This document shows, in pieces, positions 1-64,000 of a stretch of 64,000 nucleotides of DNA. The DNA is from Chitinophagaceae bacterium 26-R-25 (GTDB lineage Bacteria > Bacteroidota > Bacteroidia > Chitinophagales > Chitinophagaceae): the NCBI GenBank assembly GCA_029906195.1, contig JARWSJ010000002.1, positions 248,001-312,000 on the forward strand. The letters are read 5' to 3'. The notes under the pieces are model-generated. The model worked only from the letters and a program-made list of their open reading frames with translations, had not been told where the DNA came from and ran no database searches. Position 1 is the first letter of the stretch. Each line of letters opens with the position of its first letter. The translations under genes and the position numbers were made by a program.

Positions 1-567
1 GGTATTGTGATCACATTTCCTGACCGTTTTTAACCAAAACTCATATTCCTTAAGAAATTCGTAGTCGAGCTTTTTGATATCAATATCTTTAATTTTGTAT
101 TTCCATTCAAGAAACGATAAGGTATGTCTTAAGGAGACTTCATATCGCTGCATTGTACCTGCACTATATTCTTTTCCAACTAGTGCTTGCATTTGCTCGT
201 TATGGTAGGCGAAAATCTTCATGAGCATGCGTTTATTTTCATCGACATCGTTTCCTATTAAAAGGTCCTTGATATTGCTTGGATTTACATCTTTATCCAA
301 CTCTAATAACTTTCTCTTTGCCTCAAAGACCTTTTGTTGTAGAGTATCTAGGTAAGCGTTGAACTCTTTATAGCTTTCCAACTTATTGTTCGCTCTTCCC
401 GCATGTGCGTTCCATTTAGATGGTTCACATTTTCTTTTAGTACTCACTTCCACATATTTACTATCCACTGTAATTCGCATGTAGATTGACATACCCTCTC
501 CAGGTTTGTACGCTCTCTGTTTTTTCAGAAAGAATAATAAACCAAAACTCTTTTCCATTTTACTCAT
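1..567 (-). CDS. Tyrosine site-specific recombinase (integrase), N-terminal part
   Basis: The frame is open from the ATG at 567 to the window edge, giving 189 residues; the catalytic C-terminal half lies outside. The start reads MSKMEKSFGLLFFLKK, followed by a beta-rich segment (MSIYMRITVDSKYVEVSTKR) like the arm-type DNA-binding domain of Bacteroidota integrases. From about residue 110 there is a helical SAM-like core-binding region ending FLKEYEFWLKTVRKCDHNT, a typical lead-in to the catalytic domain. An in-frame ATG at 594 would add nine residues, so the start is uncertain. The gene points away from the 3' end of a tRNA-Ser about 250 bp off, the usual layout of a tRNA-targeting integrative element. 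Family call is from motif recognition; the active-site residues cannot be checked here. Confidence 0.85.
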   Translation of the reverse strand, partial: MSKMEKSFGLLFFLKKQRAYKPGEGMSIYMRITVDSKYVEVSTKRKCEPSKWNAHAGRANNKLESYKEFNAYLDTLQQKVFEAKRKLLELDKDVNPSNIKDLLIGNDVDENKRMLMKIFAYHNEQMQALVGKEYSAGTMQRYEVSLRHTLSFLEWKYKIKDIDIKKLDYEFLKEYEFWLKTVRKCDHNT

Positions 568-648
568 TTTTAAGTGTATGAAATTAGTGTCCATAATGGC
601 CCAAAGCCAAGAGTTTTAGTTCTTATAAGTTGTTAATAATCAACTCTG

Positions 649-705
649 CGTGTAAGGTTTTATGCGTCTTTTTTAAAAGAGGTAAAGACTACACGAATGA
701 CGCAT
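649..705. repeat. Two interleaved inverted repeats upstream of the integrase
   Basis: CGTGTA (649-654) is inverted as TACACG (690-695), and ATGCGTC (662-668) is inverted as GACGCAT (699-705). The pairs interlock rather than nest. They lie between the integrase start and the tRNA 3' end, where recombinase or excisionase binding sites would be expected. The arms are short enough to be chance, so function is only suggested. Confidence 0.3.
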
Positions 706-750
706 GAGAAATGACCGTTAAGTAGCCTATTTGCAGGTAAGCCTAAAAAC

Positions 751-781
751 AAAAAAGCCCGCAAACATTGAGTTTGCAGGC
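751..781 (-). terminator. Rho-independent terminator after tRNA-Ser
   Basis: Read on the minus strand, a 10-bp stem with one G-U pair (772-781 with 757-766) and a 5-nt loop is followed by six U residues (756-751). It lies about 40 nt downstream of the tRNA 3' end. Because it sits between tRNA and integrase, it would also insulate the integrase from tRNA transcription. Confidence 0.8.
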
Positions 782-820
782 TTCTCTTTAAGTTGTTTTA
801 CTCAAAGAAATTGATTTCAG

Positions 821-907
821 CGGAGACGGCGAGATTCGAACTCGCGATACAGTTTCCCGTATACACACTTTCCAGGCGTGCTCCTTAAACCACTCGGACA
901 CGTCTCC
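821..907 (-). tRNA. tRNA-Ser, anticodon GGA
   Basis: The 87-nt sequence folds as a class II tRNA. The acceptor stem GGAGACG/CGTCTCC pairs 901-907 with 822-828, with discriminator G at 821. The T arm is GCGAG-TTCGAAT-CTCGC and the anticodon loop is CTGGAAA with anticodon GGA at 871-873. A long variable arm is present, as expected for serine. CCA is not encoded. The 3' end faces the integrase, so this gene is the probable attachment site of the element to its left. Confidence 0.96.
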
Positions 908-943
908 TGATTTGCAAGGGCTGCAAAAGTACTATTTCAATTT

Positions 944-1708
944 TTACAAACCGAATATTTTTTGTGCGTTCGCAGTAGTAACCGAACAAATTTCTTCTAC
1001 CGTTGTATGCTTTACTTCCGCCAGCTTTTCAACAATGTATTTTAAATAGCTGCTCTCATTTCTTTTTCCGCGAAACGGAACCGGCGTCAGATAAGGTGCA
1101 TCAGTCTCCAGCACCATATGCTGCAGATCTATTTTTTCCAGGACCTCGGGTAGATTTACTTTTTTGTAAGTCAAAACACCGCCGATGCCGAGATAAAATC
1201 CAGCTTTAATAATTTCTTTTGCTGACTCATAACTTCCTGAGAAGCAATGGAAAATGCCCGCCAGTGAACCGTTCTGGCGTTCCTTCACAATGTTGATCGT
1301 TTCCTGCATCGCATCTCTTGTATGGATTACGATAGGCAACTTGTACTGAAACGCCCAGTCTATCTGGGTTTGAAAGGCTTCTACCTGTTCCCTGGCAAAG
1401 GTTTTATCCCAGTAATGATCAAGCCCTATTTCCCCAACGGCAACAAATTTTCTCTTTTCAAACCATTGAGAAGCAATGGCTAATTCTTCTTTGTAGTTCT
1501 CTTTTACCGAGCATGGATGCAGCCCCATCATCGAGAAGCATTTCCCGGGATACCTTGTTTCCAGGGCTATCATAGCGTCATGCGTTTCGCTATCAATCGC
1601 AGGCAGGCAGAACTTCTGAACGTCTTCTTTTTCAGCTCTCTCTATAACTTCTGCAATGTCCGTTGTGAATTCGGTACTATATAAATGTGTGTGGGTATCG
1701 ATAATCAT
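944..1708 (-). CDS. tatD: TatD family metal-dependent hydrolase / DNase
   Basis: 254 residues, the normal TatD length. The N-terminal metal motif DTHTH (residues 4-8) is followed by the family blocks [37 protein letters not shown] and [16 protein letters not shown], which supply the His, Glu and Asp ligands of the TIM-barrel amidohydrolase site. Family members act as cytosolic 3'-5' exonucleases or quality-control hydrolases; the substrate here is not shown. It stands alone between the tRNA and a 306-bp spacer. ATG start with upstream frame closed. Confidence 0.95.
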
Positions 1709-2014
1709 GGCGCAAATTTCGAGAAATTATAAGTCATTATAACATAACTTATTTATGTCCGGTGATATGTTATTTTGAAAAGAAGGGATGAAAAAATGCA
1801 TTTCCGGTATAATAATTGTCAATAATATCAAGCCTTTCAAAGATTTCTTGATTTTTTAATATTAGATTGAAACAGAAATTACTTTGCATTAATAAAAAAT
1901 ATATTATACCTTTAAATCAGTTTTCATAGGGTACGGATTAAAAACGGGCCAGGGTTTCTACCCCGGCCCAAATTTTTTTATAGAAGCCTATATTATTTTT
2001 TGATTGGCAACCCA
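1709..2014. other. 306-bp spacer: promoter side of tatD and terminator of the deacetylase
   Basis: No coding potential is seen on either strand. The tatD-proximal part is very AT-rich. The only clear structure is the GC-rich hairpin at 1946-1969, listed separately. Confidence 0.6.
1941..1979 (-). terminator. Bidirectional-looking terminator downstream of the deacetylase
   Basis: A GC-rich hairpin (GGGCC-A-GGG at 1946-1954 with CCCCGGCCC at 1961-1969) has a 6-nt loop. An A-run on the left (1941-1944) and a T-run on the right (1973-1979) would give U tails in both directions. It lies 45 nt beyond the minus-strand stop at 2015. Confidence 0.75.
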
Positions 2015-2653
2015 TCAGTTGAGTGTATTCGGAAGGCTGATCTTTTCAAACGAATATCCTTTTTCTGAAAAATATTGAAGCACTTCCGGTAAAGCATAAC
2101 GCAATCGCTTAAACGCTTTCTCGCTATCATGAAAGACAACAATATCTCCTTCCTTTGTTGACTTGATCACATTATCAAGACAGCTTTCGGGGCTTAGTTC
2201 CACATCGAAATCCCCACTCAATACAGACCACATAATCACGTTCAAGGCTGCATTTTCTTTCAAATGTTTAGCTGCGAAATTGCTGATGCGTCCATAGGGA
2301 GGACGAAACAAATTTGAATCAATCACTTCTTTTGCTTTCGCTATATTGTCAAAATAGTCTTTCTCATCTACCTTCCATCCGTTGAGATGATTAAATGTGT
2401 GATTGCCCGTAGCGTGGCCCTCCATCAAAATGCGCTTATACATTTGCGGATATGCTTCTACGTTTTTACCAATGCAAAAAAAAGTTGCCTTCGCTTTATA
2501 CTTCAATAATTCGTCCAGCACGAAAGCGGTTATCTCGGGGTGCGGCCCATCATCGAACGTCAGATAGATTTTCTTTCCCTGCCGGGGCATGTGCCAAACC
2601 CTGTACTTGCAAATGGCGCGGAATATCCAGTTTGTTTTTATAGTGTAGAACAT
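2015..2653 (-). CDS. Polysaccharide deacetylase family protein (NodB domain)
   Basis: 212 residues. NodB motif 1 TFDDG is at residues 32-36 with general base and metal Asp, motif 2 H85-x3-H89 in GNHTFNH, motif 3 FRPPYGR near 117, followed by MWSVLSGDFD and IVVFHDSEKAF. These are the metal ligands and catalytic residues of carbohydrate esterase family 4, which removes N- or O-acetyl groups from peptidoglycan, chitin-like or exopolysaccharide chains. The N-terminus is short and partly hydrophobic without a clear cleavage site, so localisation is unclear. The true substrate cannot be read from sequence. Confidence 0.9.
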   Translation of the reverse strand: MFYTIKTNWIFRAICKYRVWHMPRQGKKIYLTFDDGPHPEITAFVLDELLKYKAKATFFCIGKNVEAYPQMYKRILMEGHATGNHTFNHLNGWKVDEKDYFDNIAKAKEVIDSNLFRPPYGRISNFAAKHLKENAALNVIMWSVLSGDFDVELSPESCLDNVIKSTKEGDIVVFHDSEKAFKRLRYALPEVLQYFSEKGYSFEKISLPNTLN

Positions 2654-2659
2654 TTGGCG

Positions 2660-2810
2660 AGTTGTTAGTTGATGGTTGATGGTTGTAGTTGTTAGTTGAT
2701 GGTTGCTAGTTATTAGGCTTCCACTGAATTTTCAGAAATAATTGTTGTTACCTCGTGTCGGTAAATTTGAATTATAAAGCCTAACAACCAACAACTATCA
2801 ACCAACAACT
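2660..2810. repeat. Inverted word-repeat element (word GTTAGTTGATG)
   Basis: The left arm 2660-2720 repeats gttagttgatggttg-like words in near-tandem and ends in TTAGGCTT. After a 56-nt unique spacer, AAGCCTAA (2777-2784) starts the right arm, which repeats the reverse complement (caaccaacaactatc-like) to 2810. The right arm stops exactly at the MazG-like stop codon (2811). This is the first of many similar elements in the window. Confidence 0.8.
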
Positions 2811-3137
2811 TTACTTCAGTTTATCATTTCCCTTATGCCTCTCCGCATCGCGGATATTTTTCTTTTCAAAATTCTTTTCCAGAGCTTCTGTCAGGTCGAC
2901 GCCGGTTTGATTGGCGAGGCAAATCAATACCCACAATACGTCCGCCATTTCATCAGCAATATGTTTGTTCTTATCACTTTCCTTAAAAGATTGTTCCCCG
3001 TAAGTTCTTACCATCAGCCGCGATAGCTCGCCCACCTCTTCCATTAAAATGCCAAGATTGGTAAGTTCATTAAAATATCTCACACCCACGGTTTTGATCC
3101 AGTTGTCGACTTGTGTTTGCGCGTCCTGAATGGTCAT
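2811..3137 (-). CDS. MazG-like nucleotide pyrophosphohydrolase
   Basis: 108 residues, a single all-alpha NTP-PPase domain. The metal-binding pattern is EEVGE (33-37) followed by DEMAD (62-66), which is the ExxE...ExxD signature of MazG/dUTPase-like enzymes. These cleave nucleoside triphosphates to the monophosphate and pyrophosphate and are usually house-cleaning enzymes for damaged nucleotides. The short length fits the stand-alone MazG-like group rather than two-domain E. coli MazG. It lies between two inverted word-repeat elements, in the same direction as dtd. Confidence 0.88.
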   Translation of the reverse strand: MTIQDAQTQVDNWIKTVGVRYFNELTNLGILMEEVGELSRLMVRTYGEQSFKESDKNKHIADEMADVLWVLICLANQTGVDLTEALEKNFEKKNIRDAERHKGNDKLK

Positions 3138-3164
3138 GTTGTTGTGTTTAAGTTGTTAAGGCGA

Positions 3165-3267
3165 GTTGAAAATTGAAAGTTGAAAATGCTTTGTGTGTTA
3201 CATTACTGAAATTAGAGCAGATATTTTTTTAGGCTCAATTTTCAATTTTCAACTTTCAATTTTCAAT
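3165..3267. repeat. Inverted word-repeat element (word GTTGAAAATTGAAA)
   Basis: Left arm 3165-3187 and right arm about 3236-3268 contain at least 22 bp of perfect inverted complement, separated by about 57 nt. The right arm overlaps the stop codon of dtd (3267-3269). About 30 nt of the right arm recurs almost unchanged at 51557-51588. Confidence 0.85.
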
Positions 3268-3719
3268 TACTCTCTGTTCTTGCTGTCTATAAAAATCGTA
3301 ACCGGCCCGTCATTCATCAGCTCCACCTGCATGTCTGCGCCAAACTCGCCGGTGCCAATGGTTTTGCCCAGGTCTTTTTCAAGTTGGGCGATCATTTTTT
3401 CATACAATGGAATTGCAATGTCCGGTTTGCTGGCTTTAATGTAAGAAGGGCGATTGCCTTTCTTTGTTGAGGCATGTAAAGTGAACTGGCTCACGAGCAA
3501 TATTTCACCGTTTATGTCTTTCACAGATACGTTCATCACACCCTGGTCATCATTAAAAATGCGCAACTGGATTAGCTTTCCGCTCAGCCATTCTATGTCT
3601 TCCTGCGCGTCTGCATCTTCAATTCCCAGCAGAACGAGCAAACCCTGTGCTATGGCAGATTTTTCCTTTCCTCCGATACTTACACTTGCTTTTGAAACTC
3701 TTTGAACTATTGCTCTCAT
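3267..3719 (-). CDS. dtd: D-aminoacyl-tRNA deacylase
   Basis: 150 residues from the ATG at 3719, the usual DTD length. The frame runs 21 codons further upstream, but the conserved start is MRAIVQRVSKASV. Catalytic motif SQFTL is at 77-81 and the cross-subunit Gly-Pro motif is in NDGPVT at 136-141; both define the chiral proofreading site that hydrolyses D-amino acids and glycine from tRNA. It is divergent from arfB, another translation-quality gene, with 47 bp between starts. Its stop codon lies inside an inverted word-repeat arm. Confidence 0.96.
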   Translation of the reverse strand: MRAIVQRVSKASVSIGGKEKSAIAQGLLVLLGIEDADAQEDIEWLSGKLIQLRIFNDDQGVMNVSVKDINGEILLVSQFTLHASTKKGNRPSYIKASKPDIAIPLYEKMIAQLEKDLGKTIGTGEFGADMQVELMNDGPVTIFIDSKNRE

Positions 3720-3766
3720 AAATAAACAATTGTACGTAAATTGTATATAAGACCAAAAGTAGTGAG

Positions 3767-4171
3767 ATGATAGATATAACACAGGAAATTAAATTTAAAA
3801 CCGCACGAAGCGGCGGAAAAGGCGGACAGAATGTAAATAAGGTAGAAACGATGGTGGAAGGGTATTTTCATGTAAATGATTCTGCACTGCTTACAGACGA
3901 TCAAAAACAATTGATTAACCACAAGCTGGCGAACAAAATAACCAGTGAAGGGTTTTTACAAACAAAGTCGCAGGTACATAGGAGCCAATTACAAAACAAA
4001 GCTGCGGTTATAAAAAAACTGCACCAAATGATTGCTGAGGCTTTTAAAAAGGAGAAAAAAAGAGTAGCCACAAAACCCTCTAAAGCGTCCAAGGAAAAAA
4101 GAATTGAAACCAAAAAGAAAGCAAGCCAGGTAAAAAGCGGAAGAAAGAGGATATCATTATCTGATTTTTAA
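3767..4171 (+). CDS. arfB: ArfB-type peptidyl-tRNA hydrolase (release factor homologue)
   Basis: 134 residues. The N-terminal catalytic domain carries GGQ at 19-21 within SGGKGGQNVNKVET, the peptidyl-tRNA hydrolysis loop of class I release factors. There are no codon-recognition domains; instead the C-terminus (about 95-134) is a long Lys/Arg-rich tail, as in ArfB/YaeJ/ICT1, which inserts into the empty mRNA channel of stalled ribosomes. The role is therefore rescue of non-stop complexes. It starts 11 bp upstream of the MbnP-like gene but is probably functionally unrelated to it. Confidence 0.93.
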   Translation: MIDITQEIKFKTARSGGKGGQNVNKVETMVEGYFHVNDSALLTDDQKQLINHKLANKITSEGFLQTKSQVHRSQLQNKAAVIKKLHQMIAEAFKKEKKRVATKPSKASKEKRIETKKKASQVKSGRKRISLSDF

Positions 4172-4181
4172 ACTCCCTAGA

Positions 4182-4970
4182 ATGAAAATTTTTATTAGTG
4201 CTGCCATTGCCACTGCTGCATTGTTCTTTACAAGCTGCCAACGAGAGGTAAAAAGCAGTGACGCATCATCCGGAGATTCCACACAGTTACCCACTTATAA
4301 GTTCGTATTAAGCTTCAAAGGAAAAGTTGACAATGCAGATCTGGCTTTCAACCAAACCTATCAAAACACATTTGGTGAATCGTATACCATCACCACTTTC
4401 AAATACTATATCGGCGATATCCAGCTGCTGAACAGCACTTCCGGCAAAGTGTACAATGTAAGCGACAAAACTTTTTATCTCGTGGATGCAAGCGATTCTG
4501 CTGCTTCCAACATCACGTTAAAAGCACCTGTAGGAACTTATGATGTGATCAATTTCACCATGGGCGTTGACAGCATATACAATGTGAGTGGCGCTCAGTC
4601 CGGCGATTTGGATCCAGTGAAGGGTATGTTCTGGACTTGGAACACGGGTTATATAATGGCGAAAATGGAAGGCACCTCGCCGTTGTCACATTTGCCGGAC
4701 AGCAGAATTCAGTTTCACATCGGCGGTTTTAAAACAGGCGAGAGTGTGATAAGAAGTGTTAATCTCACATTGCCAGAAGGCCGAACACTAGCGATATCAT
4801 CCCAAGGCGATAGCAAAGTGACGATCAATGCAGATGCAAATAAATGGTTTTACAACCCGCATGATATTCGCATTGCAGATACTGCTGTTTGTATGACGCC
4901 GGGTATATTGGCGACAAGCATTGCCGACAATTACGCGAAAATGTTTACCGTCTTTTCCGTTACCAATTAA
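4182..4970 (+). CDS. MbnP-like copper-binding lipoprotein
   Basis: 262 residues with a lipoprotein signal (MKIFISAAIATAALFFTSC, lipobox FTSC). The mature part matches the MbnP family by eye: YKFVLSFKGKVDNADLAFN, TTFKYYIGDIQLL, FYLVDASDS and GMFWTWNTGYIMAKMEG (W151 and W153). In Methylosinus the partner MbnH oxidises a Trp of MbnP to kynurenine, creating a high-affinity copper site. Here the adjacent gene, 9 bp downstream, encodes just such a di-heme enzyme, so the pair is likely to form a periplasmic copper-handling unit. No methanobactin genes are in the window. Confidence 0.85.
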   Translation: MKIFISAAIATAALFFTSCQREVKSSDASSGDSTQLPTYKFVLSFKGKVDNADLAFNQTYQNTFGESYTITTFKYYIGDIQLLNSTSGKVYNVSDKTFYLVDASDSAASNITLKAPVGTYDVINFTMGVDSIYNVSGAQSGDLDPVKGMFWTWNTGYIMAKMEGTSPLSHLPDSRIQFHIGGFKTGESVIRSVNLTLPEGRTLAISSQGDSKVTINADANKWFYNPHDIRIADTAVCMTPGILATSIADNYAKMFTVFSVTN

Positions 4971-4979
4971 CTACGCCGA

Positions 4980-6026
4980 ATGAGACTGATTGCGGTTATA
5001 CTAATTTTTATTTTGACCGGTATCGCCACTACCTGGGTGATCAGTTGTAAAAAAACAGGAGAGGGCGGCTCCCAAACTACGGCCTTGCAGGTGCAGATTC
5101 CTGCCGGGTTTCCCGCACCCAAATATAATTTTACCAACAACCCAATCACCAAAGAAGGCTTTGAACTCGGAAGACGTTTGTTTTACGATGGAAAATTATC
5201 AAAGGATGGCAATTTTCCCTGTGCCTCCTGTCACCAGCAGTTTGCGGCATTCTCCACGTTCGATCACGATCTAAGTCATGGCTTCAATAACCAGTTTACA
5301 ACAAGAAATGCTCCTGGACTTTTTAATATGATCTGGCTGGATCAGTTTCTGTGGGATGGCGGTGTTAACAACCTGGAAGTGCAGCCGCTCGCGCCCATTA
5401 CGGCACCAAATGAAATGGCCGAAGATATTGGCAACGTAGTAAAAAAGCTGCAGGCAGATGCGGCGTATCCTTCAATGTTTAAAGCGGCCTTCGGTTCTGA
5501 CCAGGTTACCAGTCAGAACATGTTGAAGGCGCTCACACAATTCGTTGCAATGATGGTTTCTGCTAATTCAAAGTATGACAAGGTAAAAAGAGGTGAAGCA
5601 CAGTTTAATGTTTCTGAGCAGGCGGGTTATGAAAGCTTTAAACAAAAATGTGCCGCCTGCCACCAGGAACCCTTGTTTACAGACCTGAGTTATAGAAACG
5701 ATGGTTTTTCAATAAATACTTCTCTCCATGACGTTGGCAGGATGCGTATTACAGGTAAAAGTGAAGATTCGCTGAAGTTCAAGGTCCCAAGTTTAAGGAA
5801 TGTTGCACTTACCGAACCCTACACGCACGATGGACGCATACTGTCTATCGGTCAGATGATTGATCATTACACAACGGGCATTATAAACAGCCCTACTTTG
5901 GATCCCTTATTGAAAAATGGTATTCAGATTGGCTACGCCGAAAAATATAATCTAATCGACTTCCTCAAAACGCTGTCCGATTCTTCGTTCATCGCGGACA
6001 CCCGATTCTCTCAACCGCAGCAATAG
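4980..6026 (+). CDS. MbnH-like di-heme cytochrome c peroxidase/MauG family protein
   Basis: 348 residues with lipobox VISC (residue 23). Two c-type heme motifs, CASCH (81-85) and CAACH (224-228), place it in the bacterial di-heme peroxidase/MauG superfamily, which shares the LGRRLFYDGKLSKDG, TRNAPGLFN and DVGRMRITG blocks. MauG-type members modify protein residues rather than reduce peroxide. Translationally coupled to the MbnP-like gene, it is best read as the enzyme that oxidises a Trp of that partner; this specificity is inferred from gene pairing. A classical peroxidase role cannot be excluded. Confidence 0.88.
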   Translation: MRLIAVILIFILTGIATTWVISCKKTGEGGSQTTALQVQIPAGFPAPKYNFTNNPITKEGFELGRRLFYDGKLSKDGNFPCASCHQQFAAFSTFDHDLSHGFNNQFTTRNAPGLFNMIWLDQFLWDGGVNNLEVQPLAPITAPNEMAEDIGNVVKKLQADAAYPSMFKAAFGSDQVTSQNMLKALTQFVAMMVSANSKYDKVKRGEAQFNVSEQAGYESFKQKCAACHQEPLFTDLSYRNDGFSINTSLHDVGRMRITGKSEDSLKFKVPSLRNVALTEPYTHDGRILSIGQMIDHYTTGIINSPTLDPLLKNGIQIGYAEKYNLIDFLKTLSDSSFIADTRFSQPQQ

Positions 6027-6219
6027 AAAAGGATAAAGTTTTGCCACCCAATGTTCAATGGTGTTATCTGCTGGTTTTGAAAACTAGAGTACAGGACGAA
6101 TTTAAAGGGATCCAAAAAAACTGCTAGGAAAGGTTTAATGATCAATGGTTTAGTGCACCCCTCGTAAACAAAGTTCTATCTAATTGATATTGAACGCTAC
6201 AGTGTTAGAACGCCTTTTT

Positions 6220-6237
6220 ATGCGTAGTTATACGCAT
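6220..6237. promoter_or_regulatory. Palindromic 7-4-7 site upstream of the signalling operon
   Basis: ATGCGTA (6220-6226) and TACGCAT (6231-6237) are perfect inverted 7-mers around GTTA. The site lies in the 292-bp gap before the operon that ends in a NarL-type regulator, a plausible place for an autoregulatory operator. The rest of the gap (6027-6318) shows no gene. Binding is inference. Confidence 0.4.
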
Positions 6238-6318
6238 TATTACAGAGCACAAGTACTAATGAATATTATCAGCTCTTGTACTACATTTCGCCATTAATTT
6301 TTATCTAAATTTTTTTGT

Positions 6319-6903
6319 ATGAAAAAAATGTTCTTTTTTTCTGTTTCCGCGCTCTTTGCAACTGCTTTTTTATTTTTAGGCTGTAGTAAAGATGTGCAGG
6401 AAAAAGAAATATCCGTAGACCGTAGCAACGTTGCGAATCACATTATTAGCGTGAAGCTTGCAAATTCATACACACACAAATTCAGGACTGTGTATGATAA
6501 ATATACTCAGTCACAAGGTGCAATGAAAAGTGCCAGTGTAGGAACGGCGGCCAGCGGTGGCGGGAGCTCGCTTGATCTGCCTATTGCGGAATCTTTTAAC
6601 AGGGACGTAATCGCTCTTCTTTTAAATCAAAAAGATGCAACCGGTGGTATTGCAGCAGGCATTCGCATGTATTATGGCATTAATGAAAACAACGAAGTTT
6701 GTCTTGTGTTGACGCCTTATGATAATAATGGCAAAGACATCATTAACAACTTGACGAAATCGGCTCCCGTTGCAATTAAATTGCCTGGCATTAGCACGGC
6801 GTCCGCACAAATCTCCGGCGAAGATGATGGTACAGTGATTGAAAGAGGCCAGCGTTGCCCTACAGTTTGTGATTTAGCAAGTCCGTTGTTGACCTTACCA
6901 TAG
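6319..6903 (+). CDS. Hypothetical lipoprotein of a two-component locus
   Basis: 194 residues; not recognised. The signal MKKMFFFSVSALFATAFLFLGC ends in lipobox LFLGC. The mature part has a Gly/Ser-rich stretch (ASGGGSS), a central region that looks alpha/beta (FNRDVIALLL, GIRMYYGINENNEVCLVL), and a tail with two close Cys in CPTVC that could form a disulfide. It is first of four closely packed genes (12 bp, then 1 bp, then a 1-bp overlap) ending in a histidine kinase and response regulator, so it may be a surface or periplasmic input to that pathway, or its target. Confidence 0.7.
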   Translation: MKKMFFFSVSALFATAFLFLGCSKDVQEKEISVDRSNVANHIISVKLANSYTHKFRTVYDKYTQSQGAMKSASVGTAASGGGSSLDLPIAESFNRDVIALLLNQKDATGGIAAGIRMYYGINENNEVCLVLTPYDNNGKDIINNLTKSAPVAIKLPGISTASAQISGEDDGTVIERGQRCPTVCDLASPLLTLP

Positions 6904-6915
6904 AACTCGTAACAC

Positions 6916-7605
6916 ATGAGAAGAACACTCTTTTTGTTTATACAAAGTAATTCGATTTTACTGCCTCTTATTCCGGGCCTGCTACGCTTTCCTTATATAG
7001 AGAAAAGCTACAGGCCCTTTATTGTGCTATTGTTGATCGGTTTTATTAACGAGATCATCAGTTTCATTTCCATTAGTATTTTTAAAACAAACGAAGTCTC
7101 GTCGAACCTTTACCTTTTAGCAGAAGCAATGTTTTTGTTTTATCAGTTTCACGTGTGGGGATTTTTAAAATCTAAAGACAAAGCCTTTTATCTATTTACG
7201 GGGTTGTTTGCTATTGTGTGGATCGTTGAAGAAATATGCTTTGGCCAAATAGCCAGCAACAGTCGCATTTTTGTGATCAGCTATTCTTTTGCCGTCACCC
7301 TTCTCGGCATCAATCAGATCAACTACATTATTATCCACGAAGACAGAAGACTCCTGCGCAATGGCAGGTTCATTCTGTGCATGGGCTTCATAATTTTTTA
7401 TATTTACCAAATATTATACGAAGGCGCATTGTATGTAAACCCTTATCTTGATGATAATTTAGAAACAAGTAACCTGATTATTCTATTTTTCGGGAACCTG
7501 AATTTTTTTGTGAATATTTTATATGCAATAGCAGTTTTTCTGATCCCGGTGGAAGCAAAACTTCCCTTTACTTTGGAAAAGCTGAACAATATGGAAAGGG
7601 GTTGA
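6916..7605 (+). CDS. Polytopic membrane protein of a two-component locus
   Basis: 229 residues with about six or seven hydrophobic segments and almost no soluble domain (for example YRPFIVLLLIGFINEIISFI and FILCMGFIIFYIYQILY). No family is recognised. The stop is directly followed by the histidine kinase start, so translation is coupled. The kinase itself has just one membrane segment and no sensor domain, which makes this protein a plausible signal-sensing subunit. That role is inferred from context only. Confidence 0.65.
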   Translation: MRRTLFLFIQSNSILLPLIPGLLRFPYIEKSYRPFIVLLLIGFINEIISFISISIFKTNEVSSNLYLLAEAMFLFYQFHVWGFLKSKDKAFYLFTGLFAIVWIVEEICFGQIASNSRIFVISYSFAVTLLGINQINYIIIHEDRRLLRNGRFILCMGFIIFYIYQILYEGALYVNPYLDDNLETSNLIILFFGNLNFFVNILYAIAVFLIPVEAKLPFTLEKLNNMERG

Positions 7606-7606
7606 C

Positions 7607-8347
7607 ATGGATTCTCAACATTTATACACTATCGTAACGATAGCAATACTGATAGCCATTATTATTTTGTTTTTCGTTACGTCAATTGTTATGTATCACA
7701 GGCGTTATGTAGCACTGCAAAAAGAAAGGATTTTTGCAGAAATTACCATGCAGGAAAACGAACGGAAACGTATCGCTACAGATCTGCACGATGGCATCGG
7801 TCCACTTTTATCTACTATTAAGCTGAACATAAATAGTATAGATGTTGTTGAAGAAGGTGACAGGCTCATTATAACTAAAGCGGGAAAACACATTGATGAG
7901 ATCATTAAGAGCATGCGTCAGATCTCTTACAACCTGCTGCCAAATACTCTTGAAAGAAAAGGATTGATAGAAGCATTGAGAGAATTTGTAGAACATGCGA
8001 ATGAAAATAACACACTACAGATTCATTTGCAGATTGTACAATACTTTGAAGTGTCTCCGGAAAAATCAATCCATATATTTCGTATGTTGCAGGAGATTGT
8101 ACACAACACCGTTAAACATGCCAAAGCCAAAAACCTGCAAATAGGTTTGGGCGCTGAGGAGAACCATATTTTGATTTTGACGAAAGACGATGGCTGCGGT
8201 TTTGATCCTTTAAAAGAAAAAGACAAATCTTCCGGTGGGCTGGGACTGAAAAGTATCGAAAGCCGGGCAGATGTTTTAAATGCTAAAATGGTAATTGATA
8301 CCGGGCCGTCAAAAGGAACAAGTTATTTTATTAAGATACCGATATAA
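7607..8347 (+). CDS. NarL-type sensor histidine kinase (HisKA_3)
   Basis: 246 residues. One N-terminal transmembrane helix (about 8-30), then the DHp motif ENERKRIATDLHDGIG with phospho-acceptor His61, and an HATPase domain with MLQEIVHNTVKHAKA, DDGCGFDP and GGLGLKSIESRA (N, G1 and G2 boxes). There is no periplasmic or PAS/GAF sensor. Overlaps the response regulator by one base (ATAATG), strongly indicating a cognate pair. Confidence 0.92.
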   Translation: MDSQHLYTIVTIAILIAIIILFFVTSIVMYHRRYVALQKERIFAEITMQENERKRIATDLHDGIGPLLSTIKLNINSIDVVEEGDRLIITKAGKHIDEIIKSMRQISYNLLPNTLERKGLIEALREFVEHANENNTLQIHLQIVQYFEVSPEKSIHIFRMLQEIVHNTVKHAKAKNLQIGLGAEENHILILTKDDGCGFDPLKEKDKSSGGLGLKSIESRADVLNAKMVIDTGPSKGTSYFIKIPI

Positions 8348-9024
8348 TGTCCCTGAACCACGACCAGATTAAATTAGTAATCGCAGACGATCATGAGATT
8401 TTTAGAGACGGTTTAGCGCTTATGCTAGGCAAGCAACCTAATATAGAGCTGGCAGCCCAGGCGGAAGACGGAAATGAATTGGTGGACATTGTGAAGAAGC
8501 ATGAGCCTGATGTTATTCTAACCGACATCAAAATGCCGCGGCTGGATGGCATTGCGGCCACCCAGGAAATACTTAAATTATATCCCGCTGCCAAGATCAT
8601 CGCACTTTCCATGTTCGATGAAGAAAGCCTTATCGTAGACATGCTGGAAGCCGGCGCCAAAGGCTATTTGCTTAAGAATGCTGACAAACAGGAAATACTC
8701 GATGCCATAACAGAAGTCTATAACGATAAAGTTTTCTATTGTCGTCATACCTCAGCAAGACTTGCCAGCCTTATCGTAAAGAGCAAATTCAATCCGCATA
8801 AAAAACAACAACTCCCTGCCTTCACCGACCGTGAAAAAGAAATTATCAAACTCATTTGCAAACAGCTCACCGCGCAGGAAATAGGCGAAAACCTCTTCCT
8901 CAGCAAAAGAACCGTTGAAGGCTACCGCATAAAAATTCTTGAAAAAATGAACGTAAAAAACACCGCCGGAGTAGTGGTGTATGCGTTGAAGAATAATTTG
9001 ATCAGTGAAGAGGAGCTGATGTAA
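8347..9024 (+). CDS. LuxR/NarL family response regulator
   Basis: 225 residues. Receiver domain with acidic pair DD (14-15), phospho-acceptor Asp60 in VILTDIKMP, conserved Ser (ALSMFDEE) and Lys (YLLKNA). C-terminal LuxR-type HTH (about 155-215: FTDREKEIIKLICKQLTAQEIGENLFLSKRTVEGYRIKILEKMNVKN). It is the last gene of the operon. Its stop codon begins an inverted word-repeat element that separates it from the convergent LytTR gene. Confidence 0.95.
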   Translation: MSLNHDQIKLVIADDHEIFRDGLALMLGKQPNIELAAQAEDGNELVDIVKKHEPDVILTDIKMPRLDGIAATQEILKLYPAAKIIALSMFDEESLIVDMLEAGAKGYLLKNADKQEILDAITEVYNDKVFYCRHTSARLASLIVKSKFNPHKKQQLPAFTDREKEIIKLICKQLTAQEIGENLFLSKRTVEGYRIKILEKMNVKNTAGVVVYALKNNLISEEELM

Positions 9025-9177
9025 GAATTAAGAATTAGGAATTAAGAATTAAGAATGCTTTATAGTTGAGTATCTCTGGATGTTACAAGACCTTCTCGTT
9101 AAACAGAAGTAATGGCTTTGAAATAGTAGCAACCAGCACACGCCGAATTCTTAATTCCTAATTCCTAATTCTTAATT
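9022..9177. repeat. Inverted word-repeat element (word TTAAGAA, period 7)
   Basis: Left arm 9022-9056 repeats taagaat/taggaat units with a 7-bp period and includes the stop codon of the response regulator. Right arm about 9147-9177 repeats the complement (attcttaattcctaa) and ends 3 bp before the stop codon of the convergent LytTR gene. About 90 nt of unique sequence lie between. It could act as a two-way terminator, though no T-run follows. Confidence 0.85.
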
Positions 9178-9179
9178 GA

Positions 9180-9911
9180 TCAAAGGCTCATCATTTCCTT
9201 AAACTTCACCGTCTGTCTTCTGCTCACTTCAATTTTTTCAGCGCCCTTTAATTCAAGCAACAGGCCGCCATTAAAGTAAGGTTCGATCTTTTCGATCATG
9301 CGAAGGTTTACAATATGCTTTCTGTTTGCACGAAAAAACACTTTCTCATCAAGCCTTTCTTCCAAAGCATTCAGCGATTTCAATATCAAAGGTTTGTTGG
9401 GGCCAAAATAGACTTTTGCATAGTTGCCCACGCTTTCAAACAATCTTATCTCGCTCAGTTTCACGAACCAGCAACGCTCGCCGTCTTTTACAAACACCTG
9501 GTCATTCTCGCTAAGCAAACTCTTATTTGTATTTTCAGAAGAAACCTGCATTTCCTTTTCCTCAGCATTCTGTAGTTTTTGCACAGCATCGGCCAGGCGC
9601 TTCGGCTCGATTGGTTTCAACAAATAGTCCAACGCATTTACTTCAAATGCTTTCAACGCATACTCATCATATGCTGTTGTGAAAATTACATAGGGCACAC
9701 GGTTAAGTTCTGAAAGCATTTCAAAACCTGTTTTGCCCGGCATCTGTATGTCAAGGAAAATAAGATCAGGATTCAGCGATTCAATTTTTTCCAATCCCTC
9801 ATTGGCATTCGCTGCTTCTGCCACCACTTCAATTTCAGGAAAATCAATCAACAGTTTTTTAAGTTCCGTTCTTGCCAAACGTTCGTCGTCAATTAAAACA
9901 GTTTTGATCAT
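9180..9911 (-). CDS. LytTR family response regulator
   Basis: 243 residues from ATG 9911 (MIKTVLIDDERLART). The open frame extends 29 codons upstream into repeat sequence and that part is rejected. Receiver domain with DDE (8-10), phospho-acceptor Asp54 (IFLDIQMP) and Lys in DYLLKPIEP. The C-terminal LytTR DNA-binding domain begins near residue 140 (VFVKDGERCWFVKLSEIRLFESVGNYAKV, then FFRANRKHIVNL). It follows the LytS-type kinase gene at 10005-11048 in the same direction and is its likely partner. Confidence 0.94.
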   Translation of the reverse strand: MIKTVLIDDERLARTELKKLLIDFPEIEVVAEAANANEGLEKIESLNPDLIFLDIQMPGKTGFEMLSELNRVPYVIFTTAYDEYALKAFEVNALDYLLKPIEPKRLADAVQKLQNAEEKEMQVSSENTNKSLLSENDQVFVKDGERCWFVKLSEIRLFESVGNYAKVYFGPNKPLILKSLNALEERLDEKVFFRANRKHIVNLRMIEKIEPYFNGGLLLELKGAEKIEVSRRQTVKFKEMMSL

Positions 9912-9920
9912 GGTTTTTTC

Positions 9921-10000
9921 AGTTGAGAGTTGAGAATTGAGAGTTGAGAATGGAAGGTTGAAAAATTTAACTCTCAACTCTCCATTCTCAACTCTCAACT
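9921..10000. repeat. Inverted word-repeat element (word GTTGAGA, period 7)
   Basis: Left arm 9921-9953 is built of gttgaga/attgaga heptads. Right arm 9971-10000 repeats ctcaact-type heptads. About 17-18 bp pair perfectly around a short spacer of about 28 nt. It fills the gap between kinase stop (10005) and regulator start (9911), so it lies inside what would be a single transcript. Confidence 0.85.
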
Positions 10001-10004
10001 ACAA

Positions 10005-11048
10005 TTATATTATCGGTATCAGCACCCGCGCCTCCACCGTATTGTTGTTCAGTTCACTAATGCTAAAGTTAGCTTTATTCCCGAAAAGAAGATGAAGCCT
10101 GTTTTGTGTACTTGTCAGGCCAAACCCTTCTCCGCCAATTTCGCCGTCCAGCTTACCGGAATTCTGTACGATCATCTCGTGATTGGCGCCCTTAAAATCT
10201 GAGATTATTTTCACCTTGCCACCATTCATTTGCTTGCTGATGCCGTGTTTGATAGCATTTTCAACAAGTGTTTGCAGCATCATCGGAGGCACCGGTTGAT
10301 CAAGCGTGTCATCATTAATTAAATATTCTACCTGTAGGCGATCTTCAAAACGAATGTGTTCCAGCGCCAGGTAATCCTTCACAATGTCCAGTTCTTTTTG
10401 GAAAGGCACCGTTTCAGATTTATCCGTTTTCATGCTGCTGCGTAAGAGATTGCTGAGTTCGGTAATTGCCTGTCTTGCTCTTCCCGGGTTTTCGTCGATC
10501 AATGCCCGGATACCATTTAACGCATTAAAGATGAAATGAGGATTGATATGCGACTTAATGGTTTTGAGTTCCAGTTCCTTTACCAGCGATTCCAGCTTCA
10601 GCGTATCAACTTCCTGTTTTCGGCTTTTTTCAATGTAATGGTAGAAATAGTAAATGATCACCCAGGGAATAATAAAAAGACCATTGTCGAGCGTAGATGC
10701 TAAAAGGCGGGTAGAAAAAGTGATCTTTTTTGTGGTGTCAACCAGGTTAAACAAGTTCAGAAGGCCCAGGTAGAGCAGGCTAAAGAGGAAACTGGTAACC
10801 ACCACAGTAAGCGCCAGTCTCGGCATCACCTTTTCTACAGGAAGCAATAACCAGCCTGATCTGCGAATAAAGTTCCGGAGTAAATGCGTGGCGAAAATAC
10901 CAGAGAAGAAAAGAAGCAACAATCTAAAAAAGAAACGATTGGTAAGTTCTTTTTCAAAGGTGTACGCAAAAAAGATCATCGAAAGGGTAACCACACCCCA
11001 TCCGGCTATCTGGCAAAACCAGTAGTATTTGGAACTTCTATTCAGCAT
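10005..11048 (-). CDS. LytS/YehU-type sensor histidine kinase
   Basis: 347 residues from ATG 11048; a TTG three codons earlier is less likely. Four hydrophobic helices in the first 140 residues, a short coiled coil (about 140-165), then the His_kinase domain with the hallmark KSHINPHFIFNALNGI (His about 168-171), followed by an HATPase with LVENAIKHGI (N box), VQNSGKLDGEIGGEGFGLTSTQNRL. No extracellular domain, so the signal is probably sensed in the membrane. The downstream LytTR regulator completes the pair. Confidence 0.93.
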   Translation of the reverse strand: MLNRSSKYYWFCQIAGWGVVTLSMIFFAYTFEKELTNRFFFRLLLLFFSGIFATHLLRNFIRRSGWLLLPVEKVMPRLALTVVVTSFLFSLLYLGLLNLFNLVDTTKKITFSTRLLASTLDNGLFIIPWVIIYYFYHYIEKSRKQEVDTLKLESLVKELELKTIKSHINPHFIFNALNGIRALIDENPGRARQAITELSNLLRSSMKTDKSETVPFQKELDIVKDYLALEHIRFEDRLQVEYLINDDTLDQPVPPMMLQTLVENAIKHGISKQMNGGKVKIISDFKGANHEMIVQNSGKLDGEIGGEGFGLTSTQNRLHLLFGNKANFSISELNNNTVEARVLIPII

Positions 11049-11230
11049 ATATGGCAAAGCTAGTTATAACGGTCACCTAAGATAAAGGATTTCTACTAAT
11101 GGCTAAATAGCTGGCTTAACGGGACGAGGTGCCCGGTTCACCCTCATTGCTAGCTAAATTTACATGCATAAACAGCTGATAATCTCTCAATTCTTGCTAA
11201 CTTTCCGTTACGCACTATTAAAACCGATCA

Positions 11231-12331
11231 ATGATAAAACTCATCAGGCAGCTTTCAATCTGTTTCCTTGGCATTGCCTTGTGCTATGGCTGCATTAAAA
11301 GCGCACCATTAAGTCCCGAAGCAGATATCGAAACTTTCACCATTGATTCCAACTATCTCGACGTTAATAAAATTACAATCGATCAGATCAACAGAACGAT
11401 TTTGTTGTATATAAAAGGCGATTCGGTAAACCGTCCGATTAAGCCGGTGATTACAACAACCAAGGGCGCAAGTGTTTCCCCCGCTTCGGGAATTCCTGTT
11501 GTATTCAATCAGCCGGTTGAGTACACGGTAACCTCAGAGGATGGACAGAATCACAAAAAGTACACGGTAAAGGCTGTAGCCGTAACGGGTCTTGATTATG
11601 AGTTCGAAAGCTGGACGCAGTCTGGGAGCGGTACTCGCGTATACGAGCATCCTGTTGAAGTAAACAATGGCGTTGCCGAACCTATTTGGAGTTCTGGCAA
11701 CCCTGGTTTAACCATTGTAACCGACCCGCCTTACCCTACCCAGAAAACAACTGACAGCTATGAAGGGCAATACGCTGCCGAAATAACCACCATGCCCGGC
11801 ACCGTGTTATTTGGCCTGGGGGCTCCATTGGCAGCAGGGTCACTTTTTCTTGGATCGTTTGACCTGGATCTTACGCAGCCCCTAAAATCAACCAAATTCG
11901 GGCAGCCGTTCGCCAAAGCCAAAAAGCCGGTTCGCTTTACTGGTTACTACAAGTATGCGCCCGGTCCTGCCTATTCCCAGTTTTCCATTGTTAACGGCAA
12001 AATCACTTCCACACCCATTTCAGGGGCACAAGACAGTTGTGCCATTTATGTTGTCGTATTCCGCGGTAGCGATCCGCTGGACGGCACCAATGTAAGCACT
12101 TCACCCAGAATCATAGCAAGAGCGGAAATGAAGCAGGGGCTTCCGGCCTCCGGATATACCGCGTTCAACATCCCGTTTGAATATTACGATGACCATATTG
12201 ATTGGAAAAACGAAAATCTTTTGTTCACCGTTGTCTTTTCATCCAGTAAAGGTGGAAATGAATATCGCGGTGCTTTGAATAGCCAATTAAAAGTGGATCA
12301 CGTAGCGGTGGTTTGCGAAGACGTTCAATAA
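11231..12331 (+). CDS. PCMD-domain lipoprotein
   Basis: 366 residues. Signal MIKLIRQLSICFLGIALCYGC with lipobox. Residues about 30-120 resemble an Ig-like fold in Bacteroidota surface proteins (FTIDSNYLDVNKITIDQINRTILLYIK, VEYTVTSEDGQNHKKYTVKA). The rest matches the putative carbohydrate metabolism domain (YEFESWT, PIWSSGNPGLTI, LFLGSFDLD, KPVRFTGYYKYAPG, VVFRGSDPLDG). Function of PCMD is unproven; it is often next to outer-membrane proteins in this phylum. A beta-barrel gene follows 45 bp downstream. Confidence 0.8.
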   Translation: MIKLIRQLSICFLGIALCYGCIKSAPLSPEADIETFTIDSNYLDVNKITIDQINRTILLYIKGDSVNRPIKPVITTTKGASVSPASGIPVVFNQPVEYTVTSEDGQNHKKYTVKAVAVTGLDYEFESWTQSGSGTRVYEHPVEVNNGVAEPIWSSGNPGLTIVTDPPYPTQKTTDSYEGQYAAEITTMPGTVLFGLGAPLAAGSLFLGSFDLDLTQPLKSTKFGQPFAKAKKPVRFTGYYKYAPGPAYSQFSIVNGKITSTPISGAQDSCAIYVVVFRGSDPLDGTNVSTSPRIIARAEMKQGLPASGYTAFNIPFEYYDDHIDWKNENLLFTVVFSSSKGGNEYRGALNSQLKVDHVAVVCEDVQ

Positions 12332-12376
12332 TTCAGGTAGAGATAATTTGCTTAATTTATTTTGACATGCTTATTT

Positions 12377-13144
12377 ATGAGAAATAATATCAAGAAATAC
12401 TTTTTGCTGGTAAGCCTTGTCATTGCAGGTGTTGCAGCGCTTGGTCAACAGAAGGAAGCAGACTTCAGGCCGGAGTTTAGGAAGTATATCCTTGCGGGCT
12501 ACAATTTTGGAGGAACGGCCCCAATGCCGATGCCGAACACCGTTCGCAAGATCAATGCATGGTGGCCGCAGTTTAATCCGTCGCTGGGTTACGAATTAGA
12601 TTATGTGTTTAACGAGAAATGGGGAGTGGGAGCCGCACTCAAAATTGACTACAAGGGAATGGGCATAAGAAGTGAAGTGATGTATATGCACACGGTTGTT
12701 AACATCACCGATGGCGACAAACCCGGCAAGTTTGAGGGCTTATTTGTTGGGCACAACAAAACCATCGTGCAAAATGGATATCTGACTTTGCCAATACACG
12801 CCATTTACTATCCCGATAAAAACTGGAAAACCCAGATGGGCGTTTATTTTGGCTATTTGTTTCACGGAGGATTTAGCGGTGAAGTGACCGATGGCTACAT
12901 CCGCACACCCGATGCAACAGGAGAAAAAATAGCGATCGATACGGCAACATTTAATTTTGATAACGAATTAAGAAAGTTTGACTTCGGTTTGCAGGCAGGT
13001 GCAGAACGTAAGATCAACAACAAAATATCAATAAATGGAAACCTTAGCTGGGGGTTGCTGTCATTGTTCCCGAAATCATTTCATGGAACGGATTTCAGCA
13101 TGTATAATATCTTTTTTACCCTGGGAATAAGTTATAAGTTGTGA
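12377..13144 (+). CDS. Outer-membrane beta-barrel protein (porin-like)
   Basis: 255 residues from ATG 12377; a TTG five codons upstream is in frame but the signal peptide begins MRNNIKKYFLLVSLVIAGVAALGQ. The mature part alternates hydrophobic and polar residues with many Gly/Tyr/Trp and ends LGISYKL, an aromatic/hydrophobic terminus typical of barrels assembled by BAM. Similar proteins are commonly paired with PCMD lipoproteins. Ligand unknown. Confidence 0.75.
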   Translation: MRNNIKKYFLLVSLVIAGVAALGQQKEADFRPEFRKYILAGYNFGGTAPMPMPNTVRKINAWWPQFNPSLGYELDYVFNEKWGVGAALKIDYKGMGIRSEVMYMHTVVNITDGDKPGKFEGLFVGHNKTIVQNGYLTLPIHAIYYPDKNWKTQMGVYFGYLFHGGFSGEVTDGYIRTPDATGEKIAIDTATFNFDNELRKFDFGLQAGAERKINNKISINGNLSWGLLSLFPKSFHGTDFSMYNIFFTLGISYKL

Positions 13145-13151
13145 ATAATTG

Positions 13152-13176
13152 GTAGAGACGCATGAAAATGCGTCTT
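13152..13176. repeat. Single 25-bp GTAGAGAC-type palindromic unit
   Basis: Begins GTAGAGACGCAT, then GAAA, then ATGCGTCTT. It has the same length and start as the terminal units of the elements at 24865-24975 and 33797-33927, but only one copy occurs here. It is 7 bp beyond the stop at 13144 and may fold as a hairpin. Confidence 0.7.
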
Positions 13177-13380
13177 CCTGAAATAAGGGTTGTTGGTTGT
13201 AAGTTATTGATAAGTATGATTTTAGCTTATTATTCGTGTCAAAAAGTAGGACAATATTTTGGCAAATTTGTTTAACAATAAATGTTGCGATAATTCTCCT
13301 TGAAAGTCTTAAAAATATGATCTTTGCAAATTCTAAATAATTGATAAGTACTGAATATCTTTAAGGTATAGAACGAATAC

Positions 13381-15303
13381 ATGGAAATTAAAGCTGGCCC
13401 CATAATAGCGACAATTGATTCTCCTGCAGACTTGAAAAAGCTGGGCAGGGAACAATTAAATCAAGTGTGTGATGAACTGCGCCAATACATTATTGATATT
13501 GTGAGCGTGCATGGCGGCCATTTTGCGGCCAGCCTGGGTGTCGTTGAACTTAGCGTCGCGCTGCATTATGTATTCAACACGCCATACGATCAGTTGGTGT
13601 GGGATGTGGGTCACCAGGCTTATGGCCACAAAATACTAACCGGCCGTCGCGATAATTTTTATACCAATCGCAAATACAACGGATTAAGCGGTTTCCCCAA
13701 AAGAGGCGAAAGCGAATATGATACTTTCGGTGTAGGACACTCTTCCACCTCCATTTCTGCAGCTCTAGGTATGGCCATGGCAGCGAAATACAAAAAGGAA
13801 GATAGAAAATCTGTTGCTGTCATAGGTGATGGCTCCATGACCGCCGGCCTCGCATTCGAAGGGATGAACCATGCAGGTGTTGCCGATGCAGACATGTTGA
13901 TCATCCTGAATGACAACAACATGAGCATCGATCCGAATGTGGGCGCACTCAGGGAATATCTTACAGACATTACCATCTCTCCGACATACAATAAGTTTAA
14001 AGACGATATCTGGAAAGCGCTGGGCAAATTGCCCGTAGGTAAAACATTTACCCGCGAAATGGCAAGCAAGCTCGAACATAGCATTAAAAGCTTTTTGAGT
14101 AAAAGTAGCAACCTGTTTGAATCACTTAACCTGCGCTATTTTGGTCCGATCGACGGTCACAACATTACCAAACTGGTAGATACACTGGAAGATCTGAAGA
14201 AAATTCCGGGACCAAAATTGTTACACGTTCTCACTGTAAAAGGGAAAGGCTATTCACTCGCAGAAAAAGATCAAACGAAATGGCATGCGCCGGGACTGTT
14301 TGATAAAATAACAGGCGAGATCTACAAAAAGAAATTCGACACGCCCCAGCCGCCGAAATACCAGGACGTATTTGGCCACACAATTGTTGAGCTGGCGGAA
14401 AAGAACGATAAAATATTGGGTATTACACCTGCAATGCCGAGCGGTTCTTCATTAAAAATAATGATGGACAAAATGCCGGATCGTGCATTCGATGTAGGTA
14501 TTTGCGAGCAACACGCAGTGACATTGAGTGCCGGTATGGCAACACAAGGAATGCGCGTTTTCTGCAATATTTACTCATCATTCATGCAAAGAGCATACGA
14601 CCAGGTAGTGCACGATGTGGCCATCCAAAAACTGCCCGTCGTATTCTGTCTGGATCGTGCGGGACTGGTAGGAGAGGATGGCCCTACGCATCATGGGGCG
14701 TATGACATTGCCTATATGCGCTGCATTCCAAACATTGTGGTAAGTGCTCCAATGAATGAAGCCGAACTTCGCAACCTCATGTATACTTCGCAACTGGAAA
14801 CAAATGAATTTCCTTTTGTGATCCGTTATCCACGCGGTGAAGGAGTGATGCCTGAATGGAAAACCCCAATGGTGGAAATTCCAATTGGTAAGGCAAGAAA
14901 GTTGAAAGACGGTGATGAGATTGCGATCCTTTCGCTCGGGCATCCCGGCAACTTTGCGGCGAGTGCTATTCGTAATTTAAAAGCAGATGGCCTTAACCCG
15001 GCACATTACGATATGCGTTTTGCGAAGCCGCTCGATGAAGAAACCCTGCACGAAGTATTTGCGAAATATGCAAAGATCATCACGGTAGAAGATGGAACTG
15101 TTGTGGGGGGATTCGGCAGCGCAATACTGGAATTTATGGCCCAGCATAACTACAATGCGGAAGTGAAAATTATGGGTATTCCTGATAGAATTGTTGAGCA
15201 CGGCACACCGAAACAATTGTACAACGAATGCCACTACGATGCTGATGCAATAGCCGATGTTGTTCGTGAAATGATGAAAGACAAGATCACCATTTTGGGT
15301 TAA
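13381..15303 (+). CDS. dxs: 1-deoxy-D-xylulose-5-phosphate synthase
   Basis: 640 residues, normal for DXS. It makes DXP from pyruvate and glyceraldehyde-3-phosphate with thiamine diphosphate, the first step of the MEP isoprenoid pathway. The N-terminal block HGGHFAASLGVVELSVALHYVFNTP, the ThDP motif GDGSMTAG...NDNNMSID, the central transketolase-like block with GICEQHAVTLSAGMA and the C-terminal domain are intact. A near-consensus promoter (GATCTTTG near 13320) precedes it, but I am not confident of it. It is monocistronic, with a terminator at 15341. Confidence 0.97.
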   Translation: MEIKAGPIIATIDSPADLKKLGREQLNQVCDELRQYIIDIVSVHGGHFAASLGVVELSVALHYVFNTPYDQLVWDVGHQAYGHKILTGRRDNFYTNRKYNGLSGFPKRGESEYDTFGVGHSSTSISAALGMAMAAKYKKEDRKSVAVIGDGSMTAGLAFEGMNHAGVADADMLIILNDNNMSIDPNVGALREYLTDITISPTYNKFKDDIWKALGKLPVGKTFTREMASKLEHSIKSFLSKSSNLFESLNLRYFGPIDGHNITKLVDTLEDLKKIPGPKLLHVLTVKGKGYSLAEKDQTKWHAPGLFDKITGEIYKKKFDTPQPPKYQDVFGHTIVELAEKNDKILGITPAMPSGSSLKIMMDKMPDRAFDVGICEQHAVTLSAGMATQGMRVFCNIYSSFMQRAYDQVVHDVAIQKLPVVFCLDRAGLVGEDGPTHHGAYDIAYMRCIPNIVVSAPMNEAELRNLMYTSQLETNEFPFVIRYPRGEGVMPEWKTPMVEIPIGKARKLKDGDEIAILSLGHPGNFAASAIRNLKADGLNPAHYDMRFAKPLDEETLHEVFAKYAKIITVEDGTVVGGFGSAILEFMAQHNYNAEVKIMGIPDRIVEHGTPKQLYNECHYDADAIADVVREMMKDKITILG

Positions 15304-15340
15304 TTAAGTTTTTCTTTAACATATTAACATTATAGCTTAA

Positions 15341-15366
15341 GCCTGTTACTTGTAACAGGCTTTTTT
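15341..15366 (+). terminator. Rho-independent terminator after dxs
   Basis: GCCTGTTAC (15341-15349) pairs with GTAACAGGC (15352-15360), directly followed by six T (15361-15366). It lies 38 nt past the dxs stop. Confidence 0.9.
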
Positions 15367-15367
15367 A

Positions 15368-15400
15368 ATTTGTCCTTTTTCTATACACATTTGTCCTTTT
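15368..15400 (+). promoter_or_regulatory. 12-bp direct repeat with 21-bp period upstream of an AraC gene
   Basis: ATTTGTCCTTTT occurs at 15368-15379 and again at 15389-15400, exactly 21 bp apart, so both lie on the same face of the helix. AraC-family proteins typically bind such tandem half-sites. An 8-bp inverted repeat, CTACTAAA (15413-15420) / TTTAGTAG (15444-15451), follows before the start codon. Autoregulation is inferred. Confidence 0.5.
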
Positions 15401-15458
15401 ATGAAGGTCGGGCTACTAAAGATTATAAAACTTCGCTGTTCAATTTAGTAGTCTGTTT

Positions 15459-16481
15459 ATGGCCTCGAATATAACCTTTTCACTTTCTTGTGAACATGGC
15501 ATACAATGTTTAAAAGAAGAGCAAATCATAGACGTTCAATCGAGCGCCGACATTCATTCATCAGGATATACTTCAGAATGTAGCAAGGGGACGAATCATT
15601 TCTTTGGTTTGGAAAAGGGGTTTTCATTGATTATTTCTAAGTTTTACTGTGCAAACGAAGTCATCTTTACCAAAAATCCGGAAGATGAAAACACTATCGT
15701 GATAGGCTACGAACTAAGCACCCATCCCATAAAATATGAATTGGAGAATGATGGTCTCTCCATCACAAAACAGATACTTCAAAACAATGTGCTCTCCTTC
15801 TCCAACGCTTTAACATTAAGAATATTACCGGTAAAGGGTTCCACTGTGCACCATTTATGGATTGTAATTACGAAGGAGTGGCTGAAAGAAAAGACGGAGT
15901 TTATCATGTCTGAAGATCTTGAAAAAGTGAACCAGTTGTTTGCTTTGAAAAAGAAATTCAGCTTGCGTAAATCATTGCAGCGCGAGCTTTCGGTGGTTCA
16001 CCGAGTGCTCAACTATCCATTTTCAAATACTCCGGAAACGATCGCACATTTTGAACTGAAAGCAGCCGCAAACGAATTGCTTTCCAATTACATAAAAAAA
16101 GCAATGGCGCTGAAAGGGGCCGCGGCTGACGAAAAGATAGTGCGCCCTGAAATTCTCAGGATGCGTGAAATCAAATCCTACATCAGGCAAAATATTTTGC
16201 GTGGTACACCCGTCTCACTCCCAGAACTTGCCGAAAAGTTTTCCATGAGCGAAGCGAGTCTAAAAAGATATTTTAAAAAATTTGCCAACACTACCTTCAC
16301 AGACTTTTACAATAACGAGCGGCTGAAAAAAGCGTTCGATGTTATCAGCAGTGAGAAAAACAGTACGATTCAGGAAATTGCCAGTCGCCTGGGCTACAAA
16401 AACACATCTCACTTTGCAAAATCTTTCAAGGCATTTTACAACTTTTACCCCAGCGAGATCAGGAGCAGGTTCTCGGCGTAG
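15459..16481 (+). CDS. AraC family transcriptional regulator
   Basis: 340 residues. The N-terminal 220 residues match no sensor domain I recognise; they contain a Cys-bearing start (FSLSCEHGIQC). The C-terminal 105 residues form the double HTH of AraC/XylS: IKSYIRQNILRGTPVSLPELAEKFSMSEASLKRYFKK, then IQEIASRLGYKNTSHFAKSFKAFYNFYPSEIR. It is monocistronic, preceded by a direct repeat that may be its own operator and followed by an inverted word-repeat element. Confidence 0.9.
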   Translation: MASNITFSLSCEHGIQCLKEEQIIDVQSSADIHSSGYTSECSKGTNHFFGLEKGFSLIISKFYCANEVIFTKNPEDENTIVIGYELSTHPIKYELENDGLSITKQILQNNVLSFSNALTLRILPVKGSTVHHLWIVITKEWLKEKTEFIMSEDLEKVNQLFALKKKFSLRKSLQRELSVVHRVLNYPFSNTPETIAHFELKAAANELLSNYIKKAMALKGAAADEKIVRPEILRMREIKSYIRQNILRGTPVSLPELAEKFSMSEASLKRYFKKFANTTFTDFYNNERLKKAFDVISSEKNSTIQEIASRLGYKNTSHFAKSFKAFYNFYPSEIRSRFSA

Positions 16482-16486
16482 GGAGT

Positions 16487-16580
16487 GGCTGAATAACTGA
16501 ATGACTGAATAACTGAGTAACTAACAACTATCAACTAACAACTATTCTGGAGGACTTCAGTTATTCAGTTATTCAGTTAT
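16487..16580. repeat. Composite inverted word-repeat element (words CTGAATAA and GTTAGTTG)
   Basis: Left arm 16487-16517 repeats ctgaataa/ctgaatga octads, continues as taactaacaactatc-like words (16518-16545), and after a short spacer the arm 16556-16580 repeats ttcagttat units complementary to the first word. The second word is the complement of that seen at 2660-2720, so two word families meet in one element. Confidence 0.8.
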
Positions 16581-16655
16581 CGACTTTCAGGTTTTTTGTA
16601 AAAATCTCAAGAAATTTATGGAAAACAGTGCCCCCCGCATCTCTAAGGAGCTAAT

Positions 16656-17306
16656 ATGAAACTCCTGAAAAGATTATTTATAGTTTTTGGCCTATTGCTG
16701 ACAGTTATGTTGTCAGCAGGTGCGTTCTATTACTACTCCCTCAAACAAAAGCCCTCAGCAAATGAGATATTGAAGGCAAATGTTTCCTATAAAAACAGCC
16801 ATGCATTTAAGATAGTGGTCCCTTCCCTGGTTAAATATGCTTCTCAACACAAGATGAGTAACCACTACATATTTCTTGTTGACATGCATATCGCTTCCGG
16901 CAAAAACAGGTTTTTCGTGTACGACATCCAGAAAGATTCCATTGTTAACAGTGGCCTTGTTGCGCATGGACGATGTAACCAGGAATGGTTGGAAGGACGC
17001 AGATATGGCAACGAAGTTGGCTGCGGCTGCACATCTCTCGGGAAATACATGGTGGGAAATTCCTACAATGGCCGCTTTGGCAGGTCCTACAAATTGGTTG
17101 GGCTCGACTCCACGAATAGCAATGCCTTTAAAAGATTTGTGGTTTTACATCCTTATCAATACGTACCTGGAAAAGAGGTTGATCCGGCCCCTATTTGTCA
17201 AAGCGATGGCTGTCCTATGGTGTCGCCGGTGTTTATGAGCCGGTTGGCCAAATACATTGACTCTTCAAAAGACCCAATTTTACTCTTCATATACGACCGA
17301 ACCTGA
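16656..17306 (+). CDS. Murein L,D-transpeptidase catalytic-domain family protein
   Basis: 216 residues. N-terminal membrane anchor or signal (MKLLKRLFIVFGLLLTVMLSAGAFYYY), then a YkuD_2-like domain with NHYIFLVDMHIASGKNRFFVYDI, NEVGCGCTSLGKYMVG, FVVLHPYQYV and SDGCPMVS. Cys186 in SDGCPMVS is the likely nucleophile and His165 a likely catalytic partner. Such proteins act on peptidoglycan cross-links in the periplasm, but this subgroup is little studied. A clear Shine-Dalgarno AAGGAG (16645-16650) sits 5 nt before the ATG, unusual for this phylum. Confidence 0.85.
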   Translation: MKLLKRLFIVFGLLLTVMLSAGAFYYYSLKQKPSANEILKANVSYKNSHAFKIVVPSLVKYASQHKMSNHYIFLVDMHIASGKNRFFVYDIQKDSIVNSGLVAHGRCNQEWLEGRRYGNEVGCGCTSLGKYMVGNSYNGRFGRSYKLVGLDSTNSNAFKRFVVLHPYQYVPGKEVDPAPICQSDGCPMVSPVFMSRLAKYIDSSKDPILLFIYDRT

Positions 17307-17330
17307 TAAACCCTACCTCCTATGTGCTAG

Positions 17331-17362
17331 AAGTCTCGGTGCGATGCCGGGACTTTGTTTTT
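17331..17362 (+). terminator. Rho-independent terminator after the L,D-transpeptidase gene
   Basis: AAGTCTCGG (17331-17339) pairs with CCGGGACTT (17347-17355), including one G-T wobble, and is followed by TGTTTTTA. It lies 25 nt past the stop. Confidence 0.8.
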
Positions 17363-17385
17363 ATGTAAAACCTGTTTTTTAAAAT

Positions 17386-18579
17386 CTAGTGTTGTGGCCT
17401 TCCCTGTTGTGGGTGCGGCATTGGTTGTGGTTGTGCATGCGGCATGTTTTGCGGTTGCGGCCTTGGCTGCTGCATCTGTTGCGGCTGATGTTGCGGCTGT
17501 GGCCGCTGGTGCATTTCCGGTTGATGCATTGGCTGTGGTTGTTGATGCACCTCGCGTTGCATAGGTTGTGGGGCCGGATGATTCATGTTCTGCGGCCTGT
17601 TGTTATTTGTAGGAGCAGGGTTTGAAGGCTCTGGTGTTATGTTCCGGTTCGTATGTGCCTCATTGTTAGAAGGCATATTGTTTCTGTTATGATTAACATT
17701 TACCGGCGGCCTGTTCACGTTTTCATTCGCAGGACGGTTTGAATTGTTGTTATTGTTTGCCGGCCTTTCGTGATTCACATTGGTTGGTGCAGTCGCATTC
17801 ACTGGCCTGCTGTTATTTGGTCTGTTCGGAGTAACATTCGCATTGTTATTGTTTGGCGCAGTATGGTTATTGTTTCTGATAACCGGTCTGTAAATATTGA
17901 CCGTGTTGTTGGCAACATTGGTTGTGCCCGGTCTTGAAGCATTGTTTACATGCATTGTTGTTACGGGTCGGCCCACAGTCCTTTCAACATCTGTACGACG
18001 TGGTCCACTCACATATCTTGCATTGTTGTAAACATTGGTATTGTTGATCACCGTTGTTTTGTTGATGATGGTAACGTTCTGTGACCTGTTCACATAGTAG
18101 TTGTGAATATGCGGAGAAGTGATGTACCTCACCGGCACAAAGCACCAGCGGTTCGCAGGAATAACAGTTACAGAAATGCCTACACCGGGAGATAACGGCG
18201 CCCATCCGTAATAATCGCCACTACTACGCCAACTAACCCATGCAGGAGCCCATTCGTAGCCCGGAACCCAGATCCAGCCATAAGCATTGTCGTAGGCCCA
18301 GCGGCCATAGTGGAAAGGTGCCCAACCCCAATCGTAGTCGGAAACCCACGTCCAGCCATAATCTGTATATGCCCAGTGACCCGAAGTTTCGTAAGGAACG
18401 AAGCCGGGCGAATTGCAGATCCAAACACGTCCGTAGCTACCATAATCGATCCATCTTCCATAAGGACTTAGCGTGTTGTAAAACACGTGTATGTCCACAT
18501 CCTGTGCTTTCAAGGTATTGTTGGGTATTGCCGAGACCAGTGAAAAAGAGATCAGCAATACTTGTATGATTCGTTTCAT
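17386..18579 (-). CDS. DUF6600-like YGxWxW-repeat secreted protein with N/P/Q/H-rich tail
   Basis: 397 residues with signal peptide MKRIIQVLLISFSLVSAIPNNTLKAQ. Residues 30-130 are aromatic repeats (LSPYGRWIDYGSYGRVW, GHWAYTDYGWTWVSDYDWGWAPFHYGRWAY, GWIWVPGYEWAPAWVSWRS), the pattern of DUF6600-type proteins. From about 170 onward the chain is low-complexity: first Asn/Thr-rich, then Pro/Gln/His/Met-rich (HQRPQPQHQP), with 15 or more His that might bind metal. Probably extracytoplasmic; function unknown. Confidence 0.75.
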   Translation of the reverse strand: MKRIIQVLLISFSLVSAIPNNTLKAQDVDIHVFYNTLSPYGRWIDYGSYGRVWICNSPGFVPYETSGHWAYTDYGWTWVSDYDWGWAPFHYGRWAYDNAYGWIWVPGYEWAPAWVSWRSSGDYYGWAPLSPGVGISVTVIPANRWCFVPVRYITSPHIHNYYVNRSQNVTIINKTTVINNTNVYNNARYVSGPRRTDVERTVGRPVTTMHVNNASRPGTTNVANNTVNIYRPVIRNNNHTAPNNNNANVTPNRPNNSRPVNATAPTNVNHERPANNNNNSNRPANENVNRPPVNVNHNRNNMPSNNEAHTNRNITPEPSNPAPTNNNRPQNMNHPAPQPMQREVHQQPQPMHQPEMHQRPQPQHQPQQMQQPRPQPQNMPHAQPQPMPHPQQGRPQH

Positions 18580-18650
18580 AAGTGCAAATTTTTCAACTAT
18601 ATGGGATGAAAAATCGTGCCACCGGTTTAAGTATCGAATCTTAAATAAAA

Positions 18651-18685
18651 CAAAAAAGCAGACCTCTTTGAGAAGTCTGCTTTTT
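18651..18685 (-). terminator. Terminator after the IscA-like gene, also active-looking toward +
   Basis: AGCAGAC (18657-18663) pairs with GTCTGCT (18675-18681). A-run on the left (18652-18657) and T-run on the right (18681-18685) give U tails in both directions. It lies 27 nt past the minus-strand stop. Confidence 0.8.
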
Positions 18686-18708
18686 ATAATGTAGTTAAAA
18701 TGAAATAT

Positions 18709-19044
18709 TTACACTGCGAAGCTTTCGCCGCATGCGCATGTTCTGGCTGCATTAGGATTGCTGAAGAAAAATCCTTTTCCATTCAATCCGTCAGAGAATT
18801 CCAAAGTGGTATTTACGAGGTATAAAAAGCTCTTGAGGTCAGTCACCACTTTAATGCCTTTGTCTTCAAATATCTGGTCGCCCGGCTTTTCCAGGTGATC
18901 GAAGTCCATTTTATAGCTTAAACCTGAACATCCACCGCCTACAACAGATACACGTAAAAAGTATTTTGAAACATCATCGTCGCCTGCTGTTTCTACCAGT
19001 AATTTTTCCACCTTCTCCTTTGCGTTGTCACTTATAAAAATCAT
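18709..19044 (-). CDS. Iron-sulfur cluster assembly A-type carrier (IscA/ErpA family)
   Basis: 111 residues from ATG 19044 (MIFISDNAKEKV); twenty further upstream codons are open but not conserved. Three ligand Cys: Cys39 in GGGCSGLSY, then Cys103 and Cys105 in TCACGESFAV, the A-type carrier pattern. It holds or delivers Fe-S clusters or iron in the cytosol. The next upstream gene in the same direction is a cysteine desulfurase, the sulfur donor for the same pathway. IscA, SufA and ErpA cannot be separated from sequence alone. Confidence 0.93.
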   Translation of the reverse strand: MIFISDNAKEKVEKLLVETAGDDDVSKYFLRVSVVGGGCSGLSYKMDFDHLEKPGDQIFEDKGIKVVTDLKSFLYLVNTTLEFSDGLNGKGFFFSNPNAARTCACGESFAV

Positions 19045-19165
19045 ACTGTTTAGTTTAATTTTTCTAATAGGTAATCTGAAAATGCTCCTATTGATCAAAT
19101 TCAAAATTACATTTATTCTTAATTAATGATGAAAGTCATTTTGTTAAACCCCATCCAATTCACAT

Positions 19166-20341
19166 TTATACCGCCTTTTGTAGTGTTTTTTCCTTTCTAA
19201 GTCTCGTAACCGTAGCCACCACTTTTTCAATCACATAATCAATCTCTTCTTCGGTTGTAAATTTTCCAAGACTAAAACGCAGGCAGGAGCGTGAAAGTTC
19301 GTCACTTATGCCCAGCGCCTTCAATACATAAGACGGCTCAAGGGATGCAGATGTACACGCGGAGCCGGATGACACGGCCACTTCTTTGTTAAATCCCGCC
19401 AATAATTCGTCGCTTCTCAGGCCTTGGAAGGATACATTGGTGATATGTGGCAAACGGTGCTCTGTACTGCCGTTTACAAACGCGCCATCAAGCTTAAGCA
19501 ACGATTGTTCAAGTTTATCTCTCAACTGTTTCATCCGGGCTGCATCAGCCTCCATTTCGTTTGCAGCAATATCCGCAGCTTTTCCAAAGCCAACTATTCC
19601 CGGAACATTGAGCGTTCCACTTCTCATTCCTCGTTCATGACCACCGCCGTCCATTTGTGCAGCTATCTTTACACGGGGATTTTTTCTCCGCACATATAAC
19701 GCGCCAACGCCTTTGGGGCCGTACATTTTGTGTCCAGTAAAAGCCATCAGGTCGATGCCATCTACGTTTACATTTACCGGTACTTTTCCCATCGCCTGCA
19801 CTGCATCGCAAAAAAATATGACGTTGTGTTTTCTTGCCACCGCGCTTATTTCACGAATCGGCTGAAGATTTCCGATCTCGTTATTTGCGTACATAATGGC
19901 AATCAAAATCGTAGTCGGTTTTATCGCCGCTTCCAGTTCTGCAATGTCAATTCTGCCGTCTGGTTTTACAGGCAAATAAGTTACTTCGCCACCTATTTTT
20001 TCAATATGCCTGCAGGTATCTAAAACGGCTTTGTGCTCTGTAGCTGTGGTAATGATGTGATTGCCCTTGCTTGCATACAGCTCAAAAACACCTTTGATGG
20101 CGAGGTTATCTGATTCTGTGGCACCGGAAGTAAAAATGATCTCCTGCGTTTCTGCACCAATAAATGCCGCCAACTGTTCCCGTGCTACTTCAACCCCACC
20201 TTCTGCTGCCCAGCCAAACACATGGTTGCGACTTGCCGCATTGCCAAAGTTGTCCGTAAAGTACGGAAGCATGGCCTCCACCACCCGCGGGTCGCAAGGC
20301 GTTGTGGCGCTGTAGTCGAGATATATGGGCAATTTGGGCAT
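19166..20341 (-). CDS. Cysteine desulfurase (NifS/IscS class)
   Basis: 391 residues from ATG 20341 (MPKLPIYLDYSATTP); 29 further codons upstream come from repeat sequence and are rejected. PLP enzyme with TSGATESDN, TATEHKAV, ANNEIG and the Schiff-base Lys205 in FTGHKMYGPKG. Active-site Cys329 in SSGSACTSASLEPSYV is on the long mobile loop of class I enzymes. It provides persulfide sulfur for Fe-S clusters and tRNA thiolation. No scaffold iscU lies nearby. Confidence 0.95.
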   Translation of the reverse strand: MPKLPIYLDYSATTPCDPRVVEAMLPYFTDNFGNAASRNHVFGWAAEGGVEVAREQLAAFIGAETQEIIFTSGATESDNLAIKGVFELYASKGNHIITTATEHKAVLDTCRHIEKIGGEVTYLPVKPDGRIDIAELEAAIKPTTILIAIMYANNEIGNLQPIREISAVARKHNVIFFCDAVQAMGKVPVNVNVDGIDLMAFTGHKMYGPKGVGALYVRRKNPRVKIAAQMDGGGHERGMRSGTLNVPGIVGFGKAADIAANEMEADAARMKQLRDKLEQSLLKLDGAFVNGSTEHRLPHITNVSFQGLRSDELLAGFNKEVAVSSGSACTSASLEPSYVLKALGISDELSRSCLRFSLGKFTTEEEIDYVIEKVVATVTRLRKEKTLQKAV

Positions 20342-20353
20342 ATACGAAATTAC

Positions 20354-20464
20354 AGAATAACCAATAACTGAATAACTGAATGACTGAATAACTGAGCGTT
20401 TCTGTTTAACAGTAGTGTTGGCTTCCAACCTTCAGTTATCCGGTTAATCAGTTATTCAGTTATT
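20354..20464. repeat. Inverted word-repeat element between divergent genes (word CTGAATAA)
   Basis: Left arm 20354-20395 repeats taactgaa/tgactgaa octads and right arm 20431-20464 repeats the complement, with about 35 nt between. It lies 12 bp upstream of the desulfurase start and 8 bp upstream of mce, that is between two divergent starts. A plain terminator role does not fit here. Confidence 0.85.
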
Positions 20465-20472
20465 TTTGACCC

Positions 20473-20880
20473 ATGAGAAAAATCGAACACATTGGAATTG
20501 CGGTGAAAAGCTTGTCAGCCGCTATTCCGCTATACGAAGCCTTACTGAATACCGGATGTTACAAAACCGAAACTGTTGAAACTGAGATGGTGAACACGGC
20601 CTTTTTCCGGACAGGTGAGAGTAAAATAGAACTGCTTGAAAGTGCTGATGAGCAGGGTGTTATTGCAAAATTTATTGAAAAAAAGGGAGAGGGGATACAT
20701 CATATTGCCTTTGATGTAGCCGATATTCATGCCGAAATGGCGAGATTGAAAGCGGAGGGCTTTACGCTATTAAACGAAGTGCCTAAAAAAGGCGCCGACA
20801 ATAAGCTTGTTTGCTTTGTACATCCCAAGGGAACGAGTGGAGTGCTGGTGGAGCTGTGCCAGGAGAGGAGTGAAAAGTAA
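20473..20880 (+). CDS. mce: Methylmalonyl-CoA epimerase
   Basis: 135 residues, a two-module vicinal-oxygen-chelate fold. Metal ligands are expected at His6 (IEHIGIAV), the His of HHIAFDV, and Glu in GVLVELCQ near the end. It interconverts (2R)- and (2S)-methylmalonyl-CoA in propionate/succinate metabolism. The mutase genes are not in this window. The last codons (ERSEK and stop) coincide with the start of a GTGAAAA word-repeat, so the C-terminus beyond GVLVELCQ is repeat-derived. Confidence 0.92.
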   Translation: MRKIEHIGIAVKSLSAAIPLYEALLNTGCYKTETVETEMVNTAFFRTGESKIELLESADEQGVIAKFIEKKGEGIHHIAFDVADIHAEMARLKAEGFTLLNEVPKKGADNKLVCFVHPKGTSGVLVELCQERSEK

Positions 20881-20971
20881 AAAGTGAAAAGTGAAAAGTA
20901 AAAACCGCTTACTACCCTGTGAACCTTTAGCACTGGAACCTTTTTTGACTTTTGACTTTTTAATTTTGACT
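20870..20971. repeat. Imperfect inverted word-repeat element (word GTGAAAA, period 7)
   Basis: Left arm 20870-20904 repeats gtgaaaa/gtaaaaa heptads, beginning inside the coding end of mce. Right arm about 20941-20971 repeats ttttgac/ttttaat. Left words read GTGAAAA and right words complement to GTCAAAA, so pairing is imperfect. It ends 4 bp before the rnc stop. Confidence 0.7.
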
Positions 20972-20974
20972 TAG

Positions 20975-21709
20975 CTACTGTTCGCTTTCCTCAACTTTAT
21001 TCAAGCCAAGTTTCTCCACGGCTATTTGAGACGCTATCTGAGAGGCGTCTTTTTTGTTGTAGGCTTTTCCCTGCGAAATGACTTCTCCATCTACAACTGC
21101 ACCTATGGTAAACAGGCGACGGCCACCTTCAATGCGTTCTTCGAGGGTTTCAAATTCCAGGTTCTTGCCATTCTTGTTTGCCCAGCCGTATAATTTGTTT
21201 TTGTGGTTGATCTCAAGATTTTCAAGATCATCCATAAACATGTAGGGCTGGATAACGCGTAATAAAACCCAGTCTTTTGTTTTTTTATAGCCTTTATCGA
21301 GGTAAACAGCTCCAACAACCGCTTCGAGCGTGTTGCCGAAGATTTGGCTCATTTTAAGTGAATTGTCAAACTTGTTGTAGTAGATAATCTTTTTAAGTCC
21401 CATTTTTACCGCAACGTCATTCAGCGTAGTTCTGTTCACCATTTTACTACGCATCTCGGTAAGAAATCCTTCTTCGCGATAGGGATATTTCTTGAATAAA
21501 TAATCGGCTACAATACCGCTCAGTATTGCATCTCCTAAATATTCAAGGCGTTCGTTATTGTCTGCAGCGCTGTCACGCACGGAACGGTGCGTTAATGCAG
21601 TTTTATACAGGGAAATATTGCCGGGTGTGAATCCCAAAACATTATTCACTTGCTTTTTAAACGAAGTATTTTTAGCAGAGCTTTTGGAAAAAACGTCGAA
21701 AAATCCCAC
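20975..21709 (-). CDS. rnc: Ribonuclease III
   Basis: 244 residues. Endonuclease domain with signature NNERLEYLGDAIL (51-63, Phe replaced by Tyr in LEFLGD), second acidic cluster GNTLEAVVGAVYLD, and a C-terminal dsRNA-binding domain (about 170-238: HKNKLYGWANKNGKNLEFET, GKAYNKKDASQIASQIAVEKLG). It cleaves double-stranded RNA in rRNA and mRNA maturation. It lies downstream of fabF in the same direction, the acpP-fabF-rnc order widespread in bacteria. Confidence 0.96.
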   Translation of the reverse strand: MGFFDVFSKSSAKNTSFKKQVNNVLGFTPGNISLYKTALTHRSVRDSAADNNERLEYLGDAILSGIVADYLFKKYPYREEGFLTEMRSKMVNRTTLNDVAVKMGLKKIIYYNKFDNSLKMSQIFGNTLEAVVGAVYLDKGYKKTKDWVLLRVIQPYMFMDDLENLEINHKNKLYGWANKNGKNLEFETLEERIEGGRRLFTIGAVVDGEVISQGKAYNKKDASQIASQIAVEKLGLNKVEESEQ

Positions 21710-21820
21710 AGACTTTTATTGGTTTATTTACTAAAGGTAAATCCTGTTTGCCAAAAAAAGACAGACTTCTGAAAAAAACAGTGAACCTTGATCTGAATCA
21801 TGTTGAAAAGACTAAGAATC

Positions 21821-23071
21821 TTATTCATAATGCTTTACAATAATTGCCGCATTGTGACCTCCAAACCCGAAAGTGTTGCTCAATGCTGCTCTTATCGGGC
21901 GCGTTTGTGCCTTGTTGAAAGTGAAGTTCAGCTTCGTGTCCAGCTCAGGATCATCTGTGAAGTGGTTGATGGTTGGTGGCACGATACCGTGTTTCAAAGC
22001 CATGATACAAGCAATGGCTTCAATTACGCCCGCAGCACCAAGACAGTGGCCTGTCATTGATTTGGTAGAGCTTATGTTTAATTTATAAGCGTGCTCGCCG
22101 AAAACTTCTCCGATAGCTTTGATCTCAGCGATGTCGCCAAGAGGTGTAGAAGTTCCGTGAGTGTTGATGTAGTCAATATCTTCCGGTTGCATGCCTGCAT
22201 CTTTAAGAGCGGCAATCATTACATTTTTTGCACCCAGCCCTTCCGGATGTGGAGCTGTGATGTGGTGTGCATCTGCAGTTGCGCCGGCACCTGCGATCTC
22301 ACAATAAATTTTTGCGCCTCTTGCAACGGCATGTTCCAGTTCTTCCAGTACAAGGATACCTGCAGCTTCTCCCATAACAAAGCCATCGCGATCTTTATCG
22401 TAAGGACGGCTGGCTGTTTTAGGATCGTCATTTCTTTCGCTCATCGCTTTCATAGCATTGAAACCGCCAACGCCAGCTTCGCTGATAACAGCTTCACTGC
22501 CGCCAGACAGTAAGATGTCTGCCTTGCCTAAACGAATGAGGTTGTAAGCTTCCATGATACCGTTTGTGCTACTTGCACAAGCACTCACTACCGCGAAGTT
22601 TGGCCCGCGAAGATTGTGCCTCATTGAAATGTGGCCTGCAGCAATGTCCAGGATCATTTTTGGAATAAAGAAAGGATTGTAGCGTGGGGTACCATCGCCT
22701 TTGGCAAATTCCATCACCTCGTTTTGGAAAGTGATCAATCCACCAATACCGCTACCGAAGATAACGCCGGTTCTGTCCGGATTGACATTCTCTTTGGAAA
22801 GGCCTGCCTCTGCCATTGCTTCATCACTTGCTACGATAGCGAGTTGAGTAAAGCGGTCAATTTTGCGGGCTTCTTTGCGATCCATGAATTGGGTTGGATC
22901 GAAGTTCTTTACTTCACAGGCAAACTTTGTTTTGAATTTGGAAGCATCAAATAAAGTAATAGCATCGGCACCTGATACGCCGTTCACGAGACCGTTCCAA
23001 TAATCGTTTAAATTGTTACCAAGCGGTGTGAGTGCGCCAATACCTGTAACTACTACTCTTTTCAGTTCCAT
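21821..23071 (-). CDS. fabF: 3-oxoacyl-ACP synthase II
   Basis: 416 residues. KAS II thiolase fold with catalytic Cys165 (VVSACASSTNGI), first His in NTHGTSTPLGD and second in SMTGHCLGAAG, plus the conserved Lys in STKSMTG. It condenses acyl-ACP with malonyl-ACP in fatty-acid elongation. It lies 105 bp downstream of acpP with a strong intercistronic hairpin between them, and 111 bp upstream of rnc. Confidence 0.97.
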   Translation of the reverse strand: MELKRVVVTGIGALTPLGNNLNDYWNGLVNGVSGADAITLFDASKFKTKFACEVKNFDPTQFMDRKEARKIDRFTQLAIVASDEAMAEAGLSKENVNPDRTGVIFGSGIGGLITFQNEVMEFAKGDGTPRYNPFFIPKMILDIAAGHISMRHNLRGPNFAVVSACASSTNGIMEAYNLIRLGKADILLSGGSEAVISEAGVGGFNAMKAMSERNDDPKTASRPYDKDRDGFVMGEAAGILVLEELEHAVARGAKIYCEIAGAGATADAHHITAPHPEGLGAKNVMIAALKDAGMQPEDIDYINTHGTSTPLGDIAEIKAIGEVFGEHAYKLNISSTKSMTGHCLGAAGVIEAIACIMALKHGIVPPTINHFTDDPELDTKLNFTFNKAQTRPIRAALSNTFGFGGHNAAIIVKHYE

Positions 23072-23098
23072 TTTCGGTTTGTCTGGATTTAAGATGAT

Positions 23099-23140
23099 TA
23101 ATCCGCCTTCGAATAAGATAAATTATCGAAAGGCGGATTA
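23099..23140 (-). promoter_or_regulatory. Intercistronic hairpin between acpP and fabF
   Basis: TAATCCGCCTT (23099-23109) pairs perfectly with AAGGCGGATTA (23130-23140), with further pairing inside (CGAATA/TATCG-like). No U-run follows on the minus strand. A stable hairpin without tail suggests mRNA processing or 3' protection of a short acpP transcript, giving more ACP than FabF. Confidence 0.65.
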
Positions 23141-23176
23141 GTAAAAATTTTGCCTATATTAGGATCTACCGTGAGA

Positions 23177-23413
23177 CTACTTTGCGTGCTCTTCCAAGTA
23201 AGCAACGGCCTGACCAACGGTAGTGATGGTTTCAGCTTGTTCGTCAGGAATTGAAATGTTGAATTCTTTTTCAAATTCCATAATCAACTCCACGGTGTCC
23301 AAAGAATCGGCACCTAGATCATTAGTAAAAGAAGCCTCATTAGTTACCTCAGCCTCGTCTACACCTAATTTGTCAACTATAATCTTTTTAACTCTTGTTG
23401 CGATGTCTGACAT
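23177..23413 (-). CDS. acpP: Acyl carrier protein
   Basis: 78 residues, very acidic, four-helix ACP. Ser37 in [15 protein letters not shown] is the phosphopantetheine attachment site. It carries acyl chains in fatty-acid synthesis. First gene of the acpP-fabF-rnc cluster, with a good Bacteroidota promoter and an approximately 20-nt leader. Confidence 0.97.
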
Positions 23414-23437
23414 TGTTGTAAAGTTTAGTTACGGGTG

Positions 23438-23466
23438 CAAAAATATAATTTTTGGCTAAATGGCAA
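23438..23466 (-). promoter_or_regulatory. Promoter of acpP (Bacteroidota type)
   Basis: On the minus strand, TTG (23466-23464), 18 bp, then TATTTTTG (23445-23438), an exact match to TAnnTTTG. Transcription would start about 15-20 nt before the acpP ATG at 23413. Confidence 0.7.
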
Positions 23467-23718
23467 TGTTTAAGCGGCATTTTGTTCAAAAAAGAAGAAT
23501 TACTGTCGAAATCATTGCTTCAACCTTCTTGGCATAACAAGCTTGAATGCACGCTGGTTCTAAGTTTTCCAAAAAAATAAAATAATTAATGCCCGGGGTT
23601 ATTTTTTGAAAATTAGACTCGTTTTAGCACGAAAATATGACTACTTTCTCTCTGTATTACAGAAAAATGAGATATTTCAGGGGCATTTCGTTGCCCCGGA
23701 TCAAAATTTATGTGACCT

Positions 23719-23726
23719 TATATTTG
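23719..23726 (+). promoter_or_regulatory. Promoter -7 element of the GNAT gene
   Basis: TATATTTG exactly matches TAnnTTTG, 24 bp upstream of the ATG at 23750. A TTG at 23691-23693 gives a 25-bp spacing, slightly long. The site lies downstream of an earlier in-frame start at 23606 and so supports the shorter protein. Confidence 0.55.
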
Positions 23727-23749
23727 TAAATTGCTATCAAATCTGCAGC

Positions 23750-24193
23750 ATGGCTTTAAAACTTATCGATTACGGTTCCAGGGAATATCAGCAAATGGTT
23801 GACTTGCGCAATGAAGTGTTGCGCAAACCGCTCGGTTTGTATTTTACCAAGGAAGAATTGGAAAGTGAGAAAGATCATATTTTGATTGGTGCCTTTGAGG
23901 ATGACGAACTACTGGCGTGCTGCATACTAATACAAGTTGACAAAGAAACGGTAAGGCTTCGCCAGATGGCGGTCCTCAGAAATCTACAGGGGAAAGGCGT
24001 GGGCCGTGCTATTATGAACTTCGCAGAAAAAGTGGCCCTCGACCGTGGGTATACGAGAATGGTGATGCACGCCCGCAAATCTGCCGTTGGCTTTTATGAA
24101 AAACTGGGTTACGAAGTCACCAGCAATGAATTTGTAGAAGTTACCATTCCTCACTTCGAAATGGAAAAGCCGCTGATAAGCGTGCCTGAGTAG
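23750..24193 (+). CDS. GNAT family N-acetyltransferase
   Basis: 147 residues from ATG 23750 (MALKLIDYGS). Longer frames begin at 23606, but those 48 codons precede the apparent promoter. Acetyl-CoA pyrophosphate loop RNLQGKGVGRAIMNF (R/Q-x-x-G-x-G/A pattern), preceded by the beta strand VRLRQMAVL, and the C-terminal SAVGFYEKLGYEV block. Resembles ElaA-like or general GNAT acetyltransferases. The acceptor substrate cannot be predicted. Confidence 0.88.
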   Translation: MALKLIDYGSREYQQMVDLRNEVLRKPLGLYFTKEELESEKDHILIGAFEDDELLACCILIQVDKETVRLRQMAVLRNLQGKGVGRAIMNFAEKVALDRGYTRMVMHARKSAVGFYEKLGYEVTSNEFVEVTIPHFEMEKPLISVPE

Positions 24194-24285
24194 TCCGTTT
24201 TCTTTTCATTCTCCAAAAAGTACATTACAGTTATTATATCCCGCAATTGCTTCAGCATGTGCTGGCGTCTTTTGGGTTGGTCAAA

Positions 24286-24293
24286 TACATTTG
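24286..24293 (+). promoter_or_regulatory. Promoter -7 element of the cupin gene
   Basis: TACATTTG exactly matches TAnnTTTG and ends 15 bp before the ATG at 24309, implying a very short leader. No convincing -33 TTG is seen at the right distance. Confidence 0.45.
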
Positions 24294-24308
24294 TGTAAAC
24301 CTATCGCC

Positions 24309-24860
24309 ATGGCATACAGAGGCAAGATCATTAGAAATGAGGTTACCGGACAGTCTATACGATTTGTCGTCACGTCCAAAGACAGCAAGGGTGAGTTGCT
24401 TGAAATGGTGACCACCTATGCGCCACATTCCACCCCACCGGCTGCGCATTATCATCCCGAACAGCATGAGGAATTTAGTGTACTGGAAGGTGAGTTGACG
24501 GTAAAACTGGATGATAGCATCATTGTTTTACGAAAAGGTCAATCCATAGACATTCCCAAAAACAGCAATCACAGCATGTGGAACGCCTCGGCCACGAAAA
24601 CCATTGTTAGCTGGAAAGTGATGCCCGCACTAAACACTGAATATTTCCTTGAAACAGCTACGGGCCTGGCAAACGATGGCAAGGTGGATACAAACGGTCG
24701 CCCGGGGTTGTTACAAGTTGCATTGTTGGCGAGCCGGCATCGAAGCGAGTTCAGGCTTTCAAAGCCATCATTTATTGTGCAGCGTATATTGTTTTCAATA
24801 TTGTCGCCGGTTGCTTTGCTGGTGGGAAAGAAGGCAAGCTACCCTGAGTACATTAATTGA
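24309..24860 (+). CDS. Cupin-domain protein
   Basis: 183 residues from ATG 24309 (MAYRGKIIRNEVTGQ); a TTG six codons upstream overlaps the promoter. Cupin motif 1 is HSTPPAAHYHPEQHEEFSVLEGELTV, giving three His and a Glu for metal; motif 2 lies around IDIPKNSNHSMWN. The last 40 residues are hydrophobic or basic (IVQRILFSILSPVALLVGKKAS), perhaps a membrane-associated tail. Substrate unknown. Its 3' end meets a GTAGAGAC palindromic element before the convergent GH5 gene. Confidence 0.85.
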   Translation: MAYRGKIIRNEVTGQSIRFVVTSKDSKGELLEMVTTYAPHSTPPAAHYHPEQHEEFSVLEGELTVKLDDSIIVLRKGQSIDIPKNSNHSMWNASATKTIVSWKVMPALNTEYFLETATGLANDGKVDTNGRPGLLQVALLASRHRSEFRLSKPSFIVQRILFSILSPVALLVGKKASYPEYIN

Positions 24861-24864
24861 ATTT

Positions 24865-24975
24865 GTAGAGACAAGGCATTGCCTTGTCTGTTTTTCAAAG
24901 AGGCATTGCCTTGTCTGTTTTCAAACAGACAGGGCGGTGCATTTTCAAGGAGACAAGGCAATGCCTTGTCTCTAC
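24865..24975. repeat. 111-bp element with perfect 25-bp terminal inverted repeats
   Basis: 24865-24889 and 24951-24975 are perfect reverse complements over 25 bp. Each starts or ends with GTAGAGAC and is itself palindromic (ACAAGGCA/TGCCTTGT). Two degenerate inner units (24901-24917 and 24925-24941) are also inverted to each other. It fills the gap between convergent cupin and GH5 genes, ending 3 bp before the GH5 stop. Confidence 0.9.
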
Positions 24976-24978
24976 GGG

Positions 24979-26112
24979 TTAATGCTTTTGCAGCAGCTCC
25001 AGAAATTTTCTATCCAACTTGTAGCCGTGCCAGTCTTCATAAGCCACATCTGAGCGGCCGGAATTAAGGATGCCGAAGTCGCCGATAAAGTTCCAAATGG
25101 CAAAGCCTATATTGTTGGCGGATAAAATATCGAGCACATCTGTGAACCATGCAATGAAAACATCGTGTGGCGTTTTGTTCCAGCAACCACATTCGCCGCA
25201 ATGCACGCCCACTCCCTTTTTAGTTAGATCGATCCACGGCTGGTAGTATTTTACCAGCATTGATTTATCGAGGTATTGATTGCCTACTTGACCGGGCCAT
25301 TTAGGCTCGGGCAGATGGTCGGGATCTTTGTTTGCCCAGGGTGCTTTATAATGTGAAATGGCATGGGGGAAATAGCCGCGGCAACTTTGTGCAATGTTTA
25401 AATCTATTATCTCCGGAATAACCGAGCTGCCAACATCATTGCCATCTGCAATGACCAAATGACCTGGATTTTCTTTTCGGATGGCTTCCGCTGCGCCTTT
25501 TGCAACGTTCCTGTAAATGTCGCCCGGCACAGAGCTTGCCGCGGAATGTTGATCGTTCATGTCTTCACGCATGCTTGGCTCATTCACCAGGTCGAAGCTT
25601 ATCTTTTTGCTGGAAATATTTTTGTAACGGTTTGCCCACATGTTCCAGTGAAAGTAAAATGCTTTTTGGGCCTCTTCATCTTTCCATAAATTGTAGGGTT
25701 CATGAAAACCGGCATTGATGCAGTATCCCGGGGCGCGATGCAAATTGATGCTTGTATGCATGTTGTATTTCTGTGCCATGTAAACGACTTTGTCAACAAG
25801 CTCTACAGCGACTTCATTTATGTTGTATACTTCGTCTGGCGTGATGTTTTTGCTGCGGTCAAATTTTAAATATCCGGGATAGGCGATGGGCAGGCGAACA
25901 AAATCGAAGCCCCAATCCTGCATCCATTTGAAATGGTCCTCTGTTGCAATGATTTTTTCGAATGGCCTTGGAGAAAAGAAATCCAGTAGGTTGAATCCTT
26001 TCCATTTTGGCAATGTGTTTTTTAATGGCGCTTTTGCAAATGCTGAGGTTCCGGTTAAGCTTACTGCCGCAGCCAGCATGCTGGTGTTCTTAATGAATAT
26101 TCTTCTTTTCAT
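24979..26112 (-). CDS. Secreted glycoside hydrolase family 5 enzyme
   Basis: 377 residues. The N-terminus KRRIFIKN followed by a hydrophobic stretch resembles a Tat signal. (beta/alpha)8 glycosidase with WGFDFVRLPIAYP, NLHRAPGYC, acid/base Glu178 in FDLVNEPS and nucleophile Glu307 in GVHCGECGCW. It cleaves beta-linked glycans; endoglucanase or mannanase specificity cannot be separated. It is monocistronic with a small acidic-protein gene upstream. Confidence 0.9.
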   Translation of the reverse strand: MKRRIFIKNTSMLAAAVSLTGTSAFAKAPLKNTLPKWKGFNLLDFFSPRPFEKIIATEDHFKWMQDWGFDFVRLPIAYPGYLKFDRSKNITPDEVYNINEVAVELVDKVVYMAQKYNMHTSINLHRAPGYCINAGFHEPYNLWKDEEAQKAFYFHWNMWANRYKNISSKKISFDLVNEPSMREDMNDQHSAASSVPGDIYRNVAKGAAEAIRKENPGHLVIADGNDVGSSVIPEIIDLNIAQSCRGYFPHAISHYKAPWANKDPDHLPEPKWPGQVGNQYLDKSMLVKYYQPWIDLTKKGVGVHCGECGCWNKTPHDVFIAWFTDVLDILSANNIGFAIWNFIGDFGILNSGRSDVAYEDWHGYKLDRKFLELLQKH

Positions 26113-26222
26113 GGCAAGAAAAAGAAAGTGAATAATTAGTGACGACTATTAATGTAAAACTTTTCGCTGCGCAAAGAGAGCAGAGAAGAAATAGTACCAC
26201 ATTCTGCTAAAAAAGCATTGAT

Positions 26223-26396
26223 CTATTTTTCGCGCAGATCATCATCAGCTGCGTAAGTTTCGTCCTGGTTCGCTTCATTGTCCGACATTGATTCGGGATC
26301 TGGCAATTCTCCATTCCCACCGCATTCGTCTTCGGGACAAGGTTTCCTTTTATCATCTTCCGGCTTTTCCGCTTTGTCTTTTTTGGGGTCGTACAT
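26223..26396 (-). CDS. Small acidic hypothetical protein
   Basis: 57 residues from ATG 26396 to TAG 26223: starts MYDPKKDKAEKPEDDK and ends in an Asp/Glu-rich tail (QDETYAADDDLREK). About 17 Asp/Glu against 9 Lys/Arg, two Cys (CPEDEC), no hydrophobic core, so likely disordered. It fills an otherwise unexplained gap between GH5 and the TraB/GumN-like gene. Coding is supported by an uninterrupted frame and a biased composition, but no homology is claimed. Confidence 0.6.
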   Translation of the reverse strand: MYDPKKDKAEKPEDDKRKPCPEDECGGNGELPDPESMSDNEANQDETYAADDDLREK

Positions 26397-26543
26397 TGAC
26401 TTGATTTTTATGTGGTTGTATTAAACTACAATAAAAGTCGTACCCAGTCAAGCCCTTTGTGTTGAAAAATTTAACCTCGAGACTTTTTCTGTTTTCTCCA
26501 AATCCCTCTATCTTGGCGGCCTGTACCCAAACCCTTAATACTT

Positions 26544-29500
26544 ATGAATCGGAGATTTTTAGCAAGTTTTGTTTTTTTATGTGGAACCTTATCTTCCTTC
26601 AGCCAAAGCAAAAATGCAAATACGTTGCTGTGGCGCATTTCCGGAAACGGCCTTAGCCAATCATCCTACCTGTTTGGCACTATGCACCTCACTGATAAAA
26701 GACTTTTCAATTTTGATGACTCACTTTATCATGCCCTGGAAGTAACGGATGGAACAGCCATCGAGGTGAATCCTGATGAAATGATGGCGTATTCATTTAA
26801 CCAGGAGTTGGAAAATATGCAGAAAGGGAAATATTTGAAAGATATATTGAGCGAAAAAGATTACGAAAAATATAGCGCGGCACTTGCAAAGAAGCTGAAC
26901 AAACCCGCGAACGAAATTACTGAGAAGGATCTTCTTCTCGAAAAAAACAGTTGGACAACGGAATATCTTGCAAAAGGTGAGATGCCGACTTTTGTAGATG
27001 CGTATTTATTTTATACAGCAAAGAAACAGGCCAAATGGGTTGGCGGCATTGAAGACATTACTGACCAGGCTGGCCTTCTGGAGAACATAGACAAAGCTGA
27101 CATCGAGTTTATGTTGAATAAAAGTGCCAAAAATATTGCTGATAATATGATGGAGCAGATGATAGCGCAATACGTCAACCAGGATATTGACGAACTGTGC
27201 AGGTTTACTTCCGGTGAGGATTCTGCAAAACACGAGGCAATTATTACACGAAGAAACATAAAGATGGCTTATCGCATCGATAGTATGGCGCATACTCGCG
27301 CCATGTTGTTTGCGATCGGAGCGGCGCACCTGGCCAACGATGAGGGAGTGATAAATTTATTACGCAAAAGAGGATTTACTGTAACGCCGGTTATCGGAAG
27401 TAAGAAGATCAGCTCCAAAGAGTACAAGTATGATGAAAAGCCAACGCCCTGGTATACGGTGAATGACAAGCAGGGACTTTATACTGCAATGATGCCGGGC
27501 AATCCATTTGCGAAGGGCGTTTCCGGTGTGGTTGACGCGCAGTTCTATTTTGATCTGTCTTCATATTCGGGCTACGGCATCATGTCAATAGTTACTCCGG
27601 GAAAAATTCAAAATAGGGATTCGGTGTTTCAGGCTTTCGCAGCGAATATGTTTAAAGGAGATAAAAAACTAAAGCCCACACCAGTTGTGAAGGACAGTTT
27701 AACTGGAGTTGAGTATATGTCGTCAATGCGTGGCATGAGTAGCCGTGTGCAGTTGTTTACGAAAGGTAATGTTATTTATGTGCCGATGTTTTACGCGCTG
27801 AAAAAAGATTCTCTTTCAGGTGCTAATGCGAAAAAATTCTTCGATTCGTTTGTGATGAAGGATGCTCCTTTTGCTTACGGAATGTTGTACAACGATTCAC
27901 TTGCGGGTGTTGTTACAACACTTCCCATGGAATTAGAATATAGCGGACAACTCAGCCACCTGGTGGTGAAAGGATGGAAAGTTGTTGCTTATGCCGGCGG
28001 TGATGCTGGCTCCGGTTCGTATGTTGTTAAGTTTGACAAGCGGCCAATCAAAGGGAGAAACATCGTTAGCGATAGTTTGATATTTGAAGAGACCCGGCTG
28101 GGGATGAGGGAGAAATTTAAGGAAACAAAGAATGAAAGGTTGAAAATAGGAGGTTACAATGCGGCATATTTTGAGGGCGAGATAAATGGGTTTAAAGGAA
28201 GGATCTTAAATATTGTTCGTGGAAACCATAACGTAGCCATCATGGCTGTGGGTGACTCCGTTGCTATTTTTCAACCAGTGTACAATGATATGTTCGGCAA
28301 CATAAAATTTGTTCCATACAATAATCTTACATGGAAACCATGCACGGTTGCAGACGGTGGGTTAACCGTTTGGGCACCGGAAGATTTCATTGACAGTAAA
28401 ACAGACTCGACATTAAGCAAGAATAGTTATTTGAGTTATGACTCATCTATATCGATGAACATCTATGTGTCCGTAGATACTTTGAATAAATACAGGTGGT
28501 ATTCTTCCGATAGTGCTTTCTGGGAAACCAACAACAAGGGGTTTGTTAATGAAGGCGATTCTCTTATTTCCAGTGTTGATTCTTACACAGGAAAAATAAG
28601 GACCAGTGAGTTGGTAATAAAACGAAAGAACACGCAGTTATTCACACGGGCAAAAGAATATCAATATGGTACGATTGTTTATACGGTGGTGCTAAGAAGT
28701 GAGGCTGATGTTATAAATAGTGAGAAGGTGAACAAACTAATGAATGATGTACACTTCAACAAACCGATGATTGATTTTGATGTTACCAAATCAAGAGCTG
28801 CTCAGTTGTTGAATGATCTGTCAGGTAAAGACTCTGCAACCGTAAACGAAGCATACGATGAAATGAAGAACGCGAGCTTTGACAGTTCTGATATTGCGAT
28901 GTTGCATGAGTGTTTGATCAAAAAGTATAGTGCGCCAAGTGCGGGGGAGGATTCTTCTGCTATCAACGAACGTACTGCCAGAATACTGTCGGGATTAGGC
29001 GCTCGTTCTACAATAAAATTTGCATCGGATAATTACAACAGTTTGACAGGCGACAAGAAATATTTAAAGCCAAACATCCTTTACATGTTATCGACAATGC
29101 GAACAAAGGAGAGTTACGATTCCTTATTCTCTTTGATAAAAGCAAATCCAAAGGATGATCTCTTTCCTTATTTTTCATACCGGGTAACTGATAGTTTAAA
29201 GCTTGCTGCAAATTATGGAAATGATGTTTTGGGTTATTTGAAAGACTCTTCACGCGGCATGCAAATGGTGAACATACTTAATCAGCTTCATGATAGTAGT
29301 CTGATCGCTCTGGAGCCCATCAGCAAACATGAAAATGAATTTATCGCGTTGGCAAAAAATGATCTTTCAGGAAAAGATCACAGCAAGCGGAGTTTTGATC
29401 TCATGAGTATTCTTAGTAAGCTAAAAACGCAGAAATCGTTGGCTACTCTCAGAGGATATTTAAACATCAAAGACCAGCGATTTATTAAAGAGCAAGCTGT

Positions 29501-29954
29501 CGTTCTTCTTGCAAAGAATAATCAACCACTGAGCGCAACGGTACTGAACAGCCTGGCCGCAGACCCTCAGACAAGAGCGAGACTTTATAATGATTTAAAG
29601 GAAATAAAAAAGCACGCGTTGTTTCCAAAGCTTTACCTGACACAAAAATCTTTAGGAGAGTCTTCCTTGTGTGATGTTGTTTCTAGTGATGATTATGATG
29701 TAAAAGCCATAAAATTTATTGCTGAGAAGACTGCGACCTATAACAATAAGAAATACAAATTCTATTTGTTTAAAGTGACGCTTGATGATGACCGCGGTTC
29801 ATACCTTGGTGTTGCAGGCGGATATGATATAGCCGGCAAGTCAGCGGAGGCAGAAGAAGATTTGAGTTCAATGTATTATGAAGAAGAGTTTGATGCGGCT
29901 AAAATAAACGAGCTGTTCAAGGCGTGGATGCAAGGATTTGAAGATGATAAGTAA
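26544..29954 (+). CDS. Giant TraB/GumN-like protein
   Basis: 1136 residues with signal peptide MNRRFLASFVFLCGTLSSFSQS. The first 290 residues match TraB/GumN: NTLLWRISGNGLSQSSYLFGTMHLTDKR with the GTMH motif, IEVNPDEM, WVGGIEDITDQAGLL and FAIGAAHLANDEGVINLLRKRGFTV. Family members are thought to be metalloprotease-like (Tiki-related). The next 850 residues are not recognised: an apparent beta-rich repeat region (about 300-750) and then a helical part (about 760-1060), ending in an acidic tail. Ordinary family length is about 300. Probably exported; flanked by a 21-bp-stem terminator. Confidence 0.75.
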   Translation: MNRRFLASFVFLCGTLSSFSQSKNANTLLWRISGNGLSQSSYLFGTMHLTDKRLFNFDDSLYHALEVTDGTAIEVNPDEMMAYSFNQELENMQKGKYLKDILSEKDYEKYSAALAKKLNKPANEITEKDLLLEKNSWTTEYLAKGEMPTFVDAYLFYTAKKQAKWVGGIEDITDQAGLLENIDKADIEFMLNKSAKNIADNMMEQMIAQYVNQDIDELCRFTSGEDSAKHEAIITRRNIKMAYRIDSMAHTRAMLFAIGAAHLANDEGVINLLRKRGFTVTPVIGSKKISSKEYKYDEKPTPWYTVNDKQGLYTAMMPGNPFAKGVSGVVDAQFYFDLSSYSGYGIMSIVTPGKIQNRDSVFQAFAANMFKGDKKLKPTPVVKDSLTGVEYMSSMRGMSSRVQLFTKGNVIYVPMFYALKKDSLSGANAKKFFDSFVMKDAPFAYGMLYNDSLAGVVTTLPMELEYSGQLSHLVVKGWKVVAYAGGDAGSGSYVVKFDKRPIKGRNIVSDSLIFEETRLGMREKFKETKNERLKIGGYNAAYFEGEINGFKGRILNIVRGNHNVAIMAVGDSVAIFQPVYNDMFGNIKFVPYNNLTWKPCTVADGGLTVWAPEDFIDSKTDSTLSKNSYLSYDSSISMNIYVSVDTLNKYRWYSSDSAFWETNNKGFVNEGDSLISSVDSYTGKIRTSELVIKRKNTQLFTRAKEYQYGTIVYTVVLRSEADVINSEKVNKLMNDVHFNKPMIDFDVTKSRAAQLLNDLSGKDSATVNEAYDEMKNASFDSSDIAMLHECLIKKYSAPSAGEDSSAINERTARILSGLGARSTIKFASDNYNSLTGDKKYLKPNILYMLSTMRTKESYDSLFSLIKANPKDDLFPYFSYRVTDSLKLAANYGNDVLGYLKDSSRGMQMVNILNQLHDSSLIALEPISKHENEFIALAKNDLSGKDHSKRSFDLMSILSKLKTQKSLATLRGYLNIKDQRFIKEQAVVLLAKNNQPLSATVLNSLAADPQTRARLYNDLKEIKKHALFPKLYLTQKSLGESSLCDVVSSDDYDVKAIKFIAEKTATYNNKKYKFYLFKVTLDDDRGSYLGVAGGYDIAGKSAEAEEDLSSMYYEEEFDAAKINELFKAWMQGFEDDK

Positions 29955-29967
29955 TCGCTTTAAAGCA

Positions 29968-30018
29968 TCTATCAAAAAGAGAGGCTCCGCAAATCGTGGA
30001 GCCTCTCTTTTTGATAGA
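29968..30018. terminator. Bidirectional terminator between convergent genes
   Basis: A perfect 21-bp stem (29968-29988 with 29998-30018) around a 9-nt loop has CTCTCTTTTT on the right and AAAAAGAGAG on the left. It serves the + gene ending 29954 and the - gene ending 30025. Confidence 0.95.
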
Positions 30019-30024
30019 ATAGTA

Positions 30025-30834
30025 TTACTCTGGAAACACAAACGTTATCACTCCTCTTAAACCAAAGTCCGTTTTAAAATCTGTGGGTGCTGCTACAGGT
30101 ATTCTTGGCCCTACGCCTAACGATACTATTTGTTTGCCAAGCTTTGTGATGCCAGTCAGTATCGGATTAATAAATGCTGTAGTAGTTTTTGCATGCCAGT
30201 TTGCAGTAATTTCTGCATTGACACCAAGGCCCGCGCCGCTTTTCCAGTTGTGCGTGAAAAATGGTTGAAGGAACATTTGATTAATATCTGATCTGTCGCT
30301 CGCTCCTGCAAATGACCAGATCTGATTGGCAAGAAAGCCAAACGTTAATCCCGGTGATTGTTTCAGCACCAGTGCTGTAGGGCCAACTCCCCACTTTTTT
30401 CCTGAAAGAAATTCGTTGGTGCCAATGGGTACAAGAAAAGCCGGGCCTGCTCCCCAAATGATACCATTCTTTGATTTTGTCGGAGAGAAGAATGCACTCA
30501 CAGTCGCATCACTCAAACCAAATTCATTTTTATCTGGTCCGCTTATATTGTGCTGATCAACAACCGGCACAATGTAACGTGTAATAAGATTGAGTTTGGA
30601 ATTGAGTTTAAAAGGAATCACCGGCTGTACATTCAGCGTGTATTTTGATCCCTTGTATGGGCCAATGCCATAATCTACATTGCTTTGAAGAGGAACGCTT
30701 ATGAGGCTTGCAACGGGGTTTGCAAGTTTGTCTGCAAGCTCCTGCGCGTCACCACCAGCGGGCTTATCTGCATCTTGGGCGTTTGCAAAATAGCTAAGAA
30801 CCAATAGTATTAGAATAAGGTTGAGTTGTTTCAT
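30025..30834 (-). CDS. Outer-membrane-like hypothetical protein
   Basis: 269 residues from ATG 30834 (signal MKQLNLILILLVLSYFANAQ); a TTG six codons upstream is rejected. The mature chain is Gly/Pro/Asn-rich beta structure (YGIGPYKGSKYTLNVQPVIPF, WGAGPAFLVPIGT, KWGVGPTALVL) ending GVITFVFPE, consistent with a beta-barrel. Similar proteins are seen in Bacteroidota and Proteobacteria without known role. It stands alone between a strong terminator and a word-repeat element. Confidence 0.65.
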   Translation of the reverse strand: MKQLNLILILLVLSYFANAQDADKPAGGDAQELADKLANPVASLISVPLQSNVDYGIGPYKGSKYTLNVQPVIPFKLNSKLNLITRYIVPVVDQHNISGPDKNEFGLSDATVSAFFSPTKSKNGIIWGAGPAFLVPIGTNEFLSGKKWGVGPTALVLKQSPGLTFGFLANQIWSFAGASDRSDINQMFLQPFFTHNWKSGAGLGVNAEITANWHAKTTTAFINPILTGITKLGKQIVSLGVGPRIPVAAPTDFKTDFGLRGVITFVFPE

Positions 30835-30960
30835 CTGTTGTTGTGTTTGCAAGAAAGGTTTAAAGGTCTAACAACAACGTGAAAAAGAAATTGTTTGAGA
30901 TGATGGTTTGGTATTAAGAATTGAGGTGCGATGGCGCGATAAAATTGGACTTGTTCACTA

Positions 30961-31071
30961 TGACTGAATGACTGAATAACTGAATAGCTGAATAACTGAG
31001 TGGTTCCAAATTCGGTCAGTCACTCGCTTTATCAACAACTCAGTTATTCAGTTAATCAGTTATTCAGTTAC
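30961..31071. repeat. Inverted word-repeat element (word CTGAATAA)
   Basis: Left arm 30961-31000 repeats tgactgaa/taactgaa octads and right arm 31039-31071 the complement, with 38 nt between. The same word occurs at 16487-16580 and 20354-20464. The right arm contains the stop codon (31068-31070) of the lipoprotein gene. Confidence 0.85.
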
Positions 31072-32234
31072 TGGTAAGTGCTATAAAAACTTCTTATAAA
31101 ATCCGTTGCCTGTGTGTAGAGCGGTTTTGTAAACTCAACAAAAAGTTGTTGTGGTGGAGGTGCTATCCCCGGCTGTCTGCCGATCATTGCGAGTTCATCT
31201 GCTGTCAGGGCACGTTCATCTCCGTTAAAAGAACCCCAGCTGGTGCCCCATGTATAGCCACCTGTAAAGCGGTGCGAAGCAAGAGATCTGTTTGTAGTGT
31301 AGTCTGTTATGTACACATCAAGCAAACCACGGGAATCTATGTTACGCGTGTATGAAGTAACTCTTGCGGTAACAGTGCCATACACGTCAAATGCATTGCC
31401 AGACTTATCTCTGGAGGTTCCGATCTTTACGCTGTCTCTCTTAACATCATACGTATTCTTGCTGTCGTACACATTGCCGACAACAAAGTCGTAAAAACCA
31501 ACCTGCAAAACCTGGTCAGGATTGATTTGGTATTCCTGCGCTTCTGAAGGCGTATAAAAGCGAATGAATTTATCTTTCAGCGTTGATGAAGTATAGTTCA
31601 ATATTTGCGTGTAAAAGAAATCAGCATTCACCTGGTAAGCTCCTGAAATAGGCGCCATATCGATCATTACCTTTAGCGTGGCCAACCACAACGCATCATT
31701 TATTTTATTGGTGATATCCTTGTAATTGGGATCTATTTGTTGAACCTGTAAAAAGTTGTAGTACGCTGTTTTCGCTGATTCTCGTGAGTTGATGTTTAGT
31801 GCGGCCTGACCCATTTTATACGATTCGTCTGCAGCAAGTCCACGGTATTTATTCAGTTCTTCCGTGTAGGTATTTGGATAAGGAATAATCTTCATTGCGC
31901 CGGGACTGGTGATGATATTCCTCGCAATGTTGCTCATTGCTTCATAGTTGCGGTAAACCTGCAAATAATTTCCCTGTTTGTAAAATTGCGTGAGACTGGT
32001 TTCTTCCTGCTTCGTATAATTTACCGCCATCGGGTAAGCTTCCTTTAATGTTTCAATCGCTTTTTTATTGGTGGTAGAGGAGCGCAAACGATCGATGGAT
32101 TGCAGACAGGCGCTGTAATAATCACCTTTTTTAAGTGCGGCTTTGCCCGCAGAGCAACCGCTGATAACAACAAAAGTGGCAGATGCAATTAGCAATGCAA
32201 GGTATACATGTAGGCTGTTTTTCTTCGGATACAT
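31068..32234 (-). CDS. Hypothetical lipoprotein
   Basis: 388 residues from ATG 32234 (MYPKKNSLHVYLALLIASATFVVISGC, lipobox ISGC); a TTG six codons upstream is less likely. The N-terminal half is alpha-helical and TPR-like (YYSACLQSIDRLRSS, QAALNINSRESAKTAYYNFLQVQQIDPNYKD). The C-terminal half is beta-rich (VLQVGFYDFVVGNVYD, VYGTVTARVTSYTRN, GLLDVYITDYTTN). I do not recognise the family. The tetratricopeptide-like pattern suggests a scaffold role at the outer membrane. Its stop lies inside a repeat arm. Confidence 0.7.
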   Translation of the reverse strand: MYPKKNSLHVYLALLIASATFVVISGCSAGKAALKKGDYYSACLQSIDRLRSSTTNKKAIETLKEAYPMAVNYTKQEETSLTQFYKQGNYLQVYRNYEAMSNIARNIITSPGAMKIIPYPNTYTEELNKYRGLAADESYKMGQAALNINSRESAKTAYYNFLQVQQIDPNYKDITNKINDALWLATLKVMIDMAPISGAYQVNADFFYTQILNYTSSTLKDKFIRFYTPSEAQEYQINPDQVLQVGFYDFVVGNVYDSKNTYDVKRDSVKIGTSRDKSGNAFDVYGTVTARVTSYTRNIDSRGLLDVYITDYTTNRSLASHRFTGGYTWGTSWGSFNGDERALTADELAMIGRQPGIAPPPQQLFVEFTKPLYTQATDFIRSFYSTYQ

Positions 32235-32278
32235 AGATAAAGGGTTGTTCAAATGTGCCGTAAAGATAGTGGTGGGAC

Positions 32279-32470
32279 GTGAATGGTCAAAGATGAATCG
32301 TGAAAGGTGAATGGTGAAATCTTGATAAATGACCAGTTATAGTGAATGTTTTACCATTCAATAGTTGCGAATTCCCCAGTCACCTTCCTCTAACCAGGAC
32401 TTTCTGGAGAAAGTTATTCACTCAACAATCCGAATTCACGTTTCACCTTTGACGATTGCCCATTTCCGAT
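32279..32470. repeat. Degenerate inverted word-repeat region
   Basis: The left part (32279-32321) repeats gtgaatggt/gtgaaaggt/gtgaaat-like words. The right part (about 32430-32470) carries ttcacgtttcaccttt. Arms are diverged and the spacer is long (about 110 nt). Possibly a decayed member of the family seen elsewhere. Confidence 0.4.
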
Positions 32471-32576
32471 TATTATTGTCAATTTCACAATTAATTGCTG
32501 TTTTTGATTCCACTTTCAAAATATTTCCTAACTTAATCCGCAATATTTTCACCCAGAATACAAATTGACCAACACA

Positions 32577-33764
32577 ATGAACAAAAAAAAACACTTCATG
32601 CCGCTTGTTGCAGGAGCAGCATTGATTACGATTGCAGCCTGTAATAACTCTGCAACAACTGAAAAGACTAGCGCAAACGATAGCACAAAAGTGGAAGCCT
32701 CGTCTGCTTCGCCATTAGACAAGAAAGCTTTTGAAGCAACTGTTGACGGCAAACAAACAGACCTGTACACGCTGAAAACCGCAAATGGTTTAAGTGCAGC
32801 AGTTACCAACCTTGGTGGCAGATTGGTTGGCTTGTGGGTGCCGGGTAAAGATGGAAAGAAAACAGATGTGGTCGTTGGTTTTGGAAGTGTAAAACAATAC
32901 CAGGATTCAACCGACGCATTTTTCGGAGGATTGATTGGCCGTTACGGCAATAGAATTGGCAAAGCAAAATTTTCTCTTGATGGTAAAGAATATAAATTGT
33001 TTGCTAACAACGGTCCTAATACATTGCATGGCGGTAAAAAAGGTTTTAGCTCCAGCGTGTGGGATGCTAAACAAGTAAATGACTCTACGCTTGAACTGAC
33101 TTATTTGTCGAAAGATATGGAAGAAGGTTTTCCGGGTAACCTGAACGTAAAAGTTACTTATGCTTTGGCAAATGATGAATTGAAAATAGATTACGAAGCC
33201 ACTACTGACAAGAAAACAGTTTGCAACCTTACCAACCATGCGTACTTCAACCTGAATGGTGAAGGCAGCGGAACAATCAACGATCATCTGGTACAAATCA
33301 ATGCAGACAAATATACTCCGGTGGATGCTACATTGATTCCAACAGGTAAAAATGAACCGGTTGCAGGTACTCCGTTTGATTTTACAAAACCAACAACTAT
33401 TGGTGCTCATGTAAGTGATACTACGAACGTGCAATTGAAAAATGGCAAAGGATATGATCACAACTTTGTGTTGAATGCAAACACTGGTTCTGGTCTTAAC
33501 CATGCAGCAACTGTAGTGGGCGATAAATCAGGCATCGTAATGGATGTGTTGACACAAGAGCCGGGCCTGCAATTCTACGGTGGTAACTTTATGGCAAGCA
33601 AAAACACTTTCAAAAGTGGTGCGAAAGATGATTTCAGAACTGCGTTCTGTATGGAAACACAACATTTTCCTGATTCACCAAATCAACCATCTTTCCCTTC
33701 AACGACTTTGAATCCTGGTCAAACATATAAGACCAGCACGGTTTATAAATTTAGTGTGAAATAG
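32577..33764 (+). CDS. galM: Exported aldose 1-epimerase
   Basis: 395 residues from ATG 32577; an upstream TTG at 32565 is rejected. Lipoprotein-like signal (MNKKKHFMPLVAGAALITIAAC, lipobox IAAC). The GalM domain contains GGLIGRYGNRIGKAKF, NTLHGGKKGFSS, TNHAYFNLNGEGSG (catalytic His), and YDHNFVLN, with nucleophilic base Glu probably in MDVLTQEPGLQFYGGNF. It interconverts alpha- and beta-anomers of hexoses, here in the periplasm or at the surface. Next to a GH2 glycosidase in the same direction, it fits uptake of released galactose or glucose. Confidence 0.94.
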   Translation: MNKKKHFMPLVAGAALITIAACNNSATTEKTSANDSTKVEASSASPLDKKAFEATVDGKQTDLYTLKTANGLSAAVTNLGGRLVGLWVPGKDGKKTDVVVGFGSVKQYQDSTDAFFGGLIGRYGNRIGKAKFSLDGKEYKLFANNGPNTLHGGKKGFSSSVWDAKQVNDSTLELTYLSKDMEEGFPGNLNVKVTYALANDELKIDYEATTDKKTVCNLTNHAYFNLNGEGSGTINDHLVQINADKYTPVDATLIPTGKNEPVAGTPFDFTKPTTIGAHVSDTTNVQLKNGKGYDHNFVLNANTGSGLNHAATVVGDKSGIVMDVLTQEPGLQFYGGNFMASKNTFKSGAKDDFRTAFCMETQHFPDSPNQPSFPSTTLNPGQTYKTSTVYKFSVK

Positions 33765-33796
33765 CGTGTGCGAATGGAAATGATGAACGTTGAACT

Positions 33797-33927
33797 GTAG
33801 AGACGCGTTGAACGCGTCTCTTTGAAAATAAACAATTCATTTGTTTTTATCGGGAAACGCGTCGAAAGCGTTTCCCTTTTTTATTGGCGATGTGTCAAAT
33901 TCAGAGACGCGTTCAACGCGTCTCTAC
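33797..33927. repeat. 131-bp element with perfect 25-bp terminal inverted repeats
   Basis: 33797-33821 and 33903-33927 are perfect reverse complements over 25 bp, starting GTAGAGACGCG and internally palindromic (AGACGCGTT/AACGCGTCT). A central hairpin GGGAAACGC/GCGTTTCCC (33852-33876) lies between. Same architecture and same first eight bases as 24865-24975, but different inner sequence. Confidence 0.9.
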
Positions 33928-34033
33928 CTTTGTGACGTAGTTTTAGCGTAGCTGATTATAATATGGTGTAGTCAGTCTATGGTACCTTCAAACCTTTAAT
34001 CCGCGTCATATTTTTCATAAAACGATCAAAACG

Positions 34034-36784
34034 ATGTCATATCAAAATGTCTTCAGAAAGAAGGAGATTTTGGGGACGCTTTTTCAGGCGGCTCTACTTA
34101 AAATCATTACCTGTTTATTTTTTATTTTCTCAGCAACAAATTCGTTCGCGCAACAACGCATTGTAAGTTCCATCAACACCAACTGGCAGTTTCACAAAGG
34201 CGAGGTGGACAACACCGGCGATAAAAGTGTAAGCTGGGAAAACGTGTCACTGCCGCACACATGGAATGCTACGGATGTGATGGATGATGAGCCCGGCTAT
34301 TACAGAGGCGTTGGTTGGTACAAGAAAACGCTGTTCATCGATAACTCGTGGAAGAACAAAGATGTCTATATTTTTTTTGAAGCGGCAAATCAAATCGCCG
34401 ATGTTTTTCTAAATGGAAAAAAAGTCGGTTCACACACCGGAGGTTATAATTTTTTCTCTTTTAAAATAAATGACCTCATACAGTTGCGGGAAGGTGCCGG
34501 TGTAACAGCCAATGAAATTACCGTAAGAGTTGACAATGCACACAACGAAAACGTTCCGCCGCTCGGCGCCGATTTCACTTTTTATGGTGGTATCTACCGC
34601 GACGTTTATTTAATAGCCGCAGATCGTGTACACTTCGATATGGATAACTATGCTTCAAAAGGAGTATTTGTGTCAACGCCTTCAGTGTCTGCGGACAAAG
34701 CAAATGTTTTGATCAAAGGTGCATTTATAAACAACAATGCAAAAACAAAAAAATTGCTTGTTCGATCTGTTATTAAAGATGCGGAAGGCAAAATAATTGC
34801 GTCGAAAGAAACAGCTTTTAAATCAAACGCTACAGGCAATAATGCTTTCGAACAAAAGATCGATAACATTAGCCAGCCAAAATTATGGTCACCCGAAAGT
34901 CCGTATATCTACAATGTGGTGACTACTCTTGTGGATAAAGAAACCAATCAGCAGGTAGATGAAGTAGTGAATGCGCTTGGTTTCCGCTGGTTTTCGTTTG
35001 ATGCCAACACCGGATTTTTTCTCAATGGAAAACATATGAAACTGGTGGGTGCAAACCGTCACCAGGATTATCCGGGCATGGGCAACGCGATTTCTGATGC
35101 CATGAACATTAAGGACATTGAGCTGATGAAACAAATGGGCGCTAACTTTATCCGCATCGCTCACTATCCACAAGATCCTACGATCCTTGAAACATGTGAC
35201 AGGCTGGGCATTATGGCATCCGTTGAAATTCCAATTGTCAACAGGATCACTGACAGCGAAGCATTTTACAACAACTGTAAGCAGATGCAGGTTGAAATGA
35301 TACGCCAGTCCTACAATCATCCGAGCGTCATCATTTGGGCTTACATGAATGAAGTGATGATTGCTCCACGTTATGGCGACAAAACGCCGGAGAGAGATGC
35401 GTATTTTAAAACACTGGCAAATTTTGCACAGCAATTAGAAGATCTTACCAGGAAAGAAGATTCCACACGTTACACCATGATTCCATTTTACGGAAACTTT
35501 GATGTGCATTACAAATACGGGCTCACAAAAATTCCAATGGTCGTGGGATGGAACCTGTACCAGGGCTGGTACGGCGCTGATATCAACGGCTTTGATGCTT
35601 TTCTCGAGAGACACCATAAAGAGGTTGCAGATAAACCGGTGATCATTTCTGAATATGGTGCAGATGTAGATGCACGACTGCATGATTTTACACCGATTCG
35701 TTTTGATAAAACGGCAGAGTATGGCAATTACTATCATGAACATTATTTCAAAGCAATGATGGACAGGCCTTTCGTTGCGGGAATGGCGTTGTGGAATTTT
35801 GTAGAGTTCAACGCAGAAGCAAGAACCGAAACGAATCCGCACATGAACATGAAGGGCATTGTGTCTGCAACCCGTGAACCGAAAGATGTTTACTGGTATT
35901 ATCAATCGCATTTGTTGCAAACACCGGTTATTAAAATTGGTTCCCGCAACTGGACGCTTCGCAGTGCAACAGTTACAAATGACAATGATTCTTATTGCTC
36001 ACAGCCTGTAGAGATCTATACCAATCAAACTGAAATCGAAGTGTTGCTTAATGGAAAATCGTTGGGTAAAGCAAAACCGGATTTTGGTGTGGCAAAGATC
36101 AATGTGCCCTTTGCCAACGGCAACAATAAACTGGAAGCAATTAGCACAGATAAGAACGTTACAGAAAAAGATGTGGTTGATGTTCAATTTATCCTTTTGC
36201 CTAAAAAATTAAACAGCACGAAAATACCGTTCAGTGATATTCACGTGAGCCTTGGTGATGAAAGATATTTTACCGACACAAAAGAAAATATCGTGTGGCA
36301 ACCAGAACAGGCATACACACCGGGAAGTTGGGGATTCATTGGCGGACGCGTTTTTAAAATGAAAGGCAACGATCGCCTGCCTTATGGTTCCGACAGAAAT
36401 ATTATTGGTACAGATCACGATGCATTGTATGAAACACAACGCGTAGGCATTGAGCAATTCAAACTGGATGTTCCTGATGGTGCATATGAAGTAACGCTTC
36501 ATTTCGCAGAATTGTCAACTGATAAACAGGCTGAAAAACTGGTGTACAACCTTGATAAGAACGCCGGCGAAGCTGCAACTGCAGAGCAAAGGGTATTTGA
36601 TGTGTTGGTTAACAACATTCCAGTTATAAATGGATTGAGCAATGCTAACTACCTGATGCCAATTACTGCCTATTCTACCAAAACAAAAATATCTGCCAAT
36701 AACAATGAAGGCATCACGGTGAGCTTTAAGGCAGTGAAAGGAGAAACGATTTTAAATGGTATTGAGGTGAGGAGAGTTTATTAA
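34034..36784 (+). CDS. Glycoside hydrolase family 2 enzyme with malectin-like C-terminal domain
   Basis: 916 residues. Signal region to about residue 40 (FIFSATNSFAQ). GH2 jelly-roll domain (47-195: VSLPHTWNA, YYRGVGWYKK, GYNFFSF, FYGGIYRDVYL), immunoglobulin-like domain, then the TIM barrel with acid/base Glu440 (IIWAYMNEV) and nucleophile Glu540 (IISEYGAD). After an additional Ig-like domain (around 650-730), residues about 740-916 form a malectin-like carbohydrate-binding domain (ending ILNGIEVRRVY). Beta-galactosidase or beta-glucuronidase activity is plausible; specificity is unresolved. No polysaccharide-utilisation susCD genes are nearby. Confidence 0.92.
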   Translation: MSYQNVFRKKEILGTLFQAALLKIITCLFFIFSATNSFAQQRIVSSINTNWQFHKGEVDNTGDKSVSWENVSLPHTWNATDVMDDEPGYYRGVGWYKKTLFIDNSWKNKDVYIFFEAANQIADVFLNGKKVGSHTGGYNFFSFKINDLIQLREGAGVTANEITVRVDNAHNENVPPLGADFTFYGGIYRDVYLIAADRVHFDMDNYASKGVFVSTPSVSADKANVLIKGAFINNNAKTKKLLVRSVIKDAEGKIIASKETAFKSNATGNNAFEQKIDNISQPKLWSPESPYIYNVVTTLVDKETNQQVDEVVNALGFRWFSFDANTGFFLNGKHMKLVGANRHQDYPGMGNAISDAMNIKDIELMKQMGANFIRIAHYPQDPTILETCDRLGIMASVEIPIVNRITDSEAFYNNCKQMQVEMIRQSYNHPSVIIWAYMNEVMIAPRYGDKTPERDAYFKTLANFAQQLEDLTRKEDSTRYTMIPFYGNFDVHYKYGLTKIPMVVGWNLYQGWYGADINGFDAFLERHHKEVADKPVIISEYGADVDARLHDFTPIRFDKTAEYGNYYHEHYFKAMMDRPFVAGMALWNFVEFNAEARTETNPHMNMKGIVSATREPKDVYWYYQSHLLQTPVIKIGSRNWTLRSATVTNDNDSYCSQPVEIYTNQTEIEVLLNGKSLGKAKPDFGVAKINVPFANGNNKLEAISTDKNVTEKDVVDVQFILLPKKLNSTKIPFSDIHVSLGDERYFTDTKENIVWQPEQAYTPGSWGFIGGRVFKMKGNDRLPYGSDRNIIGTDHDALYETQRVGIEQFKLDVPDGAYEVTLHFAELSTDKQAEKLVYNLDKNAGEAATAEQRVFDVLVNNIPVINGLSNANYLMPITAYSTKTKISANNNEGITVSFKAVKGETILNGIEVRRVY

Positions 36785-36794
36785 TTTGGAAATG

Positions 36795-36819
36795 GTAGGG
36801 GCGAATTGCATTCGCCCTT
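36795..36819. repeat. 25-bp GGGGCGAAT palindromic unit
   Basis: GTAGGGGCGAAT-TG-CATTCGCCCTT. It starts GTAG and is 25 bp, like the GTAGAGAC units. A 23-bp inverted, 21/23-identical copy is at 38363-38385, so the two flank the repeat array and one lipoprotein gene. Confidence 0.7.
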
Positions 36820-36913
36820 GACATTAACGGATGCCGCGATCATTTCCGGGTGCCGCTGTTCGAGTCCACACAAAGCCGTCAACCCGATGTCTATCTGCTC
36901 AAAGAACAGATGA

Positions 36914-37287
36914 GACGTTTAACATGTCGCCCCTCTGGGGCTGGTATTTGGTTCGCGATAACGCAATAATGTTGCTACTGACGTGTCGCCCCGCTGGGGC
37001 TAGTTGGAACATTCAAAAAATGTAGATCAACCCAAGAGGGCAACATGTTAGTAGAAAAGTAAACACCGTTAAACACAAACCAAGCCCCAGCGGGGCGACA
37101 CGTTAGTAGTAGCAGAAAGAAAAGAATTTGGAACATTAGAGCCAGCCCCGGAGGGGCGACATGTTAGTTGCAATAAACAATGTCGAAAAATGAAGGCCAG
37201 CCCCAGAGGGGACGACGCGTTAGTAGAAGAAAAAGAAAGAATTTGAACCATTAGAGTCAGCTCCAGCGGGGCGACATGTTAAACGTC
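36914..37287. repeat. Seven-copy inverted array of CATGTCGCCCC units
   Basis: Two copies (36920-36944, 36978-37003) read as AACATGTCGCCCC..GGGGCT and five (37031-37051, 37083-37106, 37144-37167, 37199-37223, 37259-37282) in reverse. The outer ends, GACGTTTAACATGTCGCCCC and its complement, form near-perfect terminal inverted repeats. Each unit contains its own GCCCC/GGGGC hairpin. Spacing is irregular and orientation flips, so it is not CRISPR. Confidence 0.85.
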
Positions 37288-37323
37288 GCGAAGCGAAAAA
37301 GAATCGCGGGTTCAGCATTTACG

Positions 37324-37365
37324 TATAAATAAAAATCCCTGATAGTTTGAAAGCTATCAGGGATT
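37324..37365 (-). terminator. Hairpin terminator after lipoprotein gene 37420-38175
   Basis: AATCCCTGATAG (37334-37345) pairs perfectly with CTATCAGGGATT (37354-37365) around an 8-nt loop. On the minus strand the sequence continues TTTATTTATA. It lies 55 nt past the stop. Confidence 0.75.
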
Positions 37366-37387
37366 CTTATTTATTGTAGAGTAATTT

Positions 37388-37418
37388 ATGATTCACGATT
37401 CACGATTCATCATTCACC
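37388..37418. repeat. Half word-repeat (word ATTCACG, period 7)
   Basis: Four near-tandem heptads attcacg/attcacg/attcatc/attcacc end 1 bp before the stop codon of the lipoprotein gene at 37420. No opposite arm is found nearby. Confidence 0.65.
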
Positions 37419-37419
37419 T

Positions 37420-38175
37420 CTAGTGCAGCAATTGCAACTGGTTACATGCGTAAGGTTGCACCAGCACTTTATCAGGATAATTAACGGTATCGCCACCGCA
37501 GACTGCACTCACATTATAATAGCCCGCAGGCAATGTAAAGTTCGCTGCGCCTTGTGCACCGCAGTTCGGGGCAGTTGCAGTAAAGTTTTCAACGAATTCC
37601 TTTTCGCCATTGATGATTACTTCAATAGGATCGTTTTGATTGCAGCTTTCGGACGCCCACACTGTCAGGTTTCCTGTAGGTACGCTTCCGATAACATCTT
37701 TCTTAAGTACTGAGGTGAATTTGCCATTAGTAATATTTACGGCTATACCATTGCCGCTCATTACCTCACCGCTAAAAGTTCCGGATACACTGGATGTATC
37801 AAGATTAGTGATATTTACGCTAAACTTGGCCTGGCTTGCATCGCTCTGATAAATGACATTATTGTTTTGCGTATAAGTAAAGAATGCTTGTGGTGAGGTA
37901 TAGGTGCCATTTGCAATTTGGGTGCCATAGATAACAATGGCAATTTTATCGGAGCCATTATCTGCTGTGCCATTAAGATTCAGGAAAACGATATTCGAAG
38001 CGGTATCAATGTAGGCAGAATCTACCGTGCCTTTAAAATTGTTATCTCCTTCGGAAAAAGACCAGGTGGAAGTTATTGTGGTGTCCTTTTTTTCAACACT
38101 GTGCTCCTTTGAACAGCCCGCGACGGCAAGAAATACCAAACATGCAATGGAAAGAATGCTTACAAATGATTTCAT
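37420..38175 (-). CDS. Hypothetical lipoprotein
   Basis: 251 residues, signal MKSFVSILSIACLVFLAVAGC with lipobox VAGC. The mature protein is beta-rich and Asn/Thr/Ser-rich (STWSFSEGDNNFKGTVDSAYIDT, SVSGTFSGEV) with four Cys in the C-terminal third (SESCNQND, APNCGAQ, AVCGGD, YACNQ) that could form two disulfides. The C-terminal section (TGNLTVWASESCNQNDPIEV...ADYY-like) resembles a small Ig-like fold. No family is recognised. It is isolated, with a terminator downstream. Confidence 0.65.
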   Translation of the reverse strand: MKSFVSILSIACLVFLAVAGCSKEHSVEKKDTTITSTWSFSEGDNNFKGTVDSAYIDTASNIVFLNLNGTADNGSDKIAIVIYGTQIANGTYTSPQAFFTYTQNNNVIYQSDASQAKFSVNITNLDTSSVSGTFSGEVMSGNGIAVNITNGKFTSVLKKDVIGSVPTGNLTVWASESCNQNDPIEVIINGEKEFVENFTATAPNCGAQGAANFTLPAGYYNVSAVCGGDTVNYPDKVLVQPYACNQLQLLH

Positions 38176-38362
38176 AAACGGTGATTTTCTATTTTAAATA
38201 TGCTTGGTCATTCATAGGCGACTGTTTCAATACACGAAAAGTGTACCAAACAGCAGGATACTGAACAGATCAGGGTAATTTAAATGATCGAAGTTACCGT
38301 AAGGGCAAAAGGAGGGTGTTTTCTGGTTTAGAAACGTTTGGACAAAAATAATATTGTGCATT

Positions 38363-38385
38363 GGGCGAATGCGATTCGCCCCTGC
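38363..38385. repeat. GGGGCGAAT palindromic unit, inverted relative to 36795
   Basis: GGGCGAATGCGATTCGCCC followed by CTGC. Its reverse complement matches 36795-36817 at 21 of 23 positions. It lies 28 bp past the lspA stop (38413) on the minus strand and could serve as its terminator hairpin, though no T-run follows. Confidence 0.65.
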
Positions 38386-38412
38386 TTATTTTCTCCGGGA
38401 TCTAACTGGTTT

Positions 38413-39129
38413 TTAAACAGCTTTAATATCATCATTCACAGGAGTGCTTGACGTAGCAACCGCTTCGCTTCCTGTGTGGTGGTGATGGAAAAACTTTTTC
38501 TGGAAAAGTAAAATGGCGATCACCCCAACGGAGATAGACGCATCCGCAAGATTGAACACCGGGCTAAAGAATTCAAAATCGTCACCGCCAATAACCGGCA
38601 ACCATTTAGGAAAATGAGAGTGAATGATAGGGAAGTAAAACATATCCACCACTTTGCCGTGAAGGAACCCAGCATAGCCTTGCTTTGGGAACATTTTGGC
38701 AACGGCAGTAAAAGTGCTTTCTTCAAAGATCAAACCGTAGAACATGCTATCGATAAGGTTTCCAAGCGCGCCGGCAAAGATTAAACCTACGCAGATGATA
38801 AATCCTTTGTGATATTTCTTCTTGATAATGCTAAGGATATAATAAACACCAAAGATCACGGCGAACAAACGGAAGAGGGTCAGCAACATTTTCCCCCAGT
38901 CACCGCCAAATTTCCAACCCCATGCCATGCCTTCGTTTTCCACGAAGTATATTTGGCACCAGCTTGCAGCGGGGCCAAACGGACGGATACCGCGGTCATA
39001 TTTCGTCATAGGTACGTGAGAAGGGTCCCAGTTGTAGCTAAGAGGCATATGTGTCTTAATCCAAATCTTAATCACCTGATCCACTATGATAATCAACAGA
39101 ATCAGTAAGAATATATTCCTTGGCTTCAC
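38413..39129 (-). CDS. lspA: Lipoprotein signal peptidase (signal peptidase II)
   Basis: 238 residues, four transmembrane helices. It begins at GTG 39129 because a stop lies two codons upstream and no ATG fits. Conserved blocks: VDQVIKIWI near the N-terminus, FVENEGMAWG, AGALGNLIDSMFYG, GKVVDMFYFPI (first catalytic Asp) and FNLADASISVG (second catalytic Asp). It removes the signal peptide from prolipoproteins such as those in this window. Longer than E. coli LspA because of inserts and a His-containing, polar C-terminal tail (KKFFHHHHTGSE) beyond the last helix, seen in Bacteroidota versions. Confidence 0.95.
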   Translation of the reverse strand: MKPRNIFLLILLIIIVDQVIKIWIKTHMPLSYNWDPSHVPMTKYDRGIRPFGPAASWCQIYFVENEGMAWGWKFGGDWGKMLLTLFRLFAVIFGVYYILSIIKKKYHKGFIICVGLIFAGALGNLIDSMFYGLIFEESTFTAVAKMFPKQGYAGFLHGKVVDMFYFPIIHSHFPKWLPVIGGDDFEFFSPVFNLADASISVGVIAILLFQKKFFHHHHTGSEAVATSSTPVNDDIKAV

Positions 39130-39324
39130 TTATGTAAAAATTTTCAGGCAAAGATAATGGGGAATGTGATATACGCCTTAAAAAAGGCAAATACTCAAAG
39201 ACTTGAATATATTGTTGATATATAGGTAGTTGTAAAAATATGGCGCGAAATTTATGAACACTTTCAATTTTGTTTATCTTGGCGGCTTAACCCAAGGTAT
39301 AACCCTGTCTAAACCTACGTTCCA

Positions 39325-42300
39325 ATGAAATCGCTTTACCCTGGAAAATGGTATGTTTTTTTACTGATATTTTGCCTCTTTAAAACAAGTGCTAAAGCAC
39401 AGTCGTTTACAGCAGATTTTACCGCAGATAAATATGCAGGTTGTGTTCCTCTGCAAATTAATTTCAACAATACAACTTACGGTACCGGCACAGACGTTAC
39501 CTACAAATGGGATTTTGATAATGGCAACGGTGCCACCAAAGCCAACCCTTCAGTAATTTTTTATGAAGAGAGAGATTATCTTGTAAAGCTTACTGTTACA
39601 AGCGGCGGTAAAACATCTGTTCAAACTAAAAAGATTACTGTTTACAAAAAGCCGACGGTAGATTTTCAGGCAAACATGCTGAAAGGGTGCATACCCGCAG
39701 CATTTACTTTTACGGCAAGCGCCACAAGCATTGCCGGAGTAACTAACAATTATACCTGGGATTTTGGTGATGGCGCTGTAACGCAAACCAGCAGCACAGT
39801 TGCTTCGCACACGTACAATGTCTTGCAAAAACCGACTGTCAGTTTAACTGTATCCAACTCTTACGGCTGTACAAATACTATAAAGAAAGACGAGTTGCTT
39901 ACAATATTGCCTTCCATTTATTCAAACTTCACTTCCGATAAAAAAATATTGTGTAAAACATCTGATGCGGTTCAGTTCACCAATCTTAGTTCAGGGCCGG
40001 GAACATTAAGTTATGAATGGAATTTTGGAGATGGCAACAAGAGTACAGAAATATCGCCCTCTTATGTATTCAACAAAAAAGGCATTTACACTGTTTCGCT
40101 TACCACGAAAAATACCGATGGTTGTAGCATAACAAAAAGTTTAAGTGAATACCTCAACGTTGCCAGCTACAGTGTGAGTTTAGCCCCTCCGTCTCTTGTT
40201 TGCGACAATTCAAGCGGCAGTTTTTCGCCCGCACTTTCACCATATACTTATAACTATTCATGGGTGATGGATGGGGTGCCTGCCGGCTGGAATGGTAGTT
40301 CATATTACTACGGCTCGCTTCCGGTAGGAACACATGAAATCAAGGTAAAGGCAATGTTTGACAACTGCCCTGATTCTGCAACTCAACAATTCGAAGTAAA
40401 ACCATCTCCCAAGACGAATGGCTTTATATCTGACCTACAGGGACTTTGTGGCGCGCCGGTCGACGTGAAGTTTAAAGACACTACGGCAGATGCAACTTCA
40501 TGGAGATGGTTCTTCAACTATTATAACTCTTCGAACAATCCGGATGCGACCATACAGGCCCCCACGCGCAACTACACATCTGATGGGTACTACTATGTTC
40601 AGCTAACAGTGGGTAATGCTTATGGATGTACCAAAACGGTATCAAAAGGCATTGACATTTACCGGCCATCGGGAAGCATATCGATTAAAAGTTCTACCGG
40701 AAAAAATCCGCGGGACAATTGCGGACCTTTTGATGTAGAACTATTTGCTTCAGGCCCGGCAGACATTGTTTCATATAACTGGAACTTTGGAGATGGCGAA
40801 ACATCGACAGACGCTGTACCTAAACATACTTATTCAAAACCAGGCGCGTATGTTCCTTCCTTAAGCTACACTACAAAAAACGGTTGCACGGGATCTATGT
40901 CTACTGGTGCATTCACTGTTTTCACTCCTGCAAAGATTACAGATTTTGTGGCGAACAACACCACGTTGTGTGGTCCTAATCCTGCAACATTTACCGCCAC
41001 TACAACGGGTTCTATACAATTTTATAGTTGGGATTTTGGTGGACGCTCCGGCTCCGGATCGGCTACTTCCGTCTCGTTTGGCGCCGAAGGGGTGTATAAA
41101 GTGCGACTGATTGCCGGAAACAGCGCATGTCGGGATACGCTGACTAAAGACAACTACATCACTGTGAAGCCGCCATTTCCCAAAATCTCCGGTACAGCAA
41201 ATACTTGCGACGGCACGAGAGGGGAAGTTACGTTTACACAAGGCTCAGTAAACGCCACCTCTGTAATCTGGAATTGGGGAGATAACACGCCAGCTGTAAC
41301 CACGCCCGGAACACAAACAGTCGCCAAGCACACATACACACAAAACGGACAGTACTACGTAACGCTTACCGCTGTTAATGGCGATTGCAGTGTAAGTACG
41401 AGTACCAGTGTAACGGTCTATTTAAAACAAAGCCCTGTTTTGGCCATTGACAAAAAAGTGGTTTGTGCCGAAAATGATCAGTTGACTTTTAATTTTTCCA
41501 ATTACCAGATCAACCAGTATTATTATTTTGATAGCTACTACAATCAATACTATTACTTCGACAATCCAAGGTTGATTTATGGTGATGGGCCATATCCCGG
41601 TTATTTCTACAACTACACCAGGTCCGCTGCTGCGAATAATGATGTGAAATTTTCCGCAGCAACCGGTGGATTTAAACAGGGCGCAAACACCCTTGCCATG
41701 GTTGTGACCTCGAGATATTTTGGCTGCAACGATACAACCAACTTTGTTCCAATACAGGTAATACAAGCATCTAAAGCCGGTTTCCAGGTGTTAAACGAAG
41801 GCGTTTGCTATCAAACTCCCATATCATTTAAAGACACATCCAACGCAAACGGTACCAAAATAAAAGAATGGAATTGGAGCTTTGGTGATGGCGCTACACA
41901 GACCGTAACAACAGCAGGAGCAACAGTTTCACATCAATACGCAAGTCCGGGATATTATACCGTAACGCTTAGCCTGAAGGACGATGCGGGCTGCGTGAAT
42001 TCCTCAACCACAACATACAGGTCGGTAAAAGTTGGAGGGCCGAAGCCTGCATTCTATCCATCATCTAGCAATGTTCAATTGAACTCGACGGTTTATTTTT
42101 ACAATAATTCCCAAAACCCTGACACGAGAAATACAGTCTATACCTGGGATCTTGGAAACGCCACTTCGACTCAATACAACGCAAGCAGCACCTATCCGAT
42201 TGCGGGAACTTACAAAATAACGCTCACTGCAATTGATACCATTACAAAATGTGGCGGCTCGGTTACACAGGAAATTATTGTAAAAGATTTTTATCCGGCG

Positions 42301-43782
42301 TTGGGAAAAAGTCTCTCAAACATAAGCGGTCGCAGTTGTCCTCCAGTGTTGGCTAATTTTTCAAATAACTCTTATAACTACACTAAAGTAACGTGGGACT
42401 TCGGCGATGGAATTACTGCCGACAATATCAACTATGCAAGCCACGTGTATGAAAAGCCAGGTAAATACTACGTTACATTGTATGTATATGGTTATAACGG
42501 ATTGACCGCAACGTATAAAGATTCGATAATTGTAAGTCAGCCGTCTGGCACGTTAACGGTCTCTCCAGCTGAAGTTTGTATTGGGCAGGCTATAACATTG
42601 GATGGCGCTGCACAAGGCGCTGTCAGCTATAAGTGGGATATGGGAGATGGTAATATTCTATCAGGTACTGGCATAAAAAATACGTACACATATGCTGCCA
42701 GTGGCTCGTACAAACCAATGCTTTTAATAACAGATGCCAGTGGGTGTACGGCATCGGCTGCGGCGCCGGCTTCAGTAAGAGTGAGGGAAAATCCAATTCT
42801 TACATTCGAACCGAAAGATCCGGTTTTATGTTTGGGCAAATCCATTCAATTGAAGGCAAGCGGCGGGCTAACCTATTCATGGTCGCCCTCAAATGGACTG
42901 AGCAATACTGACATCGCATCTCCATCTGCATCGCCCATCGAAACAACCACTTATAAAGTAAGCATTAAAGATGATCTTGGTTGTTCAAACGAAGGTTCTA
43001 CTACGATATTTGTTGCCAAGCCTATAGATATTCAGTTAAGAGGCGATACCGCAACCTGCACAGGTAACACCGTTGCACTATCTGCTTCAGGAGCTACGAC
43101 TTACAAATGGATAAATAGTGTGGAGGCATTAAGTGGTTCCGATATTCCAGATCCTACCGTGAAAGTGTCCAAAACAGACACCTATACGTTGGTAGGATAC
43201 GACAAATACAACTGCTTTACAGACACTGCGGAAATAAAGATTCGTGCTAAACCATTGCCGACAGTAAATGCCGGAACAGCAGAAACAGTAATGGTAGGTT
43301 CGTCAACACAATTAAATGCAACGGGTAGCAGTGATATTGTTCAGTGGTTATGGCAGCCATCCAATTATCTCGATTGTGTAAGTTGCCCCAACACAAAGCT
43401 GACTCCATTTTCTGATATGGATTATACCATTACAGTGAAAAACAATGAAGGCTGTTCTGCTTCTGATATGATAGCCGTGAAAGTATTGTGCGGCGAAAGT
43501 CTTGTAAGAATTCCAAACGCCTTCACGCCAAACGGTGATGGTAACAATGATGTGTTTATCATCAAAGGAATTGGCATGTTGAAACATCTTACCATTTTTG
43601 ACAGATGGGGCGTCAAAGTGTATGACCGGAGCAATATTGTTGCCTCGAATAGATCTACTTGCTGGGATGGTACAATGAATGGTAACCCGCTGCCAACCGG
43701 CACCTACATTTATTACGCAGAAATGCAGTGTCCGTCCGGTGCATCGTTTGTTCAAAGAGGTTCGGTAGTATTGATAAGATAA
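39325..43782 (+). CDS. Giant PKD-repeat protein with type IX (CHU_C-type) sorting domain
   Basis: 1485 residues with signal MKSLYPGKWYVFLLIFCLFKTSAKAQ. Roughly ten PKD-like domains are visible by their WDFGDG-type motifs (WDFDNGNG, WDFGDGAV, WNFGDGNK, WNFGDGET, WSFGDGAT, WDFGDGIT, WDMGDGNI). A Tyr-rich insertion is encoded near 41507-41620. The C-terminal 95 residues (IPNAFTPNGDGNNDVFIIKGI, LTIFDRWGVKVYD, GTYIYYAEM, GSVVLIR) are the gliding-type C-terminal domain, which directs T9SS export and surface anchoring. Role likely adhesion or matrix. Many Cys suggest extracellular disulfides. TATCTTGG upstream resembles a -7 element. Confidence 0.93.
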   Translation: MKSLYPGKWYVFLLIFCLFKTSAKAQSFTADFTADKYAGCVPLQINFNNTTYGTGTDVTYKWDFDNGNGATKANPSVIFYEERDYLVKLTVTSGGKTSVQTKKITVYKKPTVDFQANMLKGCIPAAFTFTASATSIAGVTNNYTWDFGDGAVTQTSSTVASHTYNVLQKPTVSLTVSNSYGCTNTIKKDELLTILPSIYSNFTSDKKILCKTSDAVQFTNLSSGPGTLSYEWNFGDGNKSTEISPSYVFNKKGIYTVSLTTKNTDGCSITKSLSEYLNVASYSVSLAPPSLVCDNSSGSFSPALSPYTYNYSWVMDGVPAGWNGSSYYYGSLPVGTHEIKVKAMFDNCPDSATQQFEVKPSPKTNGFISDLQGLCGAPVDVKFKDTTADATSWRWFFNYYNSSNNPDATIQAPTRNYTSDGYYYVQLTVGNAYGCTKTVSKGIDIYRPSGSISIKSSTGKNPRDNCGPFDVELFASGPADIVSYNWNFGDGETSTDAVPKHTYSKPGAYVPSLSYTTKNGCTGSMSTGAFTVFTPAKITDFVANNTTLCGPNPATFTATTTGSIQFYSWDFGGRSGSGSATSVSFGAEGVYKVRLIAGNSACRDTLTKDNYITVKPPFPKISGTANTCDGTRGEVTFTQGSVNATSVIWNWGDNTPAVTTPGTQTVAKHTYTQNGQYYVTLTAVNGDCSVSTSTSVTVYLKQSPVLAIDKKVVCAENDQLTFNFSNYQINQYYYFDSYYNQYYYFDNPRLIYGDGPYPGYFYNYTRSAAANNDVKFSAATGGFKQGANTLAMVVTSRYFGCNDTTNFVPIQVIQASKAGFQVLNEGVCYQTPISFKDTSNANGTKIKEWNWSFGDGATQTVTTAGATVSHQYASPGYYTVTLSLKDDAGCVNSSTTTYRSVKVGGPKPAFYPSSSNVQLNSTVYFYNNSQNPDTRNTVYTWDLGNATSTQYNASSTYPIAGTYKITLTAIDTITKCGGSVTQEIIVKDFYPALGKSLSNISGRSCPPVLANFSNNSYNYTKVTWDFGDGITADNINYASHVYEKPGKYYVTLYVYGYNGLTATYKDSIIVSQPSGTLTVSPAEVCIGQAITLDGAAQGAVSYKWDMGDGNILSGTGIKNTYTYAASGSYKPMLLITDASGCTASAAAPASVRVRENPILTFEPKDPVLCLGKSIQLKASGGLTYSWSPSNGLSNTDIASPSASPIETTTYKVSIKDDLGCSNEGSTTIFVAKPIDIQLRGDTATCTGNTVALSASGATTYKWINSVEALSGSDIPDPTVKVSKTDTYTLVGYDKYNCFTDTAEIKIRAKPLPTVNAGTAETVMVGSSTQLNATGSSDIVQWLWQPSNYLDCVSCPNTKLTPFSDMDYTITVKNNEGCSASDMIAVKVLCGESLVRIPNAFTPNGDGNNDVFIIKGIGMLKHLTIFDRWGVKVYDRSNIVASNRSTCWDGTMNGNPLPTGTYIYYAEMQCPSGASFVQRGSVVLIR

Positions 43783-43791
43783 ATGTGGAAG

Positions 43792-43898
43792 AACGCTTAA
43801 CGCCGAACGCCGAACGCCGAACGCTTAACGCCGAACGCCCCGATTCATGTCTTGATGAACCGGGCGTTCGGCGTTATGCGTTTGGCATTATGCGTTTG
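43792..43898. repeat. Inverted word-repeat element (word CCGAACG, period 7)
   Basis: Left arm 43792-43839 repeats gccgaac/gcttaac heptads; right arm 43861-43898 repeats gttcggc/gttatgc. The spacer is only about 20 nt. It sits between convergent genes and ends 2 bp before the murF-alr stop; GC-rich words here contrast with the AT-rich ones elsewhere. Confidence 0.85.
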
Positions 43899-43900
43899 AC

Positions 43901-46405
43901 CTATCCCTCCTCAAAATAAACCCTCTTCACTCTCTGTGAAATGCCTGTCATAATCTCGTAAGGAATTGTGCCTGCCCATTTTGCAACGTCCACAATGCTG
44001 AGGCCATTCCCAAACACCGTTACCTCATCACCTTCTTTTACATCTTCAATGCCGGTAACGTCAATCATTGTCATATCCATGCACACGCTCCCAATCACAG
44101 GTGCGAGTTTTCCGTTGATCATCATTTTCCCTGCGCCATTGCCGAGCCTTCTTTCATAACCATCGGCATAACCAATGCGCACCGTGGCAATCACTGTATT
44201 TTCTTTGGCCTTGCCACGACGATTATATCCAACCGTATCGTTTGGATGTAGATGCTTAACCTGCGCCACTGTCGTTTTCAATGCAGACACTTCCTGTAAT
44301 GACAACCTGCCCGTTTCTGCGCTGTCTACACCATACAAGCCAATGCCCAGTCGCACCATATCCAGTTGCAGATGCGGATGGCGCAGTATGCCCGCAGTGT
44401 TGGCAATATGCTTTATAAATTTATATCCCAGCGTTTCCTCTATGGCTGCACATGCATGCAAAAACTTTTCTCCCTGCTGCCTTGTGAACTCATCTTCATT
44501 CGGATCTTCACTTGCCGCAAGATGACTGAATACAGATTGCACTTTGAAAGAACTGTTTTTGAGCGCCTCTAATAATAGCGGTAACTCCAGTACGTCGAAG
44601 CCCAGCCTGTTCATGCCCGTTTCCAGTTCCACATGCACAGGAAAATCCTTGATGTTTTGTTTTTTTAAAAAGGAGTCGAAGTCATGCATTTCCTGGAATG
44701 AAAAAAGATCAGGTTGCAATTCAAACTGTACAATGGCATCATAGCTACTCTCTTCAGGATTCATTACCATGATGGGCAATGTAATACCTGCCTTTCGTAG
44801 TTCCACACCTTCATCTGCATAAGCTACCGCCAGGTAATCTACTTTATGGAATTGAAGCAAATTGGCCACTTCGTAACTGCCGCTGCCATAAGAAAATGCT
44901 TTCACCATTGCCATCATTTTGGTAGATGGTTGCAGCAATTGCTGATACACTTTCAGGTTGTTGGCAAATGCTTCGAGGTTTATTTCAAGCACTGTTTGAT
45001 GTGCCTTTTGCTCCAGTAAACGACTTATTTGTTCGAATTTAAAAACGCGGGCACCCTTTAGCAAAATGCTTTCATTGGTGAAATTGTAATGATAAAAGTC
45101 GCGTTTGAAAGCTTCCGTAGAAGGGTAGAAATGAATTTCAAGCCCTTCTATTTTTTCAAAAGATTTATGATGGCGACTGATGTGATCACCAATACCAATC
45201 AGGCGATTAATATGTTTTTCTTTCAGCGTTCTGGCTACAAGGTCATATAACTCCGCATCGCTCTCTGCACTTTGTAAAATGTCAGAAAGTATCAACGTTC
45301 TTTTTGGATGCTGCTGTTGTTGCGCAAGAAAATCCAACGCAATTTTAAGAGAGCTTATATCGGCAGAATAGCTGTCGTTGATAATAGAACAATTGTTCGT
45401 GCCTTTTTTCAGCTCAAGGCGCATAGCCACTTGCGTAAGCTGCTGCATGCGTTCTGCTATAATGTTTTGATCAACATTTTCATGCAACAAAACACACCAG
45501 CAGGTGATCGCATTTTCAATCGAAGCATCATCAATAAACGGAACTTTCAAAGAAATTTTTGCACCGTTATATTCGGCTTCAATCGTAGTTGAGTTGTTTT
45601 TCTTTACGATAGAACAAACCCTTACAGTGGCGCCTGTCTTCGTGCTCCAGTCAAACAATTTCATGTCCGGCCTGCTCTCTGCCTGCTGAAATTGATGCAG
45701 GTACGAAGCAATGCCCTCATTTATTTCTGAATAATCCTTGCAGTAAATAAGCGTGTTAACATGTTTGAAGAGCTGCAGCTTCTCATTTACTTTCTGGCGC
45801 ATGCTCATAAAGCCCTGGCTGTGTGCTTCGCCAATGTTGGTAAAAACACCTATCGTCGGTTGAATGATCTTCTCCAGCTTTTCCATTTCGCCGCTCTGCG
45901 AAATACCCGCTTCAAAAATGCCGAGATTGTTTTGCTCGTCCATTTGCCACACGCTCAACGGAACACCTATTTGCGAGTTATAGCTTTTGGGACTTTTCAC
46001 AATGTTGTAATCCGCTTCCAGTAATTGGTTCAGCCACTCCTTCACAATCGTCTTTCCGTTGCTTCCGGTGATGCCGATAACAGGAAATTTAAACTGCTTG
46101 CGATGATGAATGGAAAGTGTTTGCAAGGCAGTCAACGTATCTTTTACCTGAATGATGTTTGCGCCGGGAAGCTCCATTTCAGGCACCTCGCTTACTACAA
46201 AATTGCGCACTCCTTTTTCATAAGTTTCATGCAGAAAACTGTGGCCATTTCTGCGACCACCTTTTAAAGCAAAAAACAGTGACGTAGCAGGAAACAAGAC
46301 CTTACGGCTGTCTAGCAATAGCCTGTCAATGGAAACGTCGTCGGTTCCCGTTTGCAGTAATTTCCCTTTAACGATCTGAACAATAGTCGGAATAGTATAT
46401 TGCAA
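43901..46405 (-). CDS. murF-alr: MurF-alanine racemase fusion
   Basis: 834 residues. MurF part (1-460): GITGSNGKT (111-119, ATP loop), IFEAGISQSGEME, NIGEAHSQ, NDSYSADI; it adds D-Ala-D-Ala to UDP-MurNAc-tripeptide. Alanine racemase part (from about 470): PLP Lys502 in MAMVKAFSYGSG, VHVELETGMNRLG, NTAGILRHP, YGVDS and SVCMDMTMIDVT; it makes D-Ala. The fusion couples supply and use of D-Ala and is common in Bacteroidota. Frame, domain borders and lengths look intact. No ddl gene is nearby. Confidence 0.96.
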   Translation of the reverse strand: MQYTIPTIVQIVKGKLLQTGTDDVSIDRLLLDSRKVLFPATSLFFALKGGRRNGHSFLHETYEKGVRNFVVSEVPEMELPGANIIQVKDTLTALQTLSIHHRKQFKFPVIGITGSNGKTIVKEWLNQLLEADYNIVKSPKSYNSQIGVPLSVWQMDEQNNLGIFEAGISQSGEMEKLEKIIQPTIGVFTNIGEAHSQGFMSMRQKVNEKLQLFKHVNTLIYCKDYSEINEGIASYLHQFQQAESRPDMKLFDWSTKTGATVRVCSIVKKNNSTTIEAEYNGAKISLKVPFIDDASIENAITCWCVLLHENVDQNIIAERMQQLTQVAMRLELKKGTNNCSIINDSYSADISSLKIALDFLAQQQQHPKRTLILSDILQSAESDAELYDLVARTLKEKHINRLIGIGDHISRHHKSFEKIEGLEIHFYPSTEAFKRDFYHYNFTNESILLKGARVFKFEQISRLLEQKAHQTVLEINLEAFANNLKVYQQLLQPSTKMMAMVKAFSYGSGSYEVANLLQFHKVDYLAVAYADEGVELRKAGITLPIMVMNPEESSYDAIVQFELQPDLFSFQEMHDFDSFLKKQNIKDFPVHVELETGMNRLGFDVLELPLLLEALKNSSFKVQSVFSHLAASEDPNEDEFTRQQGEKFLHACAAIEETLGYKFIKHIANTAGILRHPHLQLDMVRLGIGLYGVDSAETGRLSLQEVSALKTTVAQVKHLHPNDTVGYNRRGKAKENTVIATVRIGYADGYERRLGNGAGKMMINGKLAPVIGSVCMDMTMIDVTGIEDVKEGDEVTVFGNGLSIVDVAKWAGTIPYEIMTGISQRVKRVYFEEG

Positions 46406-46526
46406 TGGTTCGATATTTTTAAGTAAGCAAAAGCATCATCTCCCTTCAATTTACATACCGGAAAATTGGAGTAGACAAGCGTACAGAATATATTCCTTTC
46501 TGCGATCAGGGTAGGTGAGCGGTAGA

Positions 46527-47486
46527 TCAATGAAGATCTTTCTGTTCCATATCGGGGTCCGTTTCTTTTTTCGCTACCGTAGCTGAATAAACAATCGAAA
46601 GCCCTATACACAGAATAATCACCAATAGCGAAATGTATGAAGGTATTTTCAGGTGAAAGATTTCTGCCAGCATTTTCAGGCCGATAAAAACCAGCACGAT
46701 GGCAATGCCTTGTTGCAGGTAAGCAAATTTGTTTACAGCGCCCTTTAACAAAAAGAACAAAGAACGCAAACCAAGCACCGCAAAGATATTGGAAGTATAA
46801 ACGATCAATCTGTCCTGTGTAATGGCAAATACTGCCGGAATGGAGTCAAGCGCAAACAGAATATCTGTAGTTGCCAGCATGATCACGGCTACAAATAAAA
46901 TGGTGTAGTATTTTTTGCCTTCTCTGTACACAACAAAGCTTCCGTTGCCATCTTCATGCGTCAATGGAAAAACACGTTGAAGGAACTTGTAAACCCTGTT
47001 GTTGCTCAGGTCCGGCTCTTCATCATGTTTTGTGGTAAACATTTTAATACCTGTCCATAACAAGATTGCGCCGAATATCCACAACACCCAAGTAAAGCGT
47101 TCGATAAGAACAATTCCCACTGATATAAAAATAACGCGTAGCAAAATGGCCAGCAAAATACCAATGAGCAAGAGCCTTCCGTAAAATTTTTCCTTTATGC
47201 CAAAGAAGGTAAAAATGAGGATGAAAACAAAAATGTTGTCAATGCTTAGCGACCACTCCATGAGGTAGGCGCTCAGATATTCAACAGCATGTTTGGGGCC
47301 GTCTTCAAACCAAACAAATATACCAAACCCCAAAGCAAGCACTACCCAGAAGATAGTTTGTGTCAACGCTTTTTTTATGGTCACTACAGCATTTTTTTTA
47401 CTGAGTAAGCCAAGGTCAAAAACCAGTGCAAGGATAATTACAATTCCAAAAACGATATAAGAAATCTGTTGTGGTGTCAGTGCCAT
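46527..47486 (-). CDS. TerC/Alx family integral membrane protein
   Basis: 319 residues, about eight or nine transmembrane segments. TerC blocks: SAYLMEWSLSIDNIFVFILIF, with the acidic residues in E-x-x-L-S-x-D-N, and ATTDILFALDSIPAVFAIT (DxxFAxDSIPAVxA). Relatives export Mn2+ or confer tellurite resistance; Alx in E. coli is a Mn exporter. Single gene; no ter cluster is seen, so metal homeostasis is more plausible than tellurite resistance. Confidence 0.93.
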   Translation of the reverse strand: MALTPQQISYIVFGIVIILALVFDLGLLSKKNAVVTIKKALTQTIFWVVLALGFGIFVWFEDGPKHAVEYLSAYLMEWSLSIDNIFVFILIFTFFGIKEKFYGRLLLIGILLAILLRVIFISVGIVLIERFTWVLWIFGAILLWTGIKMFTTKHDEEPDLSNNRVYKFLQRVFPLTHEDGNGSFVVYREGKKYYTILFVAVIMLATTDILFALDSIPAVFAITQDRLIVYTSNIFAVLGLRSLFFLLKGAVNKFAYLQQGIAIVLVFIGLKMLAEIFHLKIPSYISLLVIILCIGLSIVYSATVAKKETDPDMEQKDLH

Positions 47487-47566
47487 TCTGCTGAAGAGAT
47501 TTTTAGTGCCCGCAAAAATACTTATTTGAGTGCATGCGTCCCAACGGGACTTTCATAAATGTAATG

Positions 47567-47656
47567 AAAAAAGCCAATCAAAGCTTCGACAAGCTCAGCT
47601 TGACATTTGCTCGTATTGTCAGGCTGAGCCAGTCGAAGCCAACGATTGGCTTTTTT
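47567..47656. terminator. Terminator whose loop holds a GCTTCGACAAGCTCAG repeat
   Basis: AAAAAAGCCAATC (47567-47579) pairs perfectly with GATTGGCTTTTTT (47644-47656), a symmetric terminator downstream of gldG. Between them an inverted pair GCTTCGACAAGCTCAGCT (from 47583) and AGCCAGTCGAAGC (to 47639) forms a second, imperfect hairpin. The same repeat occurs at 52405-52469. Confidence 0.8.
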
Positions 47657-47670
47657 AAACGCTGCAAACT

Positions 47671-49374
47671 TTATTCCCCTGTACGGTACTTTCTTTTGCG
47701 AATGTATTGATATAAGGTGCCGAAAATAAACACCAGCAACAGAGGCAGCACAATGTTAATGATCTGCCATTTTGATTTTTCTGATTCTATTTTCTTTTTA
47801 TCCAGCAAACGAAGGGTATAATCTTTACTGCGTGCCTCAAGAATACCCGAGTTGTCCGTAAGGTATTCTAGACAGTTCGAAAGAAAATCCTTGTTAGCAT
47901 ACTGATATTGCGTAAACATATTCATGCCCAGCGGCAGTGGACCTTCTTTCTGTGTAACGCTATTTAATGCAATGTCACCGTCCGCGATCACGATCATCTT
48001 ATTATCCGGAGAACTGTTTGCAAATGCTCCGGGTCCTGCAAAGGCATCCTTTTGTGGTTGCGTAAGCCTGTTTGCAAAAAGCGATTGGAATTTTCCTTCC
48101 AGCAAAACAGCCACAGGAACATTCGCTTTGTTAAATGTTTTAAGGTCATCCTCGTTCTGAATGCTTTGGAAAGAAACTTTCGCCGGAGTGCTTAAAACCC
48201 TGCTATTGGAAGATGATGCCAGCAAAATTGTTTTCTTAATGCCATCTGCTTTCACCGTATCAATGCTGTTGGGAAATTGGGAAACTACATAATCAAGATT
48301 CTTTGCGATAGGGTGGTTGCTGTAATTAGTTAGCAACGGGAAATAGGGCCATGGCAGCAGCTCCATTTGTGGCTTGCCTCCCATGCTTCCCACAACAGAA
48401 GGAATTTTGTCTGCGTTCAGATCCTGCAAAAGTTCCGGATTAATACGCACACCATATTTGAACAGCAAATCTTCTATGTTTAGGTTTCTATCGAAAGCAA
48501 TAAAATCATTTTGTGCCCTTTGCAAGCTATCCATTTCTGCATACAATTCATCCACCATCCACATGATCTTTCCGCCATGCATTACATATTGGTCAAGCTT
48601 TACTTTTTGAATGTCAGTAAAAGGAACGGTAGGCTTTACAATTACAAGCGCACTGAAAACAGCAGGAATTTCGGGAAAACTATCGATCGGGAAAATGCGG
48701 GTAACATAATCGTGCTTCAAAGTGTTCTCGATAAAACCATACACATTGTAAGATAGCGGTTCACCATTGCCGGATAAGTAACCAACCACCGGCACGCTGT
48801 CCTGCGTGATTTTTTGAATTGCACGCGCAAATTTGTATTCAAGCAATGCTTCAGCATTATTAAGCGAATTAATACCATCCACTGAACTTTGACCTTGCAG
48901 TAAATCAATGGCAATGGCGCGACCTTTGTAAGTGATCAACGCGCCGGGGTAAACAAGACGTTGTTCCTGGCCTTCACCTTCCTTCACTTGAGCATGAATG
49001 TTCATTGGATTTAATCCCAATCTTCTGAGAGAATCCTGGAACTGCGCCTGTGCGCTATCGCCCAGGCCTTCACCTGGTTTTGTAAAACTGTATTGAATAT
49101 TTCTCTTGCTTACTTCTTTAAACTCCTGCAGCAGGTCCTTGGTGCTGTTGGCAAGTTTTTTAAAACCTGCGGGCAATTCGCCACTCAGAAACACATTGAT
49201 TGAAACCTTATCCTCTAAACCATATATCAGTTTTTTGGTAGGTTGCGAAATCGTGAACCTTTTTTCTTTTGTAAGATCCAGCCTGTAATGTACGGCAGAA
49301 GCGATGTAGGTAATTGCCAGTAAAATGATCAATAAAAACAGCCACCAGAGTTTCGTGTTAAATAGCTTCTTCAT
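47671..49374 (-). CDS. gldG: Gliding motility ABC transporter-associated protein GldG
   Basis: 567 residues from ATG 49374 (MKKLFNTKLWWLFLLIILLAITYI); 42 earlier open codons are not conserved. One N-terminal and one C-terminal transmembrane helix (IINIVLPLLLVFIFGTLYQYIRKRK) flank a large extracytoplasmic ABC-type-uptake-like domain (RYRLDLTKEKRFTISQPTKKLI, SVDGINSLNNAEALLEYKFARAIQKIT, VPVVGYLSGNGE, MVVKPT-like strand). With GldF and GldA it forms the ABC complex linked to gliding in flavobacteria. gldF is immediately upstream; gldA is absent here. Confidence 0.93.
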   Translation of the reverse strand: MKKLFNTKLWWLFLLIILLAITYIASAVHYRLDLTKEKRFTISQPTKKLIYGLEDKVSINVFLSGELPAGFKKLANSTKDLLQEFKEVSKRNIQYSFTKPGEGLGDSAQAQFQDSLRRLGLNPMNIHAQVKEGEGQEQRLVYPGALITYKGRAIAIDLLQGQSSVDGINSLNNAEALLEYKFARAIQKITQDSVPVVGYLSGNGEPLSYNVYGFIENTLKHDYVTRIFPIDSFPEIPAVFSALVIVKPTVPFTDIQKVKLDQYVMHGGKIMWMVDELYAEMDSLQRAQNDFIAFDRNLNIEDLLFKYGVRINPELLQDLNADKIPSVVGSMGGKPQMELLPWPYFPLLTNYSNHPIAKNLDYVVSQFPNSIDTVKADGIKKTILLASSSNSRVLSTPAKVSFQSIQNEDDLKTFNKANVPVAVLLEGKFQSLFANRLTQPQKDAFAGPGAFANSSPDNKMIVIADGDIALNSVTQKEGPLPLGMNMFTQYQYANKDFLSNCLEYLTDNSGILEARSKDYTLRLLDKKKIESEKSKWQIINIVLPLLLVFIFGTLYQYIRKRKYRTGE

Positions 49375-49406
49375 TCCAATATATTTTGCGGCGAACCGCT
49401 TTAGAA

Positions 49407-49432
49407 AGTTTTGAGTTTTAAGTTTTGAGTAT
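49407..49432. repeat. Half word-repeat (word AGTTTTGAG)
   Basis: agttttgagttttaagttttgag-like tandem words lie between gldF stop and gldG start, with no inverted arm nearby. Confidence 0.5.
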
Positions 49433-49441
49433 TGGAGATTC

Positions 49442-50176
49442 CTATGCTGCGCTAAATCTTCTCGACAAATTCCTCCATGTAAACACCAGAAAAAATACAA
49501 TCACGGACAGGAAATAAATAATATCACGACTGTCAACCACACCACGACTTAAACTTTTATAGTGGAAATCAATTCCTATCATTTCAATATAGTAATCTGC
49601 ACCCGAGGCAAAAACAGGAATGCGACTGATGGCATTAAAACCTGTGTAAACTATAAAACACGCAAATGCACTTATAATAAAAGCAACCACTGCATTATTA
49701 CTGAAGCTGCTGCAACAAATGCCAATTGCGGTAAAAATTGCTGCGAGTAAAAACAAACCTATGTAAGAGCCAACCGTTGCGCCTGTATCAATGCCACTCG
49801 TTTCAGAAAGCGCATTTACAGAAATCGCATAAATTATGGTTGGTAACAAAGCGATGATAACTATAAGCAGGCAGCCAAGATATTTACCCAATATCACCTG
49901 TTTATAAGAAACGGGACTTGTTTGCAAAATTTCATAAGTGCCTGTTTTAAATTCCTCCGCAAAACTTCTCATGGTTATTGCAGGAATCAGAAACAGCAAT
50001 ATCCAGGGAGCGAGATTAAAAAACTGATCAAGGGTGGCATAGCCATCGTCGAAAATATTGGTGTCGGGAAAAACAAACAGGAACAATCCCGTTAGCAATA
50101 GAAAAATGGAAATAGCAATTAAGCCTGTAAGGCTACTGAAGAATTGTCTGAATTCTTTAATACAAATTGGCCACAT
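49442..50176 (-). CDS. gldF: Gliding motility ABC transporter permease GldF
   Basis: 244 residues from ATG 50176 (MWPICIKEFRQFFSSLTGLI); a TTG three codons earlier is rejected. Six transmembrane segments of the ABC-2 permease type, with LAPWILLFLIPAITMRSFAEEFKTGTYEILQTSPVSYKQVILGKYLG, the conserved coupling region. It starts the gldF-gldG pair, with a 67-bp gap partly filled by a half word-repeat. Confidence 0.93.
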   Translation of the reverse strand: MWPICIKEFRQFFSSLTGLIAISIFLLLTGLFLFVFPDTNIFDDGYATLDQFFNLAPWILLFLIPAITMRSFAEEFKTGTYEILQTSPVSYKQVILGKYLGCLLIVIIALLPTIIYAISVNALSETSGIDTGATVGSYIGLFLLAAIFTAIGICCSSFSNNAVVAFIISAFACFIVYTGFNAISRIPVFASGADYYIEMIGIDFHYKSLSRGVVDSRDIIYFLSVIVFFLVFTWRNLSRRFSAA

Positions 50177-50185
50177 AGGAGTCAA

Positions 50186-50455
50186 AAATAAGATTTACAG
50201 AGTACAGAAATACAAGTATATTTTAAATACATATAGATTATAAACGATTTATATGCGTATTTATTAAAGTAAGTGAGTAGAATAAGTAGAAAAAAATGGA
50301 CATAAAAAAAGGCTCGAATGTAGATTTACCTTATATTCGCTGAATACTTAACTATTACTTAACACCTTTCCTACGATATAATTTACGGTTTTGATTAATA
50401 AAAATATTATCCAAAACCAACTGCTATAATTCCGCCGCCCAGGCGGAATTTTTTT
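50186..50455 (+). ncRNA. Candidate small RNA with orphan terminator
   Basis: No gene ends on the plus strand here, yet a strong plus-strand terminator is present: AATTCCGCC (50428-50436) with GGCGGAATT (50442-50450) and seven T (50449-50455). A second hairpin, GGTTTTG/CCAAAACC-like (about 50389-50417), precedes it. The only frame is a 15-codon ORF from about 50296. The exact 5' end and promoter are not visible. Coordinates are the spacer limit, so treat them as outer bounds. Confidence 0.3.
50428..50455 (+). terminator. Orphan rho-independent terminator
   Basis: A 9-bp GC-containing stem with a 5-nt loop and a T tail (AATTTTTTT). It stops plus-strand transcripts with no upstream gene closer than about 6.7 kb on that strand. 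The rest of the 50177-50639 gap holds AT-rich sequence, a half word-repeat and the pirin terminator. Confidence 0.8.
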
Positions 50456-50528
50456 ATCTGTACCCTTTCAAATTGAGCTACAAACGGTCGTCTGGCCGAA
50501 ATAAATTCAAGTAGATAAACACCAAAGC

Positions 50529-50560
50529 TTTTTTACTTTTTACTTTTTCCTTTTTGATTT
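50529..50560. repeat. Half word-repeat (word TTTTTAC, period 7)
   Basis: ttttttactttttactttttcctttttgattt: tandem heptads with no opposite arm nearby; 18 bp before the pirin terminator hairpin. Confidence 0.5.
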
Positions 50561-50570
50561 ACTACAAGTA

Positions 50571-50612
50571 GCAAAAAGCCGCTCATCATTTCTTAACGAT
50601 TTGATAAGCGGC
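50571..50612 (-). terminator. Terminator after the first pirin gene
   Basis: GCCGCT-ATCA (50578-50588) pairs with TGAT-AGCGGC (50602-50612). On the minus strand it is followed by TTTTTGC. It lies 28 nt past the stop at 50640. Confidence 0.75.
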
Positions 50613-50639
50613 CTAAAAATCCCTAAACTATAAACAATA

Positions 50640-51491
50640 TTAATACGTCAGTTCTCCCATTTTACCTGCTTCAAAATTTGCAATGGCTTCCTGGATTTCA
50701 GGGAAACTGTTCATTACAAAAGGGCCATAACTCACCACCTTTTCATTGATCGGCTGTCCGCCGAATGCAATTAAGGTAACGTCTTCCAATGCTTTAAAAA
50801 CGACTTGCGTTCCTTCCGCTGCAAATTGTACTACCTGACCTGCCTTTATTTCATCAGCCAATATTTTCACTTTTCCTTCCATTACATATAAGCCCGCTGT
50901 ATAGCCATCGTTCACAGGCAGTGTAAATGTGTTTCCTGCTTTAACATTGATGTGGTAATAGTACATCGACGTATGTGTGGCAACAGGAGAGGTCTTTCCC
51001 TCATACTCGCCTATTAAAACTTTTACACGGCTCGTTTCATTTTCGACTATCGGTAAACTTGTGGAAGGATAATTTCTGAAGGAAGGCTCAAGCCTTTTTT
51101 TGTCTGAAGGCAAATTGATCCAAACTTGCATCAATTCAAGATTTCCGCCCTTTTCAAGAAACTGTTCCGTCGGTCCTTCACTGTGTATGATACCCGATCC
51201 AGAAGTCATCCAGTTAATATCGCCCGGATGAGCAACCTGGTTATGCCCTTTACTATCACGATGGAAAAATTCGCCATCGATGATGTAGGTCACCACTTCA
51301 AAACCAGCGTGTGGGTGAGGTGGTATCCTTATCGATGCACCCGCTGGCACCGTAGTCGGCACCATATGATCGATAAATATAAAAGGGTCTACTTGTTTCA
51401 AATTCCTGGTAGGCAAAGCCCTTTTTACTTTATTAGCGCCTACAAATTCTATCGAAGCATCTTCGATAGTGTTTATTATTCTTGTAGTCAT
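50640..51491 (-). CDS. Pirin family protein
   Basis: 283 residues. N-terminal cupin with metal ligands in PPHPHAGFEVVTYIIDGEFFHRDSKGH and SGSGIIHSEG (His, His, His, Glu), and a C-terminal cupin lacking that set. Bacterial pirins include quercetinase-like dioxygenases and proteins modulating metabolic enzymes. A second pirin is immediately upstream in the same direction, 92 bp away, with a chimeric word-repeat between. Substrate unknown. Confidence 0.93.
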   Translation of the reverse strand: MTTRIINTIEDASIEFVGANKVKRALPTRNLKQVDPFIFIDHMVPTTVPAGASIRIPPHPHAGFEVVTYIIDGEFFHRDSKGHNQVAHPGDINWMTSGSGIIHSEGPTEQFLEKGGNLELMQVWINLPSDKKRLEPSFRNYPSTSLPIVENETSRVKVLIGEYEGKTSPVATHTSMYYYHINVKAGNTFTLPVNDGYTAGLYVMEGKVKILADEIKAGQVVQFAAEGTQVVFKALEDVTLIAFGGQPINEKVVSYGPFVMNSFPEIQEAIANFEAGKMGELTY

Positions 51492-51511
51492 TGTTTTTCC
51501 TTTAGTTGTTT

Positions 51512-51588
51512 GTTGTTAGTTGATAGTTGTTAGAAGTCACCGAAAGTGGCAGCCCTCATTTTCAATTTTCAACTTTCAATTTTCAATT
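51512..51588. repeat. Mixed word-repeat element (GTTGTTAGTTG, then TTTTCAATTTTCAAC)
   Basis: The left part 51512-51533 has the word family of 2660-2720. The right part 51557-51588 matches the right arm at 3236-3268 over about 30 nt. The two parts are not complementary to one another, so this looks like two half elements joined. The right part supplies the stop codon of the second pirin (51583-51585). Confidence 0.75.
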
Positions 51589-52296
51589 AATCATCGGTAC
51601 CTCAATCGCCAGTACATCCGCTCCTTCAATTGCTTTAATCTCAACACCCTCAGCATTACTTACGCCAATAGCGTCTCTTTTATTCACAACCTGTCCGTTC
51701 ACTTCAATACTGCCCTCTATCACAAACAGATAAACACCGTTTCCTGCAAATTTTGGTACATAATTCAACGTTGTATTTTGATCAAGGGATGCCCTCGCAA
51801 AAACCGCATCCTGGTTGATCCAAAGACCACCGTCTTTTTCATCCGGACTTACTACGATCTGCCAGTTATTTTTTCTCGCATTGCTGTCAAATGTTTTTTG
51901 ATCGTAATGCGGTTTGATGTTATTGATTTTCGGGAAAACCCATATCTGCAAAAAGTTTACAGGCTCTGTTTTCGAAGCATTGTATTCAGAGTGATGTAAA
52001 CCGGTTCCTGCACTCATTATCTGGACATCTCCGGTATGAATGAATTTTTCATTTCCGGTTGAGTCCTTGTGTGCCAGGGCCCCTTTTAGTGGGATCGAAA
52101 CAATTTCCATATTGTCGTGCGGATGTGCACCAAAACCGCCGCCCCCGGCCACAACATCATCATTCAAAACCCGCAGTGCGCCAAAATGTATTTTGGATGG
52201 TTCATACCAGCTTGAAAAACTGAATGAATGATAAGAATCCAACCAACCGTGATTGGCATGGCCTCTTTCTGATGAAGGATGAAATACTGTTTCCAT
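51583..52296 (-). CDS. Pirin family protein (YhaK/YhhW type)
   Basis: 237 residues. Begins METVFHPSSERGHANHGWLDSYHSFSFSSWYEPSKIHFGALRVLNDD, the typical YhaK-like N-terminus. Metal ligands in GGGFGAHPHDNMEIVSI and GLHHSEYN. The C-terminal half is a shorter cupin. It is only distantly similar to the first pirin, so the two look like different subfamilies rather than a recent duplication. The role is probably oxidative-stress related or enzymatic. Confidence 0.92.
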   Translation of the reverse strand: METVFHPSSERGHANHGWLDSYHSFSFSSWYEPSKIHFGALRVLNDDVVAGGGGFGAHPHDNMEIVSIPLKGALAHKDSTGNEKFIHTGDVQIMSAGTGLHHSEYNASKTEPVNFLQIWVFPKINNIKPHYDQKTFDSNARKNNWQIVVSPDEKDGGLWINQDAVFARASLDQNTTLNYVPKFAGNGVYLFVIEGSIEVNGQVVNKRDAIGVSNAEGVEIKAIEGADVLAIEVPMIN

Positions 52297-52404
52297 ATAT
52301 TAAACTCCTTTTTATTTTAGTGTTTAAACATCAATTAGTGTACCAATGGATAAATAACCGGCAAAACTGCCAGCTTGTCGGCAAATATCCAACGCTCTAT
52401 GCAA

Positions 52405-52469
52405 GAGGCTTCGACAAGCTCAGCCTGACAGCTTCAACGGAGTGTCAGGCTGAGCTTGTCGAAGCCCTC
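52405..52469. repeat. Inverted pair of a dispersed GGCTTCGACAAGCTCAGC repeat
   Basis: 52405-52430 and 52443-52469 are inverted, with a perfect 24-bp stretch (GGCTTCGACAAGCTCAGCCT at the outer end) around a 12-nt loop. It is related to the pair in the gldG terminator at 47583-47639. It sits between the second pirin start and scpA stop. Confidence 0.9.
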
Positions 52470-52489
52470 GCTGTAAAATATAGTTGCTA

Positions 52490-53278
52490 TTAATTCAGTA
52501 ATTCGAAATTGAAAACGTCGTCCTCTTCGCGGTTCTCGTTGAATTCCACAATGAAATTGTTTCTTCCTTCACCCGCCAGGATTGTCATGTATTTCATTTG
52601 TACGAGTTCCAGCATGCTGAGGAACAGGAAGATAGCATGGATGCGGTTGTCGCAGAATTCGAATATTTTTTCAAACGACATCGTTTTTTCGCGGGTCACG
52701 GTGGCTAACATGTGTTCACGGCTCTTTTCCATAGTGTAATGGTACTGCACTACGGTATGCACCGGTTTGTTGTTACGTTCATACACTTTTTGCATTACCT
52801 TTTCAAAGGCCTTCATCAGTTTGAAAAGAGTAATTGCCTGTATTTCAGTGCCTTCACCCGCTTCTTCGCCAATAGAAGAAATGTCTTTTTGAAGATTTCC
52901 GCGTTTTACCATCAGCATGCGGATGGCTTCCATTTCTGCCATTTCTGCCGCCGCCTGCTTGTATTTTTTGTATTCCAGGATTTTGTCGATCAGTTCCTGG
53001 CGCGGATCAATTTCATTTCCTTGCGCATCCAGTTCTTTTCTTGGCAACAGCATTTTTGCCTTGATACGCATTAACGTGGAAACGAAAAGAATGAATTCGC
53101 TCGAAAGCTCGATGTTCAGGTTTTCCTGGGAATGTATATATGCGAGAAAGTCAGTGATAATCTTGGTGATAGGAATATTGTAAATATCTAATTCATCCCT
53201 CTCAATGAAGAACAATAAAAGGTCAAACGGGCCCTCAAACTGAGGTAACTTGATCTGATATGTTGGCTGCTGACTCAC
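52490..53278 (-). CDS. scpA: Segregation and condensation protein A (kleisin)
   Basis: 262 residues from GTG 53278 (SQQPTYQIKLPQFEGPFDLLLFFIERDELDIYNIPITKIITDFL, the ScpA N-terminal block). The N-terminal helical domain binds SMC and the C-terminal winged-helix region (SFEKIFEFCDNRIHAIFLFLSMLELVQMKYM) binds the other SMC head. A middle segment contains the linker where ScpB docks. It forms the SMC-ScpAB condensin; scpB and smc are not in the window. Confidence 0.95.
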   Translation of the reverse strand: MSQQPTYQIKLPQFEGPFDLLLFFIERDELDIYNIPITKIITDFLAYIHSQENLNIELSSEFILFVSTLMRIKAKMLLPRKELDAQGNEIDPRQELIDKILEYKKYKQAAAEMAEMEAIRMLMVKRGNLQKDISSIGEEAGEGTEIQAITLFKLMKAFEKVMQKVYERNNKPVHTVVQYHYTMEKSREHMLATVTREKTMSFEKIFEFCDNRIHAIFLFLSMLELVQMKYMTILAGEGRNNFIVEFNENREEDDVFNFELLN

Positions 53279-53297
53279 GTATTATAATTTAAGAATA

Positions 53298-53321
53298 AAG
53301 CCTGCTGACAACAACAGGCTT
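53298..53321 (-). terminator. Weak terminator-like hairpin upstream of scpA
   Basis: AAGCCTG (53298-53304) pairs with CAGGCTT (53315-53321), and a G-U pair extends the stem on the minus strand. The following bases TTTATTCTT are only moderately U-rich. It may end the DUF3078 transcript about 175 nt before. Confidence 0.45.
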
Positions 53322-53392
53322 CACAAAAATATACTATTTACCAGGGTGCATAACATTTTTTTTGATCCGGGATTTCAAGGACTGTGCTTTAT

Positions 53393-53494
53393 TTGAAAAT
53401 TTGAGAATATGAGAATTTGAAAATGCTTTCGGTGCGGCTTTCATTTTCAAATTTTCAAATCCTCAAATTTTCAAATTGTTAAGATTTTCAAATT
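53393..53494. repeat. Inverted word-repeat element (word ATTTGAAAATTTGAGA)
   Basis: Left arm 53393-53424 and right arm 53441-53494 carry atttgaaa/attttcaaat words, period about 8. The right arm ends 2 bp before the stop of the DUF3078 gene. Similar words are at 58268-58416. Confidence 0.8.
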
Positions 53495-53495
53495 G

Positions 53496-54428
53496 CTAAA
53501 ACTTTACAGCTATTCCAACGCCCACGTTCTCACGCAATTGCGTGCGCGGCGAGTCGTGGTTGGGGCCAAAAACACGAACATCGTCGTCATAAATAATGTC
53601 CAGCGCTACACTCGCGGTCAGCCACTTGTTGACCTTTAATGCCAGCAGGTTTGTAAAATACAGATCCACATTTTGCGGATTATGCTGGTAATTAGAGAAG
53701 AGGTCGAGTCTGGACTTATACACCACATTTTTCATGATCTCGTGCATGTAATTTATGGTCATAAATGCACCTATTTCATTACGAACGTGTTTGCCGGTAT
53801 CCACGCCGTATGCTCCTTTTGCGGAAAGGTCATTATCGGTAACAAACGTCCAGCGGGAAGTTAGCGGTGACACAAAAATGGTAAAATAGTCCGTTGGCCT
53901 GAAGTCAATACCGGCAGAAAGAAGCAGGTAGCCCGGAGACATGAAGTTTGATATTTTTTCCACCGTCGTATCGTTTGGATAATTGTAACCGGCGGTAAAC
54001 TGGCTTCGGAAATTCACCAGTCCGCTCAAATACCATTTCGGTGCCAGTTCGTATCCGTACTTGGAATAAAGATCTATCTTATCGTTGCTTTTTCGCATAC
54101 CCAGCGACGTTGTTTTCACATAGCCAAGGCCAAGGTCCAGGGTATTATCCCAGGTATGTCTTCCTTTTTTATAATAACCATATAAACTCAGGATACTATT
54201 AAAGTTGATTGACAGTTCATCGCCACCCGCGGCCCAGTTTGAAAGAGATGTCTGTCCAAAAGTGAGGGAAAATAGACCGCCTACCTTCCAATTTTTTGGA
54301 ATTGTATCATTCGGATCTTTTTTAATCGTTCTGTTGCTTTCTGATTGTAAACCTTTGATCGTTTGGTCCTGTGCAAATAGCCAACCCGTCATCAATACCA
54401 GGCTACATGCGAGTAATGCTTTTTTCAT
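53496..54428 (-). CDS. DUF3078 outer-membrane protein
   Basis: 310 residues, signal MKKALLACSLVLMTGWLFAQ. Contains the DUF3078 blocks WKVGGLFSLTFGQTSLSNWAAGGDELSINFNSILSLYGYYKKGRHTWDNTLDLGLGYVKT and a long beta-rich barrel-like C-terminus ending VGVGIAVKF, an aromatic BAM-type end. Family common in Bacteroidota envelopes; role unknown, though its length and strands suggest a 12- to 14-stranded barrel. It is monocistronic, bordered by word-repeats on both sides. Confidence 0.88.
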   Translation of the reverse strand: MKKALLACSLVLMTGWLFAQDQTIKGLQSESNRTIKKDPNDTIPKNWKVGGLFSLTFGQTSLSNWAAGGDELSINFNSILSLYGYYKKGRHTWDNTLDLGLGYVKTTSLGMRKSNDKIDLYSKYGYELAPKWYLSGLVNFRSQFTAGYNYPNDTTVEKISNFMSPGYLLLSAGIDFRPTDYFTIFVSPLTSRWTFVTDNDLSAKGAYGVDTGKHVRNEIGAFMTINYMHEIMKNVVYKSRLDLFSNYQHNPQNVDLYFTNLLALKVNKWLTASVALDIIYDDDVRVFGPNHDSPRTQLRENVGVGIAVKF

Positions 54429-54446
54429 AATGATTGTGTTTAATGT

Positions 54447-54550
54447 AATTAATAATTAATAAAGAATAATTAATATGGGCAGCGCTCTGTCAAGATTGCT
54501 GCCAACCATGAAAGGCTGCACTATTAATTATTAATTATTAACTATTAATT
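54447..54550. repeat. Inverted word-repeat element (word AATTAAT, period 7)
   Basis: Left arm 54447-54475 repeats aattaataattaataa; right arm 54522-54550 repeats tattaattattaatta. The spacer of about 46 nt contains a GC-rich stretch. It lies 18 bp upstream of the DUF3078 gene start and 35 bp past the mscL stop. Confidence 0.8.
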
Positions 54551-54585
54551 GTCAAAGAGGTAATTCAATAATGTAAACCAGTTGC

Positions 54586-54999
54586 CTACTTCTTCAGCCC
54601 ATCTCTTATTTCCATCAACAATTTATCTGTGCTGGAAGGCTCTGCAGGAGCAGCAGGAGCTTCTTTTTTCAACCTGTTAAGACCTTTTACTACCATAAAT
54701 AATACAAAGGCTATGATGAGGAAGTTGATAAATACCTGGATGAAATTTCCCCAGGCGAATATTGCGGCGCCGGCTTTTTTGGCCGCATCGTACGTGGGGT
54801 AATGCGAGCCATCGAGGGAAACAAATTTGTCGGTAAAACTGATACCATTCAGGAGCACGCGGGAGATGATCGGCATCAGGAGGTCATTTACAATTGAGTC
54901 AACGATCTTTCCAAAGGCGGCACCAATAATAACACCTATTGCAAGATCCATTACGTTGCCCTTCATGGCAAATTCTTTAAACTCTTTTACAAAGCCCAT
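54586..54999 (-). CDS. mscL: Large-conductance mechanosensitive channel
   Basis: 137 residues. N-terminal amphipathic helix, TM1 ([31 protein letters not shown], containing the conserved GxIIGxAFGKIV), an extracellular loop, TM2 ([27 protein letters not shown]) and a C-terminal cytoplasmic helix. It opens at near-lytic membrane tension to release osmolytes. Length is typical. Confidence 0.97.
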
Positions 55000-55330
55000 A
55001 GTAGTTCAATTTTTATTGTTTAATCAAATTTCTATTATTACAAATAGCTTAAAGCAATGTTGAGGATGCTGGATCAATTACTGCGGTTAGGTATTACGTT
55101 TACATTTCGAAGAATTGAAATGTATGGTTTCCGTTTGCGACAAATGTATATAAAAAAAATGTTCGGCTAATCAGCTCAGCATCATTATTATATCAATCAC
55201 CGTATTTTACATGCGAACTGCTTTGGTAAATAATCAACGCTTTCCAAAGGCAACTGGGTAATTTTCTTCCTGCCGCCAAATAAAAATGCCGGCATTGCGC
55301 CGGCACCTTATAATCTATGTTTCAATCAGG
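55000..55330. other. 331-bp spacer between mscL and frr
   Basis: No gene seen. It contains an 8-bp inverted repeat TACATTTC (55101-55108) / GAAATGTA (55117-55124) about 100-125 bp upstream of mscL, and the frr terminator at 55282-55305. The remainder is AT-rich promoter-like sequence. Confidence 0.6.
55282..55305 (-). terminator. Rho-independent terminator after frr
   Basis: TGCCGGC (55287-55293) pairs with GCCGGCA (55299-55305), loop ATTGC. The minus-strand tail reads ATTTTTA. It lies 26 nt past the frr stop. Confidence 0.85.
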
Positions 55331-55894
55331 CTAGATGGCCATGATCTCTTTTTCTTTTGTTGCAAGATGTTTCTCAATCTGGGCTATATATTTATCTGTG
55401 ATAGCCTGGATATCTTTCTCGGCGTCTTTTGCAGCGTCTTCGCTCAAGCCATCTTTCTGCAATTTTTTAATCATCTCAATTGCATCTCTGCGGATATTGC
55501 GGATAGAGACTTTTGAAGCTTCTCCTTCACCATTGGCTCTCTTTACAAATTCTTTACGACGCTCTTCCGTAAGTGGGGGAAGGAACAGGCGAATGATCAA
55601 TCCATCGTTTTGTGGATTTAAACCAATATTTGAATTGATGATAGCTCTTTCGATTGGTTGAAGCATGTTCTTCTCCCATGGCTGAATGGTCAGGGTACGC
55701 GCATCTACCACAGATACATTGGCAACTTGCGCAAGCGGAGTAGCTGAACCGTAATAGTCTACGGTAATGCCGTCAACTATTTGAGGGTTTGCCTTGCCGG
55801 CGCGTATTTTAGTTAATTCACTTTCCAGGTGTTTAATCGCCTTGCTCATAGACGATTCTGTATCATCCATTATTATTGCTAATTCATCAGACAT
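55331..55894 (-). CDS. frr: Ribosome recycling factor
   Basis: 187 residues, full length. Blocks: HLESELTKIRAGKANPQIVDGITVDYYGSATPLAQVANVSVVDARTLTIQPWEKNMLQPIERAI, NIGLNPQNDGLIIRLFLPPLTEERRKEFVK, and NIRRDAIEMIKKLQKDG. It separates ribosomal subunits after termination together with EF-G. The neighbouring pyrH gene, often adjacent, is not present. Confidence 0.97.
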   Translation of the reverse strand: MSDELAIIMDDTESSMSKAIKHLESELTKIRAGKANPQIVDGITVDYYGSATPLAQVANVSVVDARTLTIQPWEKNMLQPIERAIINSNIGLNPQNDGLIIRLFLPPLTEERRKEFVKRANGEGEASKVSIRNIRRDAIEMIKKLQKDGLSEDAAKDAEKDIQAITDKYIAQIEKHLATKEKEIMAI

Positions 55895-55913
55895 AGTGCT
55901 AATATTAATGGCG

Positions 55914-55921
55914 CAAATCTA
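55914..55921 (-). promoter_or_regulatory. Promoter -7 element of frr
   Basis: On the minus strand TAGATTTG (55921-55914) exactly matches TAnnTTTG, 20 bp before the frr ATG. No obvious -33 TTG at the ideal distance. Confidence 0.5.
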
Positions 55922-55946
55922 ATGTGAATTTTGTAAGTATTTATAA

Positions 55947-56055
55947 GTAAAAATTAAAAAATCAAAATTCAAAAAAATGAGCCGCCTGCCATTTATAAAA
56001 TAGCTTCGTTTAGAAGGCGTGCCTGAATTGCTTTTGACTTTGATTTTTACTTTGA
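55947..56055. repeat. Imperfect inverted word-repeat element (word TCAAAAT/TTTTGAC)
   Basis: Left part 55947-55977 repeats aaaattaaaaaatcaaaattc-like words and right part 56030-56055 repeats ttttgactttgattttta. Pairing is partial. It ends 2 bp before the stop of the WecA/MraY-like gene. Confidence 0.6.
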
Positions 56056-56057
56056 CT

Positions 56058-57185
56058 CTACTTCTGCTCTAACACGGAATCCTTTGTCAATGGAACTATT
56101 TTGGTAGAAAGAGCATTGCTTTCAACCGAGCCCTTATGCAGGTTCGCCACAAACAATCTTGGGCGTTTGGTCTTTTGCAAAATGCCGATTCCAACAAAGA
56201 AAGCCGCACTGATGCCCAACACGAGCAAAGTGCAATTTACAGAAGGTGAAAAATAAGCTGAAGCGATGATGACAATAATATTAGCAGCAACTAATGTAAG
56301 AACGATGTTTCTGTGGGATAAACCTCTATCGAGTAACAAGTGATGAATGTGATTTCTATCGGGGCTAAACGGTGAACGTCTTTTAAGCATTCTTATACTG
56401 AATACCCTCAGTGTATCGAGCAATGGAATGAACAACAAAGCGATTCCAATGGCTGGACCGCTGCTCATTGGCATTGTAGACGTTTCTGATACATTAATAA
56501 ATTTGATCACCAATATGGAGTTGATCAGGCCGATAAGCAGCGAGCCTGTATCACCCATGAATATTTTTGCAGGCTGGAAGTTGAAAAGCAGGAACGCAAC
56601 CAGTGCGCCGGCAAGTGAAAATGCAAGTATGGAATAAGCTGTTTCTCCAACCTGAAGCATATAAATACCAACAAGTGCAGATACCATCAAACCAAGACTT
56701 CCGGCAAGACCATCAATGCCATCAATAAGATTGAAAGAGTTGATCACCACAAGAATTGTAAAATAAGTAAGCAACAGGCTGTACATTTCAGGCAATTCAT
56801 GAATGCCCAGGAAGCCATGCATGCTGTTAATTTGAATTCCTCCTTTATAGATTACGATAAAGGCTGCCAATACCTGGCCAATGAATTTTTTTATTGGGGA
56901 GAGAATAAGAATGTCATCTTTAATACCAAGAAAGAAAATAACAAGAGTAGCGGCAATGAAATATTGCATTTCGCTGGATTGAGCAAAGTTCGTACTAAGC
57001 ATGCAGCCAAACACAAAACCAGCAAAAATGCCAAGGCCGCCCAATGAAGGAATCGGCGTTGCGTGTACCTTTCTTTCGTCAGGTACATCATACAATTTTT
57101 TGATTTTGGCAACCTTAATGATGATTGGTATAGCCAAATAAGAGACTGCAAAAGAGATAGATAAGCTTAGTATTACATCTAACAT
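56058..57185 (-). CDS. Undecaprenyl-phosphate sugar-1-phosphate transferase (WecA/MraY family)
   Basis: 375 residues from ATG 57185 (MLDVILSLSISF); a TTG eight codons upstream overlaps the promoter. About ten membrane segments with DDILILSPIKKFIGQ (aspartate-rich DD motif), NLIDGIDGLAG, MGDTGSLLIG and the His-rich RNHIHHLLLDRGLSH loop. It joins a UDP-sugar phosphate (likely UDP-GlcNAc) to undecaprenyl-phosphate, starting O-antigen, capsule or teichoic-like chains. It is not murein MraY by its loop sequence. No glycosyltransferase operon lies beside it. Confidence 0.92.
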   Translation of the reverse strand: MLDVILSLSISFAVSYLAIPIIIKVAKIKKLYDVPDERKVHATPIPSLGGLGIFAGFVFGCMLSTNFAQSSEMQYFIAATLVIFFLGIKDDILILSPIKKFIGQVLAAFIVIYKGGIQINSMHGFLGIHELPEMYSLLLTYFTILVVINSFNLIDGIDGLAGSLGLMVSALVGIYMLQVGETAYSILAFSLAGALVAFLLFNFQPAKIFMGDTGSLLIGLINSILVIKFINVSETSTMPMSSGPAIGIALLFIPLLDTLRVFSIRMLKRRSPFSPDRNHIHHLLLDRGLSHRNIVLTLVAANIIVIIASAYFSPSVNCTLLVLGISAAFFVGIGILQKTKRPRLFVANLHKGSVESNALSTKIVPLTKDSVLEQK

Positions 57186-57206
57186 AAGGTTTAATTGATT
57201 GCGGTA

Positions 57207-57214
57207 CAAAAATA
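57207..57214 (-). promoter_or_regulatory. Promoter -7 element of the WecA/MraY-like gene
   Basis: Minus strand TATTTTTG (57214-57207) exactly matches TAnnTTTG, 22 bp before the ATG at 57185. The best upstream TTG is slightly too far. Confidence 0.5.
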
Positions 57215-57376
57215 TACTTTAAGTTGGATAACCCTTGGTCAAAGTGCTCTGATAACTAAAAATTTTTATTCGTCTAATGGTTTACCATGATATTAGATAG
57301 GAACGCCAGGGAAAAATACGATGCAAATAAAGTACCACATCCTTTTATGATGGAAAACTTTAATGTATTCAAATTG

Positions 57377-57407
57377 TTGGTATAAATTTTTTTAAAGATT
57401 AGATTTG
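57377..57407 (+). promoter_or_regulatory. Promoter of the transketolase N-terminal gene
   Basis: TTG (57377-57379), 20 bp, TAGATTTG (57400-57407), a full match to the Bacteroidota consensus, 21 bp before the ATG at 57428. Confidence 0.75.
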
Positions 57408-57427
57408 TTAAACTCAACACTTTACAT

Positions 57428-58273
57428 ATGCCTACACTACAAGAAACAGCATCTCAGATAAGAAGAGATATTTTGAGAATGGTACACGGCGCAAACAGTG
57501 GGCATCCCGGCGGTTCTTTAGGCTGTACTGAATTTTTTACGGCACTTTACTTTAAAATAATGAAGCATAACCCATCCTTTTCGATGGATGGAAAAGGAGA
57601 AGATATTTTCTTTTTGTCCAATGGACATATTTCACCAGTTTTCTATGCAACTCTCGCAAGATCAGGATATTTCAATTTAAAAGAATTAAACACATTTAGA
57701 AAAATAGATTCCCGTCTTCAAGGGCATCCAACTACTCATGAACACCTTCCCGGTATTCGCGTGGCCAGTGGATCTTTGGGGCAGGGCATGAGTGTTGCCA
57801 TTGGAGCAGCACTCGCAAAAAAGCTTAACGGCGACCCGCAAACCGTTTTTACACTACACGGAGACGGGGAATTGGATGAAGGGCAAAACTGGGAAGCTTT
57901 AATGTTTGCAGCACACCACAAAGTGGACAATCTGATTTCAACTGTAGACTGGAATGGACAACAAATTGACGGCCCAACCGCAAAAGTGATGAATTTGGGT
58001 AACCTTGCGGATAAATTTACTTCGTTTGGCTGGGAAGTAATTCGTCTCGAGGACGGGAATAACATGGATCTCGTGGTGAGCACCATTGAAAGTGCGAAAA
58101 CATTTTTAGGGAAGGGAAAACCTATTGCCATCATGATGCACACTGTTATGGGCAAGGGTGTGGACTTTATGGAAGGCCACCACGAGTGGCACGGCGTAGC
58201 ACCGAACGATGAACAATTGGCTAAAGCGTTGTCGCAGATACCGGAGACGCTGGGCGACTATCCGGCAATTTGA
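57428..58273 (+). CDS. Transketolase, N-terminal subunit
   Basis: 281 residues, the length of the N-terminal (thiamine-diphosphate binding) half. Blocks HGANSGHPGGSLGCTEFFTALYF, LSNGHISPVFYATLARSG, LQGHPTTHEHLPGIRVASGSLGQGMS, the ThDP/Mg motif GDGELDEGQNWEA...NLISTVDWN and TVMGKGVDFMEG. The C-terminal subunit, which completes the active site, is expected next but is absent: the next gene is on the other strand. It must be encoded elsewhere if the enzyme works. Own promoter; the stop codon lies at the start of a word-repeat arm. Confidence 0.94.
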   Translation: MPTLQETASQIRRDILRMVHGANSGHPGGSLGCTEFFTALYFKIMKHNPSFSMDGKGEDIFFLSNGHISPVFYATLARSGYFNLKELNTFRKIDSRLQGHPTTHEHLPGIRVASGSLGQGMSVAIGAALAKKLNGDPQTVFTLHGDGELDEGQNWEALMFAAHHKVDNLISTVDWNGQQIDGPTAKVMNLGNLADKFTSFGWEVIRLEDGNNMDLVVSTIESAKTFLGKGKPIAIMMHTVMGKGVDFMEGHHEWHGVAPNDEQLAKALSQIPETLGDYPAI

Positions 58274-58416
58274 AAATTTGAAGATTTGAAGATTTGAAAA
58301 TGGGAGGTGTGTCTTGCATTATGGATTTTCAACTCTTCGAATGTTCAGAAATTAAGTAGTCATTTTGGTGGTTGACAATAAAGAATTATCAAATTTCCAT
58401 ATTTTCAAATTCCCAC
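58268..58416. repeat. Degenerate inverted word-repeat element (word ATTTGAAG, period 8)
   Basis: The left arm 58268-58301 repeats atttgaaa/atttgaag octads and overlaps the stop codon of the transketolase subunit (58271-58273). The right arm is split, 58321-58348 and about 58387-58416 (ttttcaaat words). Arms are diverged. Confidence 0.65.
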
Positions 58417-58426
58417 ATTGCGGCCG

Positions 58427-59638
58427 CTAGCGAAGCTCAATTGGCTGTAAAGAAGCTTTTCTAGAGGGAAACCAAGAGGCCAGCATTGCCACAATTATAA
58501 CGGTGAAGAGCACTAGCAAAACGTCCGATGCGTATAGTTTTACAGGGTAATGATCTATTACAAAACTGCCTCCTTCGAGAGCAATGATCTTGAATTTTTC
58601 CTGCGCCCAGCAAATAACCATGGCCAGCAAAACGCCGCCCACGCTACCAACAGAAGCCAACAGCAAGCCTTCTCTTAGAAAAATGCCCTGCACCTTATTG
58701 TCCGGCGTGCCAAGCGCTTTTAATATTTGAATATCTTTTTGTTTTTCCAAAACCAGCATGGTCAATGCACCGATCATCGTAAATGCAGCCACTGTAAGTA
58801 TCAATGAAAGCACTCCGTAAATGATCCATTTCTCCAGCTGCATGGCGGAGAAGAAGGTTTTGTTCTGCTCGTATCTTGTTGTTACCTCAATCTTGTTTCC
58901 GAGTGCTGCTTGCAAATTGCGCTTGACCTTATCCGGGTTGGCGCCTGCTTTCAAAGAAATTTCTGCTGCGCTGTATTCGTCCGGCCGTAGGTGCAGCATG
59001 CGCTGCATAAAGCCAAGGTTGGTGATCACATATTTATTGTCGAAATCTTCCTGTATTGCAAAAGACCCTGATGTGCTTATATTGTCCGCCGCGAGACTTT
59101 GCAGCGGGTCGGTGGTCTCGCCTTTTTGTGGAAGGTAAACCGTTAATGGGAGCAAAGCTTTTTCTGCTTCGAGCGCCAAAGCATTTTCCACACCTATTCC
59201 TAATACAGCTACCGGTTTGTCAGGGGTCCCCAGTTCATAATTGCCATGTCTTACATGTTGTTTTACGCTGGCAACCTTTGTGTAGTCGGAGTCTACGCCT
59301 TTTAAATATACAAGGCTTTGCCAATCGCCGTTTCTCATCAGCGCCTTTTCTTCCACATTCAGCGAATAGGCATTAACGCCAGGAACGGTCTTGATTTTTG
59401 CCAGTTCTTCCGGAGTAAAAATGATCGTTTTGCCCTTAACCGGAACCACTTTAAGATCTGTGTAAAACGACGCATACAGCGATTTTACCAGGTCCTCAAA
59501 ACCATTGTACACGCTAAGCACCACGATAAATGAAGCTGTGCCCACCATAATGGCAAGCACACTTATCCATGCAATGATGTTAATGGCGTTGGTAGATTTT
59601 TTAGATTTAAAGTAGCGCCAGGCAAATAGAAAATTCAA
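58427..59638 (-). CDS. LolC/LolE-like FtsX-family permease
   Basis: 403 residues. Start is the TTG at about 59638, chosen because the family begins with this MNFLFAWRYFKSKKSTNAINIIAWISVLAIMVGTASFIVVLSVYNG block. Four transmembrane helices with a large periplasmic domain after the first (the MacB_PCD domain) and the FtsX domain at the C-terminus. Probably part of a lipoprotein-releasing or related ABC complex. The ATPase gene is not adjacent. Closely followed on the same strand by rbfA upstream (25 bp), suggesting co-transcription. Confidence 0.88.
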   Translation of the reverse strand: MNFLFAWRYFKSKKSTNAINIIAWISVLAIMVGTASFIVVLSVYNGFEDLVKSLYASFYTDLKVVPVKGKTIIFTPEELAKIKTVPGVNAYSLNVEEKALMRNGDWQSLVYLKGVDSDYTKVASVKQHVRHGNYELGTPDKPVAVLGIGVENALALEAEKALLPLTVYLPQKGETTDPLQSLAADNISTSGSFAIQEDFDNKYVITNLGFMQRMLHLRPDEYSAAEISLKAGANPDKVKRNLQAALGNKIEVTTRYEQNKTFFSAMQLEKWIIYGVLSLILTVAAFTMIGALTMLVLEKQKDIQILKALGTPDNKVQGIFLREGLLLASVGSVGGVLLAMVICWAQEKFKIIALEGGSFVIDHYPVKLYASDVLLVLFTVIIVAMLASWFPSRKASLQPIELR

Positions 59639-59663
59639 TTGGGAAGTTTTTTATGCTGTAAAC

Positions 59664-60044
59664 TTAGGATTTCTCTTCGCCCGAAGAAGGACGATCCTCG
59701 TTGATCTTTTTAAACAATTCTTCCATTTTAAATACATAATCCAATGTATCATCGACGTAGAATGTAAGTTGCGGCATAGAGCGCAGCTGGCTTTTTACGC
59801 GGGCAACCAGTTCTTTTTTGATTTCCCACTCTCTTTCCTCAATTTTTTTGAGGGTAGCCTTGGGATCTTTTATCTGAAAAAAACTTAAATATATTCTCGC
59901 CTGGAACAGGTCAGGAGTAATTTTTACGGAGGAAATGGAAACCATTCCGCCATCTATCATGCTCAAACCAAGTTTCTGAAAAATGGCATTCAGTTCTTCA
60001 TTTAACAAACCTGCCACCTGTTTTTGTCTTTTTCCTTCTTCCAT
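59664..60044 (-). CDS. rbfA: 30S ribosome-binding factor A
   Basis: 126 residues, single KH-like domain: RQKQVAGLLNEELNAIFQKLG, VSISSVKITPDLFQARIYLSFF and an ending typical of RbfA (LRSMPQLTFYVDDTLDYVFKMEELFKKIN). It helps mature the 16S rRNA 5' end and is needed in the cold. First gene of a pair with the LolC/E-like permease; divergent from the ABC transporter with a 16-bp palindrome between the starts. Confidence 0.95.
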   Translation of the reverse strand: MEEGKRQKQVAGLLNEELNAIFQKLGLSMIDGGMVSISSVKITPDLFQARIYLSFFQIKDPKATLKKIEEREWEIKKELVARVKSQLRSMPQLTFYVDDTLDYVFKMEELFKKINEDRPSSGEEKS

Positions 60045-60057
60045 AATATTACCTTTG
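60024..60057 (+). promoter_or_regulatory. Promoter of the MsbA-like gene
   Basis: TTG (60024-60026), 23 bp, TACCTTTG (60050-60057). The -33 part lies inside the 5' end of rbfA on the opposite strand. Transcription would begin around 60064, within the palindrome at 60061-60076. Confidence 0.6.
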
Positions 60058-60060
60058 TGC

Positions 60061-60076
60061 GCTGTAAATTTACAGC
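60061..60076. promoter_or_regulatory. 16-bp perfect palindrome between rbfA and the exporter gene
   Basis: GCTGTAAATTTACAGC reads the same on both strands. It overlaps the predicted transcription start of the ABC transporter gene, a position where a dimeric repressor could block initiation. Binding protein unknown. Confidence 0.5.
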
Positions 60077-60120
60077 TTTAAAAGTGAAGCTGGGGATAAA
60101 ACCACACGATCAAATATAAA

Positions 60121-61935
60121 ATGAAGAAGTTTTCGAGGATTTTTAAGTATATCAAGCGGTACAGCGACAAGTTGACGCTCTATTTTGTTTTTACGTTATT
60201 GGCCACATTATTTGGTGTTTTTTCCATCGCCATGTTGATGCCTTTCTTTGATCTTATTTTCAAACCCAATCAACCGGCCAATCAAATTTTAAGCGACACA
60301 AAATTATTGTCCTCCGTTAATCATTATCTGGCAGGTATAATTAAATCGAGGCCAGATGGACGAGTGGTTGCTTTAACCATTATTTGTGTTTTTTTGATTG
60401 CCGCAACGTTGCTCAAAAATTTGTTTCTATATCTGTCCAACCTTATATCGGCCCCTATCAGGAGCGCAGTGGTCACAGAAATGAGGAAGGATCTGTATAA
60501 TAAAATACTTGAACTGCCGATAGGTTACTTTACTGAAAAAAGAAAAGGCGATATCATGTCGAGAATGACCAATGATATCGTGGAAATTGAAAGCTCCATC
60601 GTAGGAACTATGGAAGGATTGGTGAAAGACCCGATCACAATCATCGGTTATCTCATTTCGCTGATTATTATTTCTCCTGTTCTGTCTCTTTTTCTTTTGA
60701 TTTTGTTACCGGTAACAGGTTTTCTTATCGGAAGGATCAGTCGCAAATTGAAAACCCAATCGCAAGACGCCGCTGTGAGACTCGGTGAAAGTTTGTCGAT
60801 CATGGATGAAACACTTGGCGGCCTTCGCGTGATCAAGGCATTTATGGCAGAGAAATTATTGAGTACAAGATTTTTTGCAGTAAACGACGATCTTTTTCGC
60901 ATCCGCAAAAAGATGAATGCACGTCGTGACCTTGCTTCTCCATTAACCGAATTGCTGGGAGTGGTCGTATTGTCTACCATTTTATATTTCGGTGGACGCC
61001 TTGTTCTGGCGGGCGGCAATAGCCTTACGGCGGCGGGGTTGATAACATATATCGCATCTTTCGCGTTGATCATTAATCCGGCAAAAAACATTTCAACTTC
61101 TTTCTTTAACATACAAAGAGGCGCTGCGGCGATTGAGCGTGTGGAAGAAGTACTGAATGCACCGGTAACAGTACAAGATAATCTTAATGGTAAGCAGCTG
61201 GGGTCATTTAATGACTGCATTGAATTACGGAACGTGTCATTTGCCTATGATGATGCAGTGATTTTAAAGAACATCAATCTTACCATTAAAAAAGGAAAAA
61301 CAATTGCACTGGTGGGCTCTTCCGGTGCCGGAAAGTCAACACTGGCGGATCTTGTGCCGCGTTTTCATGATGCAACAGGCGGGGAAGTGTTGATTGATGG
61401 AGTTAATATAAAAGACTACTCTTTGTCATCAGTGAGACAACACATAAGCATTGTAACGCAGGAGCCGATCTTGTTTAATGATACCATAGCAAATAACATC
61501 TCTCTGGGTTCTCCAAATGCGACGAAAGAAGAGATCATCAACGCCGCGACTGTAGCAAATGCCCACAAATTTATTGTGCAAAAAGAAGAAGGTTACGATA
61601 CCAACATTGGTGACCGCGGCTCTAAACTAAGCGGTGGTGAAAGACAAAGGCTCACTATCGCCAGGGCAGTATTGAAAAATCCTCCGATCTTAATCCTGGA
61701 TGAAGCCACTTCATCTCTCGATACAGAAAGCGAAAGACTGGTGCAAGATGCCATCAACAACATGATGCAAAACCGCACCAGCATTGTGATTGCGCACAGG
61801 CTTTCCACTATTCGCCACGCAGATGAAATCATCGTGTTGCAAAAAGGTGAAATTGTAGAACGGGGTACACATGAAGAATTGATTGCACTGGAAGGCTTTT
61901 ATAAGAAGCTCGTGAATATGCAGGAAGTGAAATAG
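60121..61935 (+). CDS. ABC exporter, fused permease-ATPase (MsbA-like)
   Basis: 604 residues. Six transmembrane helices (about 20-330) of the ABC_membrane type with a coupling helix, then the nucleotide-binding domain: Walker A GSSGAGKST, Q loop in VTQEPILF, signature LSGGERQRL, Walker B ILILDEATSS, H-loop in IVIAHRLSTI. The layout and length match MsbA/multidrug half-transporters; lipid A flipping or drug export cannot be told apart. The gene has its own promoter and a palindromic operator candidate. Confidence 0.93.
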   Translation: MKKFSRIFKYIKRYSDKLTLYFVFTLLATLFGVFSIAMLMPFFDLIFKPNQPANQILSDTKLLSSVNHYLAGIIKSRPDGRVVALTIICVFLIAATLLKNLFLYLSNLISAPIRSAVVTEMRKDLYNKILELPIGYFTEKRKGDIMSRMTNDIVEIESSIVGTMEGLVKDPITIIGYLISLIIISPVLSLFLLILLPVTGFLIGRISRKLKTQSQDAAVRLGESLSIMDETLGGLRVIKAFMAEKLLSTRFFAVNDDLFRIRKKMNARRDLASPLTELLGVVVLSTILYFGGRLVLAGGNSLTAAGLITYIASFALIINPAKNISTSFFNIQRGAAAIERVEEVLNAPVTVQDNLNGKQLGSFNDCIELRNVSFAYDDAVILKNINLTIKKGKTIALVGSSGAGKSTLADLVPRFHDATGGEVLIDGVNIKDYSLSSVRQHISIVTQEPILFNDTIANNISLGSPNATKEEIINAATVANAHKFIVQKEEGYDTNIGDRGSKLSGGERQRLTIARAVLKNPPILILDEATSSLDTESERLVQDAINNMMQNRTSIVIAHRLSTIRHADEIIVLQKGEIVERGTHEELIALEGFYKKLVNMQEVK

Positions 61936-61979
61936 CGGAATGGTTGATGTTTTAATGTATTTGTAAAGTCGTAAAACTC

Positions 61980-62010
61980 TTGCCGCAGGAAAGAATAAAA
62001 TGTAAATTTG
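61980..62010 (+). promoter_or_regulatory. Promoter of the toxin-antitoxin operon
   Basis: TTG (61980-61982), 20 bp, TAAATTTG (62003-62010), a full match to the Bacteroidota consensus. The antitoxin ATG is only 15 bp beyond, so the leader is very short. Confidence 0.75.
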
Positions 62011-62024
62011 GAAAACGCTCGTGA

Positions 62025-62267
62025 ATGAATACAGCAAGAAATCTTGATAAAGAAATAGCGCAATATCTTCCCAAGTTAAACGATATGCAAAAAAGAACTG
62101 TATTGACTGTAGTGAAGACTTTTATGCAGGAGCAGAAAGACTGGTGGGATGAAATTGGAGAAGAGCAGCAGCAGGCTATTGATAAAGCATTGTTGGATGT
62201 AAAAGAGGGCCGGCTTAGGACACATGATGATGTAATGAAAAAATATAAAAGATGGCTGAAGAAATAG
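62025..62267 (+). CDS. Antitoxin-like protein of a ParE/RelE pair
   Basis: 80 residues, highly charged, mostly helical, with a C-terminal helix ending KKYKRWLKK. No standard ribbon-helix-helix or HTH DNA-binding motif is obvious in the N-terminus. It overlaps the toxin start by 16 bp, a typical coupled arrangement with the antitoxin first. The call rests mainly on this arrangement and on the size. Confidence 0.8.
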   Translation: MNTARNLDKEIAQYLPKLNDMQKRTVLTVVKTFMQEQKDWWDEIGEEQQQAIDKALLDVKEGRLRTHDDVMKKYKRWLKK

Positions 62268-62566
62268 TACTCGAAGTACTATGGACAAATACTGCGGAAA
62301 AGAGCTTCGATAAAATTGTCAAATATCTCAACCGGGAATGGACTGAAAAGGAGGTTGAGAGATTTGTCAGACGAACAGAAGAAATGATTGGAGCTTTGAA
62401 ATGTTATCCCGAGATAGGAAGACCTTCAAAGCGAAAAAAAGATGTTCGCATTGGCATTTTAGACAAACATACCCAGCTCATTTACCAATACAAGCCCTCT
62501 TCCAAAACGATAAAACTCTTTCTGTTTTGGGGGATGAAACAAAACCCAGCAAAATTGAAATACTGA
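62252..62566 (+). CDS. ParE/RelE-superfamily toxin
   Basis: 104 residues. Blocks EVLWTNTAEKSFDKIVKYLNREW, VERFVRRTEEMIGALKCYPEIGRPSKRKKDVRIGIL and KHTQLIYQYKPSSKTIKLFLFWGMKQNPAKL, which is the usual mixed alpha/beta RelE/ParE fold; ends RKxNPxKLKY-like. It is either a ribosome-dependent mRNA nuclease or a gyrase inhibitor; these cannot be separated here. Fully in frame with no disruption, so the pair may be active. Confidence 0.88.
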   Translation: MAEEIVLEVLWTNTAEKSFDKIVKYLNREWTEKEVERFVRRTEEMIGALKCYPEIGRPSKRKKDVRIGILDKHTQLIYQYKPSSKTIKLFLFWGMKQNPAKLKY

Positions 62567-62574
62567 TTTCTGGA

Positions 62575-62611
62575 TGCCGTGGTTCGTGTCTCACGAACCA
62601 CGGCATTTTCA
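62575..62611 (+). terminator. Rho-independent terminator after the toxin-antitoxin operon
   Basis: A perfect 14-bp stem, TGCCGTGGTTCGTG (62575-62588) with CACGAACCACGGCA (62592-62605), 3-nt loop, then TTTTCATTT. It ends 8 nt after the toxin stop begins and is strong. Confidence 0.9.
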
Positions 62612-62715
62612 TTTGGTGTTTTCCAGCGACGGAGCGAATGACTCATTTTTTACACCATCGGTATCCCATTTCTCAAAACCTTCTTTACATTCGACGATCA
62701 AATAAATGCTTAACA

Positions 62716-64000
62716 TGAGGAAAAATCTACTGTTGGCTGCATCAATTGCTTTGATGTGCAGTGCGAACATTTCTTTTGCCCAAAAGAAAACATTTTCATT
62801 CAACGATGTTTTCAAATCAGGTGCGAATCTGAATATCACCAAACCGTTGCCGGATATTTCCAAATGGATCGACAATGAACATTACCTGGAAACGAAGAGA
62901 GAAGATGGCAAAGCCACGCAATACAGTGTGGACGCCAAAACAGGCAAGGCTGTTGTTTTCACCGGACAATTGAAACCCACCCAGCCAATAGTGCCAATGA
63001 TCGGTGTGGAAGGGGCTGTGAACATGACACCTTCTCCGGACGGTAAATTTTTCGCTTATACAAAGAACAACAATCTCTACACTTTGGAGATTGCAACACA
63101 TAAAGAAAGCCAACTTACAAACGACGGCTCTGACAACATTTTGAATGGATATGCTTCATGGGTGTACTATGAAGAAATCCTCGGAAGAGCCAGTCATTAC
63201 AAGGCTTTCTGGTGGAGTGACGACAGCAAACACCTCGCGTTCATGCGTTTTGATCAATCGATGGTGCCTGTTTTCCCTATCTATGTGGCCGATGGTCAAC
63301 ATGGTTATTTGGAAAATCAACGCTATCCAAAAGCCGGCGATAAAAATCCTGAAGTAAGAGTTGGTATCGCCGATGTTGCCAATTCAAAAGTGAATTGGGC
63401 CGATTTCAACGACAAAGACGATCAGTATTTCGGCACACCAATGTGGGCGCCGGACAATACCTTATGGGTGCAGTGGATGAACCGTGACCAGAACAACCTG
63501 AAAATTTATTCAGTGGGTTTTGATGGCGCAAAAAAACAAGTGTACAACGAAGAGCAAAAAACATGGATCGTTTTGGATGAAGATGATCGTTTTCAATTCA
63601 TCAATGGCGGTAAGCAGTTCATTGTTAAAAGCGACAAAAGCGGTTGGAAACAATTGTATCTGTACAATGCCGACGGCACGTTCGTGAATGCGATTACACA
63701 GGGCGATTTTACTGTGACGGGCGTTTCGTTTGTGGATGAAAAAAACAAAGCCATTTACTTTAAAGCACGCAAAGAAAACTCGGCACGTTTCGATTTATAC
63801 AAAGCGCCTTTAAATGGCAAAGGTATTACCAGATTGACTTTCGGTGACTATACGCATGATGCGATCAATGTGTCGCCCGATGGCAGATATTTCATTACCA
63901 CTTATTCCAATCTGAACACGCCTCCAACAATGGCGCTGGTAGATAACAAAGGAAAAGTGATCCGTGAGCTGCGAGATAGCAAGGGCGCAAATTTTGACAC
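62716..64000 (+). CDS. DPP-IV-like S9 family peptidase, N-terminal part
   Basis: 428 codons are visible before the window ends. Signal MRKNLLLAASIALMCSANISFAQ. Beta-propeller N-terminal DPP-IV domain: WIDNEHYLET near the start, MTPSPDGKFFAYTKNNNLYTLEI, WVYYEEILGRASHYKAFWWSDDSKHLAFMRFDQ (the EE-containing motif that binds the substrate N-terminus), PMWAPDNTLWVQWMNRDQNNLKIY. The alpha/beta-hydrolase catalytic domain would lie beyond the edge. Bacteroidota use such dipeptidyl-peptidases in the periplasm. Confidence 0.93.

What the first reader, a model, noticed from the sequence alone, without database searches (positions are those of the whole stretch)
2660..58416. Window-wide family of inverted word-repeats with period 7-8
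At least 14 intergenic spacers (2660, 3165, 9022, 9921, 16487, 20354, 20870, 30961, 43792, 51512, 53393, 54447, 55947, 58268 and others) have the same plan: a 7- or 8-bp word in near-tandem, a unique spacer of about 20-110 nt, and the reverse complement of the same word. The words differ between loci (GTTGAGA, TTAAGAA, CTGAATAA, CCGAACG, AATTAAT, ATTTGAAG), so architecture is conserved while sequence is not. I know of no named element with this design. Chromosomal hairpins of this size can affect termination, mRNA stability, or local replication; a transposon-like or slippage origin is also possible.
Basis: seen in the sequence. Interest (0 to 1): 0.75.

Follow-up and report, generated by a model that had tools for sequence, protein, structure and literature searches.

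The report
Four-word hairpins behind bacterial genes
In the part of this bacterium's genome that was examined, about one in five gaps between genes holds a hairpin-shaped DNA element whose two arms are most often four copies of a 7- or 8-letter word, usually just behind a stop codon; the design resembles little-studied repeats known from Xanthomonas and cyanobacteria, but here about a dozen word families coexist and differ at the same place between related species.

Summary
Of the 14 listed sites, 12 have matching inverted arms, one (55947) is degenerate and one (51512) has arms from two word families. In the 864 kb examined, 105 of 511 spacers hold such an element, against 0 in each of 10 shuffles; only periods 7, 8 and 9 yield them in number. 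The words are not free: they fall into about a dozen recurring classes, most often with four units per arm, one polarity and class-specific loop sizes. An end lies within 10 bp of a stop codon in 70 of 113. Between species at 86-90% gene identity the same spacer may keep, lose, nest, hybridise or switch family in both arms. Closest known are the GGGAATC inverted pairs of Xanthomonas and cyanobacterial heptamer hairpins, so 'no named element' is only partly right. No target-site duplication or autonomous copy was found; a terminator role was tested indirectly and not supported.

The parts
2660..2810 (.). GTTGTTA-family (period 7) element, between co-directional genes; left arm doubled (2660-2711), right arm 2783-2810
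   Evidence: inverted score 18 against shuffled maximum 11
3166..3268 (.). TTGAAAA/GTTGAAA-family (period 7) element abutting the stop codon of the minus gene at 3267; G001 carries the GTTGAGA family here
9022..9177 (.). AATTAAG/AATTAGG-family (period 7) element filling the spacer between two convergent stop codons; AATTAAT family in G001
9921..10000 (.). GTTGAGA-family (period 7) element; TTGAAA family in G002
16489..16580 (.). AATAACTG-family (period 8) element; its loop holds a lone right arm of the GTTGTTA family (16519-16545), of which a complete nested copy is seen in G001
20355..20464 (.). AATAACTG-family (period 8) element, between divergent genes by my gene caller (start positions are rough)
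20869..20972 (.). AAGTAAA/AGTCAAA-family (period 7) element between convergent stop codons
30960..31070 (.). AATAACTG-family (period 8) element abutting the stop codon of the minus gene at 31068
43791..43898 (.). GAACGCC-family (period 7) element between convergent stop codons; missed by the automatic caller
   Evidence: inverted score 19 against shuffled maximum 10
51502..51588 (.). hybrid: left arm GTTGTTAG family, right arm TTTTCAA family, not complementary; G001 has the same two arms plus a piece of a GTTGTTA right arm between them and GTTGAGA-type words outside
53391..53500 (.). ATTTGAAA-family (period 8) element, loop 18 nt (83 and 88 nt in the orthologues)
54446..54550 (.). AATTAAT-family (period 7) element seen in all three congeners
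55949..56055 (.). degenerate AAGTAAA/TCAAAAT-family element; a clean copy stands in G001
58267..58419 (.). ATTTGAAG-family (period 8) element between convergent stop codons, right arm degenerate; a clean copy stands in G001

Best explanation
The spacers carry chromosomal, interspersed hairpin elements: two inverted arms, most often of four 7- or 8-nt units (two to three when the period is 9), around a variable loop, with one strand of the word, the one richer in stop codons, entering the hairpin from both sides. Shown: architecture, non-randomness, recurring word classes, modal count of four, polarity within this genome, stop-codon adjacency, and between congeners nesting, hybrid arms and change of family in both arms. 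Inferred: (1) new elements arise mainly by copying of existing arm pairs rather than by independent slippage at each locus; (2) copies settle in or beside existing 3'-end hairpins and deletions then remove pieces, giving nesting, hybrids and turnover; (3) arms stay complementary by hairpin-templated correction or by selection on pairing; (4) as RNA they form a long stem behind the stop codon, so their commonest effect is on mRNA 3' ends (stability, pausing or read-through blocking), while many copies are simply tolerated there. The copying enzyme is unknown.
For: Loop length depends on word class (Kruskal-Wallis p=3.9e-7). In the AATTAAG class arms at different loci share the order of their unit variants (pair sharing 0.21, expected 0.036; left arms alone 0.27 against 0.040) and in the TTGAAA class less strongly (0.15 against 0.063; left arms alone 0.09 against 0.066). 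One arm 22-mer has 288 exact copies here, 124 and 110 in two congeners, and occurs in 6 of 294 family genomes. Four full units in 85 of 144 period-7 arms and 34 of 70 period-8 arms. Neighbouring assigned arrays within 250 bp, 116 pairs: 96 '><' same family, 8 '><' different, 12 direct, 0 '<>'; 45 of 338 arrays were unassigned and left out. Of 73 co-directional elements 61 lie nearer the stop and 48 at or within 10 bp of it (0.66 against 0.26 by random placement); 18 of 25 convergent ones have both arms within 20 bp of a stop. Where this genome and G001 both have an element (41 spacers): 24 same family, 13 changed in both arms, 4 mixed; with G002 (38): 24, 11, 3; four of the 13 are to unrelated words. 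Nested and hybrid cases. In same-family orthologues arms are 0.95 identical, loops 0.75, flanks 0.93 (biased, since arms were picked for family match).
Against: No shared unit order beyond expectation in the AATAACTG class (0.067 against 0.069) and too few arms in the GTTGTTA class (14; left arms 0). No target-site duplication (6 bp or more: 4 of 114 observed, 7.65 expected); no autonomous copy found in 864 kb; loops of one class mostly unrelated (22 of 576 pairs score 24 or more). Nine of the 13 changes against G001 are between words one substitution apart (GTTGAAA/GTTGAGA, AATTAAG/AATTAAT), as in-place drift would also give, and at spacer 73313 (window numbering continued) the loop survived the change (0.61-0.69). 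With two unit variants, an exact three-unit 22-mer can also recur without copying. Canonical terminators are equally frequent with and without elements. Fifteen of 113 elements stand between divergent genes.
Confidence: 0.42

Rival explanations
1. In-place origin: a short palindrome grows by 7-8 nt slippage and hairpin-templated repair copies every change to the other arm; word classes are attractors of this process and nothing is dispersed.
For: Heptamer excess in bacteria is known and slippage has been proposed for it (PMC4679880 section 3, PMC4692102 section 16). The AATTAAG word occurs as single arrays in contigs assigned to several phyla, and in another genus of the family the AATAACTG word forms long uniform arrays. 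Nine of 13 changes against G001 are one-substitution changes. Unit order is not shared in the AATAACTG class.
Against: Shared unit order in the AATTAAG class; changes of period or to an unrelated word (118788, 123642, 130034, 210666; one with a poor class score); nested complete elements; no arrays at periods 4-6, where slippage is usually easier (general knowledge).
Confidence: 0.34
2. Conventional MITE or REP-type elements moved in trans by a transposase that binds the word array.
For: Inverted ends, intergenic, nested, differing between congeners; class-specific inner boxes next to the arms (by eye only).
Against: No target-site duplication; Y1-transposase matches at two places, one with an open frame, 1 IS110-type match and 4 reverse-transcriptase matches in the whole genome (other transposase families were not searched); interiors hardly conserved.
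Confidence: 0.1
3. Selected bidirectional transcription terminators whose arm sequence is free as long as it pairs.
For: Behind stop codons, strong folds, often A-rich 5' arm and T-rich 3' arm. [quoted passage not shown]
Against: Canonical terminators are not rarer in element spacers: convergent 11 of 24 against 29 of 61, co-directional 9 of 68 against 42 of 282 (home-made scanner, spacers of 40-600 bp). Fifteen of 113 elements stand between divergent genes. Free pairing predicts neither recurring words nor a modal four units.
Confidence: 0.1

Closest known systems
GGGAATC heptamer repeats of Xanthomonas (PMC4692102; sections 10, 15, 16 and passages read)
   Same: 7-nt units, clear preference for four units, intergenic, very close to or overlapping the stop codon, 70 and 75 inverted convergent pairs in two genomes, sequence variation at the same gene pairs between species, none on the plasmids of one species
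   Different: one G-rich word type, its four units linked there to the four G-tracts of a quadruplex; here about a dozen word classes, no arm with four G- or C-tracts (0 of 228), periods 7, 8 and 9, pairing common, families differing at the same spacer between congeners
STRR heptamer hairpins of filamentous cyanobacteria (PMC2670836, passages read)
   Same: usually 7-bp repeats forming hairpins in spacers such as hupS-hupL and upstream of hoxW, the latter close to the 3' end of the preceding gene
   Different: few loci in the passages seen; no census of inverted pairs or of family change seen there
Degenerate heptanucleotide hairpin of the Nostoc tRNA-Leu intron P6b (PMC3488679, passages read; Costa 2002 not read)
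   Same: heptamer repeats of the region pair into a hairpin; two classes of repeat motif occupy this hairpin in different genotypes
   Different: a single intron locus
TAACTGA heptamer repeats (PMC4679880; abstract, sections 3 and 12, passages read)
   Same: a closely related word (AATAACTG here, period 8), mostly intergenic, also in five Bacteroidetes
   Different: direct arrays, mostly just upstream of start codons, only one inverted case in the main genome studied

Membership tests
Xanthomonas-type inverted heptamer pair | tandem 7-nt units, preference for four | tested here: met
   85 of 144 period-7 arms have four full units; also 34 of 70 period-8 arms
Xanthomonas-type inverted heptamer pair | close to or overlapping the stop codon | tested here: met
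   70 of 113 elements have an end at or within 10 bp of a stop; 48 of 73 co-directional ones
Xanthomonas-type inverted heptamer pair | convergent inverted pairs | tested here: met
   96 of 116 neighbouring array pairs are '><' of one family, 0 are '<>'
Xanthomonas-type inverted heptamer pair | G-rich unit able to form a quadruplex | tested here: not met
   0 of 228 arms hold four G- or C-tracts of three
MITE | terminal inverted repeats | tested here: met
   114 inverted pairs
MITE | target-site duplication | tested here: not met
   4 of 114 against 7.65 expected at 6 bp or more, boundaries allowed to move 6 bp
MITE | autonomous relative with the same ends | tested here: not met
   in 864 kb, two '><' same-family pairs of otherwise single arrays 250-5000 bp apart: one without a gene, one around a gene with a sub-threshold GH99 match; the rest of the genome was not examined for this
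MITE | conserved interior within a family | tested here: inconclusive
   22 of 576 within-class loop pairs score 24 or more against 0.17% with shuffled partners and 0.54% between classes
REP/BIME with RAYT | resident Y1 transposase flanked by the repeat | tested here: inconclusive
   Y1 matches at two places, one open frame; two single period-9 arrays lie near it, none of period 7 or 8 at the score used
REP/BIME with RAYT | GTAG- or CGTC-tagged palindrome | not tested
   feature known from the title and abstract start of PMC3733652 in a listing only
Intrinsic terminator | ends transcription; substitutes for canonical terminators | tested here: inconclusive
   no depletion of canonical terminators in element spacers; no RNA data

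The most novel reading that the evidence does not exclude
A widespread, unnamed class of hairpin elements whose arms are written by a copying process with a 7-9 nt ruler and a count of about four units. It overwrites one word family with another at the same spacer in both arms, needs neither target-site duplication nor a linked transposase, and its four-unit preference holds for words that cannot form quadruplexes, so the published quadruplex link for Xanthomonas would not be the general cause.
Probability: 0.17. Interest if true: 0.85.

Novelty: new variant of a known kind. Interest (0 to 1): 0.6.

Why it matters
[quoted passage not shown] A genome with about a dozen coexisting word classes, close relatives for comparison and frequent change of family at the same spacer makes an old curiosity testable: how such repeats arise, spread and shape 3' ends. 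The four-unit preference in arms without G-tracts argues against quadruplex formation as its general cause.

Tried and rejected
Rejected or not supported: chance or base composition. CRISPR-like arrays: arms inverted, no array of spaced identical repeats seen. Known RNA families: at Rfam's gathering scores only the tRNA in the window. RAYT, IS110 or reverse transcriptase as an abundant mobiliser: Y1 matches at two places, 1 and 4 matches. Autonomous transposon between distant arms: none of two candidate pairs. Terminator substitution: no depletion of canonical terminators. Clean empty sites: 9 short-empty comparisons were printed; at least 6 keep word scraps or hold another element, and by eye none shows a duplication. 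Literature: listings showed no named element with this design in Bacteroidota; the P. gingivalis MITE with a minisatellite (PMC4596501) was seen in a listing only; PMC4666352 was seen in passages and not used. Searches looked for words as strings: 28 found no paper; one found six papers, all by the one 12-mer term, on unrelated subjects by title.

Limits: my gene caller is home-made, so start positions are rough. Word classes were set by eye, elements went to the nearest class (threshold 0.75), a few assignments are blurred, and polarity labels came from left arms. 'In one species only' means below the caller's threshold, not proven absence; one change in G000-G002 (20428) and one in G001-G002 (101120) involve a word outside my classes. 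G001 and G002 are named by exact contig length only.
Full report
CHECK. The window lies in a 6.51-Mb genome (G000, contig C2:248001-312000). Two genomes of the same genus, G001 and G002, share it in synteny at about 90% and 86% mean gene identity; their contig lengths equal those of Pinibacter aurantiacus MAH-26 and P. soli MAH-24 in a named collection, so the genus is taken as Pinibacter. I examined 864 kb: C2:1-240000, C2:248001-472000 and C1:1-400000. Tandem arrays above a fixed score exist at periods 7 (124), 8 (57), 9 (7) and 14 (60), with 1 at 12 and 2 at 15, none at 4-6, 10, 11 and 13, and none in one shuffle. Strict inverted pairs number 99, with one period in both arms each time; a looser caller gives 114. 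Per spacer: 105 of 511, against 0 in each of 10 shuffles.

ANATOMY. The words recur. Of 114 elements, 113 go to 13 word classes set by eye and one is unassigned; the largest are AATAACTG (24), TTGAAAR (21), AATTAAG/AATTAGG (16), GTTGTTA (11) and AATTTGAA (9); one class has a single called element. Four full units are the mode at period 7 (85 of 144 arms, median 29 nt) and at period 8 (34 of 70, median 33 nt), two at period 9 (10 of 14, median 23 nt). Polarity is strict here: of 116 neighbouring assigned array pairs within 250 bp, 104 are '><' (96 of one family), 12 are direct and none is '<>'; 45 of 338 arrays were unassigned and left out. It is not universal: three loci, representing two of the genomes of another genus of the family and including two overlapping fetches of one place, show the reverse order, as does a third genome's locus (L217/L224, L220, L227). 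Loop length depends on class (p=3.9e-7). In the entering direction the first 27 nt of an arm close on average 2.40 reading frames with stop codons, against 0.99 leaving and 1.77 in shuffled left arms. Folding is strong (z below -2 in 109 of 114), which is partly expected since the elements were picked for inverted arms.

PLACE. Contexts of 113 elements (one lacked a neighbour): 73 co-directional, 25 convergent, 15 divergent; background spacers of 80 bp or more: 299, 84, 95. Element ends lie a median 4 bp from a stop but 62 bp from a start. Seventy of 113 have an end at or within 10 bp of a stop. Of 73 co-directional elements 61 lie nearer the stop, 48 at or within 10 bp (0.66 observed, 0.26 expected). 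C1:203-385 kb, which contains TraG and TraJ genes of a CTnDOT-type conjugative element (its borders were not determined), has 4 arrays over 182 kb with 84 spacers of 100 bp or more, against 51 arrays in the 203 kb before it with 95 such spacers. This suggests that elements belong to the resident chromosome.

EVOLUTION. Where G000 and G001 both carry an element (41 spacers) 24 keep the family, 13 have changed in both arms and 4 are mixed; G000-G002: 24, 11, 3 of 38; G001-G002: 15, 7, 2 of 24; called in one species only: 24, 49 and 32 spacers. Nine of the 13 changes against G001 are between words one substitution apart, which in-place drift could explain; four are not. Loop identity: same-family orthologues median 0.65 (14 of 62 at 0.51 or less), changed 0.44 (23 of 28 at 0.51 or less), random pairs 0.34 with a 95th percentile of 0.51. 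So loops mostly change with the family, but at 73313 (window numbering continued) the loop stayed (0.61-0.69). Nested elements (16481; 84531) and hybrid arms (51491; 20880 in G002) are seen directly. In same-family orthologues arms, loops and flanks are 0.95, 0.75 and 0.93 identical; this leans to the arms, which were picked for family match.

COPY OR SLIPPAGE. If arms were copied, unit variants should keep their order between loci. Recounted without self-pairs: AATTAAG class 0.21 shared against 0.036 expected (20 arms; left arms alone 0.27 against 0.040), TTGAAA class 0.15 against 0.063 (28 arms; left 0.09 against 0.066, right 0.24 against 0.072), GTTGTTA class 0.07 against 0.013 (14 arms; left 0), AATAACTG class 0.067 against 0.069 (23 arms). 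The signal is clear in one class, moderate in one and absent or untestable in two. One 22-mer arm has 288 copies here, 124 and 110 in the congeners, and occurs in 6 of 294 family genomes; an AATAACTG 24-mer occurs in 7 of 294. Against copying stand the missing target-site duplication and mostly unrelated loops. I keep copying ahead of slippage by a small margin.

RANGE. Twenty 20-kb samples of 18 relatives gave elements in 4 samples from 3 genomes. Those 57 loci hold 133 single arrays and 17 elements, but they were chosen by that pattern and many are metagenome bins. The hairpin form seems to be one mode of a broader heptamer-repeat phenomenon.

FUNCTION. If elements replaced terminators, canonical ones should be rarer beside them; they are not (convergent 11 of 24 against 29 of 61; co-directional 9 of 68 against 42 of 282; in 8 of 20 element spacers with a terminator it lies in the loop). 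A post-stop RNA hairpin acting on stability or read-through remains my inference.

KNOWN. Xanthomonas (GGGAATC)n repeats share the four-unit preference, stop adjacency, inverted pairs and variation between species (PMC4692102). Its authors note that four units match the quadruplex minimum and could not identify a regulatory role. Arms without G-tracts here (0 of 228 with four G- or C-tracts) make that link unlikely as a general cause. Cyanobacterial STRR hairpins (PMC2670836), the Nostoc P6b heptamer hairpin with two repeat classes (PMC3488679) and TAACTGA repeats (PMC4679880) are the other relatives. Verdict: real, a new variant of a known but unexplained kind.

Noticed in passing
G000 C1:203000-385000 (within L031-L040): Region containing TraG/TraJ genes of a CTnDOT-type conjugative element that is almost free of word arrays (4 over 182 kb, 84 spacers of 100 bp or more); it may help to date the elements.
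   Followed up: partly
window 37083-37281 and the loop at G000 C2:69799 (L004): A 55-bp tandem repeat with AGCCCCAGAGGGGCGACACGTTAGTAG; a similar sequence sits in the loop of a word element elsewhere, so it may be another dispersed repeat.
   Followed up: no
spacers at 84531, 97213, 111143, 120185 (window numbering continued downstream): Further inverted word elements with mixed 8/9-nt spacing (CACTAAGG, ACAGAGGA, CGCAAAG, CACTGATTT), read by eye, which the strict period caller partly misses; true numbers are probably higher.
   Followed up: partly
L074 (G000 C1:2603987-2607187): The one Y1 (RAYT-like) transposase match with an open frame has two single period-9 arrays nearby, one of the CATGATTTT class; a possible link for the period-9 class only.
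   Followed up: no
window 32279-32319, 37390-37417, 50530-50555: Lone one-armed arrays (GTGAAAG, GATTCAC, TTTTTAC), possibly remains of elements.
   Followed up: no
L145 (metagenome-bin contig labelled Rickettsiales, 8 kb): Four inverted word elements with four different 7-nt words in 8 kb; possible hairpin-rich genome in another phylum, if the bin is clean.
   Followed up: no
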